In this document: positions 1 through 64,000 of the stretch, piece after piece
Layout: every line of letters starts with the position of its first letter
Numbering within the stretch: the stretch's first letter is position 1
NCBI GenBank assembly: GCA_033398695.1
Contig: CM065803.1
Span: 50,583,501 to 50,647,500 of the forward strand
Direction: 5' to 3'
Source: Orobanche coerulescens
Taxonomy: Eukaryota > Streptophyta > Magnoliopsida > Lamiales > Orobanchaceae
Length of the DNA: 64,000 nt
The notes under the pieces: model-generated
What the model was told of the DNA's origin: nothing
The model's input: the letters and a program-made list of their open reading frames with translations, nothing else
The model's database searches: none
Made by a program: the position numbers and the translations under genes

Positions 1-626
1 TCATAGTTTATTAGTGAACCGACAAGGGCGCTAAAATCTAATTTGTTTAGATCTTTCAACTCCATAACAGCCGTGACCGTTCCATCCCATTAACGAGGTA
101 GTGATCGTAATGTTTTCTTCTCTTTTTTACTACTCAATAATGACATTCCAAACCAAGCTATTCCATTTGTGATGACCAAAAATTGATCGAGCATGTTTGA
201 TATGGACTCATCATATTTCATCACGAATTACTTGTAGTCGTGGAGAAGCATATTTATTTTGTTTCCTTCACTTGATTTGTTCCTTCATGAGTTACCTCGA
301 GCATTTTTTAAATTTCTTTGGCACTTTCACACGAATAAATATGATTATATTCTTCCATATTAAGAGCACAATATATGCAATTATGTTGCTTTACAATTGT
401 AATGGTCACTTTTACAATCTTCATCGTTAAATTCCTCGAAGCTCTTGAGTGAAGCATCTGATTTTGTAGGGACTTTTGGACCAAGCCAAATTACCTTTCA
501 AAGTTCGATATCGTAAGCTCGGATAAAGATTGACATCTCTTTCTTCCATGTCATGAAGTTCGATCCATCGAAAAATGGTGGTCGTTTTAAGGCAGGGCCT
601 TCGACTGGAGCAAAAGTAAACGCCAT
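1..626 (-). pseudogene. gag: Copia1 gag, N-terminal part, broken
   Basis: A minus-strand start codon at 626 opens a reading frame that begins MAFTFAPVEGPALKRPPFFD and continues with a GSNFMTWKKEM segment. This is the hallmark N-terminus of plant copia Gag (DUF4219 type), the capsid protein that packages element RNA. The frame stops at about 498. Downstream the same protein can be followed only by switching frame: a stretch with ALNMEEYN, then MLEVTHEGTNQ near 270-300, both typical of the UBN2-type Gag core. It therefore holds at least one stop and frameshifts. The 5' UTR lies between 626 and the LTR at 684. The C-terminal half, including any zinc knuckle, is beyond the window. Confidence 0.8.
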
Positions 627-660
627 TTGATCTTTTCTCCTCGGATGTTAAGCCTACTAT

Positions 661-681
661 TCTGATACCACTCCGATAACC
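661..681 (-). promoter_or_regulatory. Copia1 primer-binding site region (tRNA-iMet type)
   Basis: On the minus strand TGGTATCAGA (670-661) matches the plant initiator-Met tRNA 3' end. A second similar stretch, TGGTTATCGGAG, lies next to the LTR edge, so the PBS appears duplicated or misaligned relative to the usual 2-5 nt spacing. Confidence 0.65.
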
Positions 682-683
682 AT

Positions 684-1804
684 TGTTGGGTTGGTACCAC
701 CACTATAGGGAGCGTTGAATAGTTCGGTGAAGAGTAATGAACTCCTTTGTGCGGAAGCGATAGAAAAGTGCGGAATATAAATGACATAAAGATTTATAGA
801 GGTTCAGCAATGTGGCTACATCCTCTCTCCTTCGCTATATTTTTCTATTGGTTCAAGATAAACCTTTCCGCCATATATTTGATCGGTCCGAGGTAAACTG
901 TTACAATCTTATCTTCAATCGGTCCAAGATAAACCGTTATAATCTTGTCTTTTTGTCGGTCCAAGATAAACCATTTTTCCTTTTCTATCGGATAAGAAAA
1001 CAACCTTTCTAGTTTTCTATCGGTACTAGAAGAACCTCATTTGGATTTAGATTATGATTCTAATAATACCGGATCCACGATCCTAATAACACTGAATCAA
1101 ATATACTATTCTTTATTTCCTCTCGTGTATAGTTTAGTGAATTAAACACTCAGACTCTTATCAATTAAGCTTGTTTACAACAATAATGATGTATACAATA
1201 ATCTCAGACATATATGAATTATGCTTGGAGATTTTGTATCTTGAATACCAAATGAAGTGGTATTTATAGGCTTGAGAACATAAACTAGTTGTTGCTGCAT
1301 GTTCTTTCATAGTGTACATTATGTTGTCTCCTTACCGTACTTTATGCTCTTAGTATACGTAAGTTTTTCCCTGTTACGTATATTAGCGTCCGTTCAATTC
1401 CGTACAGTAGCTACTGCTTCTTCCCTTGCGTACGGTATATCATGTTACGTACGTTAAGTACAACGGTATATGAACATTGTACAAGTTGACCTTCTAGATG
1501 CCTCCAACGGACTGATATCTAAATTTGCATATTAAACATCATATGCATGCATCCTAGCTACGTTAATCTGCAATGTTGCGTACATTAACCGTGTTTCATT
1601 GTGTGTGTTAACACGCCAGAATGTAATCACTACGTACATTATCTTTTTCTATTAGTGTATGTTAAGCTAGCTTTTGATTCACTTCTTTATTTTCAGATCA
1701 GCTCGTGTGTCTTTGACTGCTTGTTGATTAATTGTTGTTTTCCTTTGATCATCAATACATCATCAAAATCCTTTTAATATTGTGTGGAACAAAATGTTCC
1801 AACA
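684..1804 (-). repeat. Copia1 5' LTR (1121 bp)
   Basis: Bounded by TGTTGGG at 684 and TTCCAACA ending at 1804 (TG...CA termini). It contains a TATA box at 1259-1270 (minus) and, upstream of it, a run of degenerate ACGTACGT/GCGTACGG-type boxes (about 1310-1660). The stretch from 840 to 1030 (the R/U5 side) repeats a 'tcggtccaagataaacc' phrase at least three times, about 60-70 bases apart. Confidence 0.8.
1259..1270 (-). promoter_or_regulatory. Copia1 LTR TATA box
   Basis: The minus strand reads CCTATAAATACC, a canonical plant TATA box. It lies between the U3 repeat boxes (1310-1660) and the R/U5 side of the LTR. Confidence 0.6.
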
Positions 1805-2760
1805 AGATTATGCCTGAATCAGCACATAATTATTCAACAGTGCTATATACTCAAACCTCGGTCACTTCAAAGTGATTTTATTACAATTCAGCTAATTTTC
1901 AGCCTCATTTTTATACATTTTAAAGGCCTTGATTGCTTCATCTTTGTTTCTCAAAAGAAACACATAGCAATATATTGTGAAATCATCTATAAAAGTGATG
2001 AAGTATTTTTTTTACCACCTCTAGTTTGCACAAATTTTAAGTCATACACAATAGTGTGAATTAATTCTAGAGGAGTAGTATTCCTTTCCACCGAATGAAA
2101 AGGAGATTTAGCCATTTTTGCTTCAACACATATTTCGCATTTCTTGTTAATTTCAACATGGATATTAGGAATTAATTCTAGATTAATTGGTCTTTTAATC
2201 TATTTAGACCAACATGTCCCAATCTAGAATGCCATAAACCTGAACATTCGAGCAAGTAAACAGAAGAAGGAGCATTTCTATTATTATTATGATTCTTGCC
2301 ATCACGGCTTATATACATCACATCATTTTGAGTAATCCCCAATCAAGATAACCTTGACCTAAGAACATTCCAAACTTGCTCATAATAAATTTATCAAACT
2401 AAAAAACTAGTCTAAACCCATAACTAACTAGTAGAGAGCCTGAAACCAAATTCTTCCCGATGTTTGGAACATGCAACACATCCTTAAACAGTAGCTCATT
2501 TTCCAGAGGTCAGCTTTAAGATCTTCTTCCCCACACCTGCAATCTTAGAAGAAGCAGAGTTTGTCATATGTAATTTCATACCATATGGAATTTCTTATCA
2601 AGATAATGTACCAGGCACGGTGATTCTCCACCATATTGGTTTCAATCACCATAGTTGAGACCTCCTCGTCCAGCTCCTCAATCATGACTGACAGCTCCAG
2701 GTCTGGCATGTCAACATCGCAATGTTCAACCACATTAGAAACTCGCTTGCCTTTGTTTCG
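1805..2760 (-). pseudogene. pol: Copia2 protease-integrase remnant
   Basis: Minus-strand translation over several frames gives, in order, a decayed protease region (ETNMVENHRAW, near 2600-2660), a GAG_pre-integrase-like stretch with [18 protein letters not shown] (near 2430-2490) and the start of an integrase core. The integrase start shows [16 protein letters not shown] and [20 protein letters not shown] (2130-1950). These are conserved landmarks of copia Pol. Many stops and frameshifts interrupt them, and the protease active-site triplet is no longer recognisable. The region ends abruptly at 1804/1805, where Copia1 is inserted. The remaining integrase, RT and RNase H should lie left of Copia1, outside the window. 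Confidence 0.75.
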
Positions 2761-3600
2761 CTAACCAGTTGAATTTATTGGCAAGCAATAGTCCTTTGCT
2801 TTGTGGTTTGTCTTACCACAGTTGTGGCAGTTCCCAGTAAGTTTTTTTTGCCTTAAAAGGTTCTTTCCCTTTTTCATTAACACGGTTAAGTTTCCTCTTT
2901 TGCTAGAGGACCCATGTTCAAGCAAATTTGCTTTGACCTCCATCGGGCCTCTCCTAAATTTAGAATCAGACTTTTGGCTGTGTTCCTTAATTCTGAGCCG
3001 AACAAGCAAGTTCTCTAAACTATGTTTCAGGAAATTTTGAATTCCTTCAAACTAGGAGGCAACTTCTCAATTACCATTCCCACAACAAAAGGTTCAAGCA
3101 AAATCATACACTCAGCATAGTGCACAATCAACTGAAACTGCTGGACTTGTTCAATAATAATTTTGAAGTCCGTCATATGAAATCCCAAGTAGCGTCCAAT
3201 CATGAAATTCTTGGTTCAAGCATCATTGATTTTGTACTTTTTCTCCAAAGAATTCCACAACTCTTTAGAGGTCCTGATTTGACTGCACACGTTGTGCATA
3301 GAATCAACCAGCCCATTAAAAATCATATTATGACACATGTAGTCGCCGTTACACCACTGATATTAAACAAAACGCTTCATACAATCAGTTTCCAATTCAC
3401 TGACCACAAGAGGATCATCCTTGAAGTAAACAACAATCCCCAAAGTCGTGAGATAAAATAACATCATTTGATGCCATATCCTGAAATCAACCCCGAGAAC
3501 TTCTCGAGTTTCTCAGCCTGTACTACAATAGTAGGTGCAGCATGAACATCAACATCAGCTTTGGCAGCAGCAGCGGCAACATCAGAATCAGCCGCCACTG
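2761..3600 (-). pseudogene. gag: Copia2 gag remnant with altered zinc knuckle
   Basis: Minus-strand fragments match the UBN2-type copia Gag in order: KLEKFSG near 3500, LVDSMHNVCSQIRTSKELWN (3320-3260), EKKYKIND, then VIEKLPPSLKEF (about 3080-3045) and LLVRLRI (about 3000). The nucleocapsid box follows at about 2800-2840 and reads CHNCGKTNHKAKDYC. The usual spacing is C-x2-C-x4-H-x4-C. Here the last cysteine is one residue late, so the knuckle would probably bind zinc poorly if at all. Frames change several times. The N-terminal part carries an alanine-rich run (AAAAAKADVDVHAA, about 3545-3590). The element's own leader continues rightwards to the insertion point of A at 3664. Confidence 0.75.
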
Positions 3601-3659
3601 GAAATTACAAAAAAATAAAAAAAAATTATCTTACCAATATTGGGTCTGTGAATTTCCAA

Positions 3660-3664
3660 CTATG
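3660..3664. repeat. Target-site duplication of element A (left), CTATG
   Basis: CTATG directly precedes A's TGTAATATCC terminus and recurs directly after A's ATTACA terminus at 43809-43813. This fixes the limits of the 40-kb nested block. Confidence 0.9.
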
Positions 3665-4076
3665 TGTAATATCCGTGTATGTTATTATCAAGATATTTTA
3701 ATTTTGGACGTATTCCATTGAGATTTGGGTTGTGAGTTTTCCATGCTGTATTGTGGTTATTTGGAATCGTGTGTATCGACGATTGGAATTGGAATGTTCG
3801 TGGTTGGAAATTGTTGAATTTGCGATTTTCGGATTGTGTTCGTTCTGATCGGATCGTCGGATTTGTGATTTGAGGGCTACGGCCGTAAGGATGTCGAGTT
3901 ACGGCCGTAAGGCCTTGTCGATTACGGCCGTAAGGCATTGCGAGTTACGGCCGCAATGGACTCATAGAAGTTGGGCAGTAGGTCGGCGAGACTCGTTACG
4001 GCTGTAAGGGTGTGCTGGTAATGGCCGTAAGGTACAGGTCGAGTACGGCCATAAGGGGATGGCCGAGTACGGCCGT
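3665..4076 (+). repeat. Element A 5' LTR, first segment
   Basis: Matches 20897-21323 of the 3' LTR from TGTAATATCC onward. It holds several TTACGGCCGTAA-type palindromes (from 3880). It is cut at 4076/4077 by element B inside one of these palindromes and continues at 13906. Confidence 0.9.
4072..4076. repeat. Target-site duplication of element B (left), GCCGT
   Basis: GCCGT precedes B's TGTAACACC terminus and is repeated at 13901-13905 after B's ATTACA terminus. The five bases are the right half of a TACGGCCGTA palindrome in A's LTR. Confidence 0.9.
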
Positions 4077-6628
4077 TGTAACACCCCAAACTAGGCGGAT
4101 ATTACAGTGCCGTGAATCCCCCAACTGGGACCCACTAGGCGAATGAAAATGATGAATTAAATAATATAATTGTAGTACCGAACCACATTATATTACCAAA
4201 TACTCCGATGAGGAGTTTAAGTACAACACACCAGACAATATCAATACTAGTATATTTTATATGAAGATAAAATACACGACAATCAATGAAACGGAGTATC
4301 CAAATGAAAGTCTCAATGGAAAATAAAGGACAATAACATGAATAATCAAAGATCGGGGCCCCTACTAGTATCACTGACTCGACGTCAGCGTGTTCTCCTG
4401 TACTTTTGCCTTGCCAAGACTGAAAAACAGAATCCCCAAACGGGCCGCCATACGTAACAACAATCCTCAAGGGTTGAAAATACACAATCATGATTATATA
4501 AGAAGTTATGAAATATCCAGCCGAAACATACGCAATCAAACATGCTATATGAATCAACTAACAAGACGGGCTCAAAGGGTGGCGCCACACTACGCCCGGG
4601 ATGGAAATGTGTCCGTGCACAAGCCACCAACGAGTATCGATCGAATACACGTGTGGTCTTGTACCTAATCGATCTCACGAGACAATATGACTCGTGTGCA
4701 CACCCAATGTGAGGCCAACAACCAACACACGACTTAAAACGTGCCCGACATGAAAATCCAACACATACCAACCAAAGACGCCAAGATGACCCGAATGCCA
4801 CGATATAACAAAAGTGACATCGAAAATGAATAATGACTCACCGAGATGGAATGATAGTGAAATAAATGACAACTCAACGAAATGATTGGAACCGCTGCTC
4901 CTTATGATCAAGTTATTAATTGACAATAACAAGTTTGATACGGTTAATACAATGATGAATGAATTATGATTATGAATGAACAACAACAAAAGGGATGAAT
5001 ATCCTTTTAACCGAGTAAGAATTAACTTACTCAACACCGGTGACAATTATCCTTCCACGAACAACGCCCTAATTGAGATATCGGTCGCCGAACAACCTTG
5101 AATAATTCAATTACCAACAATCCGCTCAATATACGAATCAAACACGAATATAACGAACTCAAAATGCCAATACGACTAAACCAAGTCCATTGAGGCATTA
5201 AATCAAACACGCTGCTCCAAACTCCGATTGTTTACAATCAAACCTCAATATACCAATATCAAATCCCCCAAGAAATGTTTCAAACCAACAAAACATCTTC
5301 AATACGATTAATAATCCAAAACGAATATCCAAAAACGTGATTATAACGACAATTAATCGAAAACCCCCAATTTCAACTCGATATTCAAAGTGTTCTTGAA
5401 TAATTCCTCAATAATCCAATGAATCCTTATACAAACTCATAATCATATACATATTCCTTCATATAACATGATTATAACGTCCAAAACATCATATCTCAAC
5501 AAAAAATCGAAATCTAAGGTGTTGAAGAATATTACCTTTGAAGATCCAAACACTTCGATCCGATGAAAATGTGTTAAATCTACTATCCAAGCTTCCCAAC
5601 GAAATAAGATGATGAAATCCGAAAACACAAGTGATTGATGATGACAAAATATCTCCCTCATGCTCTCTCTCTCTCGGACAAGATGAAGGAAAGGAATGAA
5701 AATGAGGAAAAATGTCCCGCCGAGTCCTTAACATCGCCTAAGTTACGGCCAGAACTCGCCCTCTTACTACTGCCGTAACATTCCAAGTCAACGGCCTTAC
5801 GGCCAGAATCGCCCAACTCAGACGGCCAGAACTCGCTTCGTCCGAAATCCCGCCGACAGACTTACGGCCAGAATCGCTTCGAGTTACGGCGTAACTCCGC
5901 CAAATCAAAACATCCGCCGACATCCTTACGGCCGTATCGCACACCTTACGGCCAGAACTCGGATGATACAAATGTATCCGGCCAAACTTACGGCGTAATC
6001 CGCCACAAAAACGACTGTGCATCTTGCAGCCAGACGTCCGTATCCGGCCAAGCCTTACGGCCAGACTGCTTGACTTACGGCCGTATGACGCAACCCTTAC
6101 GGCCGTAAGTCACCCTTGGTCGACAACACCTGAAATTTACGAACACCACTTACGGCCGTATCCTCCCCTTCTTACGGCCGTAACTCGCCTTCGGCCAAAA
6201 TGCCTGGGCAGCCTGGTGGACCACGTACGGCCGTACCCGCTGAACTTACGGCCGTATCCCGGAACCTTACGGCCGTAACTCAATGCTGGCCAAGGTGAAT
6301 AAAACCGATAACTCCGATTCCTCGCTACGAATGATGAATGATCCGACATACCATACGAATGTGAAAGTGAACAAGTCTAACACGAGCCAAAGATGATACT
6401 CCCCGTACAAGGCTATCAATCACAATGAAAATGATAATACTCCCGTCTCGATCTATACGGAGATGAAATGACGATCGGTAATTGATATACGATACAACAT
6501 GCCAACAGTGAACGCGAATGAATGATTCATGAATGATGAGTGATTATTAATGAGTGAAAATTACTGAGCGACAATTACAGACTGATAATTACTGAATGAA
6601 AATGAATGAATTACAACCGGGTATTACA
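4077..6628 (-). repeat. Element B 3' LTR (left copy, 2552 bp)
   Basis: Starts TGTAACACCCC and ends GTATTACA, and aligns with 11299-13900 throughout. It differs from its sister by many clustered 1-3 base changes. The palindrome array (5750-6290) has many CCGTAA cores read as CCAGAA, and the TATA-equivalent position (about 5730) is degraded. Confidence 0.92.
5745..6290. repeat. Palindrome array in B left LTR, degraded copy
   Basis: About 15 positions with TTACGGCCGTAA or partial forms such as TTACGGCCAGAA. Same spacing as the cleaner copy at 12975-13555. Short open frames here are only the translation of this repeat. Confidence 0.8.
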
Positions 6629-6665
6629 TACTCCCCCCCTTAAAAAGAGTTTCGTCCCCGAAACT
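6629..6665 (-). promoter_or_regulatory. Element B polypurine tract and pre-PPT hairpin
   Basis: On the minus strand AAGGGGGGGAGTA abuts the 3' LTR and is the plus-strand primer. Just before it, at 6648-6665, the perfect arms AGTTTCG and CGAAACT flank a 4-nt loop. The same hairpin precedes the PPT of A, C and E. Confidence 0.8.
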
Positions 6666-8122
6666 AAGGGTCAAACAACTCGGGATAACTCTCCCGCATA
6701 CTCTCCTCGGTTTCCCAAGTGGCCTCTTCGACTCCGTGTCTGGACCACTGAATCTTGACCGAAGGGATCGTCTTGTTCCTCAACTGTTTGATTCGCTGCT
6801 CCAACACTCGTACAGTACGCTCCTCGTACGAATGATCATCCGCGATCTCGATTTCGTCGAACTGAAGTATGTGACTCAGGTCGGCAACATACTTCCGCAA
6901 CTGAGAGATGTGAAACACATTATGAATTCGGCTCAATGCCGGAGGTAAAGCTAATCGATAAGCTAACTCGCCTACTCGATCCAAAATTTCAAATGGTCCA
7001 ATGAATCTCGGACTCAACTTCCCCCGTTTTCCGAAACGGAAAATACCTCGACTCGGGGATACCTTGACCAAAACACGGTCACCCGTCTCGAACTCTAGTG
7101 GTCGACGACGATTATCTGCATATGATTTCTGTCGACTCTGAGCTATCAACATGCGACTCTTGATCAAAGCTACCTTCTCCCGGGCGGCTATAAGCATATC
7201 GGGCTCGGTGCCGATTGATTCTAACAAGTCATCCCAACACAAAGGAGATCGACAACGACGACCGTACAAGGCCTCATGAGGTGCCATCTTAACGGAGGCA
7301 TGCCAACTATCATTATACGTGAACTCAATCAGTGGTAGCTGGGCTTCTCAATCGTCCTTCCAATCGAGGACGCATGCCCTCAACATGTCCTCTAATGTCT
7401 GTATAGTCCTCTCTGATTGTCCGTCGGACTGAGGATGAAAGGCAGTACTGAGATTGAGCTGAGTTCCCATAGCACGATGAACTGATTTCCAAAAATGAGA
7501 CACAAATCGTCCGTCACGATCGGAAACGATATTCTTAGGAGTACTGCAGGGCCTCACTATCTCCTTGATGAACAATCGAGCTACCTCTCGGGACCCCACG
7601 TATCCTTGATCTCAAGGAAATGAGCTGATTTAGTTAAGCGGTTCACAATCACCTGATCGTAATCATGCCATGACGACTCGTCGGCAAACTCGTGATGAAA
7701 TCCCTAGAAATGTCTTCCCACTTCCACTGAATAGGAGAGGTTTCAACATACCCGCACGGCCGATGTTCAATCTAGACTTGTTGACAGTTAAGCATCTCGA
7801 AACAAATTTCGCGACTTCTCGCTTCATATTACTCCACCAAGAATTTTGTTTCAAGTCCTTGTACATCTTGGCCGGACTCGGATGAACAGAATAAGGGGGT
7901 AGCATGAGCTTCTCTCAAAATCGAGTTTTTCAACTCGTCATTCGCCGGTACGCACAACCGATTCTTAAATCTCAAAAGTCCATCCTCGTGGACCATGAAT
8001 CCAGGGGCTTTCCCCTGAGCCACATCCTCACGGATGCGCAACAATGCTGGGTCTGAACCCTGATTCTCCCTGATTTTCTCCTCAAGTGACGATGAAATCT
8101 CTAACATACAAAGTCGGCCCAT
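6664..8122 (-). pseudogene. pol: Element B integrase with chromodomain, frameshifted
   Basis: Integrase inserts element cDNA into the genome, and its C-terminal chromodomain steers it to marked chromatin. Reading 8122 to 6664 on the minus strand gives the HHCC N-terminal region (YSVHPSPAKMYKDLKQ, about 7890-7840), the core with SDRDGRFVSHFW (about 7520) and DGQSERTIQTLEDMLR (about 7430-7380), then a 207-residue frame from 7287. That frame begins MAPHEALYGRRCRSPLCWDD, carries the GPFEILDRVG fold and ends in a chromodomain (VRVLEQRIKQLR ... WSRHGVEEATWETEE ... YPELFDP). At least three frame changes separate these blocks, and the second zinc-ligand cysteine pair is altered (CLTVNKS). The frame ends at 6664, a few bases from the PPT hairpin. 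Confidence 0.9.
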
Positions 8123-9120
8123 GAGTTCGCCGGCGACTTCGATCTCGGGTCTAAGGAATTCCTGCTGAAGCTCCTTCTGAACTGTTAAACGAGCAAGAAT
8201 CTACTCCTGCACGGACTTACGACTCAAGGCGTCGGCGACAACGTTCGCCTTGCCCGGGTGGTAAAGGATCTCGATATCATAATCTTTGATTAATTACAAC
8301 CACCGTCTCTGTCTCATATTTAACTCCTTCTGAGTAAATATATACTTTAAACTCTTATGATCGGTGAAGATCTGACAGGTGACGCCATAAAGGTAACGAC
8401 GCCAAATTCCCAACGCGAAAACCACGGCTGCTAGCTCTAGGTCGTGGGTCAGATAATTAATCAGCTAATCCGAGGAAACCTCGGATTTCCTTAACATCTT
8501 TCGGAGGTTGCCATTCTCGGATAGCCTCCATCTTCTGAGGGTCGACACGAACTCTGGCAAATGAAATTACATGCCCGAGAAAAGTCACTTCGGACATCCA
8601 GAACTCACATTAAGAAAACTTTCCATAAAGTTGCTCGCGTCTTAACACGTCGAGAACCTGATGAAGATGTACCTCGCGTTCCTCTCGATCACGAGAATAA
8701 ATCAAAATGTCATCGATGAAGACAACAACAACTGATCCAAAAAGTCGATGACAACCCGATTCATTAACTCTATGAATACCGCAGGTGCATTAGTTAGCCC
8801 GAACGGCATAACTACGAACTCATAATGACCATAGCGTGTATGAAAAGCCGTCCTTACACTACCCGACTCTTGAATTCGCAACTGATAATATCCAGATCTC
8901 AAGTCGATCTGGGAAAATATTGAAGTTCCCTGAAGTTGATCTAAGAGATCATCAATACGGGGTGGAGGATACTAATCTTGACCATCACCCTGTTCAACTC
9001 CTGATAATTAATACACACACGAGATGAGCTAACCTTCTCCTTGACAGATCACACTGGTGCTCCTCACGGGGACGCACTCGGTCGGAGATAACCTTCCTCG
9101 AACTATTCCCCAAGTTGAAT
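8123..9120 (-). pseudogene. pol: Element B reverse transcriptase and RNase H with internal deletion
   Basis: Minus-strand RT blocks run from GYLRPSASP (about 9090) through a frame at 8902-8702 containing [12 protein letters not shown] and [15 protein letters not shown]. The catalytic FIDD box is reached only by a frameshift near 8720. The thumb follows, with VTFLGHVISFA and DVKEIRGFLGL (8600-8470). Directly after GFLGL the sequence jumps to [22 protein letters not shown] and [17 protein letters not shown] (8450-8320). About 100 residues joining RT to RNase H are therefore missing at about 8465. It ends with YHPGKANVVADALSRK (about 8250-8215). RT copies element RNA into DNA; this copy is dead. 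Confidence 0.85.
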
Positions 9121-9254
9121 CTTCAACTCTTGCATTCTGGTCGGGGCCATCCGATACGGTGCTTTCGATAAAGGGGACGTACCGACTCTAACTCACTCCT
9201 GAACTCCACTACTCTATGTGAAGGCAACCAGATAACTCGTCTGGAAATACATCG

Positions 9255-9640
9255 TCAATCGATGACAATGATACCACAAATGATCGAACATTTCGATTGC
9301 CCTAGAATGGTCAATCGATAAAAAGTGATACAATGAATGTTTGAATAATTCGATTGCCTTAGAAAGGCCAATCGATGAAAATGATACAATGAATGATTGA
9401 ATGACTCGATTGCCTTAGAAAGGCCAATCGATGAAAATGAAACAATGAATGATTGAATGACTCGATTGCCTTAGAAAGGCCAATCGATGAAAATGATACA
9501 ATGAATGATTGAATGACTCGATTGCCTTAGAAAGGCCAATCGATGAAAATGATACAATGAATGACTGAATGACTCGATTGCCTTAGAAAGGCCAATCGGT
9601 GAAAATGGTGCAATGAATGATTGAATGACTCGATTGCGGA
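9255..9640. repeat. 56-bp tandem repeat array in element B
   Basis: The phrase CGATTGCCTTAGAAAGGCCA recurs with starts at 9351, 9407, 9463, 9519 and 9575. Partial or diverged units begin at 9294 and 9631. The period is exactly 56 bp apart from one 57-bp step. Each unit also contains an ATGAATGATTGAATGA stretch. The array lies between gag and RT, where protease should be encoded. Because 56 is not a multiple of 3, successive units change frame, so the long minus-strand frames across it are not protein genes. Confidence 0.92.
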
Positions 9641-10075
9641 ATCTCTCTGCTTCCGCCCAAATAATAATTCTACTGGAACAACGGGGATTACTTCCCTGAA
9701 GCACACATTCGACAACCAACGACGGAAAGATAGCGACCAAACGCTAACAAACACTAAGGATAGTATCAAAACGATCAAACCAACTAATACCGAAAATTGC
9801 ATCGTCCTAAGATAAAATTCACCACGATTAGGTCCATCAACCAATCGCGGTCACTAAGCTTACTTTGGTATGATTCCGAAAATTCTTCCATCGTCAGGTA
9901 GACCGATGGTATGAGGTCCACAAGCAATGGGACTATCCCAAAATAAGTCTATTAAAACATGATTCGAAAATGAATGAATGCGGTGCACCAGTATCCAAAA
10001 AGGTACACACAGGTTGAAATAAAATTACGAGTATACCTGAGGTCATTCGGGCCACCGGATCGTCGATCCTCCTCA
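9641..10075 (-). pseudogene. Element B gag-protease junction, unrecognisable
   Basis: This stretch lies where the protease domain should start. A retroviral-type DTG/DSG active site could not be found with confidence. Short frames only. Confidence 0.4.
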
Positions 10076-10765
10076 TCACATGAATCTGAGACTTGCCGGC
10101 CCCCGAACCGGACGCTCTCGTCTGACAACTCTATTTGCTTCCATTGTCTTAAACGACGTTGTCAGAGCAGTCTGATTCGGAATCGCTAATTGCTTCGGGG
10201 CCTGAGATGCCGACTTGGAGTCCTTTCGGCAAAAACGGGCCTTATGCCCAAAATTCCCACAATTATAGCACGTGATAGACGGTCTCAGACACTTGGTGCT
10301 GACATGACCCGGTTCTCCACAATTAAAACAGATGATGGCCGAACTGGCCGCTCGGGATTGAGATCCCGCACGATTATGCACCGTAGGAGGTCGCTCAGAA
10401 ACGATAGGACTCACACGAGGCTTCTTGAAGGTTGACTGACCGCCTTCGGATTGACTACGCTTCGCTGATTTCTTGCTGACAGATGAAGGTTGTTGTTCAG
10501 CACTTTCCTTAGCAGCTGGCTCATACGGGAGAGTTCTCTCGATTAATCCGGCCAGAGTGGCGCAATGATGATTGAGCAATTGCACATGGGTCATCATGGC
10601 CTGCATAAAAGTGAGTGGATCAACCCGAACATCTTCTGATCGAGCCGAGTCCTGGGCACGATTTCCCGACAGCGAATGGTTATTACCCGGGTTTCGGCCC
10701 GCACCGCGGCCTCTCCCCGTGCATCCCCCGACAGCTCTCCCCATACTGAAGTAGGAATGTCGCAT
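10076..10765 (-). pseudogene. gag: Element B Gag, with two zinc knuckles, capsid domain missing
   Basis: A 229-residue minus-strand frame. It opens with a Gly/Arg-rich stretch (GGCTGRGRGAGRN, residues about 13-25). A short helix-like part follows (DPLTFMQAMMTHVQLLNHH), then a basic linker (residues 85-130) and two perfect CCHC knuckles, CFNCGEPGHVSTKC and CYNCGNFGHKARFC (C-x2-C-x4-H-x4-C), which bind RNA during packaging. Tekay Gag proteins are usually about twice as long because of a capsid domain between the N-terminal part and the knuckles; that domain is absent here. The frame ends in an Arg-rich tail. This may be an internal-deletion Gag, which would not assemble particles alone. Confidence 0.8.
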
Positions 10766-11282
10766 AATGATTATATTTCTCGCATGATTATCACGTTATG
10801 ATTATGTCATGAGATGATGAAAATAAGTATACATGCTCTAACTTAGTGATTATATGAATGATTTACTGAAGTGATATGATTATCTGATGAAATTCTTGAA
10901 ATGATTATCTTGAATAACTTAACAAGATTAATAATATGATCATCCAGATCGACAACTGAATAATGAAATGAATTGAGTAATTAATGAATTAACATGATCG
11001 TCCTGATCATTAACTGAGTAATGAAATGAATTAAGTGATTAATGAGTTAACATGATCGTCCTAATCACAATGAATGATGATGTTTGAGGATTGTTAATTG
11101 ATGAATGATGAATGAATGACTATTGCGTAAATTATACCATGGCGTTAGAAATCTTACAGTTCTTTCGGTCTGATTGGCTCGGCATTTGCACAGGTCACAC
11201 GTGACGCGAAAGTCCAATGATACTAGTCTGATGACGATGATTTCAAATGAGACATGACTCGGAAGGTAGTATTCAAAACCAC
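10766..11282 (-). other. Element B 5' leader, AT-rich, no gene
   Basis: Lies between the PBS and gag. It has ATGATTATNTGATGA-like low-complexity sequence and a near-direct repeat with the phrase 'catgatcgtcctgatca' at about 10930-11060. No reading frame resembles Gag. Confidence 0.6.
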
Positions 11283-11294
11283 GCTCCGATACCA
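11283..11294 (-). promoter_or_regulatory. Element B primer-binding site
   Basis: The minus strand reads TGGTATCGGAGC, 4 nt from the LTR. It matches the 3' end of plant initiator-Met tRNA (TGGTATCAGAGC) except for one base. Confidence 0.85.
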
Positions 11295-12962
11295 ACTCTG
11301 TAACACCCCAAACTAGGCGGATATTACAGTGCCGTGAATCCCCCAACTGGGACCCACTAGGCGAATGAAAATGATAATTAAATAATATAATTGTAGTACT
11401 GAATCACATTATATTACCAAATACTCCGATGAGGAGTTTAAGTACAACACACCAGGACAATACCGAATACTAGTATATTTTATATGAAGATAAAATACAC
11501 GACACTGAATGAAACGGAGTATCCAAATGAAAGTCTGCAGCGGAAAATAAAGGACAATAACATGAATAACTGAAAGATCGGGGCCCCCTACTAGTATCAC
11601 TGGGACTCCTTGACGTCAGCGTGTTCTCCCCGTACTTTTGCCTTGCCAAGACCTGAAAAACAGAATCCCCAAACGGGGTGAGTTACACAGAACAACAATC
11701 CTCAAGGGTTGAAAATACACAATCATGATTATATAAGAAGTTATGAAATATCTTGTCGAAACATACGCAATCAAACATGCTATATGAATCAACTAACAGT
11801 ACGGCTCAAAGGTTGTCGCCACACTACGCCCGGGATGGAAATGTGTCCGTGCACAAGCCACCAACGAGTATCGATCGAATACACGTGTGGTCTTGTACCT
11901 AATCAGTCTCACGAGACAATATGACTCGTGTGCACAGTCCAATGTGAGGCCAACAACCAACACACGACTTAAAACGTGCCCGACATGAAAATCCAACACA
12001 TACCAACTGGCACGCCAGTATGACCCGGAATGCCACGATATAACAAAAGTGACATCGAAAATGAATAATGACTCACCGAGATGGAATGATAGTGAAATAA
12101 ATGACAGCTCAACGAAATGATTGGAACCGTCGTTCCTTATGACTGAAGTTATTAATTGACAATAACAAGTTTGATACGGTTAATACAATGATGAATGAAT
12201 TATGATTATGAATGAACAACAACAAAAGGGATGAATATCCTTTTAACCGAGTAAGAATTAACTTACTCAACACCGGTGACAATTATCCTTCCACGAACAA
12301 CGTCCTAATTGAGATATCGGTCGCTCGAACAACCTTGAATAATTCAATTACCAACAATCCGTTCAATATACGAATCAAACACGAATATAACGAACTCAAA
12401 ACGCCAATACGACTAAACCAAGTCCATTGAGGCATTAAATCAAACACGTTGCGTCCAAACTCCGATTGTTTACAATCAAACCTCAATATACCAATATCAA
12501 ATCCCCCAAGAAATGTTTCAAACCAACAAAACATCTCCAATACGATTAATAATCCAAAACGAATATCCAAAAACGTGATTATAACGACAATTAATCGAAA
12601 ACCCCCAATTTCAACTCGATATTCAAAGTGTTCTTGAATAATTCCTCAATAATCCAATGAATCCTTATACAAACTCATAATCATATACATATTCCTTCAT
12701 ATAACATGATTATAACGTCCAAACATCATATCTCAACACAAAATCGAAATCTAAGGTGTTGAAGAATATTACCTTTGAAGATCCAAACACTTCGATCCGA
12801 TGAAAACGTGTTAAATCGACTATCCAAGCTTCCCAACGAAATAAGATGATGAAATCCGAAAACACAAGTGATTGATGATGACAAAATATCTCCCTCAAGC
12901 TCTCTCTCTCGGACAAGATGAAGGAAAGGAATGAAAATGAGGAAAAATGTCCCGGCCGAGTC

Positions 12963-12970
12963 CTTAAATA
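12963..12970 (-). promoter_or_regulatory. Element B LTR TATA-like box
   Basis: The minus strand reads TATTTAAG followed by GACTCGGCC, then ACATTTTTCCTC. This mirrors the downstream context of A's TATA box (GCCGAGTG, then CATTTTTCAC). It lies immediately downstream of the palindrome array. Confidence 0.55.
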
Positions 12971-12974
12971 CTGC

Positions 12975-13555
12975 CGGAAGTTACGGCCGTAACTCGGCCC
13001 TCTTACGGCCGTAACATTCCAAGTCAACGGCCTTACGGCCGTAACCGGCCAACTCGTACGGCCGTAACTCGGCTTCGTCCGAAAGCCTGCCGACAGACTT
13101 ACGGCCGTAACCGTCCCTGAGTTACGGGCATAACCCGCCTTCGTCAAAAACATCCGTCGACATCCTTACGGCCGTACCGCACACCTTACGGCCGTAACTC
13201 GGATGATACGGCCGTATCCGGCCAAACTTACGGGCGTAATCCGCCTTCGTCAAAAATGACCAGGCATCTTGCCTGCAGCGTACGGCCGTATCCGGCTAAG
13301 CCTTACGGCCGTACCTGCCTTGACTTACGGCCGTATGCCGCAACCCTTACGGCCGTAAGTCACCCTTCGTCGACAACACCTGAAATTTACGAACACCACT
13401 TACGGCCGTATCCTCCCCTTCTTACGGCCGTAACTCGCCTTCGGCCAAAATGCCTGGGCAGCCTGCTGGACCACGTACGGCCAGAATCGGCCCGACCTTA
13501 CGGCCGTACCGTGAACTTACGGCCGTATCCCGGAACCTTACGGCTGTAACTCAAT
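12975..13555. repeat. Array of TTACGGCCGTAA palindromes in B promoter LTR
   Basis: About 17 perfect or one-off copies of the 12-bp palindrome (core ACGGCCGT) within 580 bp, spaced roughly 20-60 bp, in otherwise unrelated spacers. The array sits in U3, just upstream of the TATA-like box. The left LTR has the same array in degraded form. Confidence 0.9.
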
Positions 13556-13900
13556 GCTGGCCAAGGTGAATAAAACCGATAACTCCGATTCCTCGCTACG
13601 ACTGATGAATGATCCGACATACCATACGAATGTGAAAGTGAACAAGTCTAACACGAGCCAAAGATGATACTCCCAGTACAAGGCTATCAATCACAATGAA
13701 AATGATAATACTCCCGTCTCGATCTATACGGAGATGAAATGACGATCGGTAATTGATATACGATTACAACATGCCAACAGTGAACGCGAATGAATGATTC
13801 ATGAATGATGAGTGATTATTAATGAGTGAAAATTACTGAGCGAAAATTACATACTGATAATTACTGAATGAAAATGAATGAATTACAACCGGGTATTACA

Positions 13901-13905
13901 GCCGT
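13901..13905. repeat. Target-site duplication of element B (right), GCCGT
   Basis: Exact match to 4072-4076. A's LTR resumes after it. Confidence 0.9.
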
Positions 13906-15363
13906 AAGGTGTCGATCATTATGACCGTAATGCCTGGCCGAGTAACGGCTGTAATGCGCATGGGTGTTTCGAGAAATAGCTGATAAGGACCCGTTACAGC
14001 CGTAATGTACTGCCGGTTACGACCGTAATACACTCGGCTATATAAGGCCGAGTGATGGGTCACAATGTCATTTTTCACATTTTTCCTCCTCCTTCGCAAT
14101 TCTTCGATAGATTTTGAGAACTCTGATCAGGAGTGTCATTGTGCATCATTTTGGGGAGTTTGATTCGTGTCTAACATCATCCTTCACTCGAGTTCCGTCT
14201 GGATCAAGATAAAAATTCGTTCTTGTTCCTAGTTCTTCATATTTAGGGCTTTTGTTAAATTCTTTGATTTTAATCCATTCTAGCCTTGATTGGTGTTAGA
14301 TTATAATGTTGAAATCATAATCCTTCGTTTTTCTCCTAAATTCATGTATTAAATTCCAAGTTTTCTTCCGTAGCTTGAACTCGAACCACGTTGTCTTCGT
14401 AGTGTTCAATTAAATGTCTTTAAGGGTAAAACTTAGAGTAAATCCTTCCGTTTTCATGATGTGGCATTTTATTTGGTATTTTGTTGAACTAGGATTGAAT
14501 TGTTGAAGGAGTTCAGACCGTACGTTCTCCCATTTGTTGTTTCTTGTAGCATTCAAATCGAGGCAAGTACTTTGATTTTGTTTAATGTACTTCGTGTGAA
14601 TATGTGAAAAATGTGGTTTTGTGAAAAGTGGTAATTTCAGAAAATGTGATTTGTGCCAAAGTGATGTTTTCAAAAGTGCGACTTGAGGTCGTGTGCCAAG
14701 TAAAACCAGCAAGGGTCCCCTGGGTTCCGTAGACCGAGGCTTCTGCGGTCCACTTGGCTGGGTTTGTACAACAAGAGAGGCCTGACGAGGACTTCTGGGG
14801 AGAGGTATGTATCCCGCGTGAGATACAATACCTGTACAGCCCCCGTTGATATTTTGTGATGATGATTCTGATGTGGTATTCTGGAATATCTGTGATGGCA
14901 CTGTGATTTCTATGATCTATTCACTTGTTGTACATATTCTAGAATCATTGTACTTGCACCGGCTTCTTGCTGACCCCTTCGGGGGTGGATATACTTGTTG
15001 TGTATTCAGGTTCAGGTCCAGCGGGAGAGCCAGCACAGGGCGGACACGAGCTTGGTCGGCAGCATTGATACTGTGTATCATTTTGAGTTGGTGGTCGTGT
15101 TGTCATGGTCAGGGTCCTGTTTTGGTTTTGTACTCGCGCGGGTACTGTCATGTGATGTATATTGTGTTGTTGTTGATTGTTGATGACGTTGTTGTATCAT
15201 TTGTGAGCTGTTTCACCAGTCGTGATCTTTCGGGACGATGTTTTGTTTGGTCTTGTGATGTATGTCATATTGTTAATGTGTCTTATGTTGGTCTAAGCCT
15301 GATAGGTTCTCCAAAAAGGATCTACGATGCTGTAATATCTCCATAAATCACGGGGGTGTTACA
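13906..15363 (+). repeat. Element A 5' LTR, second segment
   Basis: Continues A's LTR to GGTGTTACA at 15363. It aligns with the remaining 3' LTR pieces (21324-21397, 30107-31338, 43609-43808). It contains the promoter (14031-14054). A frame of up to 166 codons at 14846-15346 has a counterpart in the 3' LTR only because LTRs are duplicates. Confidence 0.9.
14031..14054 (+). promoter_or_regulatory. Element A TATA box inside a perfect inverted repeat
   Basis: TATATAAG (14039-14046) is flanked by the exact 8-bp arms CACTCGGC (14031-14038) and GCCGAGTG (14047-14054). The 3' LTR keeps both arms around TATATATG (30158-30181). The palindrome boxes end just upstream. Confidence 0.8.
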
Positions 15364-15368
15364 AAATA

Positions 15369-15380
15369 TGGTATCATAGC
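15369..15380 (+). promoter_or_regulatory. Element A primer-binding site
   Basis: TGGTATCATAGC, five bases after the LTR, matches iMet-tRNA type primers with one mismatch. The leader that follows (TTTATGGATACCTAGGCT) is shared with element C. Confidence 0.8.
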
Positions 15381-16297
15381 TTATGTTTATGGATACCTAG
15401 GCTGTTGGTGTTTTGGGTCTGTTAAAGTTTAGTCGGTCTTTTGTTTATGCTATCACCGGTTTGCTGCCACCTCGTGCTGCCTGTGTTGGAAGTCCCTTCG
15501 GAGGTTAGTTATTCCTTCGTTTCGGGAATAATTGTTGATTGTTGTAATCTTTCATCTCCTCAATCTTCCCTTATCCTTCAATATGGGTGAATAATTTGTA
15601 AACTGAGACAGCTGTATTCATATAATGAATGATGTCGGTCGACAGATACGTTTGAGGATATCGTAATTATCTTAATTTTGGTATCAGGCATATCATATGA
15701 GAGCATTACTGGGATGAGTACACATATTCAGTATGTTGGGACGACAAGCAGGAGCATTTATAAAGGGTTATCATAGAAGCCATAACATGCACTAAGTCAA
15801 GGATCTAGCGTATGCTAAGATGTTAGGTGTAGCGTACGCTATATGTCATGTATATCGTACGCTATGGGAGATATTGGTTAGGGTTCAGGTTATGGCCGAC
15901 TAGTGGGACCCGTGGTCGGCAACTTTTGGCGTAGAGGTGGACAAGGCAAGTCAATAATTAAGCTAACGTACGCTATGGATTGCACATTACATATGTTAAA
16001 TGGGTGAGTTACTATAGCAAGTCAACGACTTTATTACGTATGCTAATGCATGGGCTTTTCGTACGTAAGTCATTGAAGGAATTAAAGCAGCAGCCTCTGG
16101 ATTGTTGTTGCCTACGCTATCGAAATCAGAACGCGTACGTGAGGCATTGATCGCGAATGTTGGTGTTGCATGTTGTACGTAAGGAAAGCTGACAGTGACC
16201 TCTGGATTAGTGTTACGTACGCTATCAAGGTCAGATAACATACGTAAGGAGTGTTACGTGCATTAGGTTGTTCGTATAGCATCTGTAGTGACTAGAG

Positions 16298-16307
16298 CTT
16301 ATAAATT
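16298..16307 (+). promoter_or_regulatory. TATA-like box of the inverted E-like LTR
   Basis: CTTATAAATT lies immediately downstream of the dyad boxes at 15790-16260, the same arrangement as in E. Confidence 0.45.
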
Positions 16308-19043
16308 TGTGAGGTCTCCATCACCTTGGTATTTTTATAAGTTCAACCTCGCTCCTTAGCTCTTCAACCCTTCGAGACTGATTTTGCCTCTCCTAAATCG
16401 ATCATGGACTGGAGAGCATGGATTGGAGCAGGAGATGTGGAGTTATAGTTGATTCTTGAGATGTTCATTGGTGTTGAACATTTTCTTGAGGTATGTCGAA
16501 CCATTCTACACTTTATTTTCGGATTTTGATGTTGCTATTGATGATTACATCGTATGATAATAGATTATGGGAGCGTTATGATAAATTTTGGTATTTCACG
16601 GAAATCTGTGTTGAGGAAAATGATATATATATTGGATTATGTTGTTTTGTTATGAGCATGATTATGGAATTATGGTGTTTTTGGTACATATCACATTGAG
16701 AGGGAGTATGTTGAAAGTTATAAATGGTTTTAGATATAGTTATGGATTTGATATTTAGAAACCAATATTATATTTATCATAGTGGTGGATTTCGGATGTT
16801 CTTGAAGAAACACGAATCGTGATATGAGGTTGAAACTGGAGAGATTGTGGTTAATCTTGGAATATGATTATTCATAATATTGAACTGTTCGGATAGTTCG
16901 GATTTGTCGATGGTATCGGTATCAGTGTTTTCCTATGGATTTAGTAATATGAACAAGAAGGAACATTGTTAATTCGAATTTGAAGTCGAAGCTGGAAGTG
17001 AGAATGTTAATACCCTTGTTATTAGTTTGAATTGATTATTAGTATGATTATCGGATTTCAGACTTATGTTGTTAATATGAGTTCGTAATTGGTCGAAGTA
17101 TTGTTGAATCTTTGGGTTTTTTGGTTGGTTATACCGGTTGTTGATTATTATTGAATGTGTTGTTAATCGATTGTGATAGTTGATCGATGACTATAACAGT
17201 TGCGTAGAAGTTGAGAGTGGAGAACTCGTTGATTGCCTTAGTTGGGACGGAGGAGCTCGTAGACGAACACAATGGGTTTGTAACGGATTCATTGTATCGG
17301 TGTTGAGGCAAGTTTATACTCGTTCAGTTCATAATGTTTAATGAATGGTTTTAGTTTCATTTCGTTTATGATTCATATAACAGTGATATTGTAAATGTGA
17401 ATTTATCGGGATAGTGGGTTGTATATTGTGCTTTGGTTTGGATTAAATCATAATGTATATGATTTAAATGTGTTTGGTGAAGATGGAGATGTGAGTCATC
17501 TTTAGTCGGTGATATGAAATGTCGGATATCGAGGATAGTTATCGTGTCGACATTGATGTCAGGATGATGGTTTATGGATGTTAATGGACTATACCTCATT
17601 CGAGATTATTCAATAGTTGTATATTAGTTCAGGGATGTTTGTTCGTAGAAAGGATATTATCTCCTGCTTTGAGGTAATTAGAGTGTTATTCAGTTATGAG
17701 GATAATTATTCTGGTGAATTTTTTTATGTATTGTATGTTGACGGTTCATATAATGAGATTCTTATTGGTTTTCCATGAGGAATGTTGAACCCATGACCAT
17801 TATTTAATATTAATAGTTACGTTGTTCGACCGGTTGAGGGACGTTGATTCCAGGCTATTGTTTGGTATTGTCGATCGTGATGATTGTTCATTTGAGACGA
17901 TAATTCCAGGACTGTTGCGTGAGATTGTTGATCTTGTTGATCATTCTTTGGGGATGATAATCCTCGGATGATTGTTTTGAATATTATTGGTCATGTCAAG
18001 CTTTCATCATTCGTGTGTCGTTGTTCACTTTGGTGAGCCTTTTGATCCTTATTAGATGAGTTTTCCTTGAGTTTCGTTGTCATGTTGCATCGCGACATAT
18101 CTGGAGTCATATCTGTGTGCCGAATGGTTATTGTATAGGATTTTTAGTCGGGCACACGATGGTCATGCGTGGATGTTTCCACATTGGACCGTGCACACGA
18201 GACGTTACTTCTTGAGGCTAATTAGGTACATATCCCACGTATATCCTGGATTCGGTATACGGGGTGGACATGTGCACGGACACATTTCCGGATCGGCCGT
18301 ACTGTGACGTCCATCTTTGAGCCATATGGATTGGTCGTTCATCCTTCATTTATGATTGAGTATATTCATCGGTTTGTGATTGGTTGTTCATACACCCGAG
18401 GAGCATGTCCGAAAGTTGGGTTTGTTTCTTCAAGGTCCACTGTATGTAAATTATATAACGTTTTGAGAATGGTATTATCTAGTTTATCTGTCCATGTGGT
18501 TCTTTGTTGATCTTGTCTGAAGTTTACCATATTGATGGTATTCTCGGTCGTTGTTGATCCTTCGTTGATCGTGTTTGGAGTTTGTCATGTTGATGGTATT
18601 CTTGGTTGTTATTGGTCATTTGTTGATCGTGTTGCAGTTTATAATGTCAATGATATTCTCGATTGATCATGGTTATTGATCGTATGAATGTTCAGACTTT
18701 GTGACGATGTTTCGGGATTTTGCTGTCTTTGGTCTACAGATATATCGTGTATATTTGGTTCCTATCAGGATTGGTATTTGATTGTGCGACCCGACAGATA
18801 GGATTTGGCACGGATGAATTATTCTTCACTTGTAAGTTATGATGATGTTTTGAGAATTCATGATATTCTTTTAATACAGTACAGACGGTGGTATTTAAGT
18901 TCATTCGTCAATTGAGAGTGTGAGATGTGGATTGTGATGAGGATTGAATTGTTATGGGTTTCCATGAGTTGGTAAGATTATGATGGTACTCGGATATGGA
19001 GCTAGTAGCGGTCGTGAAGAGGTGAGCTTTCCGGGTGATACTA

Positions 19044-19048
19044 GTTAT
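19044..19048. repeat. Target-site duplication of copia solo LTR, GTTAT
   Basis: GTTAT at 19044-19048 is repeated at 20278-20282, exactly flanking the LTR. Confidence 0.85.
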
Positions 19049-19588
19049 TGGTGGAGCAAAATCGAAATTTGCGTCGTTGTGTGAAAGCGTAAAAATAAAG
19101 TGCGGAAATTAACGAGACATGGATATAGAGGTTTGGCCAAACGTGCCTACGTCCTCTCTCTTGGTATCTTTTACTCTAGGATGAAGATCAAAACCTCTGC
19201 ACCTCTCTTCTATCGGTCGAGGGATTACCGTTACAAGATTGTCTTCTATCGGTCTGAGTAAAACCGTTCTCTTACTTGTCTTTTTGTCGGTCCAAGTTAA
19301 ACCATTTTCCTTTTCTATTGGACAAGGAATAAACCACTCTAGCTTTCTATCGGTACTAGATAAACCTCACTAAGATAGCGATTGCGATTCTAATAATGAT
19401 GGATCCTTGATCCTAATAACACCGAATCCAATCGTATCTTTTCTTTTACCTCTCGTGTATGTGTTGAATGTATAAACACTCAAACTAACAATATAAGATC
19501 AATATTACAACAACAATATAATGTATATGAATGTCAAATCAATGTCTTGAATACTTGAAGTTGTTGTGTGGATTAATACCAAGGATGT

Positions 19589-19601
19589 GGTATTTATAGC
19601 C
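19589..19601 (-). promoter_or_regulatory. TATA box of the copia solo LTR
   Basis: The minus strand reads GGCTATAAATACC, nearly the same as in Copia1 (CCTATAAATACC). The dyad-box array lies just upstream. Confidence 0.6.
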
Positions 19602-19639
19602 TTTTTCTTCAAACTATCCGTTGCTGACTTTTGACTTGC

Positions 19640-20150
19640 TAGCGTGCGCTAGCTCTTCTTCTTAGCGTGCGCTATCGCGCATTTTTACCTTAACATACGT
19701 TATGAATTCCATGTAGCGTACGTTAATGATTTGTAATTCCAGACCAGTGGCTACTGTCCATGACATTTAGCGTGCGCTAATATTTCCTTGTAGCGTGCGC
19801 TAATCTTGCATCATTGCATGCGTCATATATCCGTTTATACTTTTGACTTTGCTTCAGAATATTTCCAATGGATTGATTGACTTGATTTCAAACACATTAG
19901 CGTGCGCTATTCCTCATCCTTAGCGTGCGCTATGATTTCGTCATTGCTTACGTCATTCTGTGTTTGAATGTCTTCACAACGGTAAAATAACCTTCGATAG
20001 CGTGCGTTACTCTGCATGTGTAGCGTGCGCTATCTTCACTTTCTAGAGTGCGCTAGTCCATCAGGTAAGTCATTCAGGTAGCTTCTTAACTTGTCTGATC
20101 TGCAGATAACTCTCGTTAGCGTGCGCTATTCTTGCGTGCGCTAAGCATGT
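19640..20150. repeat. Array of TAGCGTGCGCTA boxes in a copia LTR
   Basis: About 13 copies of a 10-14 bp near-palindrome (AGCG, 2-nt centre TG or TA, CGCT) within 510 bp, with flanks TTA/TAA or A/T. The same box fills the U3 of Gypsy elements C and E. Confidence 0.9.
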
Positions 20151-20859
20151 ATTTTGTTCAGATTTTTGCGTCTTCGTCTGCCTCGATGTTTTGCTTCGCC
20201 TCCATGTTGTTTTGTTGTGTTTAGCAACTTAATCATCAAAACTCTATTTATGAATATGTTGAATAAATATTCCAACAGTTATGACATGTAATGGGGAATC
20301 GAGTATTGTTGCTGAATGATTATTTTCTGCTGCAAATGTATTTTTAACTGCTTGTTATAACCATTGCATGAGTATTTGTAAATGGCCCTTTTGATATTTT
20401 GCAACTCAAGTTATTTCAGAAAATCGTTTTGTAAACTTATGTCAATACGTATTACGGTGGTTTAACATATACTCGTGAAATTGTTGGGTTTTGGTATTTT
20501 GGTTTTGTACTTCCAAATGATATTTTATGACGATATTTCATAAATGAATCCAATAAAGTCTTTCGAATGTTTTTAAAGGAAATTACCGTTAATTGTCTTT
20601 TGATGTGTTTTAAATGATTTCGAAAACAATTTTTCGCCTTATGGGATCCGGCGCGGGGGTCCACGACGCTGTAGTATTCCCTGATATGTTGGTATTGTGT
20701 TGAGACTTCGTATAGGAATCGTATGCTAGTATCACGGAAGATCCTCAACTTCACGTACCCGTAAGTATATTGCTTTGGTTAGTCGCTTGTGGTAGCGATT
20801 AATTGTTTTTGTGATGAAGTTGGAAATTTTTATTGAGATGTTGGTTGTAACTGGATTTC

Positions 20860-20896
20860 AAGTTTCGGGACGAAACTTCTTTTTAGGGAGTAAGGG
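20860..20896 (+). promoter_or_regulatory. Element A pre-PPT hairpin and polypurine tract
   Basis: The arms AAGTTTCG and CGAAACTT with loop GGA lie at 20860-20878. TTTTTAGGGAGTAAGGG follows and abuts the 3' LTR at 20897. Confidence 0.8.
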
Positions 20897-21397
20897 TGTA
20901 ATATCCATGTATGTTATTATCAAGATATTTTAATTCTGGACGTATTCCACTGAGATTTGGGTTGTGAGTTTTCCATTATTATGGTTATATGGAATCGTGT
21001 GTATCGACGATTGGAATTGGAATGTTTGTCGTTGGAAATTTTTGAATTTATGATTTTCGGATTGTGTTTGTTCTGATCGGACCGTCGGATTTGTGGTTTG
21101 AGGGCTACGGCCGTAAGGATGCCGAGTTAAGGCTGTAAACGGGCGTTACGCCCTTTAGGCCTTGCCGATTACGGCCGTAAGGCATTGCGGGTTATGGCTG
21201 CAATGTACTCGTAGAAGTTGGGCAGTAGGTCGGCGGGACTCGTTGCGTCCGTAAAGGTGTGCTGGTAACGGCCGTAAGGTACAGGCCAAGTACGGCCTTA
21301 AGGGGATGGACGAGTACGACCGTAAGGTGTCGATCATTATGGCTGTAATGCCTGGCCGAGTAACGGCCGTAATGCGCCTGTGTGTTTCGGGCAGTAG
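20897..21397 (+). repeat. Element A 3' LTR, first segment
   Basis: Starts TGTAATATCC and matches 3665 onward. It is cut at 21397/21398 by element C (TSD AGTAG at 21393-21397). Confidence 0.9.
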
Positions 21398-21960
21398 TGT
21401 AACACCCCCAAGATATTCGAGGTGTATTACAGCGCCGTGGACCCCTACATGGGACCCACCAGGCTAACACAATAAAACACCACTCGACTAACCATCTCGG
21501 TTAGCAAGGAAACAACTATTAACAACAAGAACATAAAACAACACGTCCGGTACAACCGGCATAATAAACATCAACCGACAAATACAGTAACTCCAAGGAA
21601 GTCCAAACACAATCCGAAAAGAAAAGCCTAAGTACTCGCGAGTACAATCTATAAGTTTACAATTTGGAAAACATCCACATCAAAAGAGACAGTGGGAAAT
21701 AACAAGACTCAATTGCACATGTCAACAACCTTGGCCAACATCCTCGTACCATCCCAGCGCCCGCTCGTCTGGCTGAACATAACCTGAAATCCATAACAAG
21801 AATTTCCCCGACAACGGGTCCCCAAAGGGGTTAGCAATTACTCTAGTACAAGTATTCAAGGCAAACCAATCGCTTACACATTTCATAGTACATGCACCAA
21901 AATCATTTCGAAAACCAAAACAAGACATGTCTTTTCCGGAAACAAACAGTCAAATAATTT

Positions 21961-22124
21961 GCCTTGGGAACAGAGTAATATCATAGATTCCCGCACGAGG
22001 CCTCTAAGGACCCTCCCGCACTGGCTACATTACAAAAATAAAACACGCACATGCATCGCCTTGGGAACAGAGTAATATCATAGATTCCCGCACGAGGCCT
22101 CTAAGGACCCTCCCGCACTGGCTA
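21961..22124. repeat. 97-bp-spaced direct repeat in C LTR (left)
   Basis: A 67-bp unit beginning GCCTTGGGAACAG occurs at 21961-22027 and 22058-22124. The same pair sits in the right LTR at 28267 and 28364, so the duplication is older than this insertion. A shared phrase, CGTCGGGCCAACACGAGGTG, follows it; E's LTR has nearly the same phrase. Confidence 0.9.
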
Positions 22125-22804
22125 GCTAAACAAACTCGTGAAATCCAGGGCGGCAGCATAGATTTCCCTCCTTGACCCCGTCGGGCCAACACGAGGTGAG
22201 TTACACACAAGTAATATACATCACCATTTCATGTTAAGCTTAAAGGTTTCCAAAAATACTTGCCTTGAATTATTGACGACGCAACGGAAAGGAAAGTCGC
22301 CGACGAACGCTAGGAACCAATGAAACCGAACCTAACGATTCGAAGAATACAATCACAACCATTTCTAAATGAATATGGAATTGGAATACACCCGAAAACC
22401 CGCCTACGATTCATGTATATTCGTATATAAACAACAACGAGGGCGGACCACAACCAAACCCTCTCGATTCCGTAAAAATCACGAAATATACCATGAATCC
22501 GTAGGAAACTAAGAATATCAACAAGATTAATCATATTCATCATGAATTAATCGACAAAACGGAAACGAATCGGACAAAACGCGAAAATCCCCAAATCTAC
22601 CCAAAAGTAGGGTTCTAAAGATCTAACCTTGATTATTTGGATCGAAGGATGTTATAGGATGATTGATCAACGATATAACCTCAAGAACTTCATGGATTTG
22701 TTGTTCAACAACATGGTTTCGTCTCCTCCGAAACCCCACCATGACCGAAGAGAAATGAAATGAAAAATGACGGAGAAAGTCGGTCTGTCATTTTTTATCT
22801 TGGG

Positions 22805-23225
22805 CCGGAACTAGCGTCGCTAGCCTTCCCGACTAGCGTGCGCTATCGGCCGGCATCGGCCGAGCACACTCGGCCATGGCCCGCCGCGACCGGCACCACC
22901 GACCAAATCTGCCGACCGTGACTCGGCCGACTCCGCTGGCGTGCGCTACGGCCGGAAGCTGCGCGCTAGCTGGCATCCGGTGAGCCACTGGATCGACAAC
23001 TCCTCCGTGCGTACGCTAGTCGTCGGCCGGCGGCGCTACCCTGCCGGTTAGCGCGCGCTCGACCGGCGATGGCGTGCGCTACCGCCGATCTGGCCGAGTC
23101 GAGAACCTCGAATACCTCTGTCTGTGCCCGATAGCGTCTGGCCGACTCGGCAGCGTGCGCTTACAGCTGCCGAGCTAGCGCAGCAGGCCCCGGCCGTGGC
23201 GTGCGCTTACGCCGGTTCTGCCGTG
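22805..23225. repeat. Dyad-box array in C left LTR
   Basis: About ten AGCGTGCGCT or partial boxes among GC-rich spacers. The boxes are imperfect compared with 29120-29530. Confidence 0.75.
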
Positions 23226-23795
23226 CTGCTCGGCGATGTCCAAGACTCGTCCGGCCCGATCCGCACCCGTCCGGCCGGTGCTCGGCCGCCACGACTCGAC
23301 GCCTCGGTTTGAAAACGCGCAGGCGGACACGGCGAAAAGTTCGCGGACGGCGTCAACGACTCGAGATGAAAACGTAATGCAATAATTAATCATACGCGAC
23401 CAAGAAAAGGGTCAAGACGACAAATCTGAGATATGGATACCCGTAATTTTCAAGAAATTACAAAATGGCCCAAACGCTTGGAAATCACGATACGTGATCG
23501 AATAACCAAACCGAAGTTCACAACACGTCTAACAAAGTTAAACGGACTTGCGGGAAACTCAAAATAGCAGATTTGGACGAGATTCGCAAGAATCGAACTC
23601 AAGTGCGGAAAAGTCGCTAAAAGCACAGAACTCAACAAAACAACACCGAAGCGAACTCGGATGACAAAAGTGTAGAATTAATCATTCTCGGAATGACGAA
23701 GCGGTCATGAGCGAGCCGTCAAACGGACACCGGCTGAAAAAGAAATTTACCGAAAATCGAAAATTGCGGATATTACATTCTACCCTCCTTAAAAG

Positions 23796-23814
23796 AAGTT
23801 TCGTCCCGAAACTT
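23796..23814 (-). promoter_or_regulatory. Element C pre-PPT hairpin
   Basis: Arms AAGTTTCG and CGAAACTT with loop GGA (minus strand). The purine tract AAGGAGGGTAGAA follows and reaches the LTR. Confidence 0.8.
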
Positions 23815-25847
23815 AGAACAAGTAGGGAGAAGCAATATCCCTTGCCAGAAAAACTCGATGAGATACACAAAACCGAAGACTCGCGCCCGACGGCGAAACG
23901 CTGCAAGGAACGCAAAGAGACATACGGCGAGAAAATACGCTCTAGGGCGACTAACACAACGTCACCGGTAGAGACATAATAAAATCAACGACTGACAAGC
24001 GTCATCAAATAGACAATCCAATCGAGTCGATTATCCGAACAATCACAAAACTCAACGAACGAAAATCAATACGATTGACCAACCCAACGGTTCATCAACC
24101 CAAAACGCGAGTCAACGCTGAACAAATACGAAATTCCACCGCCCTAGGGTTGGAAGATCGAAAACGAGACTAATTTCCCGAACTTAAGGGAACTACGAAG
24201 GAGCCTGAACGCTCAACAATCACGAAACGAGAACAAAAACCGAACAAGCAAACGATTGAGACAACAAGAATCGAACAATCATGTCCAAACACGTCGGATA
24301 ATAAAATTCAAACAACAACTCCCGGGATGACTGGTGAGAACGACAAGACGTGCATTCCCACAATATCCACAGGAAAGGGAATAGCGATTGAAAAGCCACA
24401 ACGACAAACGAGTTATTCCGACACAATACCACCTCGTTCGATCAACAAAAGCAAGGGATAGGGAAAGTTGAAATGTTAACGAGCATAAACGAGTTGATAG
24501 AGCCAAAAGTACGAAGTTAAAATTCGATCCACTTCGAATAAAAGAACTATTAGAACCAAAAGATGTTACTTAGAACAAGGTTTACAATAGTCGAACCGAA
24601 TTCGGAAGGTCACAGCGATAACCAGATCGACTCAAAACCAGATTACGGCTCGCTCGAGCAGTGAAACCAAGGTACAGAACAAGTTCATAAGGTATCAATG
24701 AACACGAGCGAATCGATAGATGGAGAAAGAGAAGATATAGAAGTCAAAATAGTACGGGTATTACTTTGACCTCGCCCCCGAAACTCACCACAACGGAACC
24801 AAGGTAACAATACAACAAGCAACCGACACAACGTGGAACAATCACCGATGCACACAATCATACCAATCCGATCTCTAACAGCTCGCATATATGCGATAAA
24901 GCATAAACCGCCATGAGGCGACAACTTCCAATACCAATATCACACCCCTCACAGAGGCTACCACGACAACTGTGTGGCGAACGACTCAACGCTCACCCCA
25001 CCAATTCAACAACAACTCGGGGGTTAACATCCTAACGAGAGTACGAACATCTCACATATATTCCCGGACCACAAATAGGAATGATAGGTTTTGAAAACGA
25101 AAGCCACCTTTGAAAATAACTTGTAAGCACCAGTTGATCTTGAGTATCATATATCAAAAAGTAGTACAAACATCGTCATCGAGACTAAAAAAATCATCTT
25201 GCGTTTGAAAAAAAAAGAAATGAAGACACCTTTCGTTAAATTAAAACTTGTCAGCTATATTCGACCTTCGGGTCTAAGCGAATGCATTTCTAAATCATTA
25301 GAAATATTTCAAAATATTTTGATCCTCAAAGTAGAATAATTTTGAAACACAGCGTGACACTAGTAGGCATCTTGAGAGCACTGTGAGAAAATAATTTATT
25401 TTAAAAGTACGTCTCGAGGTTTATTTTCTAAGATACTCAAGGTTTTTCAGAAGTACAATAGGCCAGAATGCCCAAAATTCGCACGTATCCATATTTACTT
25501 AAACACATCATATCACACGCCTCAACTCGCTCAAAATCACGGCAGGTGATATACAATCCTCAGGATATGTTCAACAACATCGTTAAAGCAACAATCGGTT
25601 TATCAAAACTGGATGGAAAACGATATCAAGAACAAAACTCCAAAAAGTCAACTCTACGGATTCAAGAAAATACCTAGATTCGGCGAAGAACAATGGATTA
25701 GATGATGTTAAAAATCGTCTAGGATACTCCAAAACACCTTTGGATGGAAGAAAAATCAGCCCAGATGCGAAACCGAGTCGCTACGTCTCAAACTCATGGA
25801 GGAAGGAGAAGAAATGAAGAAAAATGCAACTTCTAGATCGGTGTCCA

Positions 25848-26040
25848 AGATTTATATCGACACAATTAGCGTGCGCTAATCATTAAGGTTAGCGTGCGCT
25901 AACTGACTCAGACCAGTCCGGTAGCTCTGGATCGCCACGAACTACTGTGTAGCGTGCGCTATCCTCCCCTTAGCGTGCTACCAATGCACTCTTGCGCGCG
26001 CTTAGCCGCAAAGCGTAGCGTGCGCTAACGACCCACAGAG
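25848..26040 (-). promoter_or_regulatory. LTR-like promoter module inside C's interior
   Basis: A TATA-like GATATAAATC (minus, about 25850-25859) is preceded on that strand by five to six TTAGCGTGCGCTAA-type boxes (25866-26030). The arrangement is the same as in full LTRs. A possible LTR edge, AAAATTACA, ends at 26067. I could not find a matching other edge. Confidence 0.5.
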
Positions 26041-27687
26041 ACAACAGTAACACACCAGAAAATTACATGCCGTAAACCTTTCTCACAAGGATTTACTGTG
26101 CTAAGCACAATTTCCCATGTTATTTCGAAAATGCTAAAAATACCAATGACGGTAATATTTTTCCAAAGCTCACAAAATCATTTGTCAAACCATCATGAAA
26201 TATTCAAGGTCAAAATGCCAAAACTTGATTCAAGGAATCGGTTTTACGAAATAAAACTCAATTTGCAAAATACCGAAAGCCGTTTGAAAGAACTCACGCA
26301 GCGGATAAAATACGGTACGAAAATACATCAAGAAGGATTTACACTCCTCGTATAAACCAAATACGAGAGTCTAATAAACACATATCGTGAAATCAAAATC
26401 CACAGAAGGATTCCATCATTTAACGACTAATCATACAATTAACTCGTGTCACACGAGGCACAACACAAGGAATGGAGTTTTACATCCATAGATCGCACGT
26501 AAGTGACGACCACCCCTCGATACTAATCACGACCAATGGTCTCAAACGACGCGTCGCGATGCGACTAAGTCAGACAAAATCCGACGAGACAAAACTCAAC
26601 AAACACAACTTGACTCGATGGACTAGGTTTCCCAGGCTAATCTGATTTTAAAATCGTATACTTTAGTTATTCGAAAATAAAACCGATAAGTTAAAAATCG
26701 TTTTCAAGACCCTTTCAAGCACGACAAGGGCTTAACAGCGGTAGCATTTTATAAAATGTCCTAAAACACTTTTAAACACGACCTTTAAATACCGACTCAA
26801 GGTTTTATTTGAAAATACAAGGCTGGCTCGCCCAAATTCATGTCACTTTTCAAAAACCCACAATACGATCAAATCTCAGAGATTTTCAAGCATGCACGCC
26901 GCATGTATTATTATTAATAGAAACACATTGGTTGTAAATAACAATAATTAGCCAAGTACCAACAATTCCCGGACACTCATATACGACATTCAAAAATCAC
27001 TAGTTCAACAAGCGCAACTCGGGAATACTAATTCCAAGCATATGTCAAACTATCTCTTCAAGTTTGACAGCGTAACCAAAGATCACCGATTTGGACATAT
27101 GTCGAACCCAGCTATGTGAGTTTCTCAACAAACTCTGCCATCAATACCTATACCGGAACATATCAATGTTCAAAACTTCTACATCATACTGCACCCTTCG
27201 GTGTCCAACTCATCGGTACATTCGGCTCAACATACATTTAGTATATCGCAATTACCAAACGCAGATTCCATCACACAGCAAAAGACTAGAGAGTCAAGCC
27301 CTCTCACAATATACCACGGAGCAAAACTCGGATCTTTCGATCACCAACGATCCCACCAATGCTAGGAAGTTTAGCGATGGAAGGCTCGCAAAACGACAAA
27401 CGGTCAAGCCCAGAACGGCGCACATACTCCCGAGAGACAAAAGGACGGCGCAATACTAGAATCAAAAGTACACAACCGGATGGATCGAGAAACAACTCGA
27501 CAATAAGTACGAGAGAGGCAATCACAGTTCGAGAAGTGGAATTTCAATACGAGAAAACAAGAGAACTGGGTAAGGAAAACTTACGAGCACTGGATGTACT
27601 GAGATGCCGGCAGCGGTGTGACAATGTGCAAAACAAAACACAACTAGACCCAAATAACCAACAAGCCTAGGTATCCATAAACCTAGA

Positions 27688-27699
27688 GCTCTGATACCA
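27688..27699 (-). promoter_or_regulatory. Element C primer-binding site
   Basis: The minus strand reads TGGTATCAGAGC, a perfect match to the plant initiator-Met tRNA type primer, five bases from the LTR. Confidence 0.9.
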
Positions 27700-29105
27700 T
27701 TTTCTGTAACACCCCCAAGATATTCGAGGTGTATTACAGCGCCGTGGACCCCTACATGGGACCCACCAGGCTAACACAATAAAACACCACTCGACTAACC
27801 ATCTCGGTTAGCAAGGAAACAACTATTAACAACAAGAACATAAAACAACACGTCCGGTACAACCGGCATAATAAACATCAACCGACAAATACAGTAACTC
27901 CAACGAAGTCCAAACACAATCCGAAAAGAAAAGCCTAAGTACTCGCGAGTACAATCTATAAGTTTACAATTTGGAAAACATCCACATCAAAAGAGACAGT
28001 GGGAAATAACAAGACTCACCGCACATGTCAACAACCTTGGCCAACATCCTCGTACCATCCCAGCGCCCGCTCGTCTGGCTGAACATAACCTGAAATCCAT
28101 AACAAGAATTTCCCCGACAACGGGTCCCCAAAGGGGTTAGCAATTACGCTAGTACAAGTATTCAAGGCAAACCAATCGCTTACACATTTCATAGTACATG
28201 CACCAAAATCATTTCGAAAACCAAAACAAGACATGTCTTTTCCGGAAACAAACAGTCAAATAATTTGCCTTGGGAACAGAGTAATATCATAGATTCCCGC
28301 ACGAGGCCTCTAAGGACCCTCCCGCACTGGCTACATTACAAAAATAAAACACGCACATGCATCGCCTTGGGAACAGAGTAATATCATAGATTCCCGCACG
28401 AGGCCTCTAAGGACCCTCCCGCACTGGCTAGCTAAACAAACTCGTGAAATCCAGGGCGGCAGCATAGATTTCCCTCCTTGACCCCGTCGGGCCAACACGA
28501 GGTGAGTTACACACAAGTAATATACATCACCATTTCATGTTAAGCTTAAAGGTTTCCAAAAATACTTGCCTTGAATTATTGACGACGCAACGAACGGAAA
28601 GGAAAGTCGCCGACGAACGCTAGGAACCAATGAAACCGAACCTAACGATTCGAAGAATACAATCACAACCATTTCTAAATGAATATGGAATTGGAATACA
28701 CCCGAAAACCCGCCTACGATTCATGTATATTCGTATATAAACAACAACGAGGGCGGACCACAACCAAACCCTCTCGATTCCGTAAAAATCACGAAATATA
28801 CCATGAATCCGTAGGGAAACTAAGAATATCAACAAGATTAATCATATTCATCATGAATTAATCGACAAAACGGAACGAATCGGACAAAAACGCGAAAATC
28901 CCCAAATCTACCCAAAAGTAGGGTTCTAAAGATCTAACCTTGATTCATTTGGATCGAAGGATGTTATAGGATGATTGATCAACGATATAACCTCATGTAC
29001 TTCATGGATTTGTTGTTCTACAACTTTGTTTCGTCTCCTCCGAAACCTCACCATGGACCGAAGAGAAATGAAATGAAAATGACGGAGAAAGTCGTTGGTC
29101 TGTCA

Positions 29106-29114
29106 TTTTATATC
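29106..29114 (-). promoter_or_regulatory. Element C LTR TATA box
   Basis: The minus strand reads GATATAAAA directly after the dyad-box array, then ATGACAGACC. The downstream context resembles E (TGGCTGTCATTCC). Confidence 0.55.
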
Positions 29115-29119
29115 TGGCC

Positions 29120-29530
29120 GGAACTAGCGTGCGCTAGCCTTCCGACTTAGCGTGCGCTTATCGGCCAAAGATCGGCCGAGCACACTCGCCATGGCCCGCA
29201 CGACCGGCACCACCGACCAAATCGCCGACCGTGACTCGACCGCCGACTCCGCTAGCGTGCGCTACGGCCGGAAGCTCGCGCGCTAGCCGACTGGCCCAAA
29301 GAGCCACCGGATCGACAACTCCTCCTGCATCGTACGCTAGTCGGCCGGCGTGCGCTACCCCGGTTAGCGCGCTACGACCGACTGATGGCGTGCGCTACCC
29401 GCCGATCTGGACCGAGTCCGTAACCTCGTAATACCTCTGTGCCCGAGCACAGAGCGTCTGGCCGACTCGGCAGGCGCTACATCGCTGAAGCTAGCGCTAC
29501 AGAAGGCCCCGGCCAGAAGCGTGCGCTTAC
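29120..29530. repeat. Dyad-box array in C promoter LTR
   Basis: About eleven AGCGTGCGCT, AGCGCGCT or CGTACGCT boxes in 410 bp of GC-rich sequence, upstream of the TATA box on the minus strand. Confidence 0.85.
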
Positions 29531-30106
29531 GCGGTTCTCGCCGTGCTGCTCGGCGATGTCCAAGACTCGTCCGGCTGGGCCCCGCACCCGTCCGGCCACC
29601 GCCACCCGCCACGACCCGACGCCTCGGTTTCCGAAAACGCAGGCGGACACGACGAAAAGTTCGCGGACGACGTCAACGACTCGAGATGAAAACGTAATGC
29701 AATAATTAATCATACGCGACCAAGAAAAGGGTCAAGACGACAAATACAGATATGGATACCCGTAATTTTCAAGAAATTACAAAATGGCCCAAAACGCCCG
29801 GAAATCACGATACGTGATTGAATAACCAAACCGAAGTTCACAACACGTCTAACAAAGTTAAACGGACTTGCGGGAAACTCGAAACAGCAGTTTCGGACGA
29901 GATTCGCAAGAATCGAACTCAAGTGCGGAAAAGTCGCTAAAAAGCACAGAACTCAACAAAACAACACCGAAACGAACTCGGATGACAAAAAGTGTAGAAT
30001 TAATCATTCTCAGAATGACGAAACGGTCATGAGCGAGCCGTCAAAACGGACACCGGCTGAAAAAAGAAATTTACCGAAAATCGAAAATTGCGGATATTAC
30101 AAGTAG

Positions 30107-31338
30107 CCGATAAGGACCCCTTACGGCCATAATGCACTGCCAGTTACGGCTGTAACGCACTCGGCTATATATGGCCGAGTGACGGGTCACAATGTCATTT
30201 TTCACCTTTTTCCTCCTCCTTCGCGATTCTTCGGTAGATTTTGAGAACTCTGATCAGGAATATCATTGGGCATCATTTTGGGGAGTTTGATTCGAGTCTA
30301 ACATCATCCTTCGCTCGAGTTCTGCCCGAATCAAGGTGAAAAATCGTTCTTGTTCCTAGTTCTTCATATTTAGGGCTTTTGTTAAATTCTTTGATTCTAA
30401 TCCGTTTTATTCATGATTGGTGTTAGATTATGATGTTGAAATCATAATCCTTCGTTTTTCTTCGAAGTTCATGGATTAAGTTCCAAGTTTTCTTTCGTAG
30501 CTTGAACTCGAACTACGTTGTATTCGTAGTGTTCGATTAAATGTATCTAAGGGTAAAACTTAGAGTAAATCCTTCCGGTTTCATGATGTGGCATTTGATT
30601 TGGTATTTTGTTGAACTAGGATTGAATTGTTGAAGGAGTTCGGACCGTACGTTCTCCCGTTTGTTGTTTCTTGTATCATTGAAATTGAGGCAAGTACTTT
30701 GATTGTGTTTAATGTACTTCGTGTGAATATGTGAAAAACGTGGTTTTGTGAAAAGTGGTAATTTCAGAAAATGTGATTTGTGCCAAAGTGATGTTTTCAA
30801 AAGTGCGACTTGAGGTCGTGTGCTAAGTAAAACCAGCAAGGGTCTCCTGGGTTCCGTAGACCGAGGCTTCTGCGGTCCACTTGGCTGGGTTTGTACAACC
30901 AGAGAGGCCTGACGAGGACTCTCAAGGGAGAGGTATGTATCTCGCGTGAGATACAGTACCTGTACAGCCCCCATTGATATTTTATGACGATGATTGTGAT
31001 GTGGTATTCTGGAATATCTGTGATGGCACTGTGATTTCTGTGATTTATTCACTTGTTGTACATATTCTAGAATCATTGTACTTGCACCGGCTTCTTGCTG
31101 ACCCCTTCGGGGGTGGATATACTTGTTGTGTATTCAGGTTCAGGTCCAGCAGGAGAGCCAACACAGGGCGGACACGAGCTTGGTGGGAAACATTGATATC
31201 GTGTATCATTGTGAGTTGGTGGTCGTGTTGTCATGGTCAGGGTCGTGTTTTGGTTTTGTACTCACGCGGGTACTGTCATGTGATGTATATTGTGTCGTTG
31301 TTGATTGTTGATGGCGTTGTTGTATCAGTTGTGAGCTG
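30107..31338 (+). repeat. Element A 3' LTR, second segment
   Basis: Resumes A's LTR after C's TSD. It contains the second copy of the TATA box with inverted arms (30158-30181). It is cut at 31338/31339 by element D, whose TSD AGCTG lies at 31334-31338 and 43604-43608. Confidence 0.9.
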
Positions 31339-32508
31339 TGTTGGCCACTAAGTATATAGGATACAGCTTGGGAAGTAGTTTAAACAACAAGCTGTATTAA
31401 TTTTAAATCTGAGTGCGTAGCGGAAGTCTTAAATACCGTAAGTTGTTGTGGATACAGCAACTCGATGTGTAGTGTATACTTAAATAATCACAGTAATTAA
31501 AACAAGTAAGGCAGGAGGTAAATAACACAATATTTAAAGTGGTTCGAGGTAAACCCCTCTACGTCCACTGGTCCTCCACACAGGAGTAAAAAGTTTATTA
31601 TAATTACTACGTACACAACTACGTAATTATAACAACACACAATAAATATATCATTCACACAGATTGATATAAAGATCTTAGCTTCAACCGTTCACACAGA
31701 TTGGTTTGAGCTAATGCTTTGACTTGCTTCTTCACACACAGTTATGAAGCTTCATCTTCTTCGATGCAAATCCTTCACACACAGTTCTGGAGTAGCAACG
31801 ATTACTCAGTCCACACAGGGCTGATCTGGGTTTGTTCAAATGATAGAACAGGGTATGAACAACAGCTTTGACTTTATGAGCTTCTAGCTGATGAAGTGTT
31901 GTTCAAGATGTTGAGCACTGTATATCTTTTAGATCTGAGTTGCAGTAAGCTTTGGAGATATGTTTTGCTCTGAGTATTTCTTTGTAAGCTTGATCGTTCA
32001 GTAGTTCAGTAGTCTTCAGTCTTCAAACACTGGAGATATATATATAGTCTTCTGGAAAATATATCCGTTGGGATAAATCCGTTGAGCAAGATTCCGTTCC
32101 AACGGGATGAAAAAGCACGATCCGAATTTAGCGGGATTTGAAGATCTTCTGACTGACAATATTTAAATACTTTATCCTTTAGTATTTAAATACTTCTTTA
32201 TCAACGGGACTTGACTTCTGAAGATTCCTTCTTTGTCCTGTTGAGAGATGTATGGAAGATCACTGTATTGACAGATCGAGACAGCTTCCATACTCAGTCT
32301 TTTATAAGACTTCTTTGTTGTACTGAAAGGTTCTACTGTATGCTGGATCTGTGACAGGCCTTCGATACAGGTTGACACTTCAACTCTTCGATACAGTTTC
32401 CTTACTGTATTGAGAATTGGCATATTATCAAAACCTCTTATTATCACAATTCGATACAGGGATTGATTATCCTGGCTGTTTCGATACAGGGTATTTGTTA
32501 TCCCAACA
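31339..32508 (-). repeat. Element D 3' LTR (1170 bp)
   Basis: TGTTGGCCAC to TCCCAACA, and pairs with 42433-43603. The U3 end carries four TTCGATACAG boxes (about 32356-32490). Confidence 0.93.
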
Positions 32509-32510
32509 AT

Positions 32511-32522
32511 TTCCCCCTTTTT
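32511..32522 (-). promoter_or_regulatory. Element D polypurine tract
   Basis: The minus strand reads AAAAAGGGGGAA, two bases from the 3' LTR. Confidence 0.8.
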
Positions 32523-33002
32523 GACAATTTTCCAAGACTTTAAAACTTTCAAGTTTTCTTGATGATGCCAAAACCTTCTTCATGAAATAATCTTCTTTGA
32601 TGACTTCTGGAAGATTTCTTGGTCTTCTGTCAAATGGTCTGTCTTTCAACAACTTAGTCTAATTTATGAACTGCTCGCAGGCGAGTTCGATACAGCTAAT
32701 AATTTTTACAACTTAAGCTTATGATTGGCGCGCAGGCACAATCTTACAATGTATTCTTAATGCATACAACTGAAATTATGAACTGTTCGTAGACAAGTTC
32801 GTACAGCTTAATTTTCAAACAAGTTTCTATACTTGTGATTGTTATCTCAACAATTTAAGTTATGTAATCATACATCAACACAGTAGATTACGAGTTGTAA
32901 TCTTTCAAGACAAGCAAACACTTTTATTGATATTCAAAAATAGAGTAAAAGGTTTGCTGTTTCGAAAGAAAAATTATAAACAAAACTAATATACTAAGGA
33001 TT

Positions 33003-34102
33003 TCAGCTCCTATAGTCCACGTGTCTCCATGGCTTTTTCCCTGGATCATTCTCGGTTCCACGCCACCAATGCTGTAGGGAATCATTGCCTCGATCTAGGT
33101 ATATTGCTCTACCATCGTAGGATCTGTCAAAGGCAAGAATCCAGTCTTCTGGATGGGTGATCCGATCTCCTCTTCTATGCTTGGATTTCATCTCGATTTG
33201 GAGAGGAAGCTTTCCTTCTTCTAACATCTTCATGAATTTGTCTGCAGCCTCCGCTAATGTCTGATGAGTTTAACAAAATATCTCATCAGCTCATTCTTCC
33301 TTCATTGCTTCACCTCTTCGGTAGTTGGATGGCGGTTGGTTGGCAGACGAATTTCAGAAGGTCTTTGGATTAAGCTTTGCCACGGGACATTGGGATCATG
33401 AAACTCAAGTCGGGAGCCTGAAATCTTGAAACTCTGAGAGGGAGGGGCTAGATTGTTCAATTCAGCGGTAATGCTGTCTTGAGCAGCATTAAATTCCCTT
33501 TCGTGCTGTAACCTTATTCTCCTAGCAGCTTCTCTTGCTTCTTCCCCCTTTTTGGCTTCATCAAGACGTCCTAGGATCTCCAGTGCGACATCCTGTTTTG
33601 TCTCAATGTTTGTCATTCTCTCGACAAGGGTGGAAAGCACCTGTGACATATCCTTGATACTTTTGTCGTGGGCTCTCAAGTAAGAAGTGGTTTCGATCAT
33701 GGCTGCTGCGGTCTTTGCCTCAGAAATGCGCGTTTTGGATGCCTCTTCTCTCAGGAGTTGCTCTTATTTTTCTTGCATGATCTTCAGGGCTTGCTTGAAG
33801 ACTTCTGGCAATAAAGTGAAGGCTTCTACTATGCGAGAGACTTCATGCTGTAATGTAGTCATCTCTTCGACAGCAGAAGTGTGCATCCAATTAAGAGCTT
33901 TTTCCACTGAGTACAGGGCATTAACTGCATCCTGGATGAAGACAGTTTGAAGACCAAGAGCACGCAGACGCTCTTTCCTAGCAGCAGTACTTGGAGAATC
34001 CGTCTTGGCAAAATCTTTGGATCCATTCAACCTTCTCAGATTCACGGTAGGGCGTGAATTGAGTTGGACATCCTCAGGTACATTACCGTCCTCGGATTCC
34101 AC
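33003..34102 (-). pseudogene. Element D accessory protein, C-terminal coiled-coil part
   Basis: Continues the extra frame of D. One piece (34102-33764) starts MESEDGNVPEDVQLNSRP and runs into helical sequence (VEEMTTLQHEVSRIVEAFTL). After a stop, 33700-33302 gives 132 residues rich in Glu, Lys and Ala with heptad-like spacing (MSQVLSTLVERMTNIETK, then EEAREAARRIRLQHEREFN), which predicts a coiled coil. After another stop a basic stretch follows (33233-33003). No membrane segment or signal peptide is visible, so an envelope role is not supported by this part. Function unknown. Confidence 0.6.
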
Positions 34103-34217
34103 GGTTTATGGGGCGGGAGCAGCATTTTCGGGTTCGGTGGTAGGGGTCTTTGGTCCTCTGTTGCGAAGGTGCGTCAGAGACATGGATACAGGAGGGATCG
34201 ATTCCTCCCGTTGTCTC

Positions 34218-34991
34218 TCAAAGAACAACTTCTTCTTCTTCTACAGTTGAGCTCGGTGCCTGTTCCAAAACAATTTCTTCTTCCTCGACTTGAGGGACTG
34301 ATTCCTCGTCATCAGGAATATTCTCTTGTTGTGGCGAAGAGGGCTCACTTCGACTTGATGGCCCTTCGTCATCCTTGGCTTGAGAGGCATCTCGGTCTTG
34401 AGCCTCTTCACGACTCATTCTCAGACCTGCTTGTAAAGCATCGTCGTCGTCTGAGTCATCGTCATCTTTTGGATCTTGGGAAGAGTCCTCGGACTTATCT
34501 TTTCCTTTTCTCCTGGCGTCAGATTTTTGCAATAGATGGCTTTCAATCAATTCCTTGCAGTAGAGATTGTCCCATTGGATCAGGGCTGCAACCTCTGTTG
34601 AGTCCGTCACTTCCAATACAAATCTCTCTTCATGGCTCCATTCGCTCCAGTTGTATAAGGTGTCATACGGAGCTAGCCTGTAGCTTTTCCATTTAAGGAA
34701 TCTATCATAAGCATGATCAATCTGCACAGAGAGAAGAGTTTTGTTGATAATGGTATCCGGGGAGGGACTGCGTACAACGTCTGAGTCCGCTGTAGCGAGG
34801 GTTTCCTCTACAGGTGTGGGATCCTGTAGGGAAGTGGGATTCCTTACAGGGGATGGTGCCCCGAAGGAAGATTGATCCTGTACGGGTGTGGAATCCCATG
34901 TAGGAGAAGTAGCATTTGGCTCCGTAGGGGCAGCCGACTCGCCAGAGTCTTCTAAGTTGGCAGATGTCCGATCATCCGTCTTAGCCGCCAA
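34218..34991 (-). pseudogene. Element D accessory protein, acidic middle part
   Basis: A 257-residue frame. The N-terminal third is Pro/Ser/Thr-rich with a loosely repeated TPVQDQ, SPVRNP, TSLQDP pattern. A compact central part follows (about residues 85-150: VQIDHAYDRFLKWKSYRLA, DTLYNWSEWSHEERFVLEV). The rest is very acidic (DPKDDDDSDDDD; VPQVEEEEIVLEQ). It is joined to the upstream 35446-35048 part by a short stretch with stops. I do not recognise a catalytic domain. It is probably one segment of a single ancestral protein of about 1000 residues encoded from 36073 to 33003. Confidence 0.6.
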
Positions 34992-35047
34992 GGGCTCATG
35001 ATCTACTGTCGATACAGTAGTGGGACCTCTTCCACAGGGGTTGGGCC

Positions 35048-36073
35048 CTAGGGTAGTTCTTCAGTGGGTTGCGCCACGGTGGAAACTTCCTCGGAGGTTT
35101 TGGTGGTTTTAGCTTTAGAAAGCCTCCTTAGCTTCCTTTTCGGCTTCTCACCAGCAATAGGTGTCTTGCTGTGAGATCTTTTCCTCTTCCTTGAAGACTC
35201 CACATCCTGGGACTTCAAAGAAACATCACTTGGATCTTCAGAAACTGGCATACTTTGGATTTTAGGGTGGTTGCAGACCAGAGTGCTCTGGTTATACGTT
35301 GTAGGCTTGATGTCTCCTAAGTATATCCGGGAGCTATTTTTCTTCACATCTGCGGATTGTAAAAGTCCGCATTTCGTCAAAATATGGTTTAAAATTAAAC
35401 CAAACGACTTCTTTTGAGTGGTAGGTTTGGATACTTCCTCCTGCAAGCGCTTTAAGATAATCTGGCACTAGTTGACCTTTTCACAGGTCAAAATCGCAAC
35501 CATCATCCTAAATCTCAGATTCGTGCACATTTCAAATGCACAAGTGCGATTCTCGATGATCCTGCAACAAAAATCATACAGATACACGTATGGCAAACAA
35601 AAGTTCTTCTTGTGACAGGTGGTGTGAACCACGTCAACAATAGTTGAGCCAGTGAACAGCCCGTAGTACTTTGTTATCAGCTCTTGAGACCCAAAAGTTT
35701 CAAGTTCTTCCATTGTAAGGCCATCAGCGGGTAGCCTATAAATGTTCTGAAGAAGATCTCGATCGATACAGATCTCCACACCTTGAATGATAGCAGTGAT
35801 ATCAGCAACGTGACCTCCCTGGGACAGCGACAAAAAGCGAATGGCGGCGTTGAGGTAAAAGTCCTCAACCAAGTGACCATCGTATTTCTCAGCGGTTTGA
35901 CTCCCAAGGCGGTAGAGACCTTGCTGACGGAGTCGGGTGATGATGAACTCCATGGGTTCGACATGATTGGTTTCACAGAGAATACGCTCGATGACGACAG
36001 ATCTTGAGAAGATCCGTCCATCGATGATGTTCGAGGTTTTCTTGAGTGCGGGAGAAGATGTCTGACCAGCCAT
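35048..36073 (-). pseudogene. Element D accessory protein, N-terminal domain (plant-transposon-protein-like)
   Basis: A start at 36073 opens 201 residues beginning MAGQTSSPALKKTSNIIDGR and containing LVEDFYLNAAIRF, VQ-less IIQGVEICIDRDLLQNIYRL and CAFEMCTNLRFRMMVAIL. This layout (a 'surviving FY, then a Gv-I-I block, then a final RFRMM block') resembles the 'putative plant transposon protein' domain often found after pol in SIRE-type elements; I state this from memory of the family, not from a search. After one stop a basic region follows (35446-35048) with ESSRKRKRSHSKTP and KPKRKLRRLSK, which look like nuclear localisation signals. It has its own TATA-like box 135 bp upstream (36209-36218). 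Confidence 0.65.
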
Positions 36074-36132
36074 TGATGTTTCTCAAGAAAAATATGAAAG
36101 AGAATAAACGAAATGCAGTAAAATGCAGAAAA

Positions 36133-36820
36133 CTATGCAGGCTGTATTTGCTTGAGTACTCTTAAATTTTGCAGAAAGCGTAAAGAGTCTCTAATGGCAG
36201 TATCATTCCTTTTATAGTGGGCGGCGAAGTAGGGTTTTCCAGAGTATGAATGGTCAGATTTAAGGGATGGGAGTCGGTTTTTGAAATCAACGGTCAAGAT
36301 GGACTGAGTGTAACTGGTACACTTATCCATTAAAATGTCGGTCCCACTTATGACATTTGTTGTTACCCTAAATGCCTGAAATGGCAGTTTTAAAATATTA
36401 AACAATTTGAAAACATCGCGGCTTTTGAGATTCAGTTGTCCAGATATCGTGTAAGGCATTTAATGTAAATGACGTTTGATATGAAAACAGGGCACATGTA
36501 CAAAAATCATTTTAAAATGAAATATTATAATATATACTGAATCGAAATCCTATAGTATGTCAGATCCGTATACAAATGCCTCTTAAAAGGTACATATAGG
36601 TTTTAACTCCATACAGCAATTTTTGGATTAATGCTGTATTCATGGGTCATACTGTATTTACCCTTAATTATTGCACATGTCAGCTGTTGGATAATTCATA
36701 TGTCTTTGTTCACTATAGTGCTATATTAACGGTTCTGAGTGTACATATAATTAATGGTGGATACTGTATTCTTGGGTCTTACAACATTCCCCCTCAATTG
36801 TTGAGTAAAAACAGTAAATT
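36133..36820 (-). other. Spacer between pol and the accessory frame in D, promoter- and LTR-like
   Basis: Right after pol (minus strand) comes AATTGAGGGGGAATG at 36785-36799, a polypurine-like tract, then TGTTGTAAGACCC, which resembles an LTR start. Further on are several TACAG/CTGTA words also common in D's LTR, and a TATA-like CTATAAAAGG (36218-36209). The 108-residue frame here (36459-36133) has no recognised match. Confidence 0.5.
36209..36218 (-). promoter_or_regulatory. TATA-like box upstream of D's accessory frame
   Basis: The minus strand reads CTATAAAAGG, about 135 bp before the ATG at 36073. This is a normal plant promoter distance. It could drive a separate transcript for the accessory protein. 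Confidence 0.5.
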
Positions 36821-36822
36821 AC

Positions 36823-38388
36823 TTACAGGGAGTTGGGCTGTAGCATTCCCAATTCTTGTCTAAGTATGTTGAATCTTCCTGTTTCGAGAGGCTTGGTGAA
36901 GATGTCGGCCAACTGAATGTCTGTATGAACCTTTTCGAGCCGAACATCCTTGTTCTCGACATGATTCCTTATAAAATGATGCTTCATGTTGATATGCTTA
37001 GTGCGCGAGTGCAGGACAGGATTGTGCGTTATTGCAATTGCACTCGTGCTATCACACATGATTGGCGTCTCTCTGGCTTCAATCCCATAATCTGACAACT
37101 GCTGCTGCATCCAAAGGATCTGCATACAACAACTACCAGCAGCATAGTATTCTGATTCAGCCGTGGAAAGTGAGTTAGCCAATTGCTTCTTACTGAACCA
37201 AGAAACGAGTCTAGGTCCAAGAAAGTGACAAGTTCCACTTGTACTCTTCCTATCTAGCTTGCAGCCTCCGAGATCCGAGTCGCTGTATCCAACTAAATCA
37301 AATCCGCCTTCTTTAGGATACCATAGTCCTACATCGACTGTTCCTTTAATGTACTTCAGGATTCGTTTAGCTGTATTGAAGTGTGATTCCTTAGGTGCTA
37401 CTTGATACCTCGCACACACTCCAACAGCAAACTGGATATCGGGTGTGCTAGCCGTTAGGTACAGGAGCGAACCAATAAGCTTCCTGTAGAGTGATTGGTC
37501 AACCGGCTTTCCGGCTTCATCAGCACAAATTTGCACGGAAGTGCTCATGGAGGTTGACGATGATTTTGAAGTGTTCATTCCAAATTTTTTGAGAAGCTCC
37601 TTGTTGTATTTTTCCTGGTTGATGAAAATTCCTGTAGGCAACTGCTTTACCTGCAAACCTAGGAAATAACTAAGTTCCCCCATCATACTCATTTCAAATT
37701 TACTTTGCATGATATGAGAGAACCTTTGACACAAAGCAATGTTAGTTGAACCAAAAATTATATCATCTACATAAATTTGCACCATTAGAAGGTCATCACC
37801 TTCCTGTATTTTGAACAAGGTCTTGTCCACAGCACCTTTCTCAAACCCATTGTCGATTAGATACTGGGACAGGGTCTCATACCATGCTCTAGGGGCTTGT
37901 TTAAGTCCATACAGTGCTTTCCTTAGCCTGTATACTAGGTTGATGCCGTCTGTGTTGGCAAACCCAGGTGGTTGTTCAACATAAACTTCTTCGGCAAGGT
38001 CTCCATTTAGGAATGCACTTTTGACGTCCATTTGGTATACAATAAAGCTTTTATGGGCGGCAAAGGCTAAGAATATCCTAATGGCTTCCAGTCTGGCTAC
38101 AGGGGCGAAGGTTTCATCATAGTCTATGCCTTCTTCCTAGATATAGCCTTGTGCAACTAGCCTTGATTTGTTCCTTATAATAAGTCCATTTCGATCCTTC
38201 TTGTTTCGAAACACCCATTTGGTTCCTATAACCGATTGATGTGTAGGTCTGGGTGCAAGATACCATACATTGTTTCTTTCGAAACCGTTAAGCTCTTTTT
38301 CCATAGATGTTATCCAATGAGAATTATTAAGAGCGTTTATGGTCGAAACAGGTTCGGACTGGGCTAAGAATACAGCGAAAGTGCACAT
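36823..38388 (-). pseudogene. pol: Element D reverse transcriptase and RNase H
   Basis: RT starts in the 38388-38137 frame (NNVWYLAPRP, GTKWVFRNKKDRNG, RLVAQGY), where a stop follows QGYI. The 402-residue frame from 38031 then gives [31 protein letters not shown] and the catalytic YVDD at residues 87-90. RNase H follows with [24 protein letters not shown] and CDSTSAI, which hold the expected acidic residues, and ends [20 protein letters not shown]. Most catalytic residues are intact. It copies element RNA into DNA and removes the RNA strand. A stop between DETFAP-side sequence and the 38388 frame shows it is no longer one continuous polyprotein. Confidence 0.92.
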
Positions 38389-38538
38389 GTTGAGTCTTCT
38401 AAGCTCGGATTGAGATTTCCATTCAGGAAATGGTGATATCTCAGTATCTAGTTCTTCTTGTGCACAAAGTACATTTCCTTGTGTACTCTGTATTCTTCTA
38501 CGGGTAGAAACACCAGCATCTATGTTTCCAATGATCAG

Positions 38539-40040
38539 CTATTGCTGGTGATCTCTCAACCATCTTCGGTCGGGTTCTAATTCAGGGTCCCATACTATAT
38601 CGAGAGTTTCTGTAGATACAGCTTCAGCTTGTACAGTGTCGGCTTCATTTACGTCGATTCTTACAGCTGCGGGGTTGATTTCTAGGTCAACAACAGGTTC
38701 TATGGGAGTTGGAGGATCTAAGATAGAGAGTTGTTGGATGTTCTGAGTAATATCATCTACTCCAGTAGGGTCATGGTGAGGTTCGTCGAACACTACATGA
38801 ACTGATTCCTCGATCGTCAGCTTCCTTTTATTAAAGATCCTGTAAGCTTTGCTGACGGAGGAGTATCCTACAAATATTCCTTCATCTGATTTCTCATCAA
38901 AGGTTCTAAGTTGATCCTTCCCATTATTTAACACGTAACACCTGCATCCAAAAATGTGAAAATATGAAACTAACGGAGTTTTGTTGTTCCATACCTCATA
39001 TGCTGTTTTGTTGTGGTGCTTGTTCACGATACAGCGATTTTGAGTGTAGCATGTTGTATTGGTTGCTTCACCCCAGAAACGCTGTGGCAACTTGCTTGCG
39101 GTGATCATTGTCCTTGTTGCTTCTTTCAATGTCCTATTCTTTCGCTCGGCAACACCATTTTGTTGAGGTGTACGGGCAGCTGAGTATTCGTGTTGTATCC
39201 TATTTTCCGAATAGTATTGCTCTATAAAGCGGTTAGTAAATTCTGTACCTCTGTCGGAACGAATGGACACGATACTCAATGCCTTTTCATTTTGAAGCTT
39301 TCTCAGGAGCTCGGGCAGCTTTGATGTTGTTTCCTTCTTCTTGCTTAGGAAAATTGTCCAAGCATACCTGGAGTAATCATCAACAACAACAAGACAGTAT
39401 TTCTTACCTCCCAAACTTACTGGGTCTACAGGACCGTAGAGATCCATATGTATCATTTCCAACACTCTTTGGGTTGAAAGGTAGGATTTACTCTTCAGGG
39501 TTGACTTGATTTGCTTGCCTTTCTGACACGGTCCGCAGACGCTGTCCTTTTTGAATGATACATTTGGCAATCCTCTTACCATTCCCTGTCTTGAGAGCTT
39601 GTTGATCATCTTGAAGTTGACGTGAGAAATCCTCTTGTGCCATAACCAGTTGAGATCTGCTGTGCCTTTGGCAATAAAGCATGGAATTGAGGAGCTCATA
39701 GTCTTCCAGTCAGCAATATACATGTTACCTGATCTGCTTCCTGTAAGCACGACTTCTTTGGTCTGGATGTTCTTGACTCTACAACGATCTATATAGAATT
39801 TCACTGAGAACTGTTTATCAAAGAACTGGCTAATGCTAAGTAGATTGTACTGTAAGCCTTCAATATATGCAACATCGATGACTTTGAATTTTCCTACAAG
39901 TAGGTTTCCTTTCCCTCTTGTTCTTCCTTTATATTTATCACCGAAATGAACTTTTGGACCGCGAGCTTCTACGAAATCTGATAGCTTGCTTCTATCTCCG
40001 GTCATGTGCCGAGATCACCCACTATCGAAGTACCAGGTAT
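38539..40040 (-). pseudogene. pol: Element D protease and integrase
   Basis: The protease active site is visible as WYFDSG followed by SRHMTG. A TGA stop at 40017-40015 separates the two halves, where the family has a cysteine. From 40005 a 488-residue frame is open. The GAG_pre-integrase zinc site is LWHKRISHVN (H123, H128) with C157 and C160. The integrase core shows the catalytic triad D188 (MDLYGP), D251 (RSDRGTEF) and E287 (NGVAERKN), with D-x35-E spacing. The C-terminal half has the FNKRKLTIEESVHVVFDE block typical of copia. It ends with a stop at 38539 shortly before the RT part. Integrase itself looks catalytically complete. Confidence 0.92.
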
Positions 40041-40070
40041 CCTCCTCTAGGATGTCCTTTAGCAAAGAGA

Positions 40071-40690
40071 TTAAGTAGATTTAGGTCCCCTAGGTACCCA
40101 AGTTTTCCTGACAGCAATTGGTTTACTGTAGGTCACACTCGGTACAGTGTTGCGATATCTACGTGGGGCATATCCGTAGTCGCTATAACCATGATAATTA
40201 TTATGCATGAAAAATTCAGGGTTATTATTATTAATCCAGTACGAGTGCCGTCTTGGAGGTGGAGCCATTTTCTTTGGCCTAACAGCTTGCCTTCTGGGTC
40301 TCCAGTTGGATTCCCAATGCTGTTGTTGATACTGAGCGGACACCTGCTATCTCGAGGAATAACGGGGCTCCTGTATCCAATACCTCGGCGTGCTGTACTG
40401 ATAGTTCTGCTGTGCGGGCCTTTGGTATTTGTATACAGCCTTCTTTCTGAACGGCTATTGGCGCTGTTGATATGCTCTAGGAGCATGATGTTGAGTGCGC
40501 CTTTTCGGTCTGAATGGCTGGTGATTCCGCTATCTGGAATAGGATTGCAGGGGCGGAATAGCAGCCTTTGCTGTTCGCTGTGCAACAGGTTCCTTCACGG
40601 GACTCGAAGTTTCTTTCGAAACAGGAATGTGTTCCACACTCTTGACAAACACTGTACTAGTTTTCCCTTTGTTTGGACATGAGTTGTATC
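40071..40690 (-). pseudogene. Element D Gag-Pol spacer, basic and Gln/Tyr-rich
   Basis: Links the coiled-coil spacer to protease. The frame 40343-40071 is rich in Arg, Pro, Gln, Asn and Tyr (QYQQQHWESNWRPRRQAVRP; NNNNPEFFMHNNYHGYSDYG), with stops before it. In SIRE-type elements a similar low-complexity segment precedes the protease. No enzymatic motif. Confidence 0.6.
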
Positions 40691-41230
40691 CTAAGCCACT
40701 TTTATCATGAGCATTTTCCCAGTGCTCAGAATTTCTTCCATTCTTTTGGACGATTTCTCGAACGATTTCAAAATGGTCTTAAGTTCAATTTCTCGTTTTT
40801 CGAGAGTTGTGACTTTGGTTTGAAGTATAACCAAATCATTTGTCTTGCTCTCATTGTGAGTTTTAACCTCACTTAGTTCATGAGCAAGTTGATGATTGCT
40901 CTCCATGAGTTTTTCAAAATCGACTTTGCTGGTTTCACAATCAATAAACATATTTTCATAATTTATTTTCAGCAAGTCATTTTCATCTTTCAGCTGTAGG
41001 TTAGACAGTTGAAGCTGTATATTCTCGTTTTTCAATGTCTCATGGGCCTTTTGAATATTTTTAAACTCATTCATCATGTTTTCAAAAGTATGAGATGCAT
41101 TTGATGGAATAGCTGAGGTTGAGCTTACCTCATCATCGCTATCTTCACCTTCCGGAATGTCCTTGGCCATAAAGCACATATATGCTTTATCATTGAACCC
41201 ATCGTCAGATGAATCACTTTCAGTGACCAC
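40691..41230 (-). pseudogene. gag: Element D Gag C-terminal coiled-coil region
   Basis: 179 residues. An acidic head (ESDSSDDGFNDKAYMCFMAK) is followed by a long predicted coiled coil with heptad leucines (NIQLQLSNLQLKDENDLLK; VTTLEKREIELKTILKSF). It is in the same frame as the zinc-knuckle part upstream, separated by a single TGA near 41308. This tail is typical of SIRE/Maximus Gag and may help multimerise the protein. Confidence 0.8.
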
Positions 41231-41305
41231 CTGAAGACATTCTTCTGATTTGGATGGTGTGGGGGAGGCTTCTGATTCTCCAATCAGGGCCTTGAGCTTG
41301 TTTTT

Positions 41306-42323
41306 TCAAGCACGTCTTCTTTCATCTCTCTCTTTTTGCTCGGCCTCCGGAAACCTTTGAACTTTGGGATGAGGACATTTATTTGCATAATGCCCTGGTT
41401 TCTTGCAATTATAGCACAGGTTAGCATCACCAGATGAAGTTTCGGTACCTACCTTGTGGACAGGTTTGGGCCTGTAGGGAGTCTTTCCAGACTGCTTGAT
41501 GAACTTTTTGAATTTGTGCATGAGAAGTGCCATTTCATCTTGAGACAGGATGTCGTCACATCACAAGATTCTTGTGACTAGGCTTCGACGAGCTGGGCAT
41601 GCTGCGTCGACGATTCTATACAGCGGCTAGTGCTGTGACCTTTGAAGGAGATTCTTCAGCTTTCTCTCTTCTGTCAATATCATATTCAAAATCTTTGAGG
41701 TCAGAGAAGAGATCAAAAGTAGATATTTCATTAAGATTGCAAGATACACGCATAGCTATGGTCTTAATGTCCCATCGGGCAGGGAGAGATCTGAAAATTT
41801 TTAAGTTCTCCTTTTGGGTATAAATTTTGCCCAAAGCTTCAAGTTCACCAACAATACCAGTGAATCTGAGGTCAAGTTCCTCAAGTGTCTCAGTTGGTTT
41901 CATTTCGAAAGATTCAAATTGCTGAGTCAGTTTTGAAATTTTGTTTTCTTTTGAGAGCTCAGTTCCCTCACAAATCATCTTGATTTTATCCCAGATTTCT
42001 TTGGCTGATTTACAGCTCTTTACCTTCGAGAATGTGCCTTTGTCAAAAGTGACAAATAACGCGTTCTTAGCCACATTGTCGAGGTTGGCTCGCTTTCTTT
42101 CATCTGTGGTCCTTTGCTCGCGTTCCTTCTCGAGCATCTCAGCATGGGCTTGGACTTCAATCCATGCGGCCGTGTTTACCTTCATGATCTTGATAGGGCC
42201 ATCCTGTATAACAAAAATCATCTCTTCGTGCATTGCTGCGAGATGAGCCTCCATTCTAATTCTCTAATCATCAAATTCATTAATAGAGAACATAGGCACT
42301 TTGTTGATCATAGATGTATCCAT
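41306..42323 (-). pseudogene. gag: Element D Gag, UBN2 domain and zinc knuckle
   Basis: The start at 42323 reads MDTSMINKVPMFSINEFDD, then a TAG stop at codon 20 (42266-42264), where the family has a tryptophan. The same frame continues RIRMEAHLAAMHEEMIFVIQ (42254) through KSAKEIWDKIKMICEG and TLEELDLRFTGIVGELEALG to 41616. A frameshift near 41590 leads to the nucleocapsid part (41533-41306) with one CCHC knuckle, CYNCKKPGHYANKC (residues 40-53 of that piece). Gag forms the virus-like particle and packages RNA. One nonsense codon and one frameshift are enough to disable this copy. Confidence 0.9.
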
Positions 42324-42418
42324 GTGAAAGTAAAGAAATGAAAGAGACTGTTTTAAAGGGTAAGTGATTTTGGATCTGATTCGATTAAAAATACGACTGA
42401 TTCTTTTTAGAATCAACC

Positions 42419-42430
42419 GCTCCGATACCA
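42419..42430 (-). promoter_or_regulatory. Element D primer-binding site
   Basis: The minus strand reads TGGTATCGGAGC, two bases from the LTR, one mismatch from the iMet-tRNA type primer. Elements B and E have the same variant. Confidence 0.85.
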
Positions 42431-42432
42431 GT

Positions 42433-43603
42433 TGTTGGCCACTAAGTATACATGATACAGCTTGGGAAGTAGTTTAACCAACAAGCTGTATTGATTTTAA
42501 ATCTGAGTGCGTAGCGGAAGTCTTAAATACAGTAAGTTGCTGTGGATACAGCAACTCGATGTGTAGTGTATACTTAAATAATCACAGTAATTAAAACAAG
42601 TAAGGCAGAAGGTAAATAACATAATATTTAAAGTGGTTCAAGTTAAACCCCTCTACATCCACTAGTCCTCCACACAGGAGTAAAAAGTTTATTATAATTA
42701 CTACGTACACAACTACGTAATTATAACAACACACAATCAATATATCGTTCACACAGATTGATATAAAGATCTTAGCTTCAACCGTTCACACAGATTGGTT
42801 TGAGCTAATGCTTTGACTTGATTATTCACAAACAGTTATGAAGCTTCGTCTTCTTCGATGCAAATCCTTCACACACAGTTCTGGAGTAGCAACGATTACT
42901 CAGTCCACACAGGACTGATTTGGGTTTGTTCAAAGGATAGAACAGGGTATGAACAACAGCTTTGACTTTATGAGCTTCTAGCTGATGAAGTGTTGTTCAA
43001 GATGTTGAGCACTGTATATCTTTTAGATCTAAGTTGCAGTAAGCTTTGGAGATATGTTTTGCTCTGAGTATTTCTTTGTAAGCTTGATCGTTCAGTAGTT
43101 CAGTAGTCTTCAGTCTTCAAACACTGGAGATATATATATATAGTCTTCTGGAAAATATATCTGTTGGGATAAATCCGTTGAGCAAGATTCCGTTCCAACG
43201 GGATGAAAAAGCACGATCCGGATTTAGCGGGATTTGAAGATCTTTCGATCGATGTATTTAAATACTTTATCCTTTAGTATTTAAATACTTCTTTATCAAC
43301 GGGACTTGACTTCTGAAGATTCCTTCTTTGTCCTGTTGAGAGCTGTATGGAAGATCACTGTATTGACATATCGAGATAGCTTCCATACTCAGTCTTTTAT
43401 AAGACTTCTTTGTTGTACTGAAAGGTTCCACTGTATGCTGGATCTGTGACAGGCCTTCGATACAGGTTGACACTTCAACTCTTCGATACAGTTTCCTTAC
43501 TGTATTGAGGATTGGCATATTGTCAAAACCTCTTATTATTACAATTCGATACAGGGATTGATTATCTTGGCTGTTTCGATACAGGGTATTTGTTATCCCA
43601 ACA
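42433..43603 (-). repeat. Element D 5' LTR (1171 bp)
   Basis: The promoter copy for this minus-strand element, ending TCCCAACA before TSD AGCTG. It has a TATA-like ATATATATATAG run (about 43130-43143) and four TTCGATACAG boxes in U3 (starts 43456, 43482, 43545, 43575). Confidence 0.93.
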
Positions 43604-43608
43604 AGCTG

Positions 43609-43808
43609 TTATACCAGTCGTGATCTTTCGGGATGATGTGTTGTTTGGTCTTGTGATGTATGTCGTATTGAAGTTGAGATTGGTTTTAAATGTGTGAATG
43701 TCCCGATTTTGTTGTTGTTAATGTGTTTTATGTTGGTCTAAGCCTGGTAGGTTCTCCAAAAAGGATCTACGGCGCTGTAATATCTCCGTAAATCACGAGG
43801 GTATTACA
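43609..43808 (+). repeat. Element A 3' LTR, third segment
   Basis: The last 200 bp of A's LTR, matching 15211-15363 except for a 48-bp extra stretch (about 43666-43715). Ends GTATTACA, followed by TSD CTATG (43809-43813). Confidence 0.9.
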
Positions 43809-43811
43809 CTA

Positions 43812-44964
43812 TGTAATTACAATAATTTTACGAATAAAAGGCAACCTATTACAGTTCTAGTAAATTAAAAAAAAAACTGAATAAAATAAAACTTAGCATA
43901 GGCGAGTAGAACTCTTTCTGTAAGGTAATTTTACCCCCATATAAGAACAGACGCCTCGGGCAAGATGTCCCCAAGATACAACTGCTACGTTTCTGAGTTA
44001 GGTGCTCTCCAAAATTTAGAACTTCGGTGAATGTTCAAGTGATGGAAACTGGGCACGAAAAATAAGAAGGAAATATATTGCAATATATTGTGTGCTCGTA
44101 TTTCATTCGTTTCGTGATTCATTATATGAAATAAAATGCATAAGACCCCCTTTTATACGGTCCAAAGCCACTCTATTAGGTGGGGAGTTACTGTAGATTA
44201 AAGTGTCATTAATTCTCTTTAATCCTTCAGCTGAAAGGTTACCTCCATAAATACTCTCATTTAATTCGGGCATTACACTATGGAGTATGAAGAGTCATAT
44301 TCCAGAAGCTAGTTCAGATATCTTGGTTCAAACCAAGCTGGATTCTCAAACCAGGATTATTTCAGCTGGGTCCAAATATGAGCTGAGTTCTCAACTTGTT
44401 GGGTCCAAATATGAGCTGGGTTCTCAACATGGCTTATGACACCTGTGTCAAAATATGAGTTGGGTTCTCAACCAGCTTATTTCATTAGGCTTGGCTGCAA
44501 AAATTAATATAGTCACAGCCGAAGCTCTCAAGCCACAAGTCCCAAGTCGCCCAAGTCCAATGGTCAAGAACCAAGGCCCAAGGCCCACGCCCGTGCCCGT
44601 GCCCGAGCCGGCAGGCGGGCGGCGGCGGAGGCTTGTGGGCTTTGCATTGTTGATCCACTAGTGTATACTACTAGCTTGTTGAACTACCCATGCACTTTCT
44701 TACTAATAAGCTAGTCAATAAAGCTTTAATTTTCCAATGTAGGACGACCTTTCATACCCACTTTAACTCTTCGTAATTTCAATTGAATGGCCAAATTTAA
44801 TCATTTATTTCTCACTCATCGGAATTCAATTTTGCGGAACAATAAAATCCTACATTTATCTCCTTTATAATTAAATATTTATTCCCAAGAATTATATATC
44901 TTATTCTCATTAAATTGGTTCAAATTGAATCAAAACTCATTTCTTCTAAAATCAATTTCTAACA
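43812..44964 (-). repeat. Copia2 5' LTR (about 1.15 kb)
   Basis: On the minus strand it starts TGTTAGAAATTG (44964-44953), a classic copia LTR head, and ends TAATTACA at about 43812. A TATA box CCGTATAAAAGG lies at 44160-44149. Within U3 (44368-44480) a phrase with AATATGAGCTGGGTTCTCAAC occurs three times. Element A inserted within 2 bp of its inner edge, so the leader and gag continue at 3664 leftwards. Confidence 0.75.
44149..44160 (-). promoter_or_regulatory. Copia2 LTR TATA box
   Basis: The minus strand reads CCGTATAAAAGG, followed by GGGTCTTATG. A good plant TATA consensus. Confidence 0.55.
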
Positions 44965-46580
44965 AGTATGTCATTCTTAATGTGACAAGTAAAGTGCTCA
45001 AGGAGGGAGGCGTACGATTTGCCGTTAGCATTAATGATAAGTTTATATTATGGAGTGAAATATAAAAGATATTAATATTGAAATTAAATAAGAGAGTTTT
45101 ATGATGAAATTAAATAAGAGAATGTGATGATTAAATATAATTAAAGATAATACATAAAATATAATAGTTCCTTTTTTTGGCCGTGCCGAATGATTCGAGA
45201 GCTACAAAATAAGAGTCCATTTTAAAGGTCCCATTTCTCCTTTTTGTTTTATTCCTTTCCTAATAAAATATCGAGGGAGTAACATTCACTTTATATTGTG
45301 CTTTCTAGGGGAAACTTTAGATTTATATTTGGCTATATTTTGGATTTGGGAGCTTGATTATGAGGATGTCATATTCGCGGTGGATGCAAAGTGCATTCGA
45401 TGCATTTCCGCTTGTAAGGATCTATTTTCTTCTTAATTGTAACTCTCATATTGAGTTTGCTAGGAAGAGTGCTAATTCTCGCGATTATTCTATAGCTCTC
45501 ATATATATGTCGTCATGAATAAAATGCCCTGCTTGGTTGTCAAAAAAACAAAAAACATTAACTCTCTTTTGACAGGTGGACAAAAGAGAACTCTCAATTT
45601 GTGGCCAAAATAGCAGTTCATGGAAAACAAACACCTCGTGCTTTAACTTATTTAAGGTAGCCTCCTTGAACTTGAACACTAAAAAGATCGAAAAGTCCAT
45701 CGATAAATGTTTTTGCATGTGTAGGAGATATTCTTTTCCCCAAAATAAAGAACCGTTTAAATAAGTTATTGGTTCCGATTTTACTCGAATATGTTCGGGT
45801 AATATATATTTATCGAGTAACTTAATATGTATTTGAGTGACAAAAAACATATTCAAGCAATCAATTCAAGTAACATGAAACATATTCGTACCTAATCAAA
45901 TATACAAAACACATTCAAATAATCCATAAATGTATTCGAGCAACCCATAAACACATTTGAGTAACAGAAAAAACATTGTGTAACACAACATACATTCGAG
46001 TAATCTATTTTCGAGTGACACATAATTCATTTTGAGTAACTGGAATAAGTTACTTGAAGGTATTATTTAGATATATTCGAGTAAAGGTCAAAATCGATAA
46101 TTTAAATATCAAAAGAATTGTTGTCAAACTTTCGACGGAAAAATTCTGTTATACTTACAAGGGTACTATTGTATATTCCCAGAAGATGATATGTATATTG
46201 GCCACTTTTTATTGTAATATATCTTTTTACCACAAGTTTACAAAAGATATTTTCTAGCCATTTGGAAAGTAAAATGATAAGAATACATAGAGCTTGACCT
46301 ACTTGGTATTTGTGGAAGATCGATGATGGTGAAAAAGATGGAGAGCTAATTTCCGGGCGACCATTCCTAGCTACGGCAAGAGCACTGATTGATGTGAATC
46401 GAGGGAAAATGACACTTAGGGGCGTGGCAAAGATGTCTTATTTTGGATAACTCCTTGATTGGATGGATTGAAGAATGACGAGCCTCTCAATAAAATTGCA
46501 CGTATATCGAATTGTGAGAGCTCATAAAATGATCCGGGATAAATGAATCAGGCATCTGATTGAAGACGTTAAATTTAGCA
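44965..46580. other. AT-rich intergenic stretch, no gene
   Basis: No convincing reading frame. A minus-strand frame of 123 codons (45856-45485) has no recognisable domain or biased codon use. A loose repeat of ATTCGAGTAAC-like words lies at 45780-46040 (listed separately). Confidence 0.5.
45780..46040. repeat. Degenerate ATTCGAGTAAC repeat
   Basis: About eight diverged copies of a word like ATTCGAGTAACACATAA, roughly every 25-40 bp. Confidence 0.6.
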
Positions 46581-46587
46581 CTGGTTG

Positions 46588-49500
46588 ATGATGGGTTTTG
46601 TATATTTATTCCTTTATTTTATTAGTTGGTTAGTTTTTCACTTGTGTGATTTTAGTTGAGTTGTTTTTGTATTTGTTTAGCTTATTTTCAGTTTTTGGAC
46701 TAATCGATTGAATTTTTTGAGTTTAATTTGAAGAGTGGATAACAAAACTGGTATTCAGGCCAGCCACTGGCCGTGTCAAATAACACAACCATGTTACCTT
46801 ACAGACCTGCAATAGCACAATTGACAATAGTATGACATGGTCATGTCATTTGACACTGGTAGTGTCGATCGGGTGTGTAAATAGGCAATTCGGCAGTGTG
46901 TTTCTTTTTCTTCCTTTCCTCTCTTTCCACTTCTTCCTTCCCAACCCTAATCCTCCATTTCTCCCTTCACTAAATTCGAATTTTAAGGCACTAATTCACC
47001 ACACTGAGTATGAAAATACTTAATCTAATATCCCCGTATCATCATTACTTCAATTTTACATGGATTTGTGGTAGCTTTTTGTCAAGAACATCCACTTCAC
47101 CTTGCTCAATATTGATTCAGTTTGAGGTAAATTTTCGTAAATTCTTGTCTTTGAGCATGTATGATGAGGTATGATGTCAAATTATTCATGGATTTAGGTG
47201 TTCTTATGGAATTTCTTTTGGATTTTCCGAAATTAATGAAAATTATGAGTTTGATGTGGTGTTGAATTTTATTCCAAATTTTAAGTGTTTGGGCATTATC
47301 TCACTGTATGAATGAAGAATATCAGTTATATCAATTTAGAATGGGTATTGTTTCTTGATGTGAATTGAACTTTGGGGAAAATCATGAATTTTATATAAGT
47401 TTTGGGGGAAAGTGATGAATGATTGAGCTTTAAACGTGAATTGTGCCTTGAATATGTATTAATTGATAATTTTTGGAGGTACCCATGGCTCGAGGTAGTA
47501 ATTAATGAGGGAGATGACATAGGACAAACTGAAGTATGAGATAAGTCGGTTGATGATGTGGATGTTCAAATAATCCACGATGGGTGACCGAAGCTCCCCC
47601 TCTATAATCTGCTTGCAAGTACTTCTTGACCTGATTATTAGATTTTATGCTTTTTTAGGTAATCATATCATGTAATTCAAGTACGGGAAGAAGTTTTGGG
47701 TTAAAAAGTTACTTGTATTTTTCTTACTTTTGTTGCATTGCATGTAGTCTGCATTTAGGTTTATTGCTTTAGCATATTTATTTTTCAATTTTTTTCGAGT
47801 GTTTGATTTTTAATAAAAACACGAAATAATGAATTCTTGTCTTGGGTGCCTCGGAATTTATTTATTTTTATTTTGATATACAAGGTGATTTGACGAATAA
47901 AAATTGTAGATAATCAAGGTGTGAAATTAAATGAGTAGTTCAATATCTTGGAGGTATGAATAAAAATTTAACTTTGAGCTTTTGAGTTTTTGTGCATAAT
48001 TGAATATGCAAGTTTATTGTTGAGTGTACCATTCATATTTGAAAACTCTAGAATTTGTCTTGACATCTTAACCGAAATCGCATGTGTGTGCAAACTAGTG
48101 AAACTGATTTTAGGTGGGGGTTTTACGTAGCCCTTCAACCTCTTTGGCATACCAAGTAATTCTTAATTTCCTAGTTAGCCCATTTGAGCCTAAAAGCCTA
48201 TTTTTTTTTCTAAACCACATAATGAACTTTTCGTTCATTTATATCATTTTTTTTCTAAACTTGAGCTTATTAGAATTAAGTAGTAGAAGGATAAGCTAAA
48301 AATATGCAATGGCAAATCGGGAAAGTTGTTTTGATTTCAATTATGGGTTGGGTCGTAATGTTATATCAGAATAAGTTTGAAGGAAAAAAATGATAGAAAA
48401 AAATGGTGTTGCCTATTAAATGAAGGGTCATACCCAAATAATTTGAATCAGACACTAGCAAACAAAACTATCAAGATCAGGAGAAATAAGGTTGCAATTT
48501 CACTTCTAATAGCACTTTTGCGATTATTATGAGATAACGGGTTGAAAGAAGCAATTTTCGAGATATCGAGCTTCCAAATACATAGTATGTGGGGCGAAGT
48601 GATTATTCTGATTTAGTTCTAACTTGCTCAAGACAAGTCACTTAAGCCATATTTGTCTCACTCTGACCAAAAATCCTACATTACAACCAAATAAAAAGTC
48701 TTTTCTAATTCACGAAGTTGCATGCACAAAATAGTGGTAGAGTTGCAGATAATTGGCAAGCTTACGGGAATTCTTATTTCATAGAATGAGACTGATGGCA
48801 TACATGTCCCTACATACACTTTGAGAGTGAGTGAATATCCTTGACCAGTGAGGTTTATATTTTTCAACTATTAGCTATGATGTTAAGAAAGCACCCAAAA
48901 GATTTGAAAACTTTATGAACTCGACTTATTCTTTGCTTGAGATGTATTGAAAATTTACATAATTATTCTTTTAAGGTGTATTGAGGGTTGAGTTTCCTTG
49001 GAAGTTTTTGTTTTAAAGTGCATTGCTCGGGGCGATCAATGTTTAGTTTGGGAAATTTTACTTGCACAGAATTTTACGCATCCTTTTATAGTGATTTTCT
49101 CGTACTTATTGGTCTTGAATGTGTGGAATTATAGTGTTTATAATTTTTGTTGGACTTGATTATGCTTTGGTGTTTTTAATTGTGTTTCTATGCATTTTCA
49201 AGGACCAAATAAGAGCGTGAAAGATGTCCTGGTCTCCAAAACATAACAGGCGATACGCGGACAAGAGAAAAAGCTGAAAAGGACCAAAAAAGGAGCGGGG
49301 CAACACGATCTGTACAGTGTCAAATGACACGACCGTGCCCCCCTTTTTTTATAGTACAGATGAATTTGAAGTTTTTGGAGCAGTTCGACACGGACTGCGT
49401 CATTCGACACAACCATGTTACTGGACGGTGCATATTCCATATTTTGACACTTCTGACTCGTATTATCAGCCACTGACCCTATTTGGTGGCTATAAAAGGA

Positions 49501-50310
49501 CTTCAAAGACCATATTTCGGGATTATCAAGTCTTAAGAAGTTCACGGAGGCTAAAAGTACAATCACGAGGGAATCAAAGGCAACAAATGAGATCAACTAC
49601 AAGAATTAAAGCAAGATCGAGAGATTCTTCAACCGAGTTATTTTTCCTTTTTCTTTCTTTTCAATCTTGTAATATTTCGTCTTAGTTGGACATGTTGCAC
49701 TTCAATATTGATTGTTCTTCTCTTTTCACCATATCCGACTAAACTTGTTAGATCCCAGATATAGGAGTGTATAGTTTATAATGGATTGTTATGATTGATG
49801 CTTAATTTATCGTCAACTTGCATTCTTTTTTCAATTAGTTGGCTTAGTTCATGTTTGAACACTTGATCAATATTTTTACATACTTCATATTATTTTTCAC
49901 AATTCGAGAGATGAGTTCAATAATAGATCTAAATTGATTACGAGATTGAGAGGTCGGTGATTGATTATGATGACTTTTGGTCTTTTGCACTTTTTAGAGT
50001 TAGATCATTTATGGTAGATGGAGACATCATCATAGGTTATTAATCCACATTTTAAATATATCTTGAGAGAGACTTTAAGTTATTTTGGATTGTCATATTA
50101 CGAAGATAAGTAGAACATTAAACACAAGTCAAATATATTTCAATCCTAACAAACAATGAAAACATAGTCTTGGAATCTATTCATTTATCATATAAATTCT
50201 CCCCCTTTGAAACTTATTTTTGTATTATTGTTTTATTTAATTTAGTATTTAGTAAATTAAACTCTCATCAAATTTTGATCATCTAGATAAAACTAGAAAC
50301 ACTACAATCT
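46588..50310 (+). other. Old retroelement-like sequence, possibly Athila/Tat type, no coding genes
   Basis: The phrase GTCAAATGACACGACCGTG or variants occurs in two places (46770-46860 and 49315-49420). Each lies before a promoter-like region: TGTAAATAGGC near 46880 and GGCTATAAAAGG at 49490. Between them is AT-rich sequence with no gag or pol match. The end at 50230-50310 (AATTAAACTCTCATCAAATTTTGATC) reminds me of plant Gypsy LTR tails. This is a weak, family-memory-based suggestion. Confidence 0.3.
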
Positions 50311-50613
50311 AGTACTTGATACAATAAGAATAATTAGGCTTTATGGTTACTACATCGCCACTTTCTACATCTGCTTGCGGGTAGCAAAATAAATATCAAA
50401 CACGCTCAAAGCATTATAGAATATCTGAATTTGTAGCCAGTCTCATATTCCATGATGGGGACATCACGTTAATAAATTTTTATATCACTCCCAAGACTCG
50501 TGTAGCGATTCCATATCAAGTTGCTCAAAGGTAGTAATTTCATTCTGAGCTTTACTGACGGGTAAAAAGAATTTAGCTAAAAAAAGCTTGTGCCAGTGGG
50601 GAATTTTTTTTTA

Positions 50614-50763
50614 AGGACCGTAACTTTAGGGGGTGGCAAAAGTAGGTCTGTAACTTTTCGGGCTGGCAAAAGTAGGACTGTAACTTTCCGGGCTGGCAAA
50701 AATAGGACCGTAACTTTTAAAAGTAGCAAAAATAGGCTTGTAACTTTTTAAAATAGCAATTTA
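50614..50763. repeat. 30-bp tandem repeat, five units
   Basis: Units beginning AGGACCGTAACTTT or close variants start at 50614, 50644, 50674, 50704 and 50734, exactly 30 bp apart. Each contains a GGCAAAA or AGCAAAA segment. Copies differ by a few bases. No gene spans it. Confidence 0.9.
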
Positions 50764-51440
50764 AGGCCAAATCAAACATAGATTGCCCTCTTGCGGACTC
50801 AAATTGCACACGTGGAAATTCTTATTAATATAAACAACTTTTAAATCCCACGTCATTTTTTACTAAGTTTATTTTTTTTAAAGTTAAATTCCATGTCATT
50901 TTTTTTTAAAATCTTTTTGGACATGATAATGAAAAATGTGTTTCTGGACAACTAATCTTGTTCGTTTTTTTATTTCAAAATTGCACATATTTTATTCTTT
51001 TTTGGACATTCCACCTGTTTAATTACTGTGCATAAAAGTAATCTTTTGCAACAATTAAAATATAAAATACAACATAAAAAGCAATAAATTTTTTTAAATA
51101 AAACTAATGAGATCCAAAATACATCCAAAAAGTTCACACAATCTAATTCACTTCGATAACCAGTTCACAAAAGAAGTTCACAATTTAATGAGCAACCAAC
51201 TCATATCTAAAAATTTCAAAATCTAATGGGATTAAAACACATCAATTAGTTAAAGTTACATATACCAATTTCACTCCCATAAAAATAATTCACTCCCATG
51301 AAAATAAGTCACTTCCAACCAGAAAGATTTAAAACAAACCACCCATATCTGCATCCCAATCTTCACTTATTCCCCCTTGTCATACTTTGCAAGGTTGACA
51401 AGTTTATTTAGCTATTTATGTTGTATTTTATATTTTAAAC
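50764..51440. other. AT-rich spacer, nothing recognised
   Basis: Poly-T rich sequence with no coherent reading frame, followed by the microsatellite-like tail of the LINE. Confidence 0.4.
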
Positions 51441-51811
51441 CAAACCAAACCAAACATACCCAGTATATCCCGCTCAAAGCAGGGTCTGGGGAGAGTAAGA
51501 CGTACGCAGACCATGCCCCTATTTTTTACGATAGGGAGGCTGTTTCCGTAAAGACCCTCAGCTTAGTGCACAGCAAAGTATTGGGTGATATATACATAGA
51601 AGCATATTATTCGAAAAAAGCTCAAAACCATACCTGAGCCCATGGCTTAATTCACATGAGACTTACCTAAGGGAACTTTGGCAACTGCACTCTCGATGAA
51701 CGCTGCTCTAACAGAAGAGAGGTTGACTCTGCGCACATCTCCCTGTCAAAAATACACCACACGCAAAAGACAATAGGATAAAATATACAATAAAGTAAAA
51801 AATGCAATGCT

Positions 51812-52938
51812 CTAGGTCAAAGCTAACCGAGACAACCCAACCCTGAGGCTCTCAACTGCAGCACCGCGCCCTACAAAAGAATCCATAACTCTGATCTGGC
51901 GCCTCCAAGCGCACCTATCAACAGTCATGGTCTCGGAAAGGTTTAAGGCCTTCAAATCTAATCTCAGCTGCTCCTCCCACGTCCTCTTCGGTCTGCCTCT
52001 CCTCCTCTCCCCAACCACCAATAAACTCTCGACCCTCCTCACTGAAGCAGATGTCTGCCTCCTGCGGACGTGGCCAAACCATCTCAATCTCCCTTCCCTA
52101 ACTTTCGCAGAAATGGGCGCCACTTCCAGCGCGTTCCTGAAAACCCCGTTCGGGATTCTATCTAACATTGTGCGACCACACGACCAACGTAACATTCTCA
52201 TTTCAGCCACTTCCAACTTGCTCTCAGGTGACTTCTTCATCTCCCAACATTCGGAGCCATACAACATTGCAGGTCGGATTGGCGCTCTATAGAATTTACC
52301 CTTCAACTTTAGAGGGACTTTCTTGTCGCACAGGACCTATGGCGCTGCTCTCCACCTTAGCCACCCTGCCTTGATACGATGAGTGACATCATCTTCACAT
52401 TCACCTTACTTCTAAATGATCGAACCCAAATACTTGAACTTATCCGTATGGGATACGATCTGATCCGCAATCATTACCTCTACATCTTCCTCATTGGCTT
52501 CACCACTAAAATTACAACATAGATACTCGGTCTTAGACCGGCTCACACGCAAGCCCTGGGGTTCTAACTTAGACCTCCATAGCTCCAACTTCGAGTTCAC
52601 CTCCCTCATCGAATCCGCCACTAACACAATGTCGTCAGCAAAAAGCATGCACCACGGGATGCCATCCTGTAACCCCCGCAAAATGACGTCAAGGATTAGA
52701 GCGAAGAGAAGAGGGCTTAGTGCAGACCCCTGGTGTAGCCCTATCTCAACCGGGAAATACTGGGTGTCACCAACTGGGGTCCTAACGCAAGTCCTAGCTT
52801 GGGAGTACATGTCTTGGATCGCCCTAACGAACGGCAACGACACCCTCCTCTCTACTAGGCTCCTCCAAATAACATCACGCGGAATGCTATCATAGGCCTT
52901 TTCTAGATCAATGAACACCATATGGAGGTCATTACGCC
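51812..52938 (-). pseudogene. LINE (RTE) reverse transcriptase, 3' half
   Basis: From 52920 on the minus strand: HMVFIDLEKAYDSIPRDVIW, QGSALSPLLFALILDVILRG and the catalytic box MLFADDIVLVADS, then the thumb-side SKTEYLCCNFSG and KFKYLGSII. Three stops interrupt the next 30 residues (52412-52320). The frame then reopens as FYRAPIRPAMLYGSECWEMK, RMLRWSCGRTMLDRI and EGRLRWFGHVRRR, the C-terminal landmark of plant RTE LINEs. This enzyme would nick DNA and copy its RNA directly at the target. It is 5'-truncated by E's insertion at 52938 and also nonsense-mutated, so it is inactive. The first about 45 codons of the apparent longer frame belong to E's LTR. Confidence 0.9.
52934..52938. repeat. Target-site duplication of element E (left only), ACGCC
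   Basis: ACGCC precedes E's TGTAACACC terminus. The partner should lie beyond the right edge of the window. Confidence 0.6.
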
Positions 52939-53970
52939 TGTAACACCCCCAGATCCGACTGGGAATATTACAGCACTGTGGGCCCCGAGATGGAACCCAC
53001 AAGGCTGAAGGAAATTTTCGCAAACATTTACAAACGCCCAAGAGGCTAACGATGGTACTGTCTTTTAAAAACATTTGAAGACTTAATAAAATCCGTTATC
53101 AAACCATCGTAAAATCTCATTTGAAACCACAAGGCCCGAAATGCCAAAGCTTAATAGTTTAAAAACATACGTTAAGCTATCGCTTACACGTACCGACAGA
53201 ATAGATTTAGAGAACGATTGCCAAAGTAACCTAAGTAACCAGATACCAAAAGACCATTTAAAAATACTCACACAGCGGATAAAGACAAACAATTAAAATA
53301 CTCTAACAGCGGAATACAAGAACTGATCAGGAAACTCAATACACAAATACATGCACTAGCCAGTATCCTCCAGGAAGCTCATCTCTCCACGACCGCTACA
53401 AGCTTAGTAATCCAAGAACCTAAAAAGAAAGCCCACGATGGGGTCAGCCATAATATCCAACAATGATAACCATCACATCACGTCAATAATTACATATCAA
53501 TGGAAATACTAAGTAAGAGTACGACCAATGTAATCTTACCGTCGTAACTTTACAAAAATCCACGATTCGTATTCTTAACAACATATTAAGATAACACCGA
53601 AATATCTGTACGGTATCTCAACAATACCCAAGGTTTCTCAAAATATTATCATAACTCGCGATGCGGAAATTATACCTACTCTGGCCAATTCAATCCATCG
53701 GATAACGTCGACAATTCCAATACGATAATCGATTGTCCATCAAAGACAAGTACCAAGGAAAATATGGAACATACCTCAAGATACGAAATACCATGACAAT
53801 CACGTCAGTTTTATCCGAGATCAGATCAACACAACATACGGACATGGTCCTAACACAAGACCTACAAATGCATACTCATATGACAACGTCAATATGATCA
53901 CAACAATAACGACAATGCATACTTATGGCAAACCCATAATATACATATGCACAACAATAATACATGGCAA

Positions 53971-54110
53971 TCCGATGATCCAGCGTTCATTGTCTAGATC
54001 CCCCGATGATCCCGTCAGACCAACCCGAGGTGGAAAACCCGTCCGATGATCCAGCGCACGCTAGCATAGATCCCCCGATGATCCCGTCGGACCAACACGA
54101 GGTGGACATA
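53971..54110. repeat. 71-bp-spaced direct repeat in E LTR1
   Basis: TCCGATGATCCAGCG starts at 53971 and 54042. Each unit ends in CCGTC(G/A)GACCAAC(A/C)CGAGGTGG, a phrase shared with C's LTR. LTR2 has the pair at 59830 and 59901. Confidence 0.9.
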
Positions 54111-54869
54111 TGACAACAATGCACAACTGCACAAAACAACAGTACACAATACACGACAACAATAATGCACAAATTCATGAGAACAACGATACACGAATGT
54201 ATCACGACATGATCGACACAAATGATAAAAATGATTACAGTACTTGCCCCGAGTCCTTCGAGAACGATCTCAATGTCTAAACCATCATGAACCATTATCC
54301 TCAATACTCGACGGTCTAAAGTATCACGGATTGCAGATAATTCATATCTTCGTCTTTATCACGATATATCCTTGATATACAAGTATACCAATAATAAAGG
54401 TAAATCATATACATTATGATTTAGATTCCCAAAACTCGAATACGATTTATAATCCCAAATCTCCTGTTACGATTATAAACATTGCTATACGAATTATACA
54501 CGAATGAAACGGAAACTATTCATTAAATACTATAAACTGAGCAAGTAATAACTTACCTCGATACCGATGAAGCCGTTACCAATTCCATTGCCGTCATCTA
54601 CAAGTCCCTTGGCCCTGATCAATGCAATTCACGAACATTCTCGAACACGACCGCAAAGCATGGTTTTAATCACCAATCAATAATCTCAACCTATTACAAT
54701 AATCGATAGACAATAAGTTTGATAACAATCAACAATCGATAAAACCAAATCACAAACCCAATAGCTTGGCAATATCTCGATTAAACACTAGTCGGATCAA
54801 TCCAACTCAAACCAGCACGAATTCAGAACCAAAACACAAAAATACTGCACTTTCTACCTTCTTAGTGCA

Positions 54870-54950
54870 CGTTAATCACTTAATGTAGCGTGCGCTAAGT
54901 TGCTCCCGTTAGTGCGCGCTAGGCAGTAAGCTTAGCGTGCGCTAATGCTG
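54870..54950. repeat. Minor dyad-box cluster in E LTR1
   Basis: Four TTAGCGTGCGCTAA-type boxes, away from the main array. LTR2 keeps them at about 60725-60810. Confidence 0.75.
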
Positions 54951-55622
54951 TACAGATGCATGTTTTTCAGATACTGATCAACATATGGCGATTATCAAGA
55001 GCACTAAGTGATTCTAAACCATGTTCATAGCTATCAAAACAACGAAATCCGATATCCTTTAACATATAAGTAATCATCCAACCCTTAATCCAATTCTTAT
55101 ATCCATATATCATCTTCCTCAATATCAACCTCATGAAACATTAAGAACGTAACAACACTTCCATAATCTATCATTACAGGGAGTAATTATCAACAATAAC
55201 ATCAACATTCGAAACTGAGGAGAAGAATTAACCAACTAATCTCAAGAAGACGAATCAACACGATTCAAACCATACAAATCACATTAATATCATCATACAC
55301 CAGTAATCCATCTCATAATCATACTTATCAACTTGTTTATGTAATAATCATCAACTCAAGAACATCAGCATTCGATCCAAAATGAAATCCAAAGATGAAG
55401 TGTGATTACCTTTTTGAAGGAATGGATTGATTTCGAAGGTTGAATCCATTTCCAAGAATCGCCAATGATTTAAAGAACAAAGATTTAATCCATGATTTCC
55501 ATCTTTAATCTTGTTAAATAGGACCATCCCTCAGTGTTTAGGAACTCCGAATGTCCTCCCAAGGTTCTCTCTATCGGTTGCAAGAAGAGAATAGACGAAA
55601 TGAGGAATGACAGCCAACTACT

Positions 55623-55633
55623 CATATATATGC
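55623..55633 (-). promoter_or_regulatory. Element E LTR1 TATA box
   Basis: The minus strand reads GCATATATATG, with the dyad-box array immediately upstream and TGGCTGTCATTCC downstream, as in C. LTR2 has the equivalent at about 61480-61490. Confidence 0.6.
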
Positions 55634-55644
55634 ACTATACATTA

Positions 55645-56150
55645 TTAACGTACGCTAACTTCTTCATTTAACGTACGTTACCAGTTTAGCGTGCGTTAAC
55701 ATTCTTTGTTAGCGTACGCTATCGAAGTCCAGAGACTACTATCTTGCTTCATACAATGATTTACGTACGCAATGCCCATGCAATAGCGTACGTAAATCGC
55801 TCCATTTAGCGTACGCAACCCTTCAAACGTAGCGTGCGCTACTCATAGTTGACTTGCTACAGTCTGCACCTACACCTGTGTCCCCACATGCCAAAAGTAA
55901 CCTGACACAACCAAGATTCCTTTGGTCCGTTCTGATTAGCGTGCGCTATCAATATACCTTAGCGTGCGCTAATCCTTCACAACAAACATCTGTTGACCTC
56001 GTCGGCACATGCGCCGAAAGTGGCCGGGTCCACACGTAGATTCCCTCTGAGCTATTCTGCACTAGCGTACGCTAACCTATGAACGTAGCGTGCCCTAAAC
56101 CTGCATGATAGCGTGCGCTATGCATGAATATTAGTGTGCGCTAATAAAGC
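55645..56150. repeat. Dyad-box array in E LTR1
   Basis: Fourteen boxes of the form TTAGCGTGCGCTAA, TTAGCGTACGCTAA or TTAACGTACGTTAA in 505 bp, with mostly unrelated spacers. It lies in U3, directly upstream of the TATA box on the minus strand. Confidence 0.92.
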
Positions 56151-56440
56151 TATACTTATCCATTTTCAGCTATTCTTGTCCAACGTCTCAACATACAGAA
56201 TACGAACATACGGCATACCAAATATACATACTCCTTCCAATAATATTCTCATACGATACATAATATCCTCAACTATAATTGTCGACCAAGTACAGTAATT
56301 ATACCAATACAGATGTCTTAGTCCTTCATTTATTTTATCCATACTGTACAGATTCCACGCTGTACAACATAACTCGGATAAAATAATATTAAACCACAGT
56401 AGTAGAAATTCCGGATATTACATACTACACCACTTAAAAT

Positions 56441-56460
56441 AAGTTTCGTCCTCGAAACTT
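56441..56460 (-). promoter_or_regulatory. Element E pre-PPT hairpin
   Basis: Perfect arms AAGTTTCG and CGAAACTT with loop AGGA (minus strand), followed by a purine-rich tract before LTR1. Second copy at 62298-62317. Confidence 0.75.
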
Positions 56461-58838
56461 GCAAGCCGTTATAGAAAAACAAACAAATCGTTCAACCAAA
56501 ATATTCCGAAACCATCACGACAACGGTCGATCGTCATTATTACCGAATAACCAAAACAGTACACTTACAAATGCGCAAATTCGGCGATCTCCTGAGATAC
56601 TTCCATGAGTCTCAATAAAATATATCCTCTTCGGATGAAATATTCTATCCGTGTCAAATCCTGTCTGCCTGATTACACAATCAAGTCCCAATCTGCTAAA
56701 AACCAATAATGCACGATACATCTGTGAAACAACTGCTCAACACAATGGCAACGAATCCCGAAACATCGACAGACAATCTGAACGCTCAGATGTTCACCAG
56801 CAATAATCAACCAATAAATTAACCGAGAATATCATCGACATGATAAACTCTAATACGACCAATCCAAAGGTCAAAACACAGTCGAGAATATCATCATCAT
56901 GATAAACTCCAATATTACCAACGAACGATCAACGAAAATCGAGAATACCTTCACACGGTAAACTCCAACACGATCAACACAGAACCACAGAAACCGATAT
57001 ACGAACTAATAAGGTTCTCAAAACGACAAACCAATCACATACAGTGGATCTAAAGAAACACACCTGACTGTCGAACATACTCCTCGGCATACGAACAACC
57101 AATCACAACCCGACGAACATATCCAATCATACATGGAGTGGGAATGACCACTCAATATCCAAAACAACCAGCATGGGGTTACCATCCCTAAATCTACACT
57201 TACAAAGAAATCATTCAAAAATCATTATGGTAGAGTCGCGCTACTACCATACCAATAGAATCACATAACACACGTACCGGTTTCACAAAATCCAAAGTTC
57301 CAAAATTACAACCTATGTATAAATCTACAACACGCAGCATATTTCTCTTATCTGATAATTCAACCGATCATCCCTGGATAACCAAACTGCCATACTGAAG
57401 TTCGAATCTCTATTCATAGTTCCATACTGATGTATTATCCAGTTTGTGAGTCACACTCATAACTTCACCATGATATGCATTATGCACTAAATGCGTATGT
57501 ATATCAATCATATTTTCAAAACCAGTTTGAAATCATATAGTCTTGTCAAGAAGACAAATTTTCGAAAGTCCTTTCAAAAATTTCAAAGATCAAAACATAA
57601 ATTTTGGTAAGACCACTTAATCAAATTTTGAAAAATTAAACTGGCTCGCTAATGCCAAGTATTCGATAACAGTTTCCTTCGAATCCACACGATTTCGAAG
57701 TTTAAAATGAAAACTATGCAAATAATTGACCACATCCATACTCCTGTATACCAGTTCGACTTGTTACCAAATCCACTGACATTCAATCAGAAAACTACAC
57801 GATAGAGTTCCAAAATCTAAATATATAAACTCCGACTAAAAACTCCTTTTCCACATATGATTCGCAACGTCAACCATTAATCCATCCTGGATCACCTCTA
57901 ATATGCTATGACAAAACATTGAATGACCAACAACTCAAACACATCGAAAGACTTCCCGAGAAGTTTCATTTGAACAAGTAACCCAAAACCGCAAAAGGCA
58001 GTAGGAAAATAGATAAATGATTGGTGAAGCGTTTTGCAAATCTCGGGAGTTTTAAGAAAACAGAAAATCCGTTTGAAACATTAGGGTCTCAGCCCGTATC
58101 TCGTTCCGCATTACAAGAAGTTTAAAAAGCAGAAAACCCTTTTTCGGACCCCAAGTCCTGAGTTATAAAACCATTTCAAAATCGATTGGGTCTCGGCCCA
58201 AAAATCATTTTCCGTAAAACATCCGTAAAACATTCATTTTGAAAAGTATCATTTCCAAATGCTCAAAAACAGTTCTTATATCTGAAAATGAACTAACATG
58301 ACTACATGTTCTCCTGAACAATCCACAATATTTCTCCCACACAACTCCGTTCCAAAGCTTAACCGACATATTGATTTCCAGAATCATAGTTTCTCAAATT
58401 ATCAATCATGTCCCAATTCTGTCACCTTATAGTGTAACGCATAATATTCTGCTGAATCTCAAAGCATATCAACTTAGAACAGCAATATATCTCGATGAAA
58501 TTCAAAAATCCAAATACTTACAGATCGTTAGGCCGACGATTCCCCGTGATACTGGCACATGTCTCGACTCTAGAAAATACTCGACACCGATATTTTCAAA
58601 ACACACGTTTTGCAAACTCAGTGCAACTCGAGAACACAACACAGCTCTCTGAAGAAACACGTTGACACCATTTGAAAAATTTTACAACAAGCCCAGTACT
58701 ACACTGATAAATCACATAACGCACAGTCCCGAGTGAACAACAAAACTCAGAGCTCTAATATTCGTCAATCGACAACTCGAATGACGCGACAAAAACACGA
58801 CCCAACTCGACCCGACTGCCTAGGTTTTCTCAACCTAA

Positions 58839-58850
58839 GCTCCGATACCA
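58839..58850 (-). promoter_or_regulatory. Element E primer-binding site
   Basis: The minus strand reads TGGTATCGGAGC, five bases from LTR2. Same variant as B and D. Confidence 0.85.
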
Positions 58851-58855
58851 TATTA

Positions 58856-61800
58856 TGTAACACCCCAGATCCGATGGAATATTACAGCGCCGTGGGCCCC
58901 AAACTGGAACCCACAAGGCTGAAGGAAATTTTCGCAAACATTTACAAATGCCCAAGAGGCTAACGATGGTACTGTCTTTTAAAAACATTCGAAGACTTAA
59001 TAAAAATCCGTTTATCAAACCGTCGTAAAATCTCATTTGAAACCACAAGGCCCGAAATGCCAAAGCTCAATAGTTTAAAAACATACGTTAAGCTATCGCT
59101 ACACGCATCGGCTGAATAGATTTAGAGAACGATTGCCAAAGTAACCTAAGTAACCAGATACCAAAAGACCATTTAAAAATACTCACGCAGCGATTCAAGA
59201 CAAACAAAAAAAATACTCTAACAGCGGAATACAAGAACTGATCAGGAAACTCAATACACAAATACATGCACTAGCCAGTATCCTCCGGGAAGCTCATCTC
59301 TCCACGACCGCTACAAGCTTAGTAATCCAAGAACCTAAAAAGAAAGCCCACGATGGGGTCAGCCATAATATCCAACAATGATAACCATCACATCACGTCA
59401 ATAATTACATATTCAATGGAAATACTAAGTAAGAGTACGACCAATGTAGTTTTACCGTAATTATCTATACGGTATCTCAACAATACCCAAGGTTTCTCAA
59501 AACATTATCATAACTCGCGATGCGGAAATTATACCAACTCTGGCCAATTCAATCCATCGGATAACGTCGACAATTCCAATACGATAATCGATTGTCCATC
59601 AAAGACATGTACCAAGGAAAATATGGAACATACCTCAAGATACGAAATACCATGACAATCACGTCTGTCTAATCCGAGATCAGATCAACAGAACATACGG
59701 ACATGGTCCTAACACAAGACCTACAAATGCATACTCATATGACAACGTCAATATGATCACAACAATAACGACAATGCATACTTGTGGCAAACCCATAATA
59801 TACATATGCACAAGAATAATACATGGCAATCCGGTTATCCAGCGTTCACTGCCTAGATCCCCCGATGATCCTGACAGACCAACCTGAGGTGGAAAATCCG
59901 TCCGATGATCCAGCGCACGCTAGCATAGATCCCTCGATGATCCCGTCGGACCAACACGAGGTGGACATATGACAACAATGCACAACTGCACAAAACAACA
60001 GTACACAATACACGACAAAAACAATGCACAAATGCATGACAACAACGATACACGAATGTATCACGACATGATCGACACAAATGATAAAAATAATTAGAGT
60101 ACTTGCCCAGAGTCCTTCGAGAACGATCTCAATGTCTAAACTATCACGAACCATTATCCTCAATACTCGACGGTCCAAAGTATCACGGATTGCAGATAAT
60201 TCATATCTTCGTCTTTATCACAATATGTCCTCGATATACAAGTATACCAATAATAAAAGTAAATCATATACATTATGATTTAGATTCCCAAAACTCGAAT
60301 ATGATTTATAATCCCAAATCTCCTGTGATTACGATTATAAACATTGCTATACGAATTATACACGAATGAAACGGAAACCATTCATTAAATACTATAAACT
60401 GAGAAAGTAATAACTTACCTCGATACCGATGAAGCCGTTACCAATTCCATTGCCGTCATCTACAAGTCCCTTGGCCCTAATCAATGCAATTCACGAATAT
60501 TCTCAAACACGGCCGCAAAGCATGGTTCTAATCACCAATCAATCATCTCAACCTATTACAATAATCGATAGACAACAAGTTCGATAACAATCAACAATCG
60601 CTAAAACAAAATCACAAACCCAACGACTTGACAATATCTCAATTAAACACTAGTCGGATCAATCCAACTCAAACCAGCACGAATTCAGAACCACAACACG
60701 AAAATACCGCACTTTCTACCTTCTTAGCGCACGTTAATAACTTAACGTAGCATGCGCTAAGTTGCTCCCGTTAGCGCGCGCTAGGCAGTAAGCTTTGCGT
60801 GCGCTAATCCGCATGCATGCATGTTTTCATATACCGATCAACATATGGCGATTATCAAGAACACTAAGTGATTCTAAACCATATTCATAACTATCAAAAC
60901 AACGAAATCCGATATCCTTTAACATATAAGTAATCATCCAACCCTTGATCCAATTCTTATATCCATATATCATCTTCCTTAATATCAACCTCATGAAACA
61001 TTAAGAACGTAACAACACTTCCATAATCTATCATTACAGGGAGTAATTATCAACAATAACATCAACATTCGAAACTGAGGAGAAGAATTAACCAACTAAT
61101 CTCAAGAAGACGAATCAACACGATTCAAACCATACGAATCACATTAATATCATCACACACCAGTAATCCATCTCATAATCATGCTTATCAACTTGTTTAT
61201 GTAATAATCAACTCAAGAACATCAACATTCAATCCAAAACGAAATCCAAAGATGAAGAGTCATTACCTTTTTGAAGGAATGGATTGATTTCCAAGGTTAA
61301 ATCCATTTCCAAGAATCGCCAATGATTTAAAGAACAAAGCTTTAATCCATGATTTCCATCTTTAATATTGTTAAAGAGGACCATCCCTCAGTATTTAGGA
61401 ACTCCGAATGTCCTCCCAAGGTTCTCTCTATCGGTTGCAAGAAGAGAATGGACGAAATGAGGAATGACAGCCAACTACTCATATATATACACTATACATT
61501 ATTAACGTACGCCAACTTATTCATTTAACGTACGTTACCAGTTTAGCGTGCGCTAACATTCTTTGTTAGCGTGCGCTATCGAAGTCCAGAGACTACTATC
61601 TTGCTTCATACAATGATTTACGTACGCAATGCCCATGCAATAGCGTACGTAAATCGCTCCATTTAGCGTACGCAACCCTTCAAACGTAGCGTGCGCTACT
61701 CATAGTTGACTTGCTACAGTCTGCACCTACACCTGTGTCCCCACATGCCAAAAGTAACCTGACACAACCAAGATTCCTTTGGTCCGTTCTGATTAGCGTG

Positions 61801-62279
61801 CGCTATCAATATACCTTAGCGTGCGCTAATCCTTCACAACAAACATCTGTTGACCTCGTCGGCACATGCGCCGAAAGTGGCCGGGTCCACACGTAGATTC
61901 CCTCTGAGCTATTCTGCACTAGCGTACGCTAACCTATGAACGTAGCGTGCCCTAAACTCGCATGATAGGGTGCGCTATGCTTGAATATTAGTGTGCGCTA
62001 ATAAAGCTATACTTATCCATTTTCAGCTATTCTTGTCCAACGTCTCAACATACAGAATACGAACATACGGCATACCAAATATACATACTCCTTCCAATAA
62101 TATTCTCATACGATACATAATATCCTCAACTATAATTGTCGACCAAGTACAGTAATTATACCAATACAGATGTCTTAGTCCTTCATTTATTTTATCCATA
62201 CTGTACAGATTCCACGCTGTACAACATAACTCGGATAAAATAATATTAAACCACAGTAGTAGAAATTCCGGATATTACA
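58856..62279 (-). repeat. Element E LTR2 (3424 bp), probable hybrid LTR
   Basis: Aligns to all of LTR1. The left about 2.7 kb is diverged and lacks the 60-bp stretch. The right about 0.7 kb is nearly identical to LTR1. This two-part pattern is what unequal recombination between the two LTRs of one insertion would leave. Confidence 0.88.
61500..62010. repeat. Dyad-box array in E LTR2
   Basis: The same set of about fourteen boxes as LTR1, with a few changes such as AGGGTGCGCT for AGCGTGCGCT. Confidence 0.88.
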
Positions 62280-64000
62280 TACTACACCACTTAAAATAAG
62301 TTTCGTCCTCGAAACTTGCAAGCCGTTATAGAAAAACAAACAAATCGTTCAACCAAAATATTCCGAAACCATCACGACAACGGTCGATCGTCATTATTAC
62401 CGAATAACCAAAACAGTACACTTACAAATGCGCAAATTCGGCGATCTCCTGAGATACTTCCATGAGTCTCAATAAAATATATCCTCTTCGGATGAAATAT
62501 TCTATCCGTGTCAAATCCTGTCTGCCTGATTACACAATCAAGTCCCAATCTGCTAAAAACCAATAATGCACGATACATCTGTGAAACAACTGCTCAACAC
62601 AATGGCAACGAATCCCGAAACATCGACAGACAATCTGAACGCTCAGATGTTCACCAGCAATAATCAACCAATAAATTAACCGAGAATATCATCGACATGA
62701 TAAACTCTAATACGACCAATCCAAAGGTCAAAACACAGTCGAGAATATCATCATCATGATAAACTCCAATATTACCAACGAACGATCAACGAAAATCGAG
62801 AATACCTTCACACGGTAAACTCCAACACGATCAACACAGAACCACAGAAACCGATATACGAACTAATAAGGTTCTCAAAACGACAAACCAATCACATACA
62901 GTGGATCTAAAGAAACACACCTGACTGTCGAACATACTCCTCGGCATACGAACAACCAATCACAACCCGACGAACATATCCAATCATACATGGAGTGGGA
63001 ATGACCACTCAATATCCAAAACAACCAGCATGGGGTTACCATCCCTAAATCTACACTTACAAAGAAATCATTCAAAAATCATTATGGTAGAGTCGCGCTA
63101 CTACCATACCAATAGAATCACATAACACACGTACCGGTTTCACAAAATCCAAAGTTCCAAAATTACATCCTATGTATAAATCTACAACACGCAGCATATT
63201 TCTCTTATCTGATAATTCAACCGATCATCCCTGGATAACCAAACTGCCATACTGAAGTTCGAATCTCTATTCATAGTTCCATACTGATGTATTATCCAGT
63301 TTGTGAGTCACACTCATAACTTCACCATGATATGCATTATGCACTAAATGCGTATGTATATCAATCATATTTTCAAAACCAGTTTGAAATCATATAGTCT
63401 TGTCAAGAAGACAAATTTTCGAAAGTCCTTTCAAAAATTTCAAAGATCAAAACATAAATTTTGGTAAGACCACTTAATCAAATTTTGAAAAATTAAACTG
63501 GCTCGCTAATGCCAAGTATTCGATAACAGTTTCCTTCGAATCCACACGATTTCGAAGTTTAAAATGAAAACTATGCAAATAATTGACCACATCCATACTC
63601 CTGTATACCAGTTCGACTTGTTACCAAATCCACTGACATTCAATCAGAAAACTACACGATAGAGTTCCAAAATCTAAATATATAAACTCCGACTAAAAAC
63701 TCCTTTTCCACATATGATTCGCAACGTCAACCATTAATCCATCCTGGATCACCTCTAATATGCTATGACAAAACATTGAATGACCAACAACTCAAACACA
63801 TCGAAAGACTTCCCGAGAAGTTTCATTTGAACAAGTAACCCAAAACCGCAAAAGGCAGTAGGAAAATAGATAAATGATTGGTGAAGCGTTTTGCAAATCT
63901 CGGGAGTTTTAAGAAAACAGAAAATCCGTTTGAAACATTAGGGTCTCAGCCCGTATCTCGTTCCGCATTACAAGAAGTTTAAAAGCAGAAAACCCTTTTT
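62280..64000 (-). other. Element E interior, second copy (partial)
   Basis: Repeats 56423 onward almost base for base, offset 5857. I saw one substitution (near 63170) and one A-run length change near the end. No coding frame. Confidence 0.9.

Follow-up and report, generated by a model that had tools for sequence, protein, structure and literature searches.

Oriented arrays of near-palindromic boxes beside TATA words in Gypsy and copia LTRs of Orobanche coerulescens, candidate sites of a dimeric DNA-binding factor

Why would LTR retrotransposons of two separate superfamilies, Gypsy and copia, carry the same short boxes in the same place upstream of their TATA words? The question is raised by a 64,000-nucleotide stretch of the genome of Orobanche coerulescens, a parasitic broomrape (the window), for which a preliminary description had reported arrays of dyad-symmetric boxes in several LTR families and had suggested convergent recruitment of a host factor, or exchange between elements. 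The structure of the elements was worked out anew, using the ends of the LTRs together with the PBS, PPT and TSDs. Element A (TSD CTATG) lies on the + strand, and B (TSD GCCGT), C (TSD AGTAG) and E all lie on the - strand, as do two copia LTRs, at 684-1804 (Copia1) and 19049-20277 (a solo LTR, TSD GTTAT). The arrays in the window are as follows.

1309-1665, - strand: array of the Copia1 LTR (684-1804), degenerate TA-centred boxes; TATA CCTATAAATACC at 1259-1270; LTR end homologous to the coding copia element L033
3877-4076, + strand: first part of the A 5' LTR array, GC class; the B insertion cuts it inside a box
5743-6278, - strand: B 3' LTR array, GC class with TTACGGCCAGAA variants
12962-13549, - strand: B 5' LTR array, GC class, 19 boxes at a loose cut-off; TATA-like GTATTTAAGG at 12962-12971
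13906-14047, + strand: second part of the A 5' LTR array, ending in TATA CTATATAAGG at 14038-14047
15805-16265, + strand: array of an E-like LTR inside A, TA-centred
19589-20144, - strand: 12-box CA-class array of the solo copia LTR (19049-20277); TATA GGCTATAAATACC at 19589-19601
21105-21372, + strand: first part of the A 3' LTR array, which continues at 30121-30155 after the C insertion
22833-23209, - strand: C 3' LTR array, CA class, TATA word changed
25850-26028, - strand: module in the C interior, CA-class boxes with TATA GATATAAAT at 25850-25858
29105-29529, - strand: C 5' LTR array, CA class; TATA GATATAAAAT at 29105-29114
54862-54945, - strand: second E LTR array, 4 boxes, downstream of the E TATA
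55623-56144, - strand: E LTR array, 14 boxes with CA and TA centres; TATA CATATATATG at 55623-55632
60724-60807, - strand: second small array, other E LTR copy
61502-62001, - strand: array of the other E LTR copy (58856-62279)

The boxes had been placed correctly and occur far above chance. In the window, TTAGCGTGCGCTAA with up to three mismatches has 98 matches against 2.84 expected (100 shuffles, largest 10), and TTACGGCCGTAA with up to two mismatches has 59 against 1.54 (largest shuffle value 6). The enrichment extends across the 3.65 Gb genome, which is Orobanche-like by its matK (92% to O. hederae) and where the exact words number 228,904 for TTAGCGTGCGCTAA (both strands), 170,680 for TTACGTACGTAA and 184,551 for TTACGGCCGTAA, against 3, 255 and 83 for the same words read backwards. 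Together the three types amount to approximately 584,000 exact boxes, and these would be a natural collection of very large size for a putative transcription-factor site. A genome sample contained 23 arrays, distributed over 14 of 25 sampled 10-kb stretches, and three scans of IMG/VR with box pairs, for boxes outside this genome, matched 0, 4 and 3 contigs.

All boxes share the general core TTA(R)CG-NN-CG(Y)TAA and fall into three classes, which read TTACG-GC-CGTAA, TTACG/TTAACG-TA-CGTAA and, for the sense strand, TTAGCG-CA-CGCTAA. The term dyad-symmetric is apt for the GC and TA classes, which are perfect palindromes, but not for the commonest 14-bp class, whose centre is asymmetric and oriented. 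Two further details of the preliminary description needed revision: its box for the C, E and copia LTRs had been read on the antisense strand, the sense box being TTAGCGCACGCTAA, and ACGTACGT, which it called degenerate, is one of the three classes, all of them common genome-wide. Class homogeneity is only partial, with classes mixed inside the arrays of L021, L033, L035, L040 and E. Of the 14 oriented arrays that have the asymmetric centre, 13 carry CA on the sense strand and one is a tie; dense short motifs in one orientation are also a mark of VANC-type target arrays. Overall, 76 sense-strand centres are CA and 7 are TG. The polarity counts leave out five of the 23 sample arrays, those of unknown orientation (L018 6281, L021 3988, L029 2526, L036 6785 and L040 1369). 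This oriented CA centre is new here. A simple homodimer does not explain such a fixed polarity.

Spacing within the arrays is regular. Adjacent boxes lie 22-24 bp apart, centre to centre, in 101 of 204 pairs (random placement mean 16.4, maximum 29), and this spacing is present in all 10 unlinked groups. The test kept both A copies and left out LTR partner copies (window 5700-6300, 22800-23230, 60700-60900 and 61000-62300, and L033 beyond 9000). Wider gaps favour multiples of approximately 10.5 bp, a phasing that dereplication leaves no more than suggestive (p=0.029 for 10-11 bp; p=0.22 against any period).

The proximity of boxes to TATA also holds beyond the window. Outward-facing TATAA[AG] words are five-fold enriched beside arrays, with 14 in the 4,119 bp lying within 60 bp of array edges compared with 19 across 27,200 bp at greater distance; the opposite-strand control, with 3 in the same 4,119 bp, shows no enrichment. 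This directional test replaced a first, non-directional one, because TATATA is self-complementary; the first had found TATA beside 7 of 15 arrays against a baseline of 0.185 (p=0.012), yet beside 6 of 15 when the orientation was wrong by design. The repeats precede TATA in the direction of transcription, as expected of an LTR U3 promoter array. The single layout originally ascribed to six LTR families of the window, an array followed by TATA, is seen in A, B, C, E, Copia1 and the solo copia LTR, but no TATA word was seen just after the E-like array. Nor is the layout universal, because neither LTR of the copia element D has a strict box. Across 35 arrays, TATAWA is absent within 60 bp of 16, though in some of these TATTTAA is present or a TATAAA lies farther away. 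Two small arrays lie outside U3, in the C interior and as the second E array, and the latter has no TATAWA within 60 bp. B and C have an altered TATA word in their 3' LTRs. Protection of box CpGs was considered and dropped, as CpGs in boxes are not shielded from decay in a consistent way among elements: CpGs deaminated in one LTR copy amount to 10/22 in boxes versus 29/90 outside for A, 10/38 versus 12/119 for B, 0/20 versus 18/187 for C and 3/42 versus 26/125 for E.

Arrays occur in coding members of both superfamilies. The array-bearing element L033 encodes the copia Pfam domains RVT_2, SH3_retrovirus and Retrotran_gag_2. At the end of its LTR there is homology to Copia1, at 72% over 144 bp with E=1.5e-19, and to L022, at 70% over 108 bp with E=3.5e-9, the best of 30 shuffles reaching 1.7e-4; the match to the solo LTR (1.9e-4) is at shuffle level, but the solo LTR is 74% identical to L022. 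Judged by the L033 coding region and LTR homology, Copia1, the solo LTR and the L022 family belong to copia. The array-bearing L028 encodes RVT_1, RT_RNaseH and zf-CCHC, with Retrotrans_gag just below cut-off, and classifies by sequence as Gypsy. So does B, in which the frames tested gave SH3_Tf2-1 and zf-CCHC only; its integrase chromodomain (PF00385, E=0.0012) scores 19.2 bits, below the 25.1 cut-off. Such a C-terminal integrase chromodomain would mark B as a Tekay-type chromovirus, a clade named in PMC4381496. The Gypsy label of C and E rests on termini, PBS and PPT in common with B, because their interiors, judged by ORF lists, show no retrotransposon frame of note.

With boxes masked, the spacers of the solo copia array do not align with those of A, B, C, E or the E-like LTR (p from 0.27, for E, to 0.995, for C), and of all 36 masked array pairs, the 5 with p<0.05 comprise 2 known relatives and 3 Gypsy-Gypsy pairs. 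Neither of the two outcomes named beforehand as fatal to the preliminary description, a lack of box enrichment near TATA in other copies genome-wide or flanking spacers alignable between Gypsy and copia LTRs, was observed. Furthermore, at four aligned positions the TA-centred boxes of Copia1 stand opposite CA boxes of the solo and L022 LTRs, the homologous boxes differing in class while adjacent spacer words stayed the same. Such class differences at aligned positions of related copia LTRs are new here.

We consider it probable that the arrays are putative upstream activating sequences for a dimeric, probably host-encoded, DNA-binding factor or factor family that was recruited repeatedly. A factor that recognises a specific DNA sequence is what the spacing, the fixed polarity, the switching of class and, to a weak degree, the helical phasing indicate, which bears out part of the first interpretation; its host origin, its activating role and the convergence we infer. 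Each box would be bound as a unit by a dimer, most likely of a host transcription factor or small paralogue family, docking every 22-24 bp beside TATA and, across wider gaps, tending to the same helix face. The site may have been acquired and multiplied independently in several Gypsy and copia lineages, and changes in preferred specificity could have led to boxes being re-tuned in place within the LTR, giving rise to the three classes. Among NAC, SBP, BZR and MYB sites, none appeared to suit more than a single class, so none of these is proposed as the factor.

The factor might instead be encoded by one retrotransposon family and exploited by others, with VANC-like arrays marking elements for anti-silencing or activation. 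Dense same-orientation arrays with diversified types do resemble VANC targets (PMC5735166, in excerpt), and the array-bearing copia L033 has an extra PF20167 frame as a candidate reader; yet the box-less copia D has a PF20167-like frame too (E=0.00028, below cut-off), L028 has no frame beyond its gag and pol pieces (ORFs of at least 170 aa), and a common host factor is the simpler fit to sharing across superfamilies, which makes this origin unlikely. Movement of boxes between Gypsy and copia LTRs by template switching or gene conversion, in place of independent recruitment, would explain identical 14-bp words with identical polarity, and the mosaic-like differences between the B 5' and 3' LTR arrays are suggestive of gene conversion. 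Box-masked copia and Gypsy arrays, however, align no better than shuffles and copia boxes switched class amid unchanged spacer words, and we regard such transfer as quite improbable, although single boxes, too short to leave a trace, may have been exchanged.

That the arrays serve instead as chromatin or landing sites, for integration, silencing or insulation, appears very unlikely: B is inserted in an A box, C in an A array, and one sampled insertion start (L018 6294) lies 15 bp from a box, but most listed boundaries, few in number, are not near boxes, promoter-oriented TATA adjacency favours promoter function, and silencer sites would not be expected to multiply in successful elements. Hardly credible, in our view, is action in RNA, with U3 at the transcript 3' end and palindromes pairing within or between genomic RNAs for stability, dimerisation or packaging. 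Palindromic boxes are able to pair, GC-class and TA-class boxes being perfect palindromes, and a fixed strand would be accounted for; the sense CA centre, however, mispairs with itself (-14.3 kcal/mol versus -20.0 for TG) and is the prevalent one, and a 10.5-bp period, like proximity to TATA, is a feature at the level of DNA. It was the sense-strand centre that led us to drop RNA pairing.

Beyond an activating sequence, a bolder and rather doubtful possibility is that GC, TA and CA boxes are interchangeable oriented promoter codes common to unrelated superfamilies, which can be re-coded without shifting their positions in the LTR, as in an arms race with diversifying host or TE-borne DNA-binding proteins that decide which elements are expressed. 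Gypsy expansion in Orobanche has been studied by repeat abundance (PMC4381496, in excerpt); if our readings are true, the boxes would offer a cis-regulatory handle on it. Two retrotransposon superfamilies would have converged on one promoter grammar, and the switches of class could be interpreted as traces of a conflict that sets elements against a trans-acting factor. The exact box strings appear in seven papers that, by title and abstract, deal with subjects other than retrotransposon promoters, and half-site strings combined with other terms appear in three, likewise off the subject by title and abstract.

Repeated U3 activator boxes upstream of an LTR TATA are familiar from tobacco Tnt1 and Tto1, as in the layout here; to our knowledge, boxes of that type are confined to single families, with motifs that differ from ours. 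Heat-responsive elements in Brassicaceae COPIA LTRs such as ONSEN/COPIA78 are HSF sites, nTTCnnGAAn, which duplication has multiplied and which several COPIA families have gained repeatedly (PMC5059998, in excerpt). They are likewise multiplied LTR cis-elements for a host factor, putative in our case, but the excerpt reports them for COPIA and with a known motif whose core is not found in our boxes, which form three palindrome classes in long arrays, in Gypsy and copia, in hundreds of thousands of copies. The VANC motif arrays of Arabidopsis VANDAL elements are also dense, same-orientation short motifs located in the non-coding parts of TEs, and related TE groups have different motif types, much as our classes vary (PMC5735166, in excerpt). 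Those motifs, which the excerpt does not mention as palindromic, belong to DNA transposons and have a TE-encoded protein as their reader, whereas the boxes here lie upstream of TATA in LTRs, with no TE-encoded reader found.

The short near-palindromic boxes TTA(R)CG-NN-CG(Y)TAA, classed here by their two-base centre (GC, TA or, on the sense strand, CA), are real features of the window, where two of them have 98 and 59 near matches against 2.84 and 1.54 expected, and their enrichment reaches beyond it. Exact-word counts over the whole assembly (3,646,015,169 bases in 1,279 contigs) gave 113,783 copies of TTAGCGTGCGCTAA on one strand and 115,121 on the other, while TTACGTACGTAA has 170,680 sites and TTACGGCCGTAA 184,551; the reversed words occur 3, 255 and 83 times. 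Evenly placed, non-random 10-kb stretches from three chromosomes of this one genome (C1-C3) give the same picture. In 20 stretches, the nine most frequent 10-mers containing at least three different letters are all box words, ACGTACGTAA coming first (n=50), then GCGTGCGCTA with its partner words at 39 each; strict boxes number 120 in 20 stretches, compared with 10, 3, 9, 9 and 12 in five Markov sequences. With five box models, 195 strict boxes and 23 arrays were found, the arrays being spread over 14 of the 25 stretches covered. Within the first 200 kb sampled, TTACG-NN-CGTAA is centred on TA in 16 of 28 cases, on GC in 9 and on other pairs in 3, and TAGCG-NN-CGCTA on TG or CA in 39 of 47, on CG in 5 and on TA in 3. 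The assembly also holds 42 matches to matK, including locus L041, many of them broken and in chromosome-size contigs; these look like nuclear copies of plastid DNA. The L041 matK frame shares 92% identity with a protein of Orobanche hederae and 89% with one of O. austrohispanica.

A nest of LTR elements fills the window:

Copia1: copia, extends past the left edge of the window
A: plus strand, TSD CTATG, host of B, C and copia element D
B: inside A, minus strand, TSD GCCGT, Gypsy-type
E-like LTR: inside A, itself contains the solo copia LTR
Solo copia LTR: inside the E-like LTR, minus strand, TSD GTTAT
C: inside A, minus strand, TSD AGTAG, assigned to Gypsy by termini, PBS and PPT shared with B
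D: inside A, minus strand, copia, AGCTG flanking both sides
52415-53095: minus strand, RVT_1 fragment (E=3.9e-23), LINE-like by appearance, extends into the E LTR end
E: 52939-64000, minus strand, assigned to Gypsy by termini, PBS and PPT shared with B, tandem LTR-interior-LTR-interior, units 96-98% alike, LTRs of about 3.4-3.5 kb

E is a large non-autonomous element, with no coding noted in its interior. No strict box occurs across 43.8-52.9 kb of the window, or in either LTR or the interior of D. Window and first 200 kb of sample alike have a CpG observed/expected ratio of about 1.02, apparently a high value for a eudicot genome rich in repeats.

The preliminary description held that Gypsy and copia LTRs have this layout in common, by convergence or exchange, and coding elements outside the window bear out the presence of boxes in both superfamilies. 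L033, a copia element by its RVT_2, SH3_retrovirus and copia gag matches, has LTRs that are 97% identical and carry TA-centred arrays; L028, a Gypsy element by RVT_1, RNase H and zinc knuckle (its gag model falls just below the cut-off), has a PBS-bounded LTR holding a CA-class array. The Copia1 LTR end matches the L033 LTR (72% identity over 144 bp, E=1.5e-19), as does locus L022 (70% over 108 bp, E=3.5e-9); the best of 30 shuffles reached 1.7e-4. The solo LTR matches L033 at shuffle level only and L022 with 74% identity over 1,241 positions, and the boxless D LTR aligns with L033 along 97 bp surrounding the TATA region (E=3.4e-6). Spacers did not align across superfamilies in the comparisons made: with boxes masked, the solo copia array against the C, E, E-like, B and A arrays gave shuffle p values of 0.27-0.995, whereas known relatives still aligned (E with E-like, p=0.005; solo with Copia1, p=0.025); among the 36 pairs compared, three Gypsy-Gypsy pairs also had p values of 0.03-0.05. 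An extra PF20167 frame lies between pol and the 3' LTR in L033 (3014-3781, minus strand) and in D (window 35471-36082, minus strand; match below cut-off). The 13 database relatives of the L033 protein all come from Orobanche, which together with the matK identities marks the genome as that of a broomrape.

The position of the arrays upstream of a TATA word also stands. A TATA follows the array in sense orientation in A, B, C, E, Copia1, the solo copia LTR and a module inside C; inspection of the sequence directly after the E-like array found no TATA word, and B and C have an altered word in their 3' LTRs. Across 35 arrays from window and sample (LTR partner copies included), the sequence up to 60 bp from array edges (4,119 bp in all) contains 14 outward-pointing TATAAA or TATAAG words, compared with 19 in the 27,200 bp lying 100-500 bp out and 3 on the opposite strand of the same 4,119 bp. 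Of these arrays, 19 are adjoined by TATAWA at a distance of 1-21 bp, or of 40 bp for the solo copia LTR and L022; the other 16 lack it in the adjoining 60 bp, some of them having TATTTAA or a more distant TATAAA. The module in the non-coding interior of C (25850-26028), with its own array and TATA in the element's sense direction, is a possible internal promoter, and a similar piece flanks an insertion in locus L018.

Spacing within arrays is regular. In 31 arrays with most LTR partner copies dropped, 101 of 204 neighbouring pairs have centres separated by 22-24 bp (exactly 23 bp in 65), whereas 1,000 random placements within the same spans average 16.4 such pairs and never exceed 29. At least one such pair occurs in 30 of the 31 arrays, 12-bp and 14-bp boxes keep the spacing alike, and with one array per unlinked group it accounts for 37 of 74 distances and appears in 10 of 10 groups. 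Distances of 30-115 bp concentrate at 41-47, 51-54, 74-76 and 103-107 bp, with a best period of 10.6 bp (R=0.445, n=77; none of 2,000 uniform draws as high). Because the arrays share ancestry, all permutation p values given here are optimistic. The periodicity weakens when each group contributes a single array (n=29; p=0.029 for 10-11 bp, 0.22 for any period of 6-20), and site positions in the first 3 Mb of C1 give 10.3 bp (p=0.0085; 0.089 against any period), or 10.4 bp once likely LTR partners are removed (p=0.03; 0.21). Helical phasing of the boxes is treated as suggestive. Spacers carry at most 0.2 bits per position in the CA class and 0.3 in the TA class; GC-class spacers reach 0.7 bits at one position, from 30 boxes of which about half belong to the single B array.

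Two further properties, polarity and class switching, were not seen in the preliminary description. Among 14 oriented arrays with an asymmetric centre, 13 have a sense-strand CA majority and one is tied (76 CA boxes, 7 TG), counts that draw on arrays of shared ancestry and omit 5 of 23 sample arrays without assignable orientation; orientation came from the TATA side or LTR anatomy, independently of the centre. A role in RNA is argued against, since the sense strand carries CA, which self-pairs less well than TG (-14.3 versus -20.0 kcal/mol). Box class may also have switched between related LTRs. At four positions occupied by CA-class boxes in both the solo and L022 LTRs, Copia1 carries degenerate boxes centred on TA, according to a three-LTR alignment in which some spacer words agree and which is uncertain within arrays. 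The B LTR start aligns with loci L031 and L034, whose arrays are CA-class while that of B is GC-class; the arrays themselves are not alignable, so that replacement and re-coding are indistinguishable. Mixed arrays (CA with TA in E, L021 and L040; TA with GC in L033 and L035) count against strict class homogeneity.

The two B arrays (5743-6278 and 12981-13549) have diverged much more than the remainder of the LTR, several TTACGGCCAGAA boxes standing in the 3' LTR where the 5' LTR reads TTACGGCCGTAA, and one in reverse, a pattern resembling conversion from a different copy. The insertion point of B falls within an A box (4072-4076/13901-13905), and the TSD of B is part of that box; C lies within an A array (21393-21397/30102-30106), and in the sampled L018 an LTR starts at 6294, 15 bp from a box. 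An integration preference for arrays is possible.

The most economical account would be a factor that binds DNA as a dimer, recognises TTA(R)CG half-sites flanking the two-base centre and docks in an array against the core promoter; its binding, host origin and activating role are inferred. Given the fixed polarity, the contacts of the bound complex would seem to be asymmetric, and the existence of several classes points to paralogues or to a specificity changing over time. Methylation protection of the boxes is neither supported nor excluded, because their CpGs decay at least as fast as others in A and B, whereas in C and E decay is slower.

A literature search at the level of titles and abstract openings, with most subscription journals outside its scope, found no description of these boxes. 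The available part of an Orobanche repeat study reports amplification of Tekay-type Gypsy elements and has no match for palindrom, motif or promoter (PMC4381496). Among known systems, as far as the accessible portions of the reports go, HSF sites have evolved repeatedly in COPIA LTRs (PMC5059998), and VANC proteins bind to dense arrays of motifs in a single orientation, arrays that diversify along with the VANDAL groups (PMC5735166).
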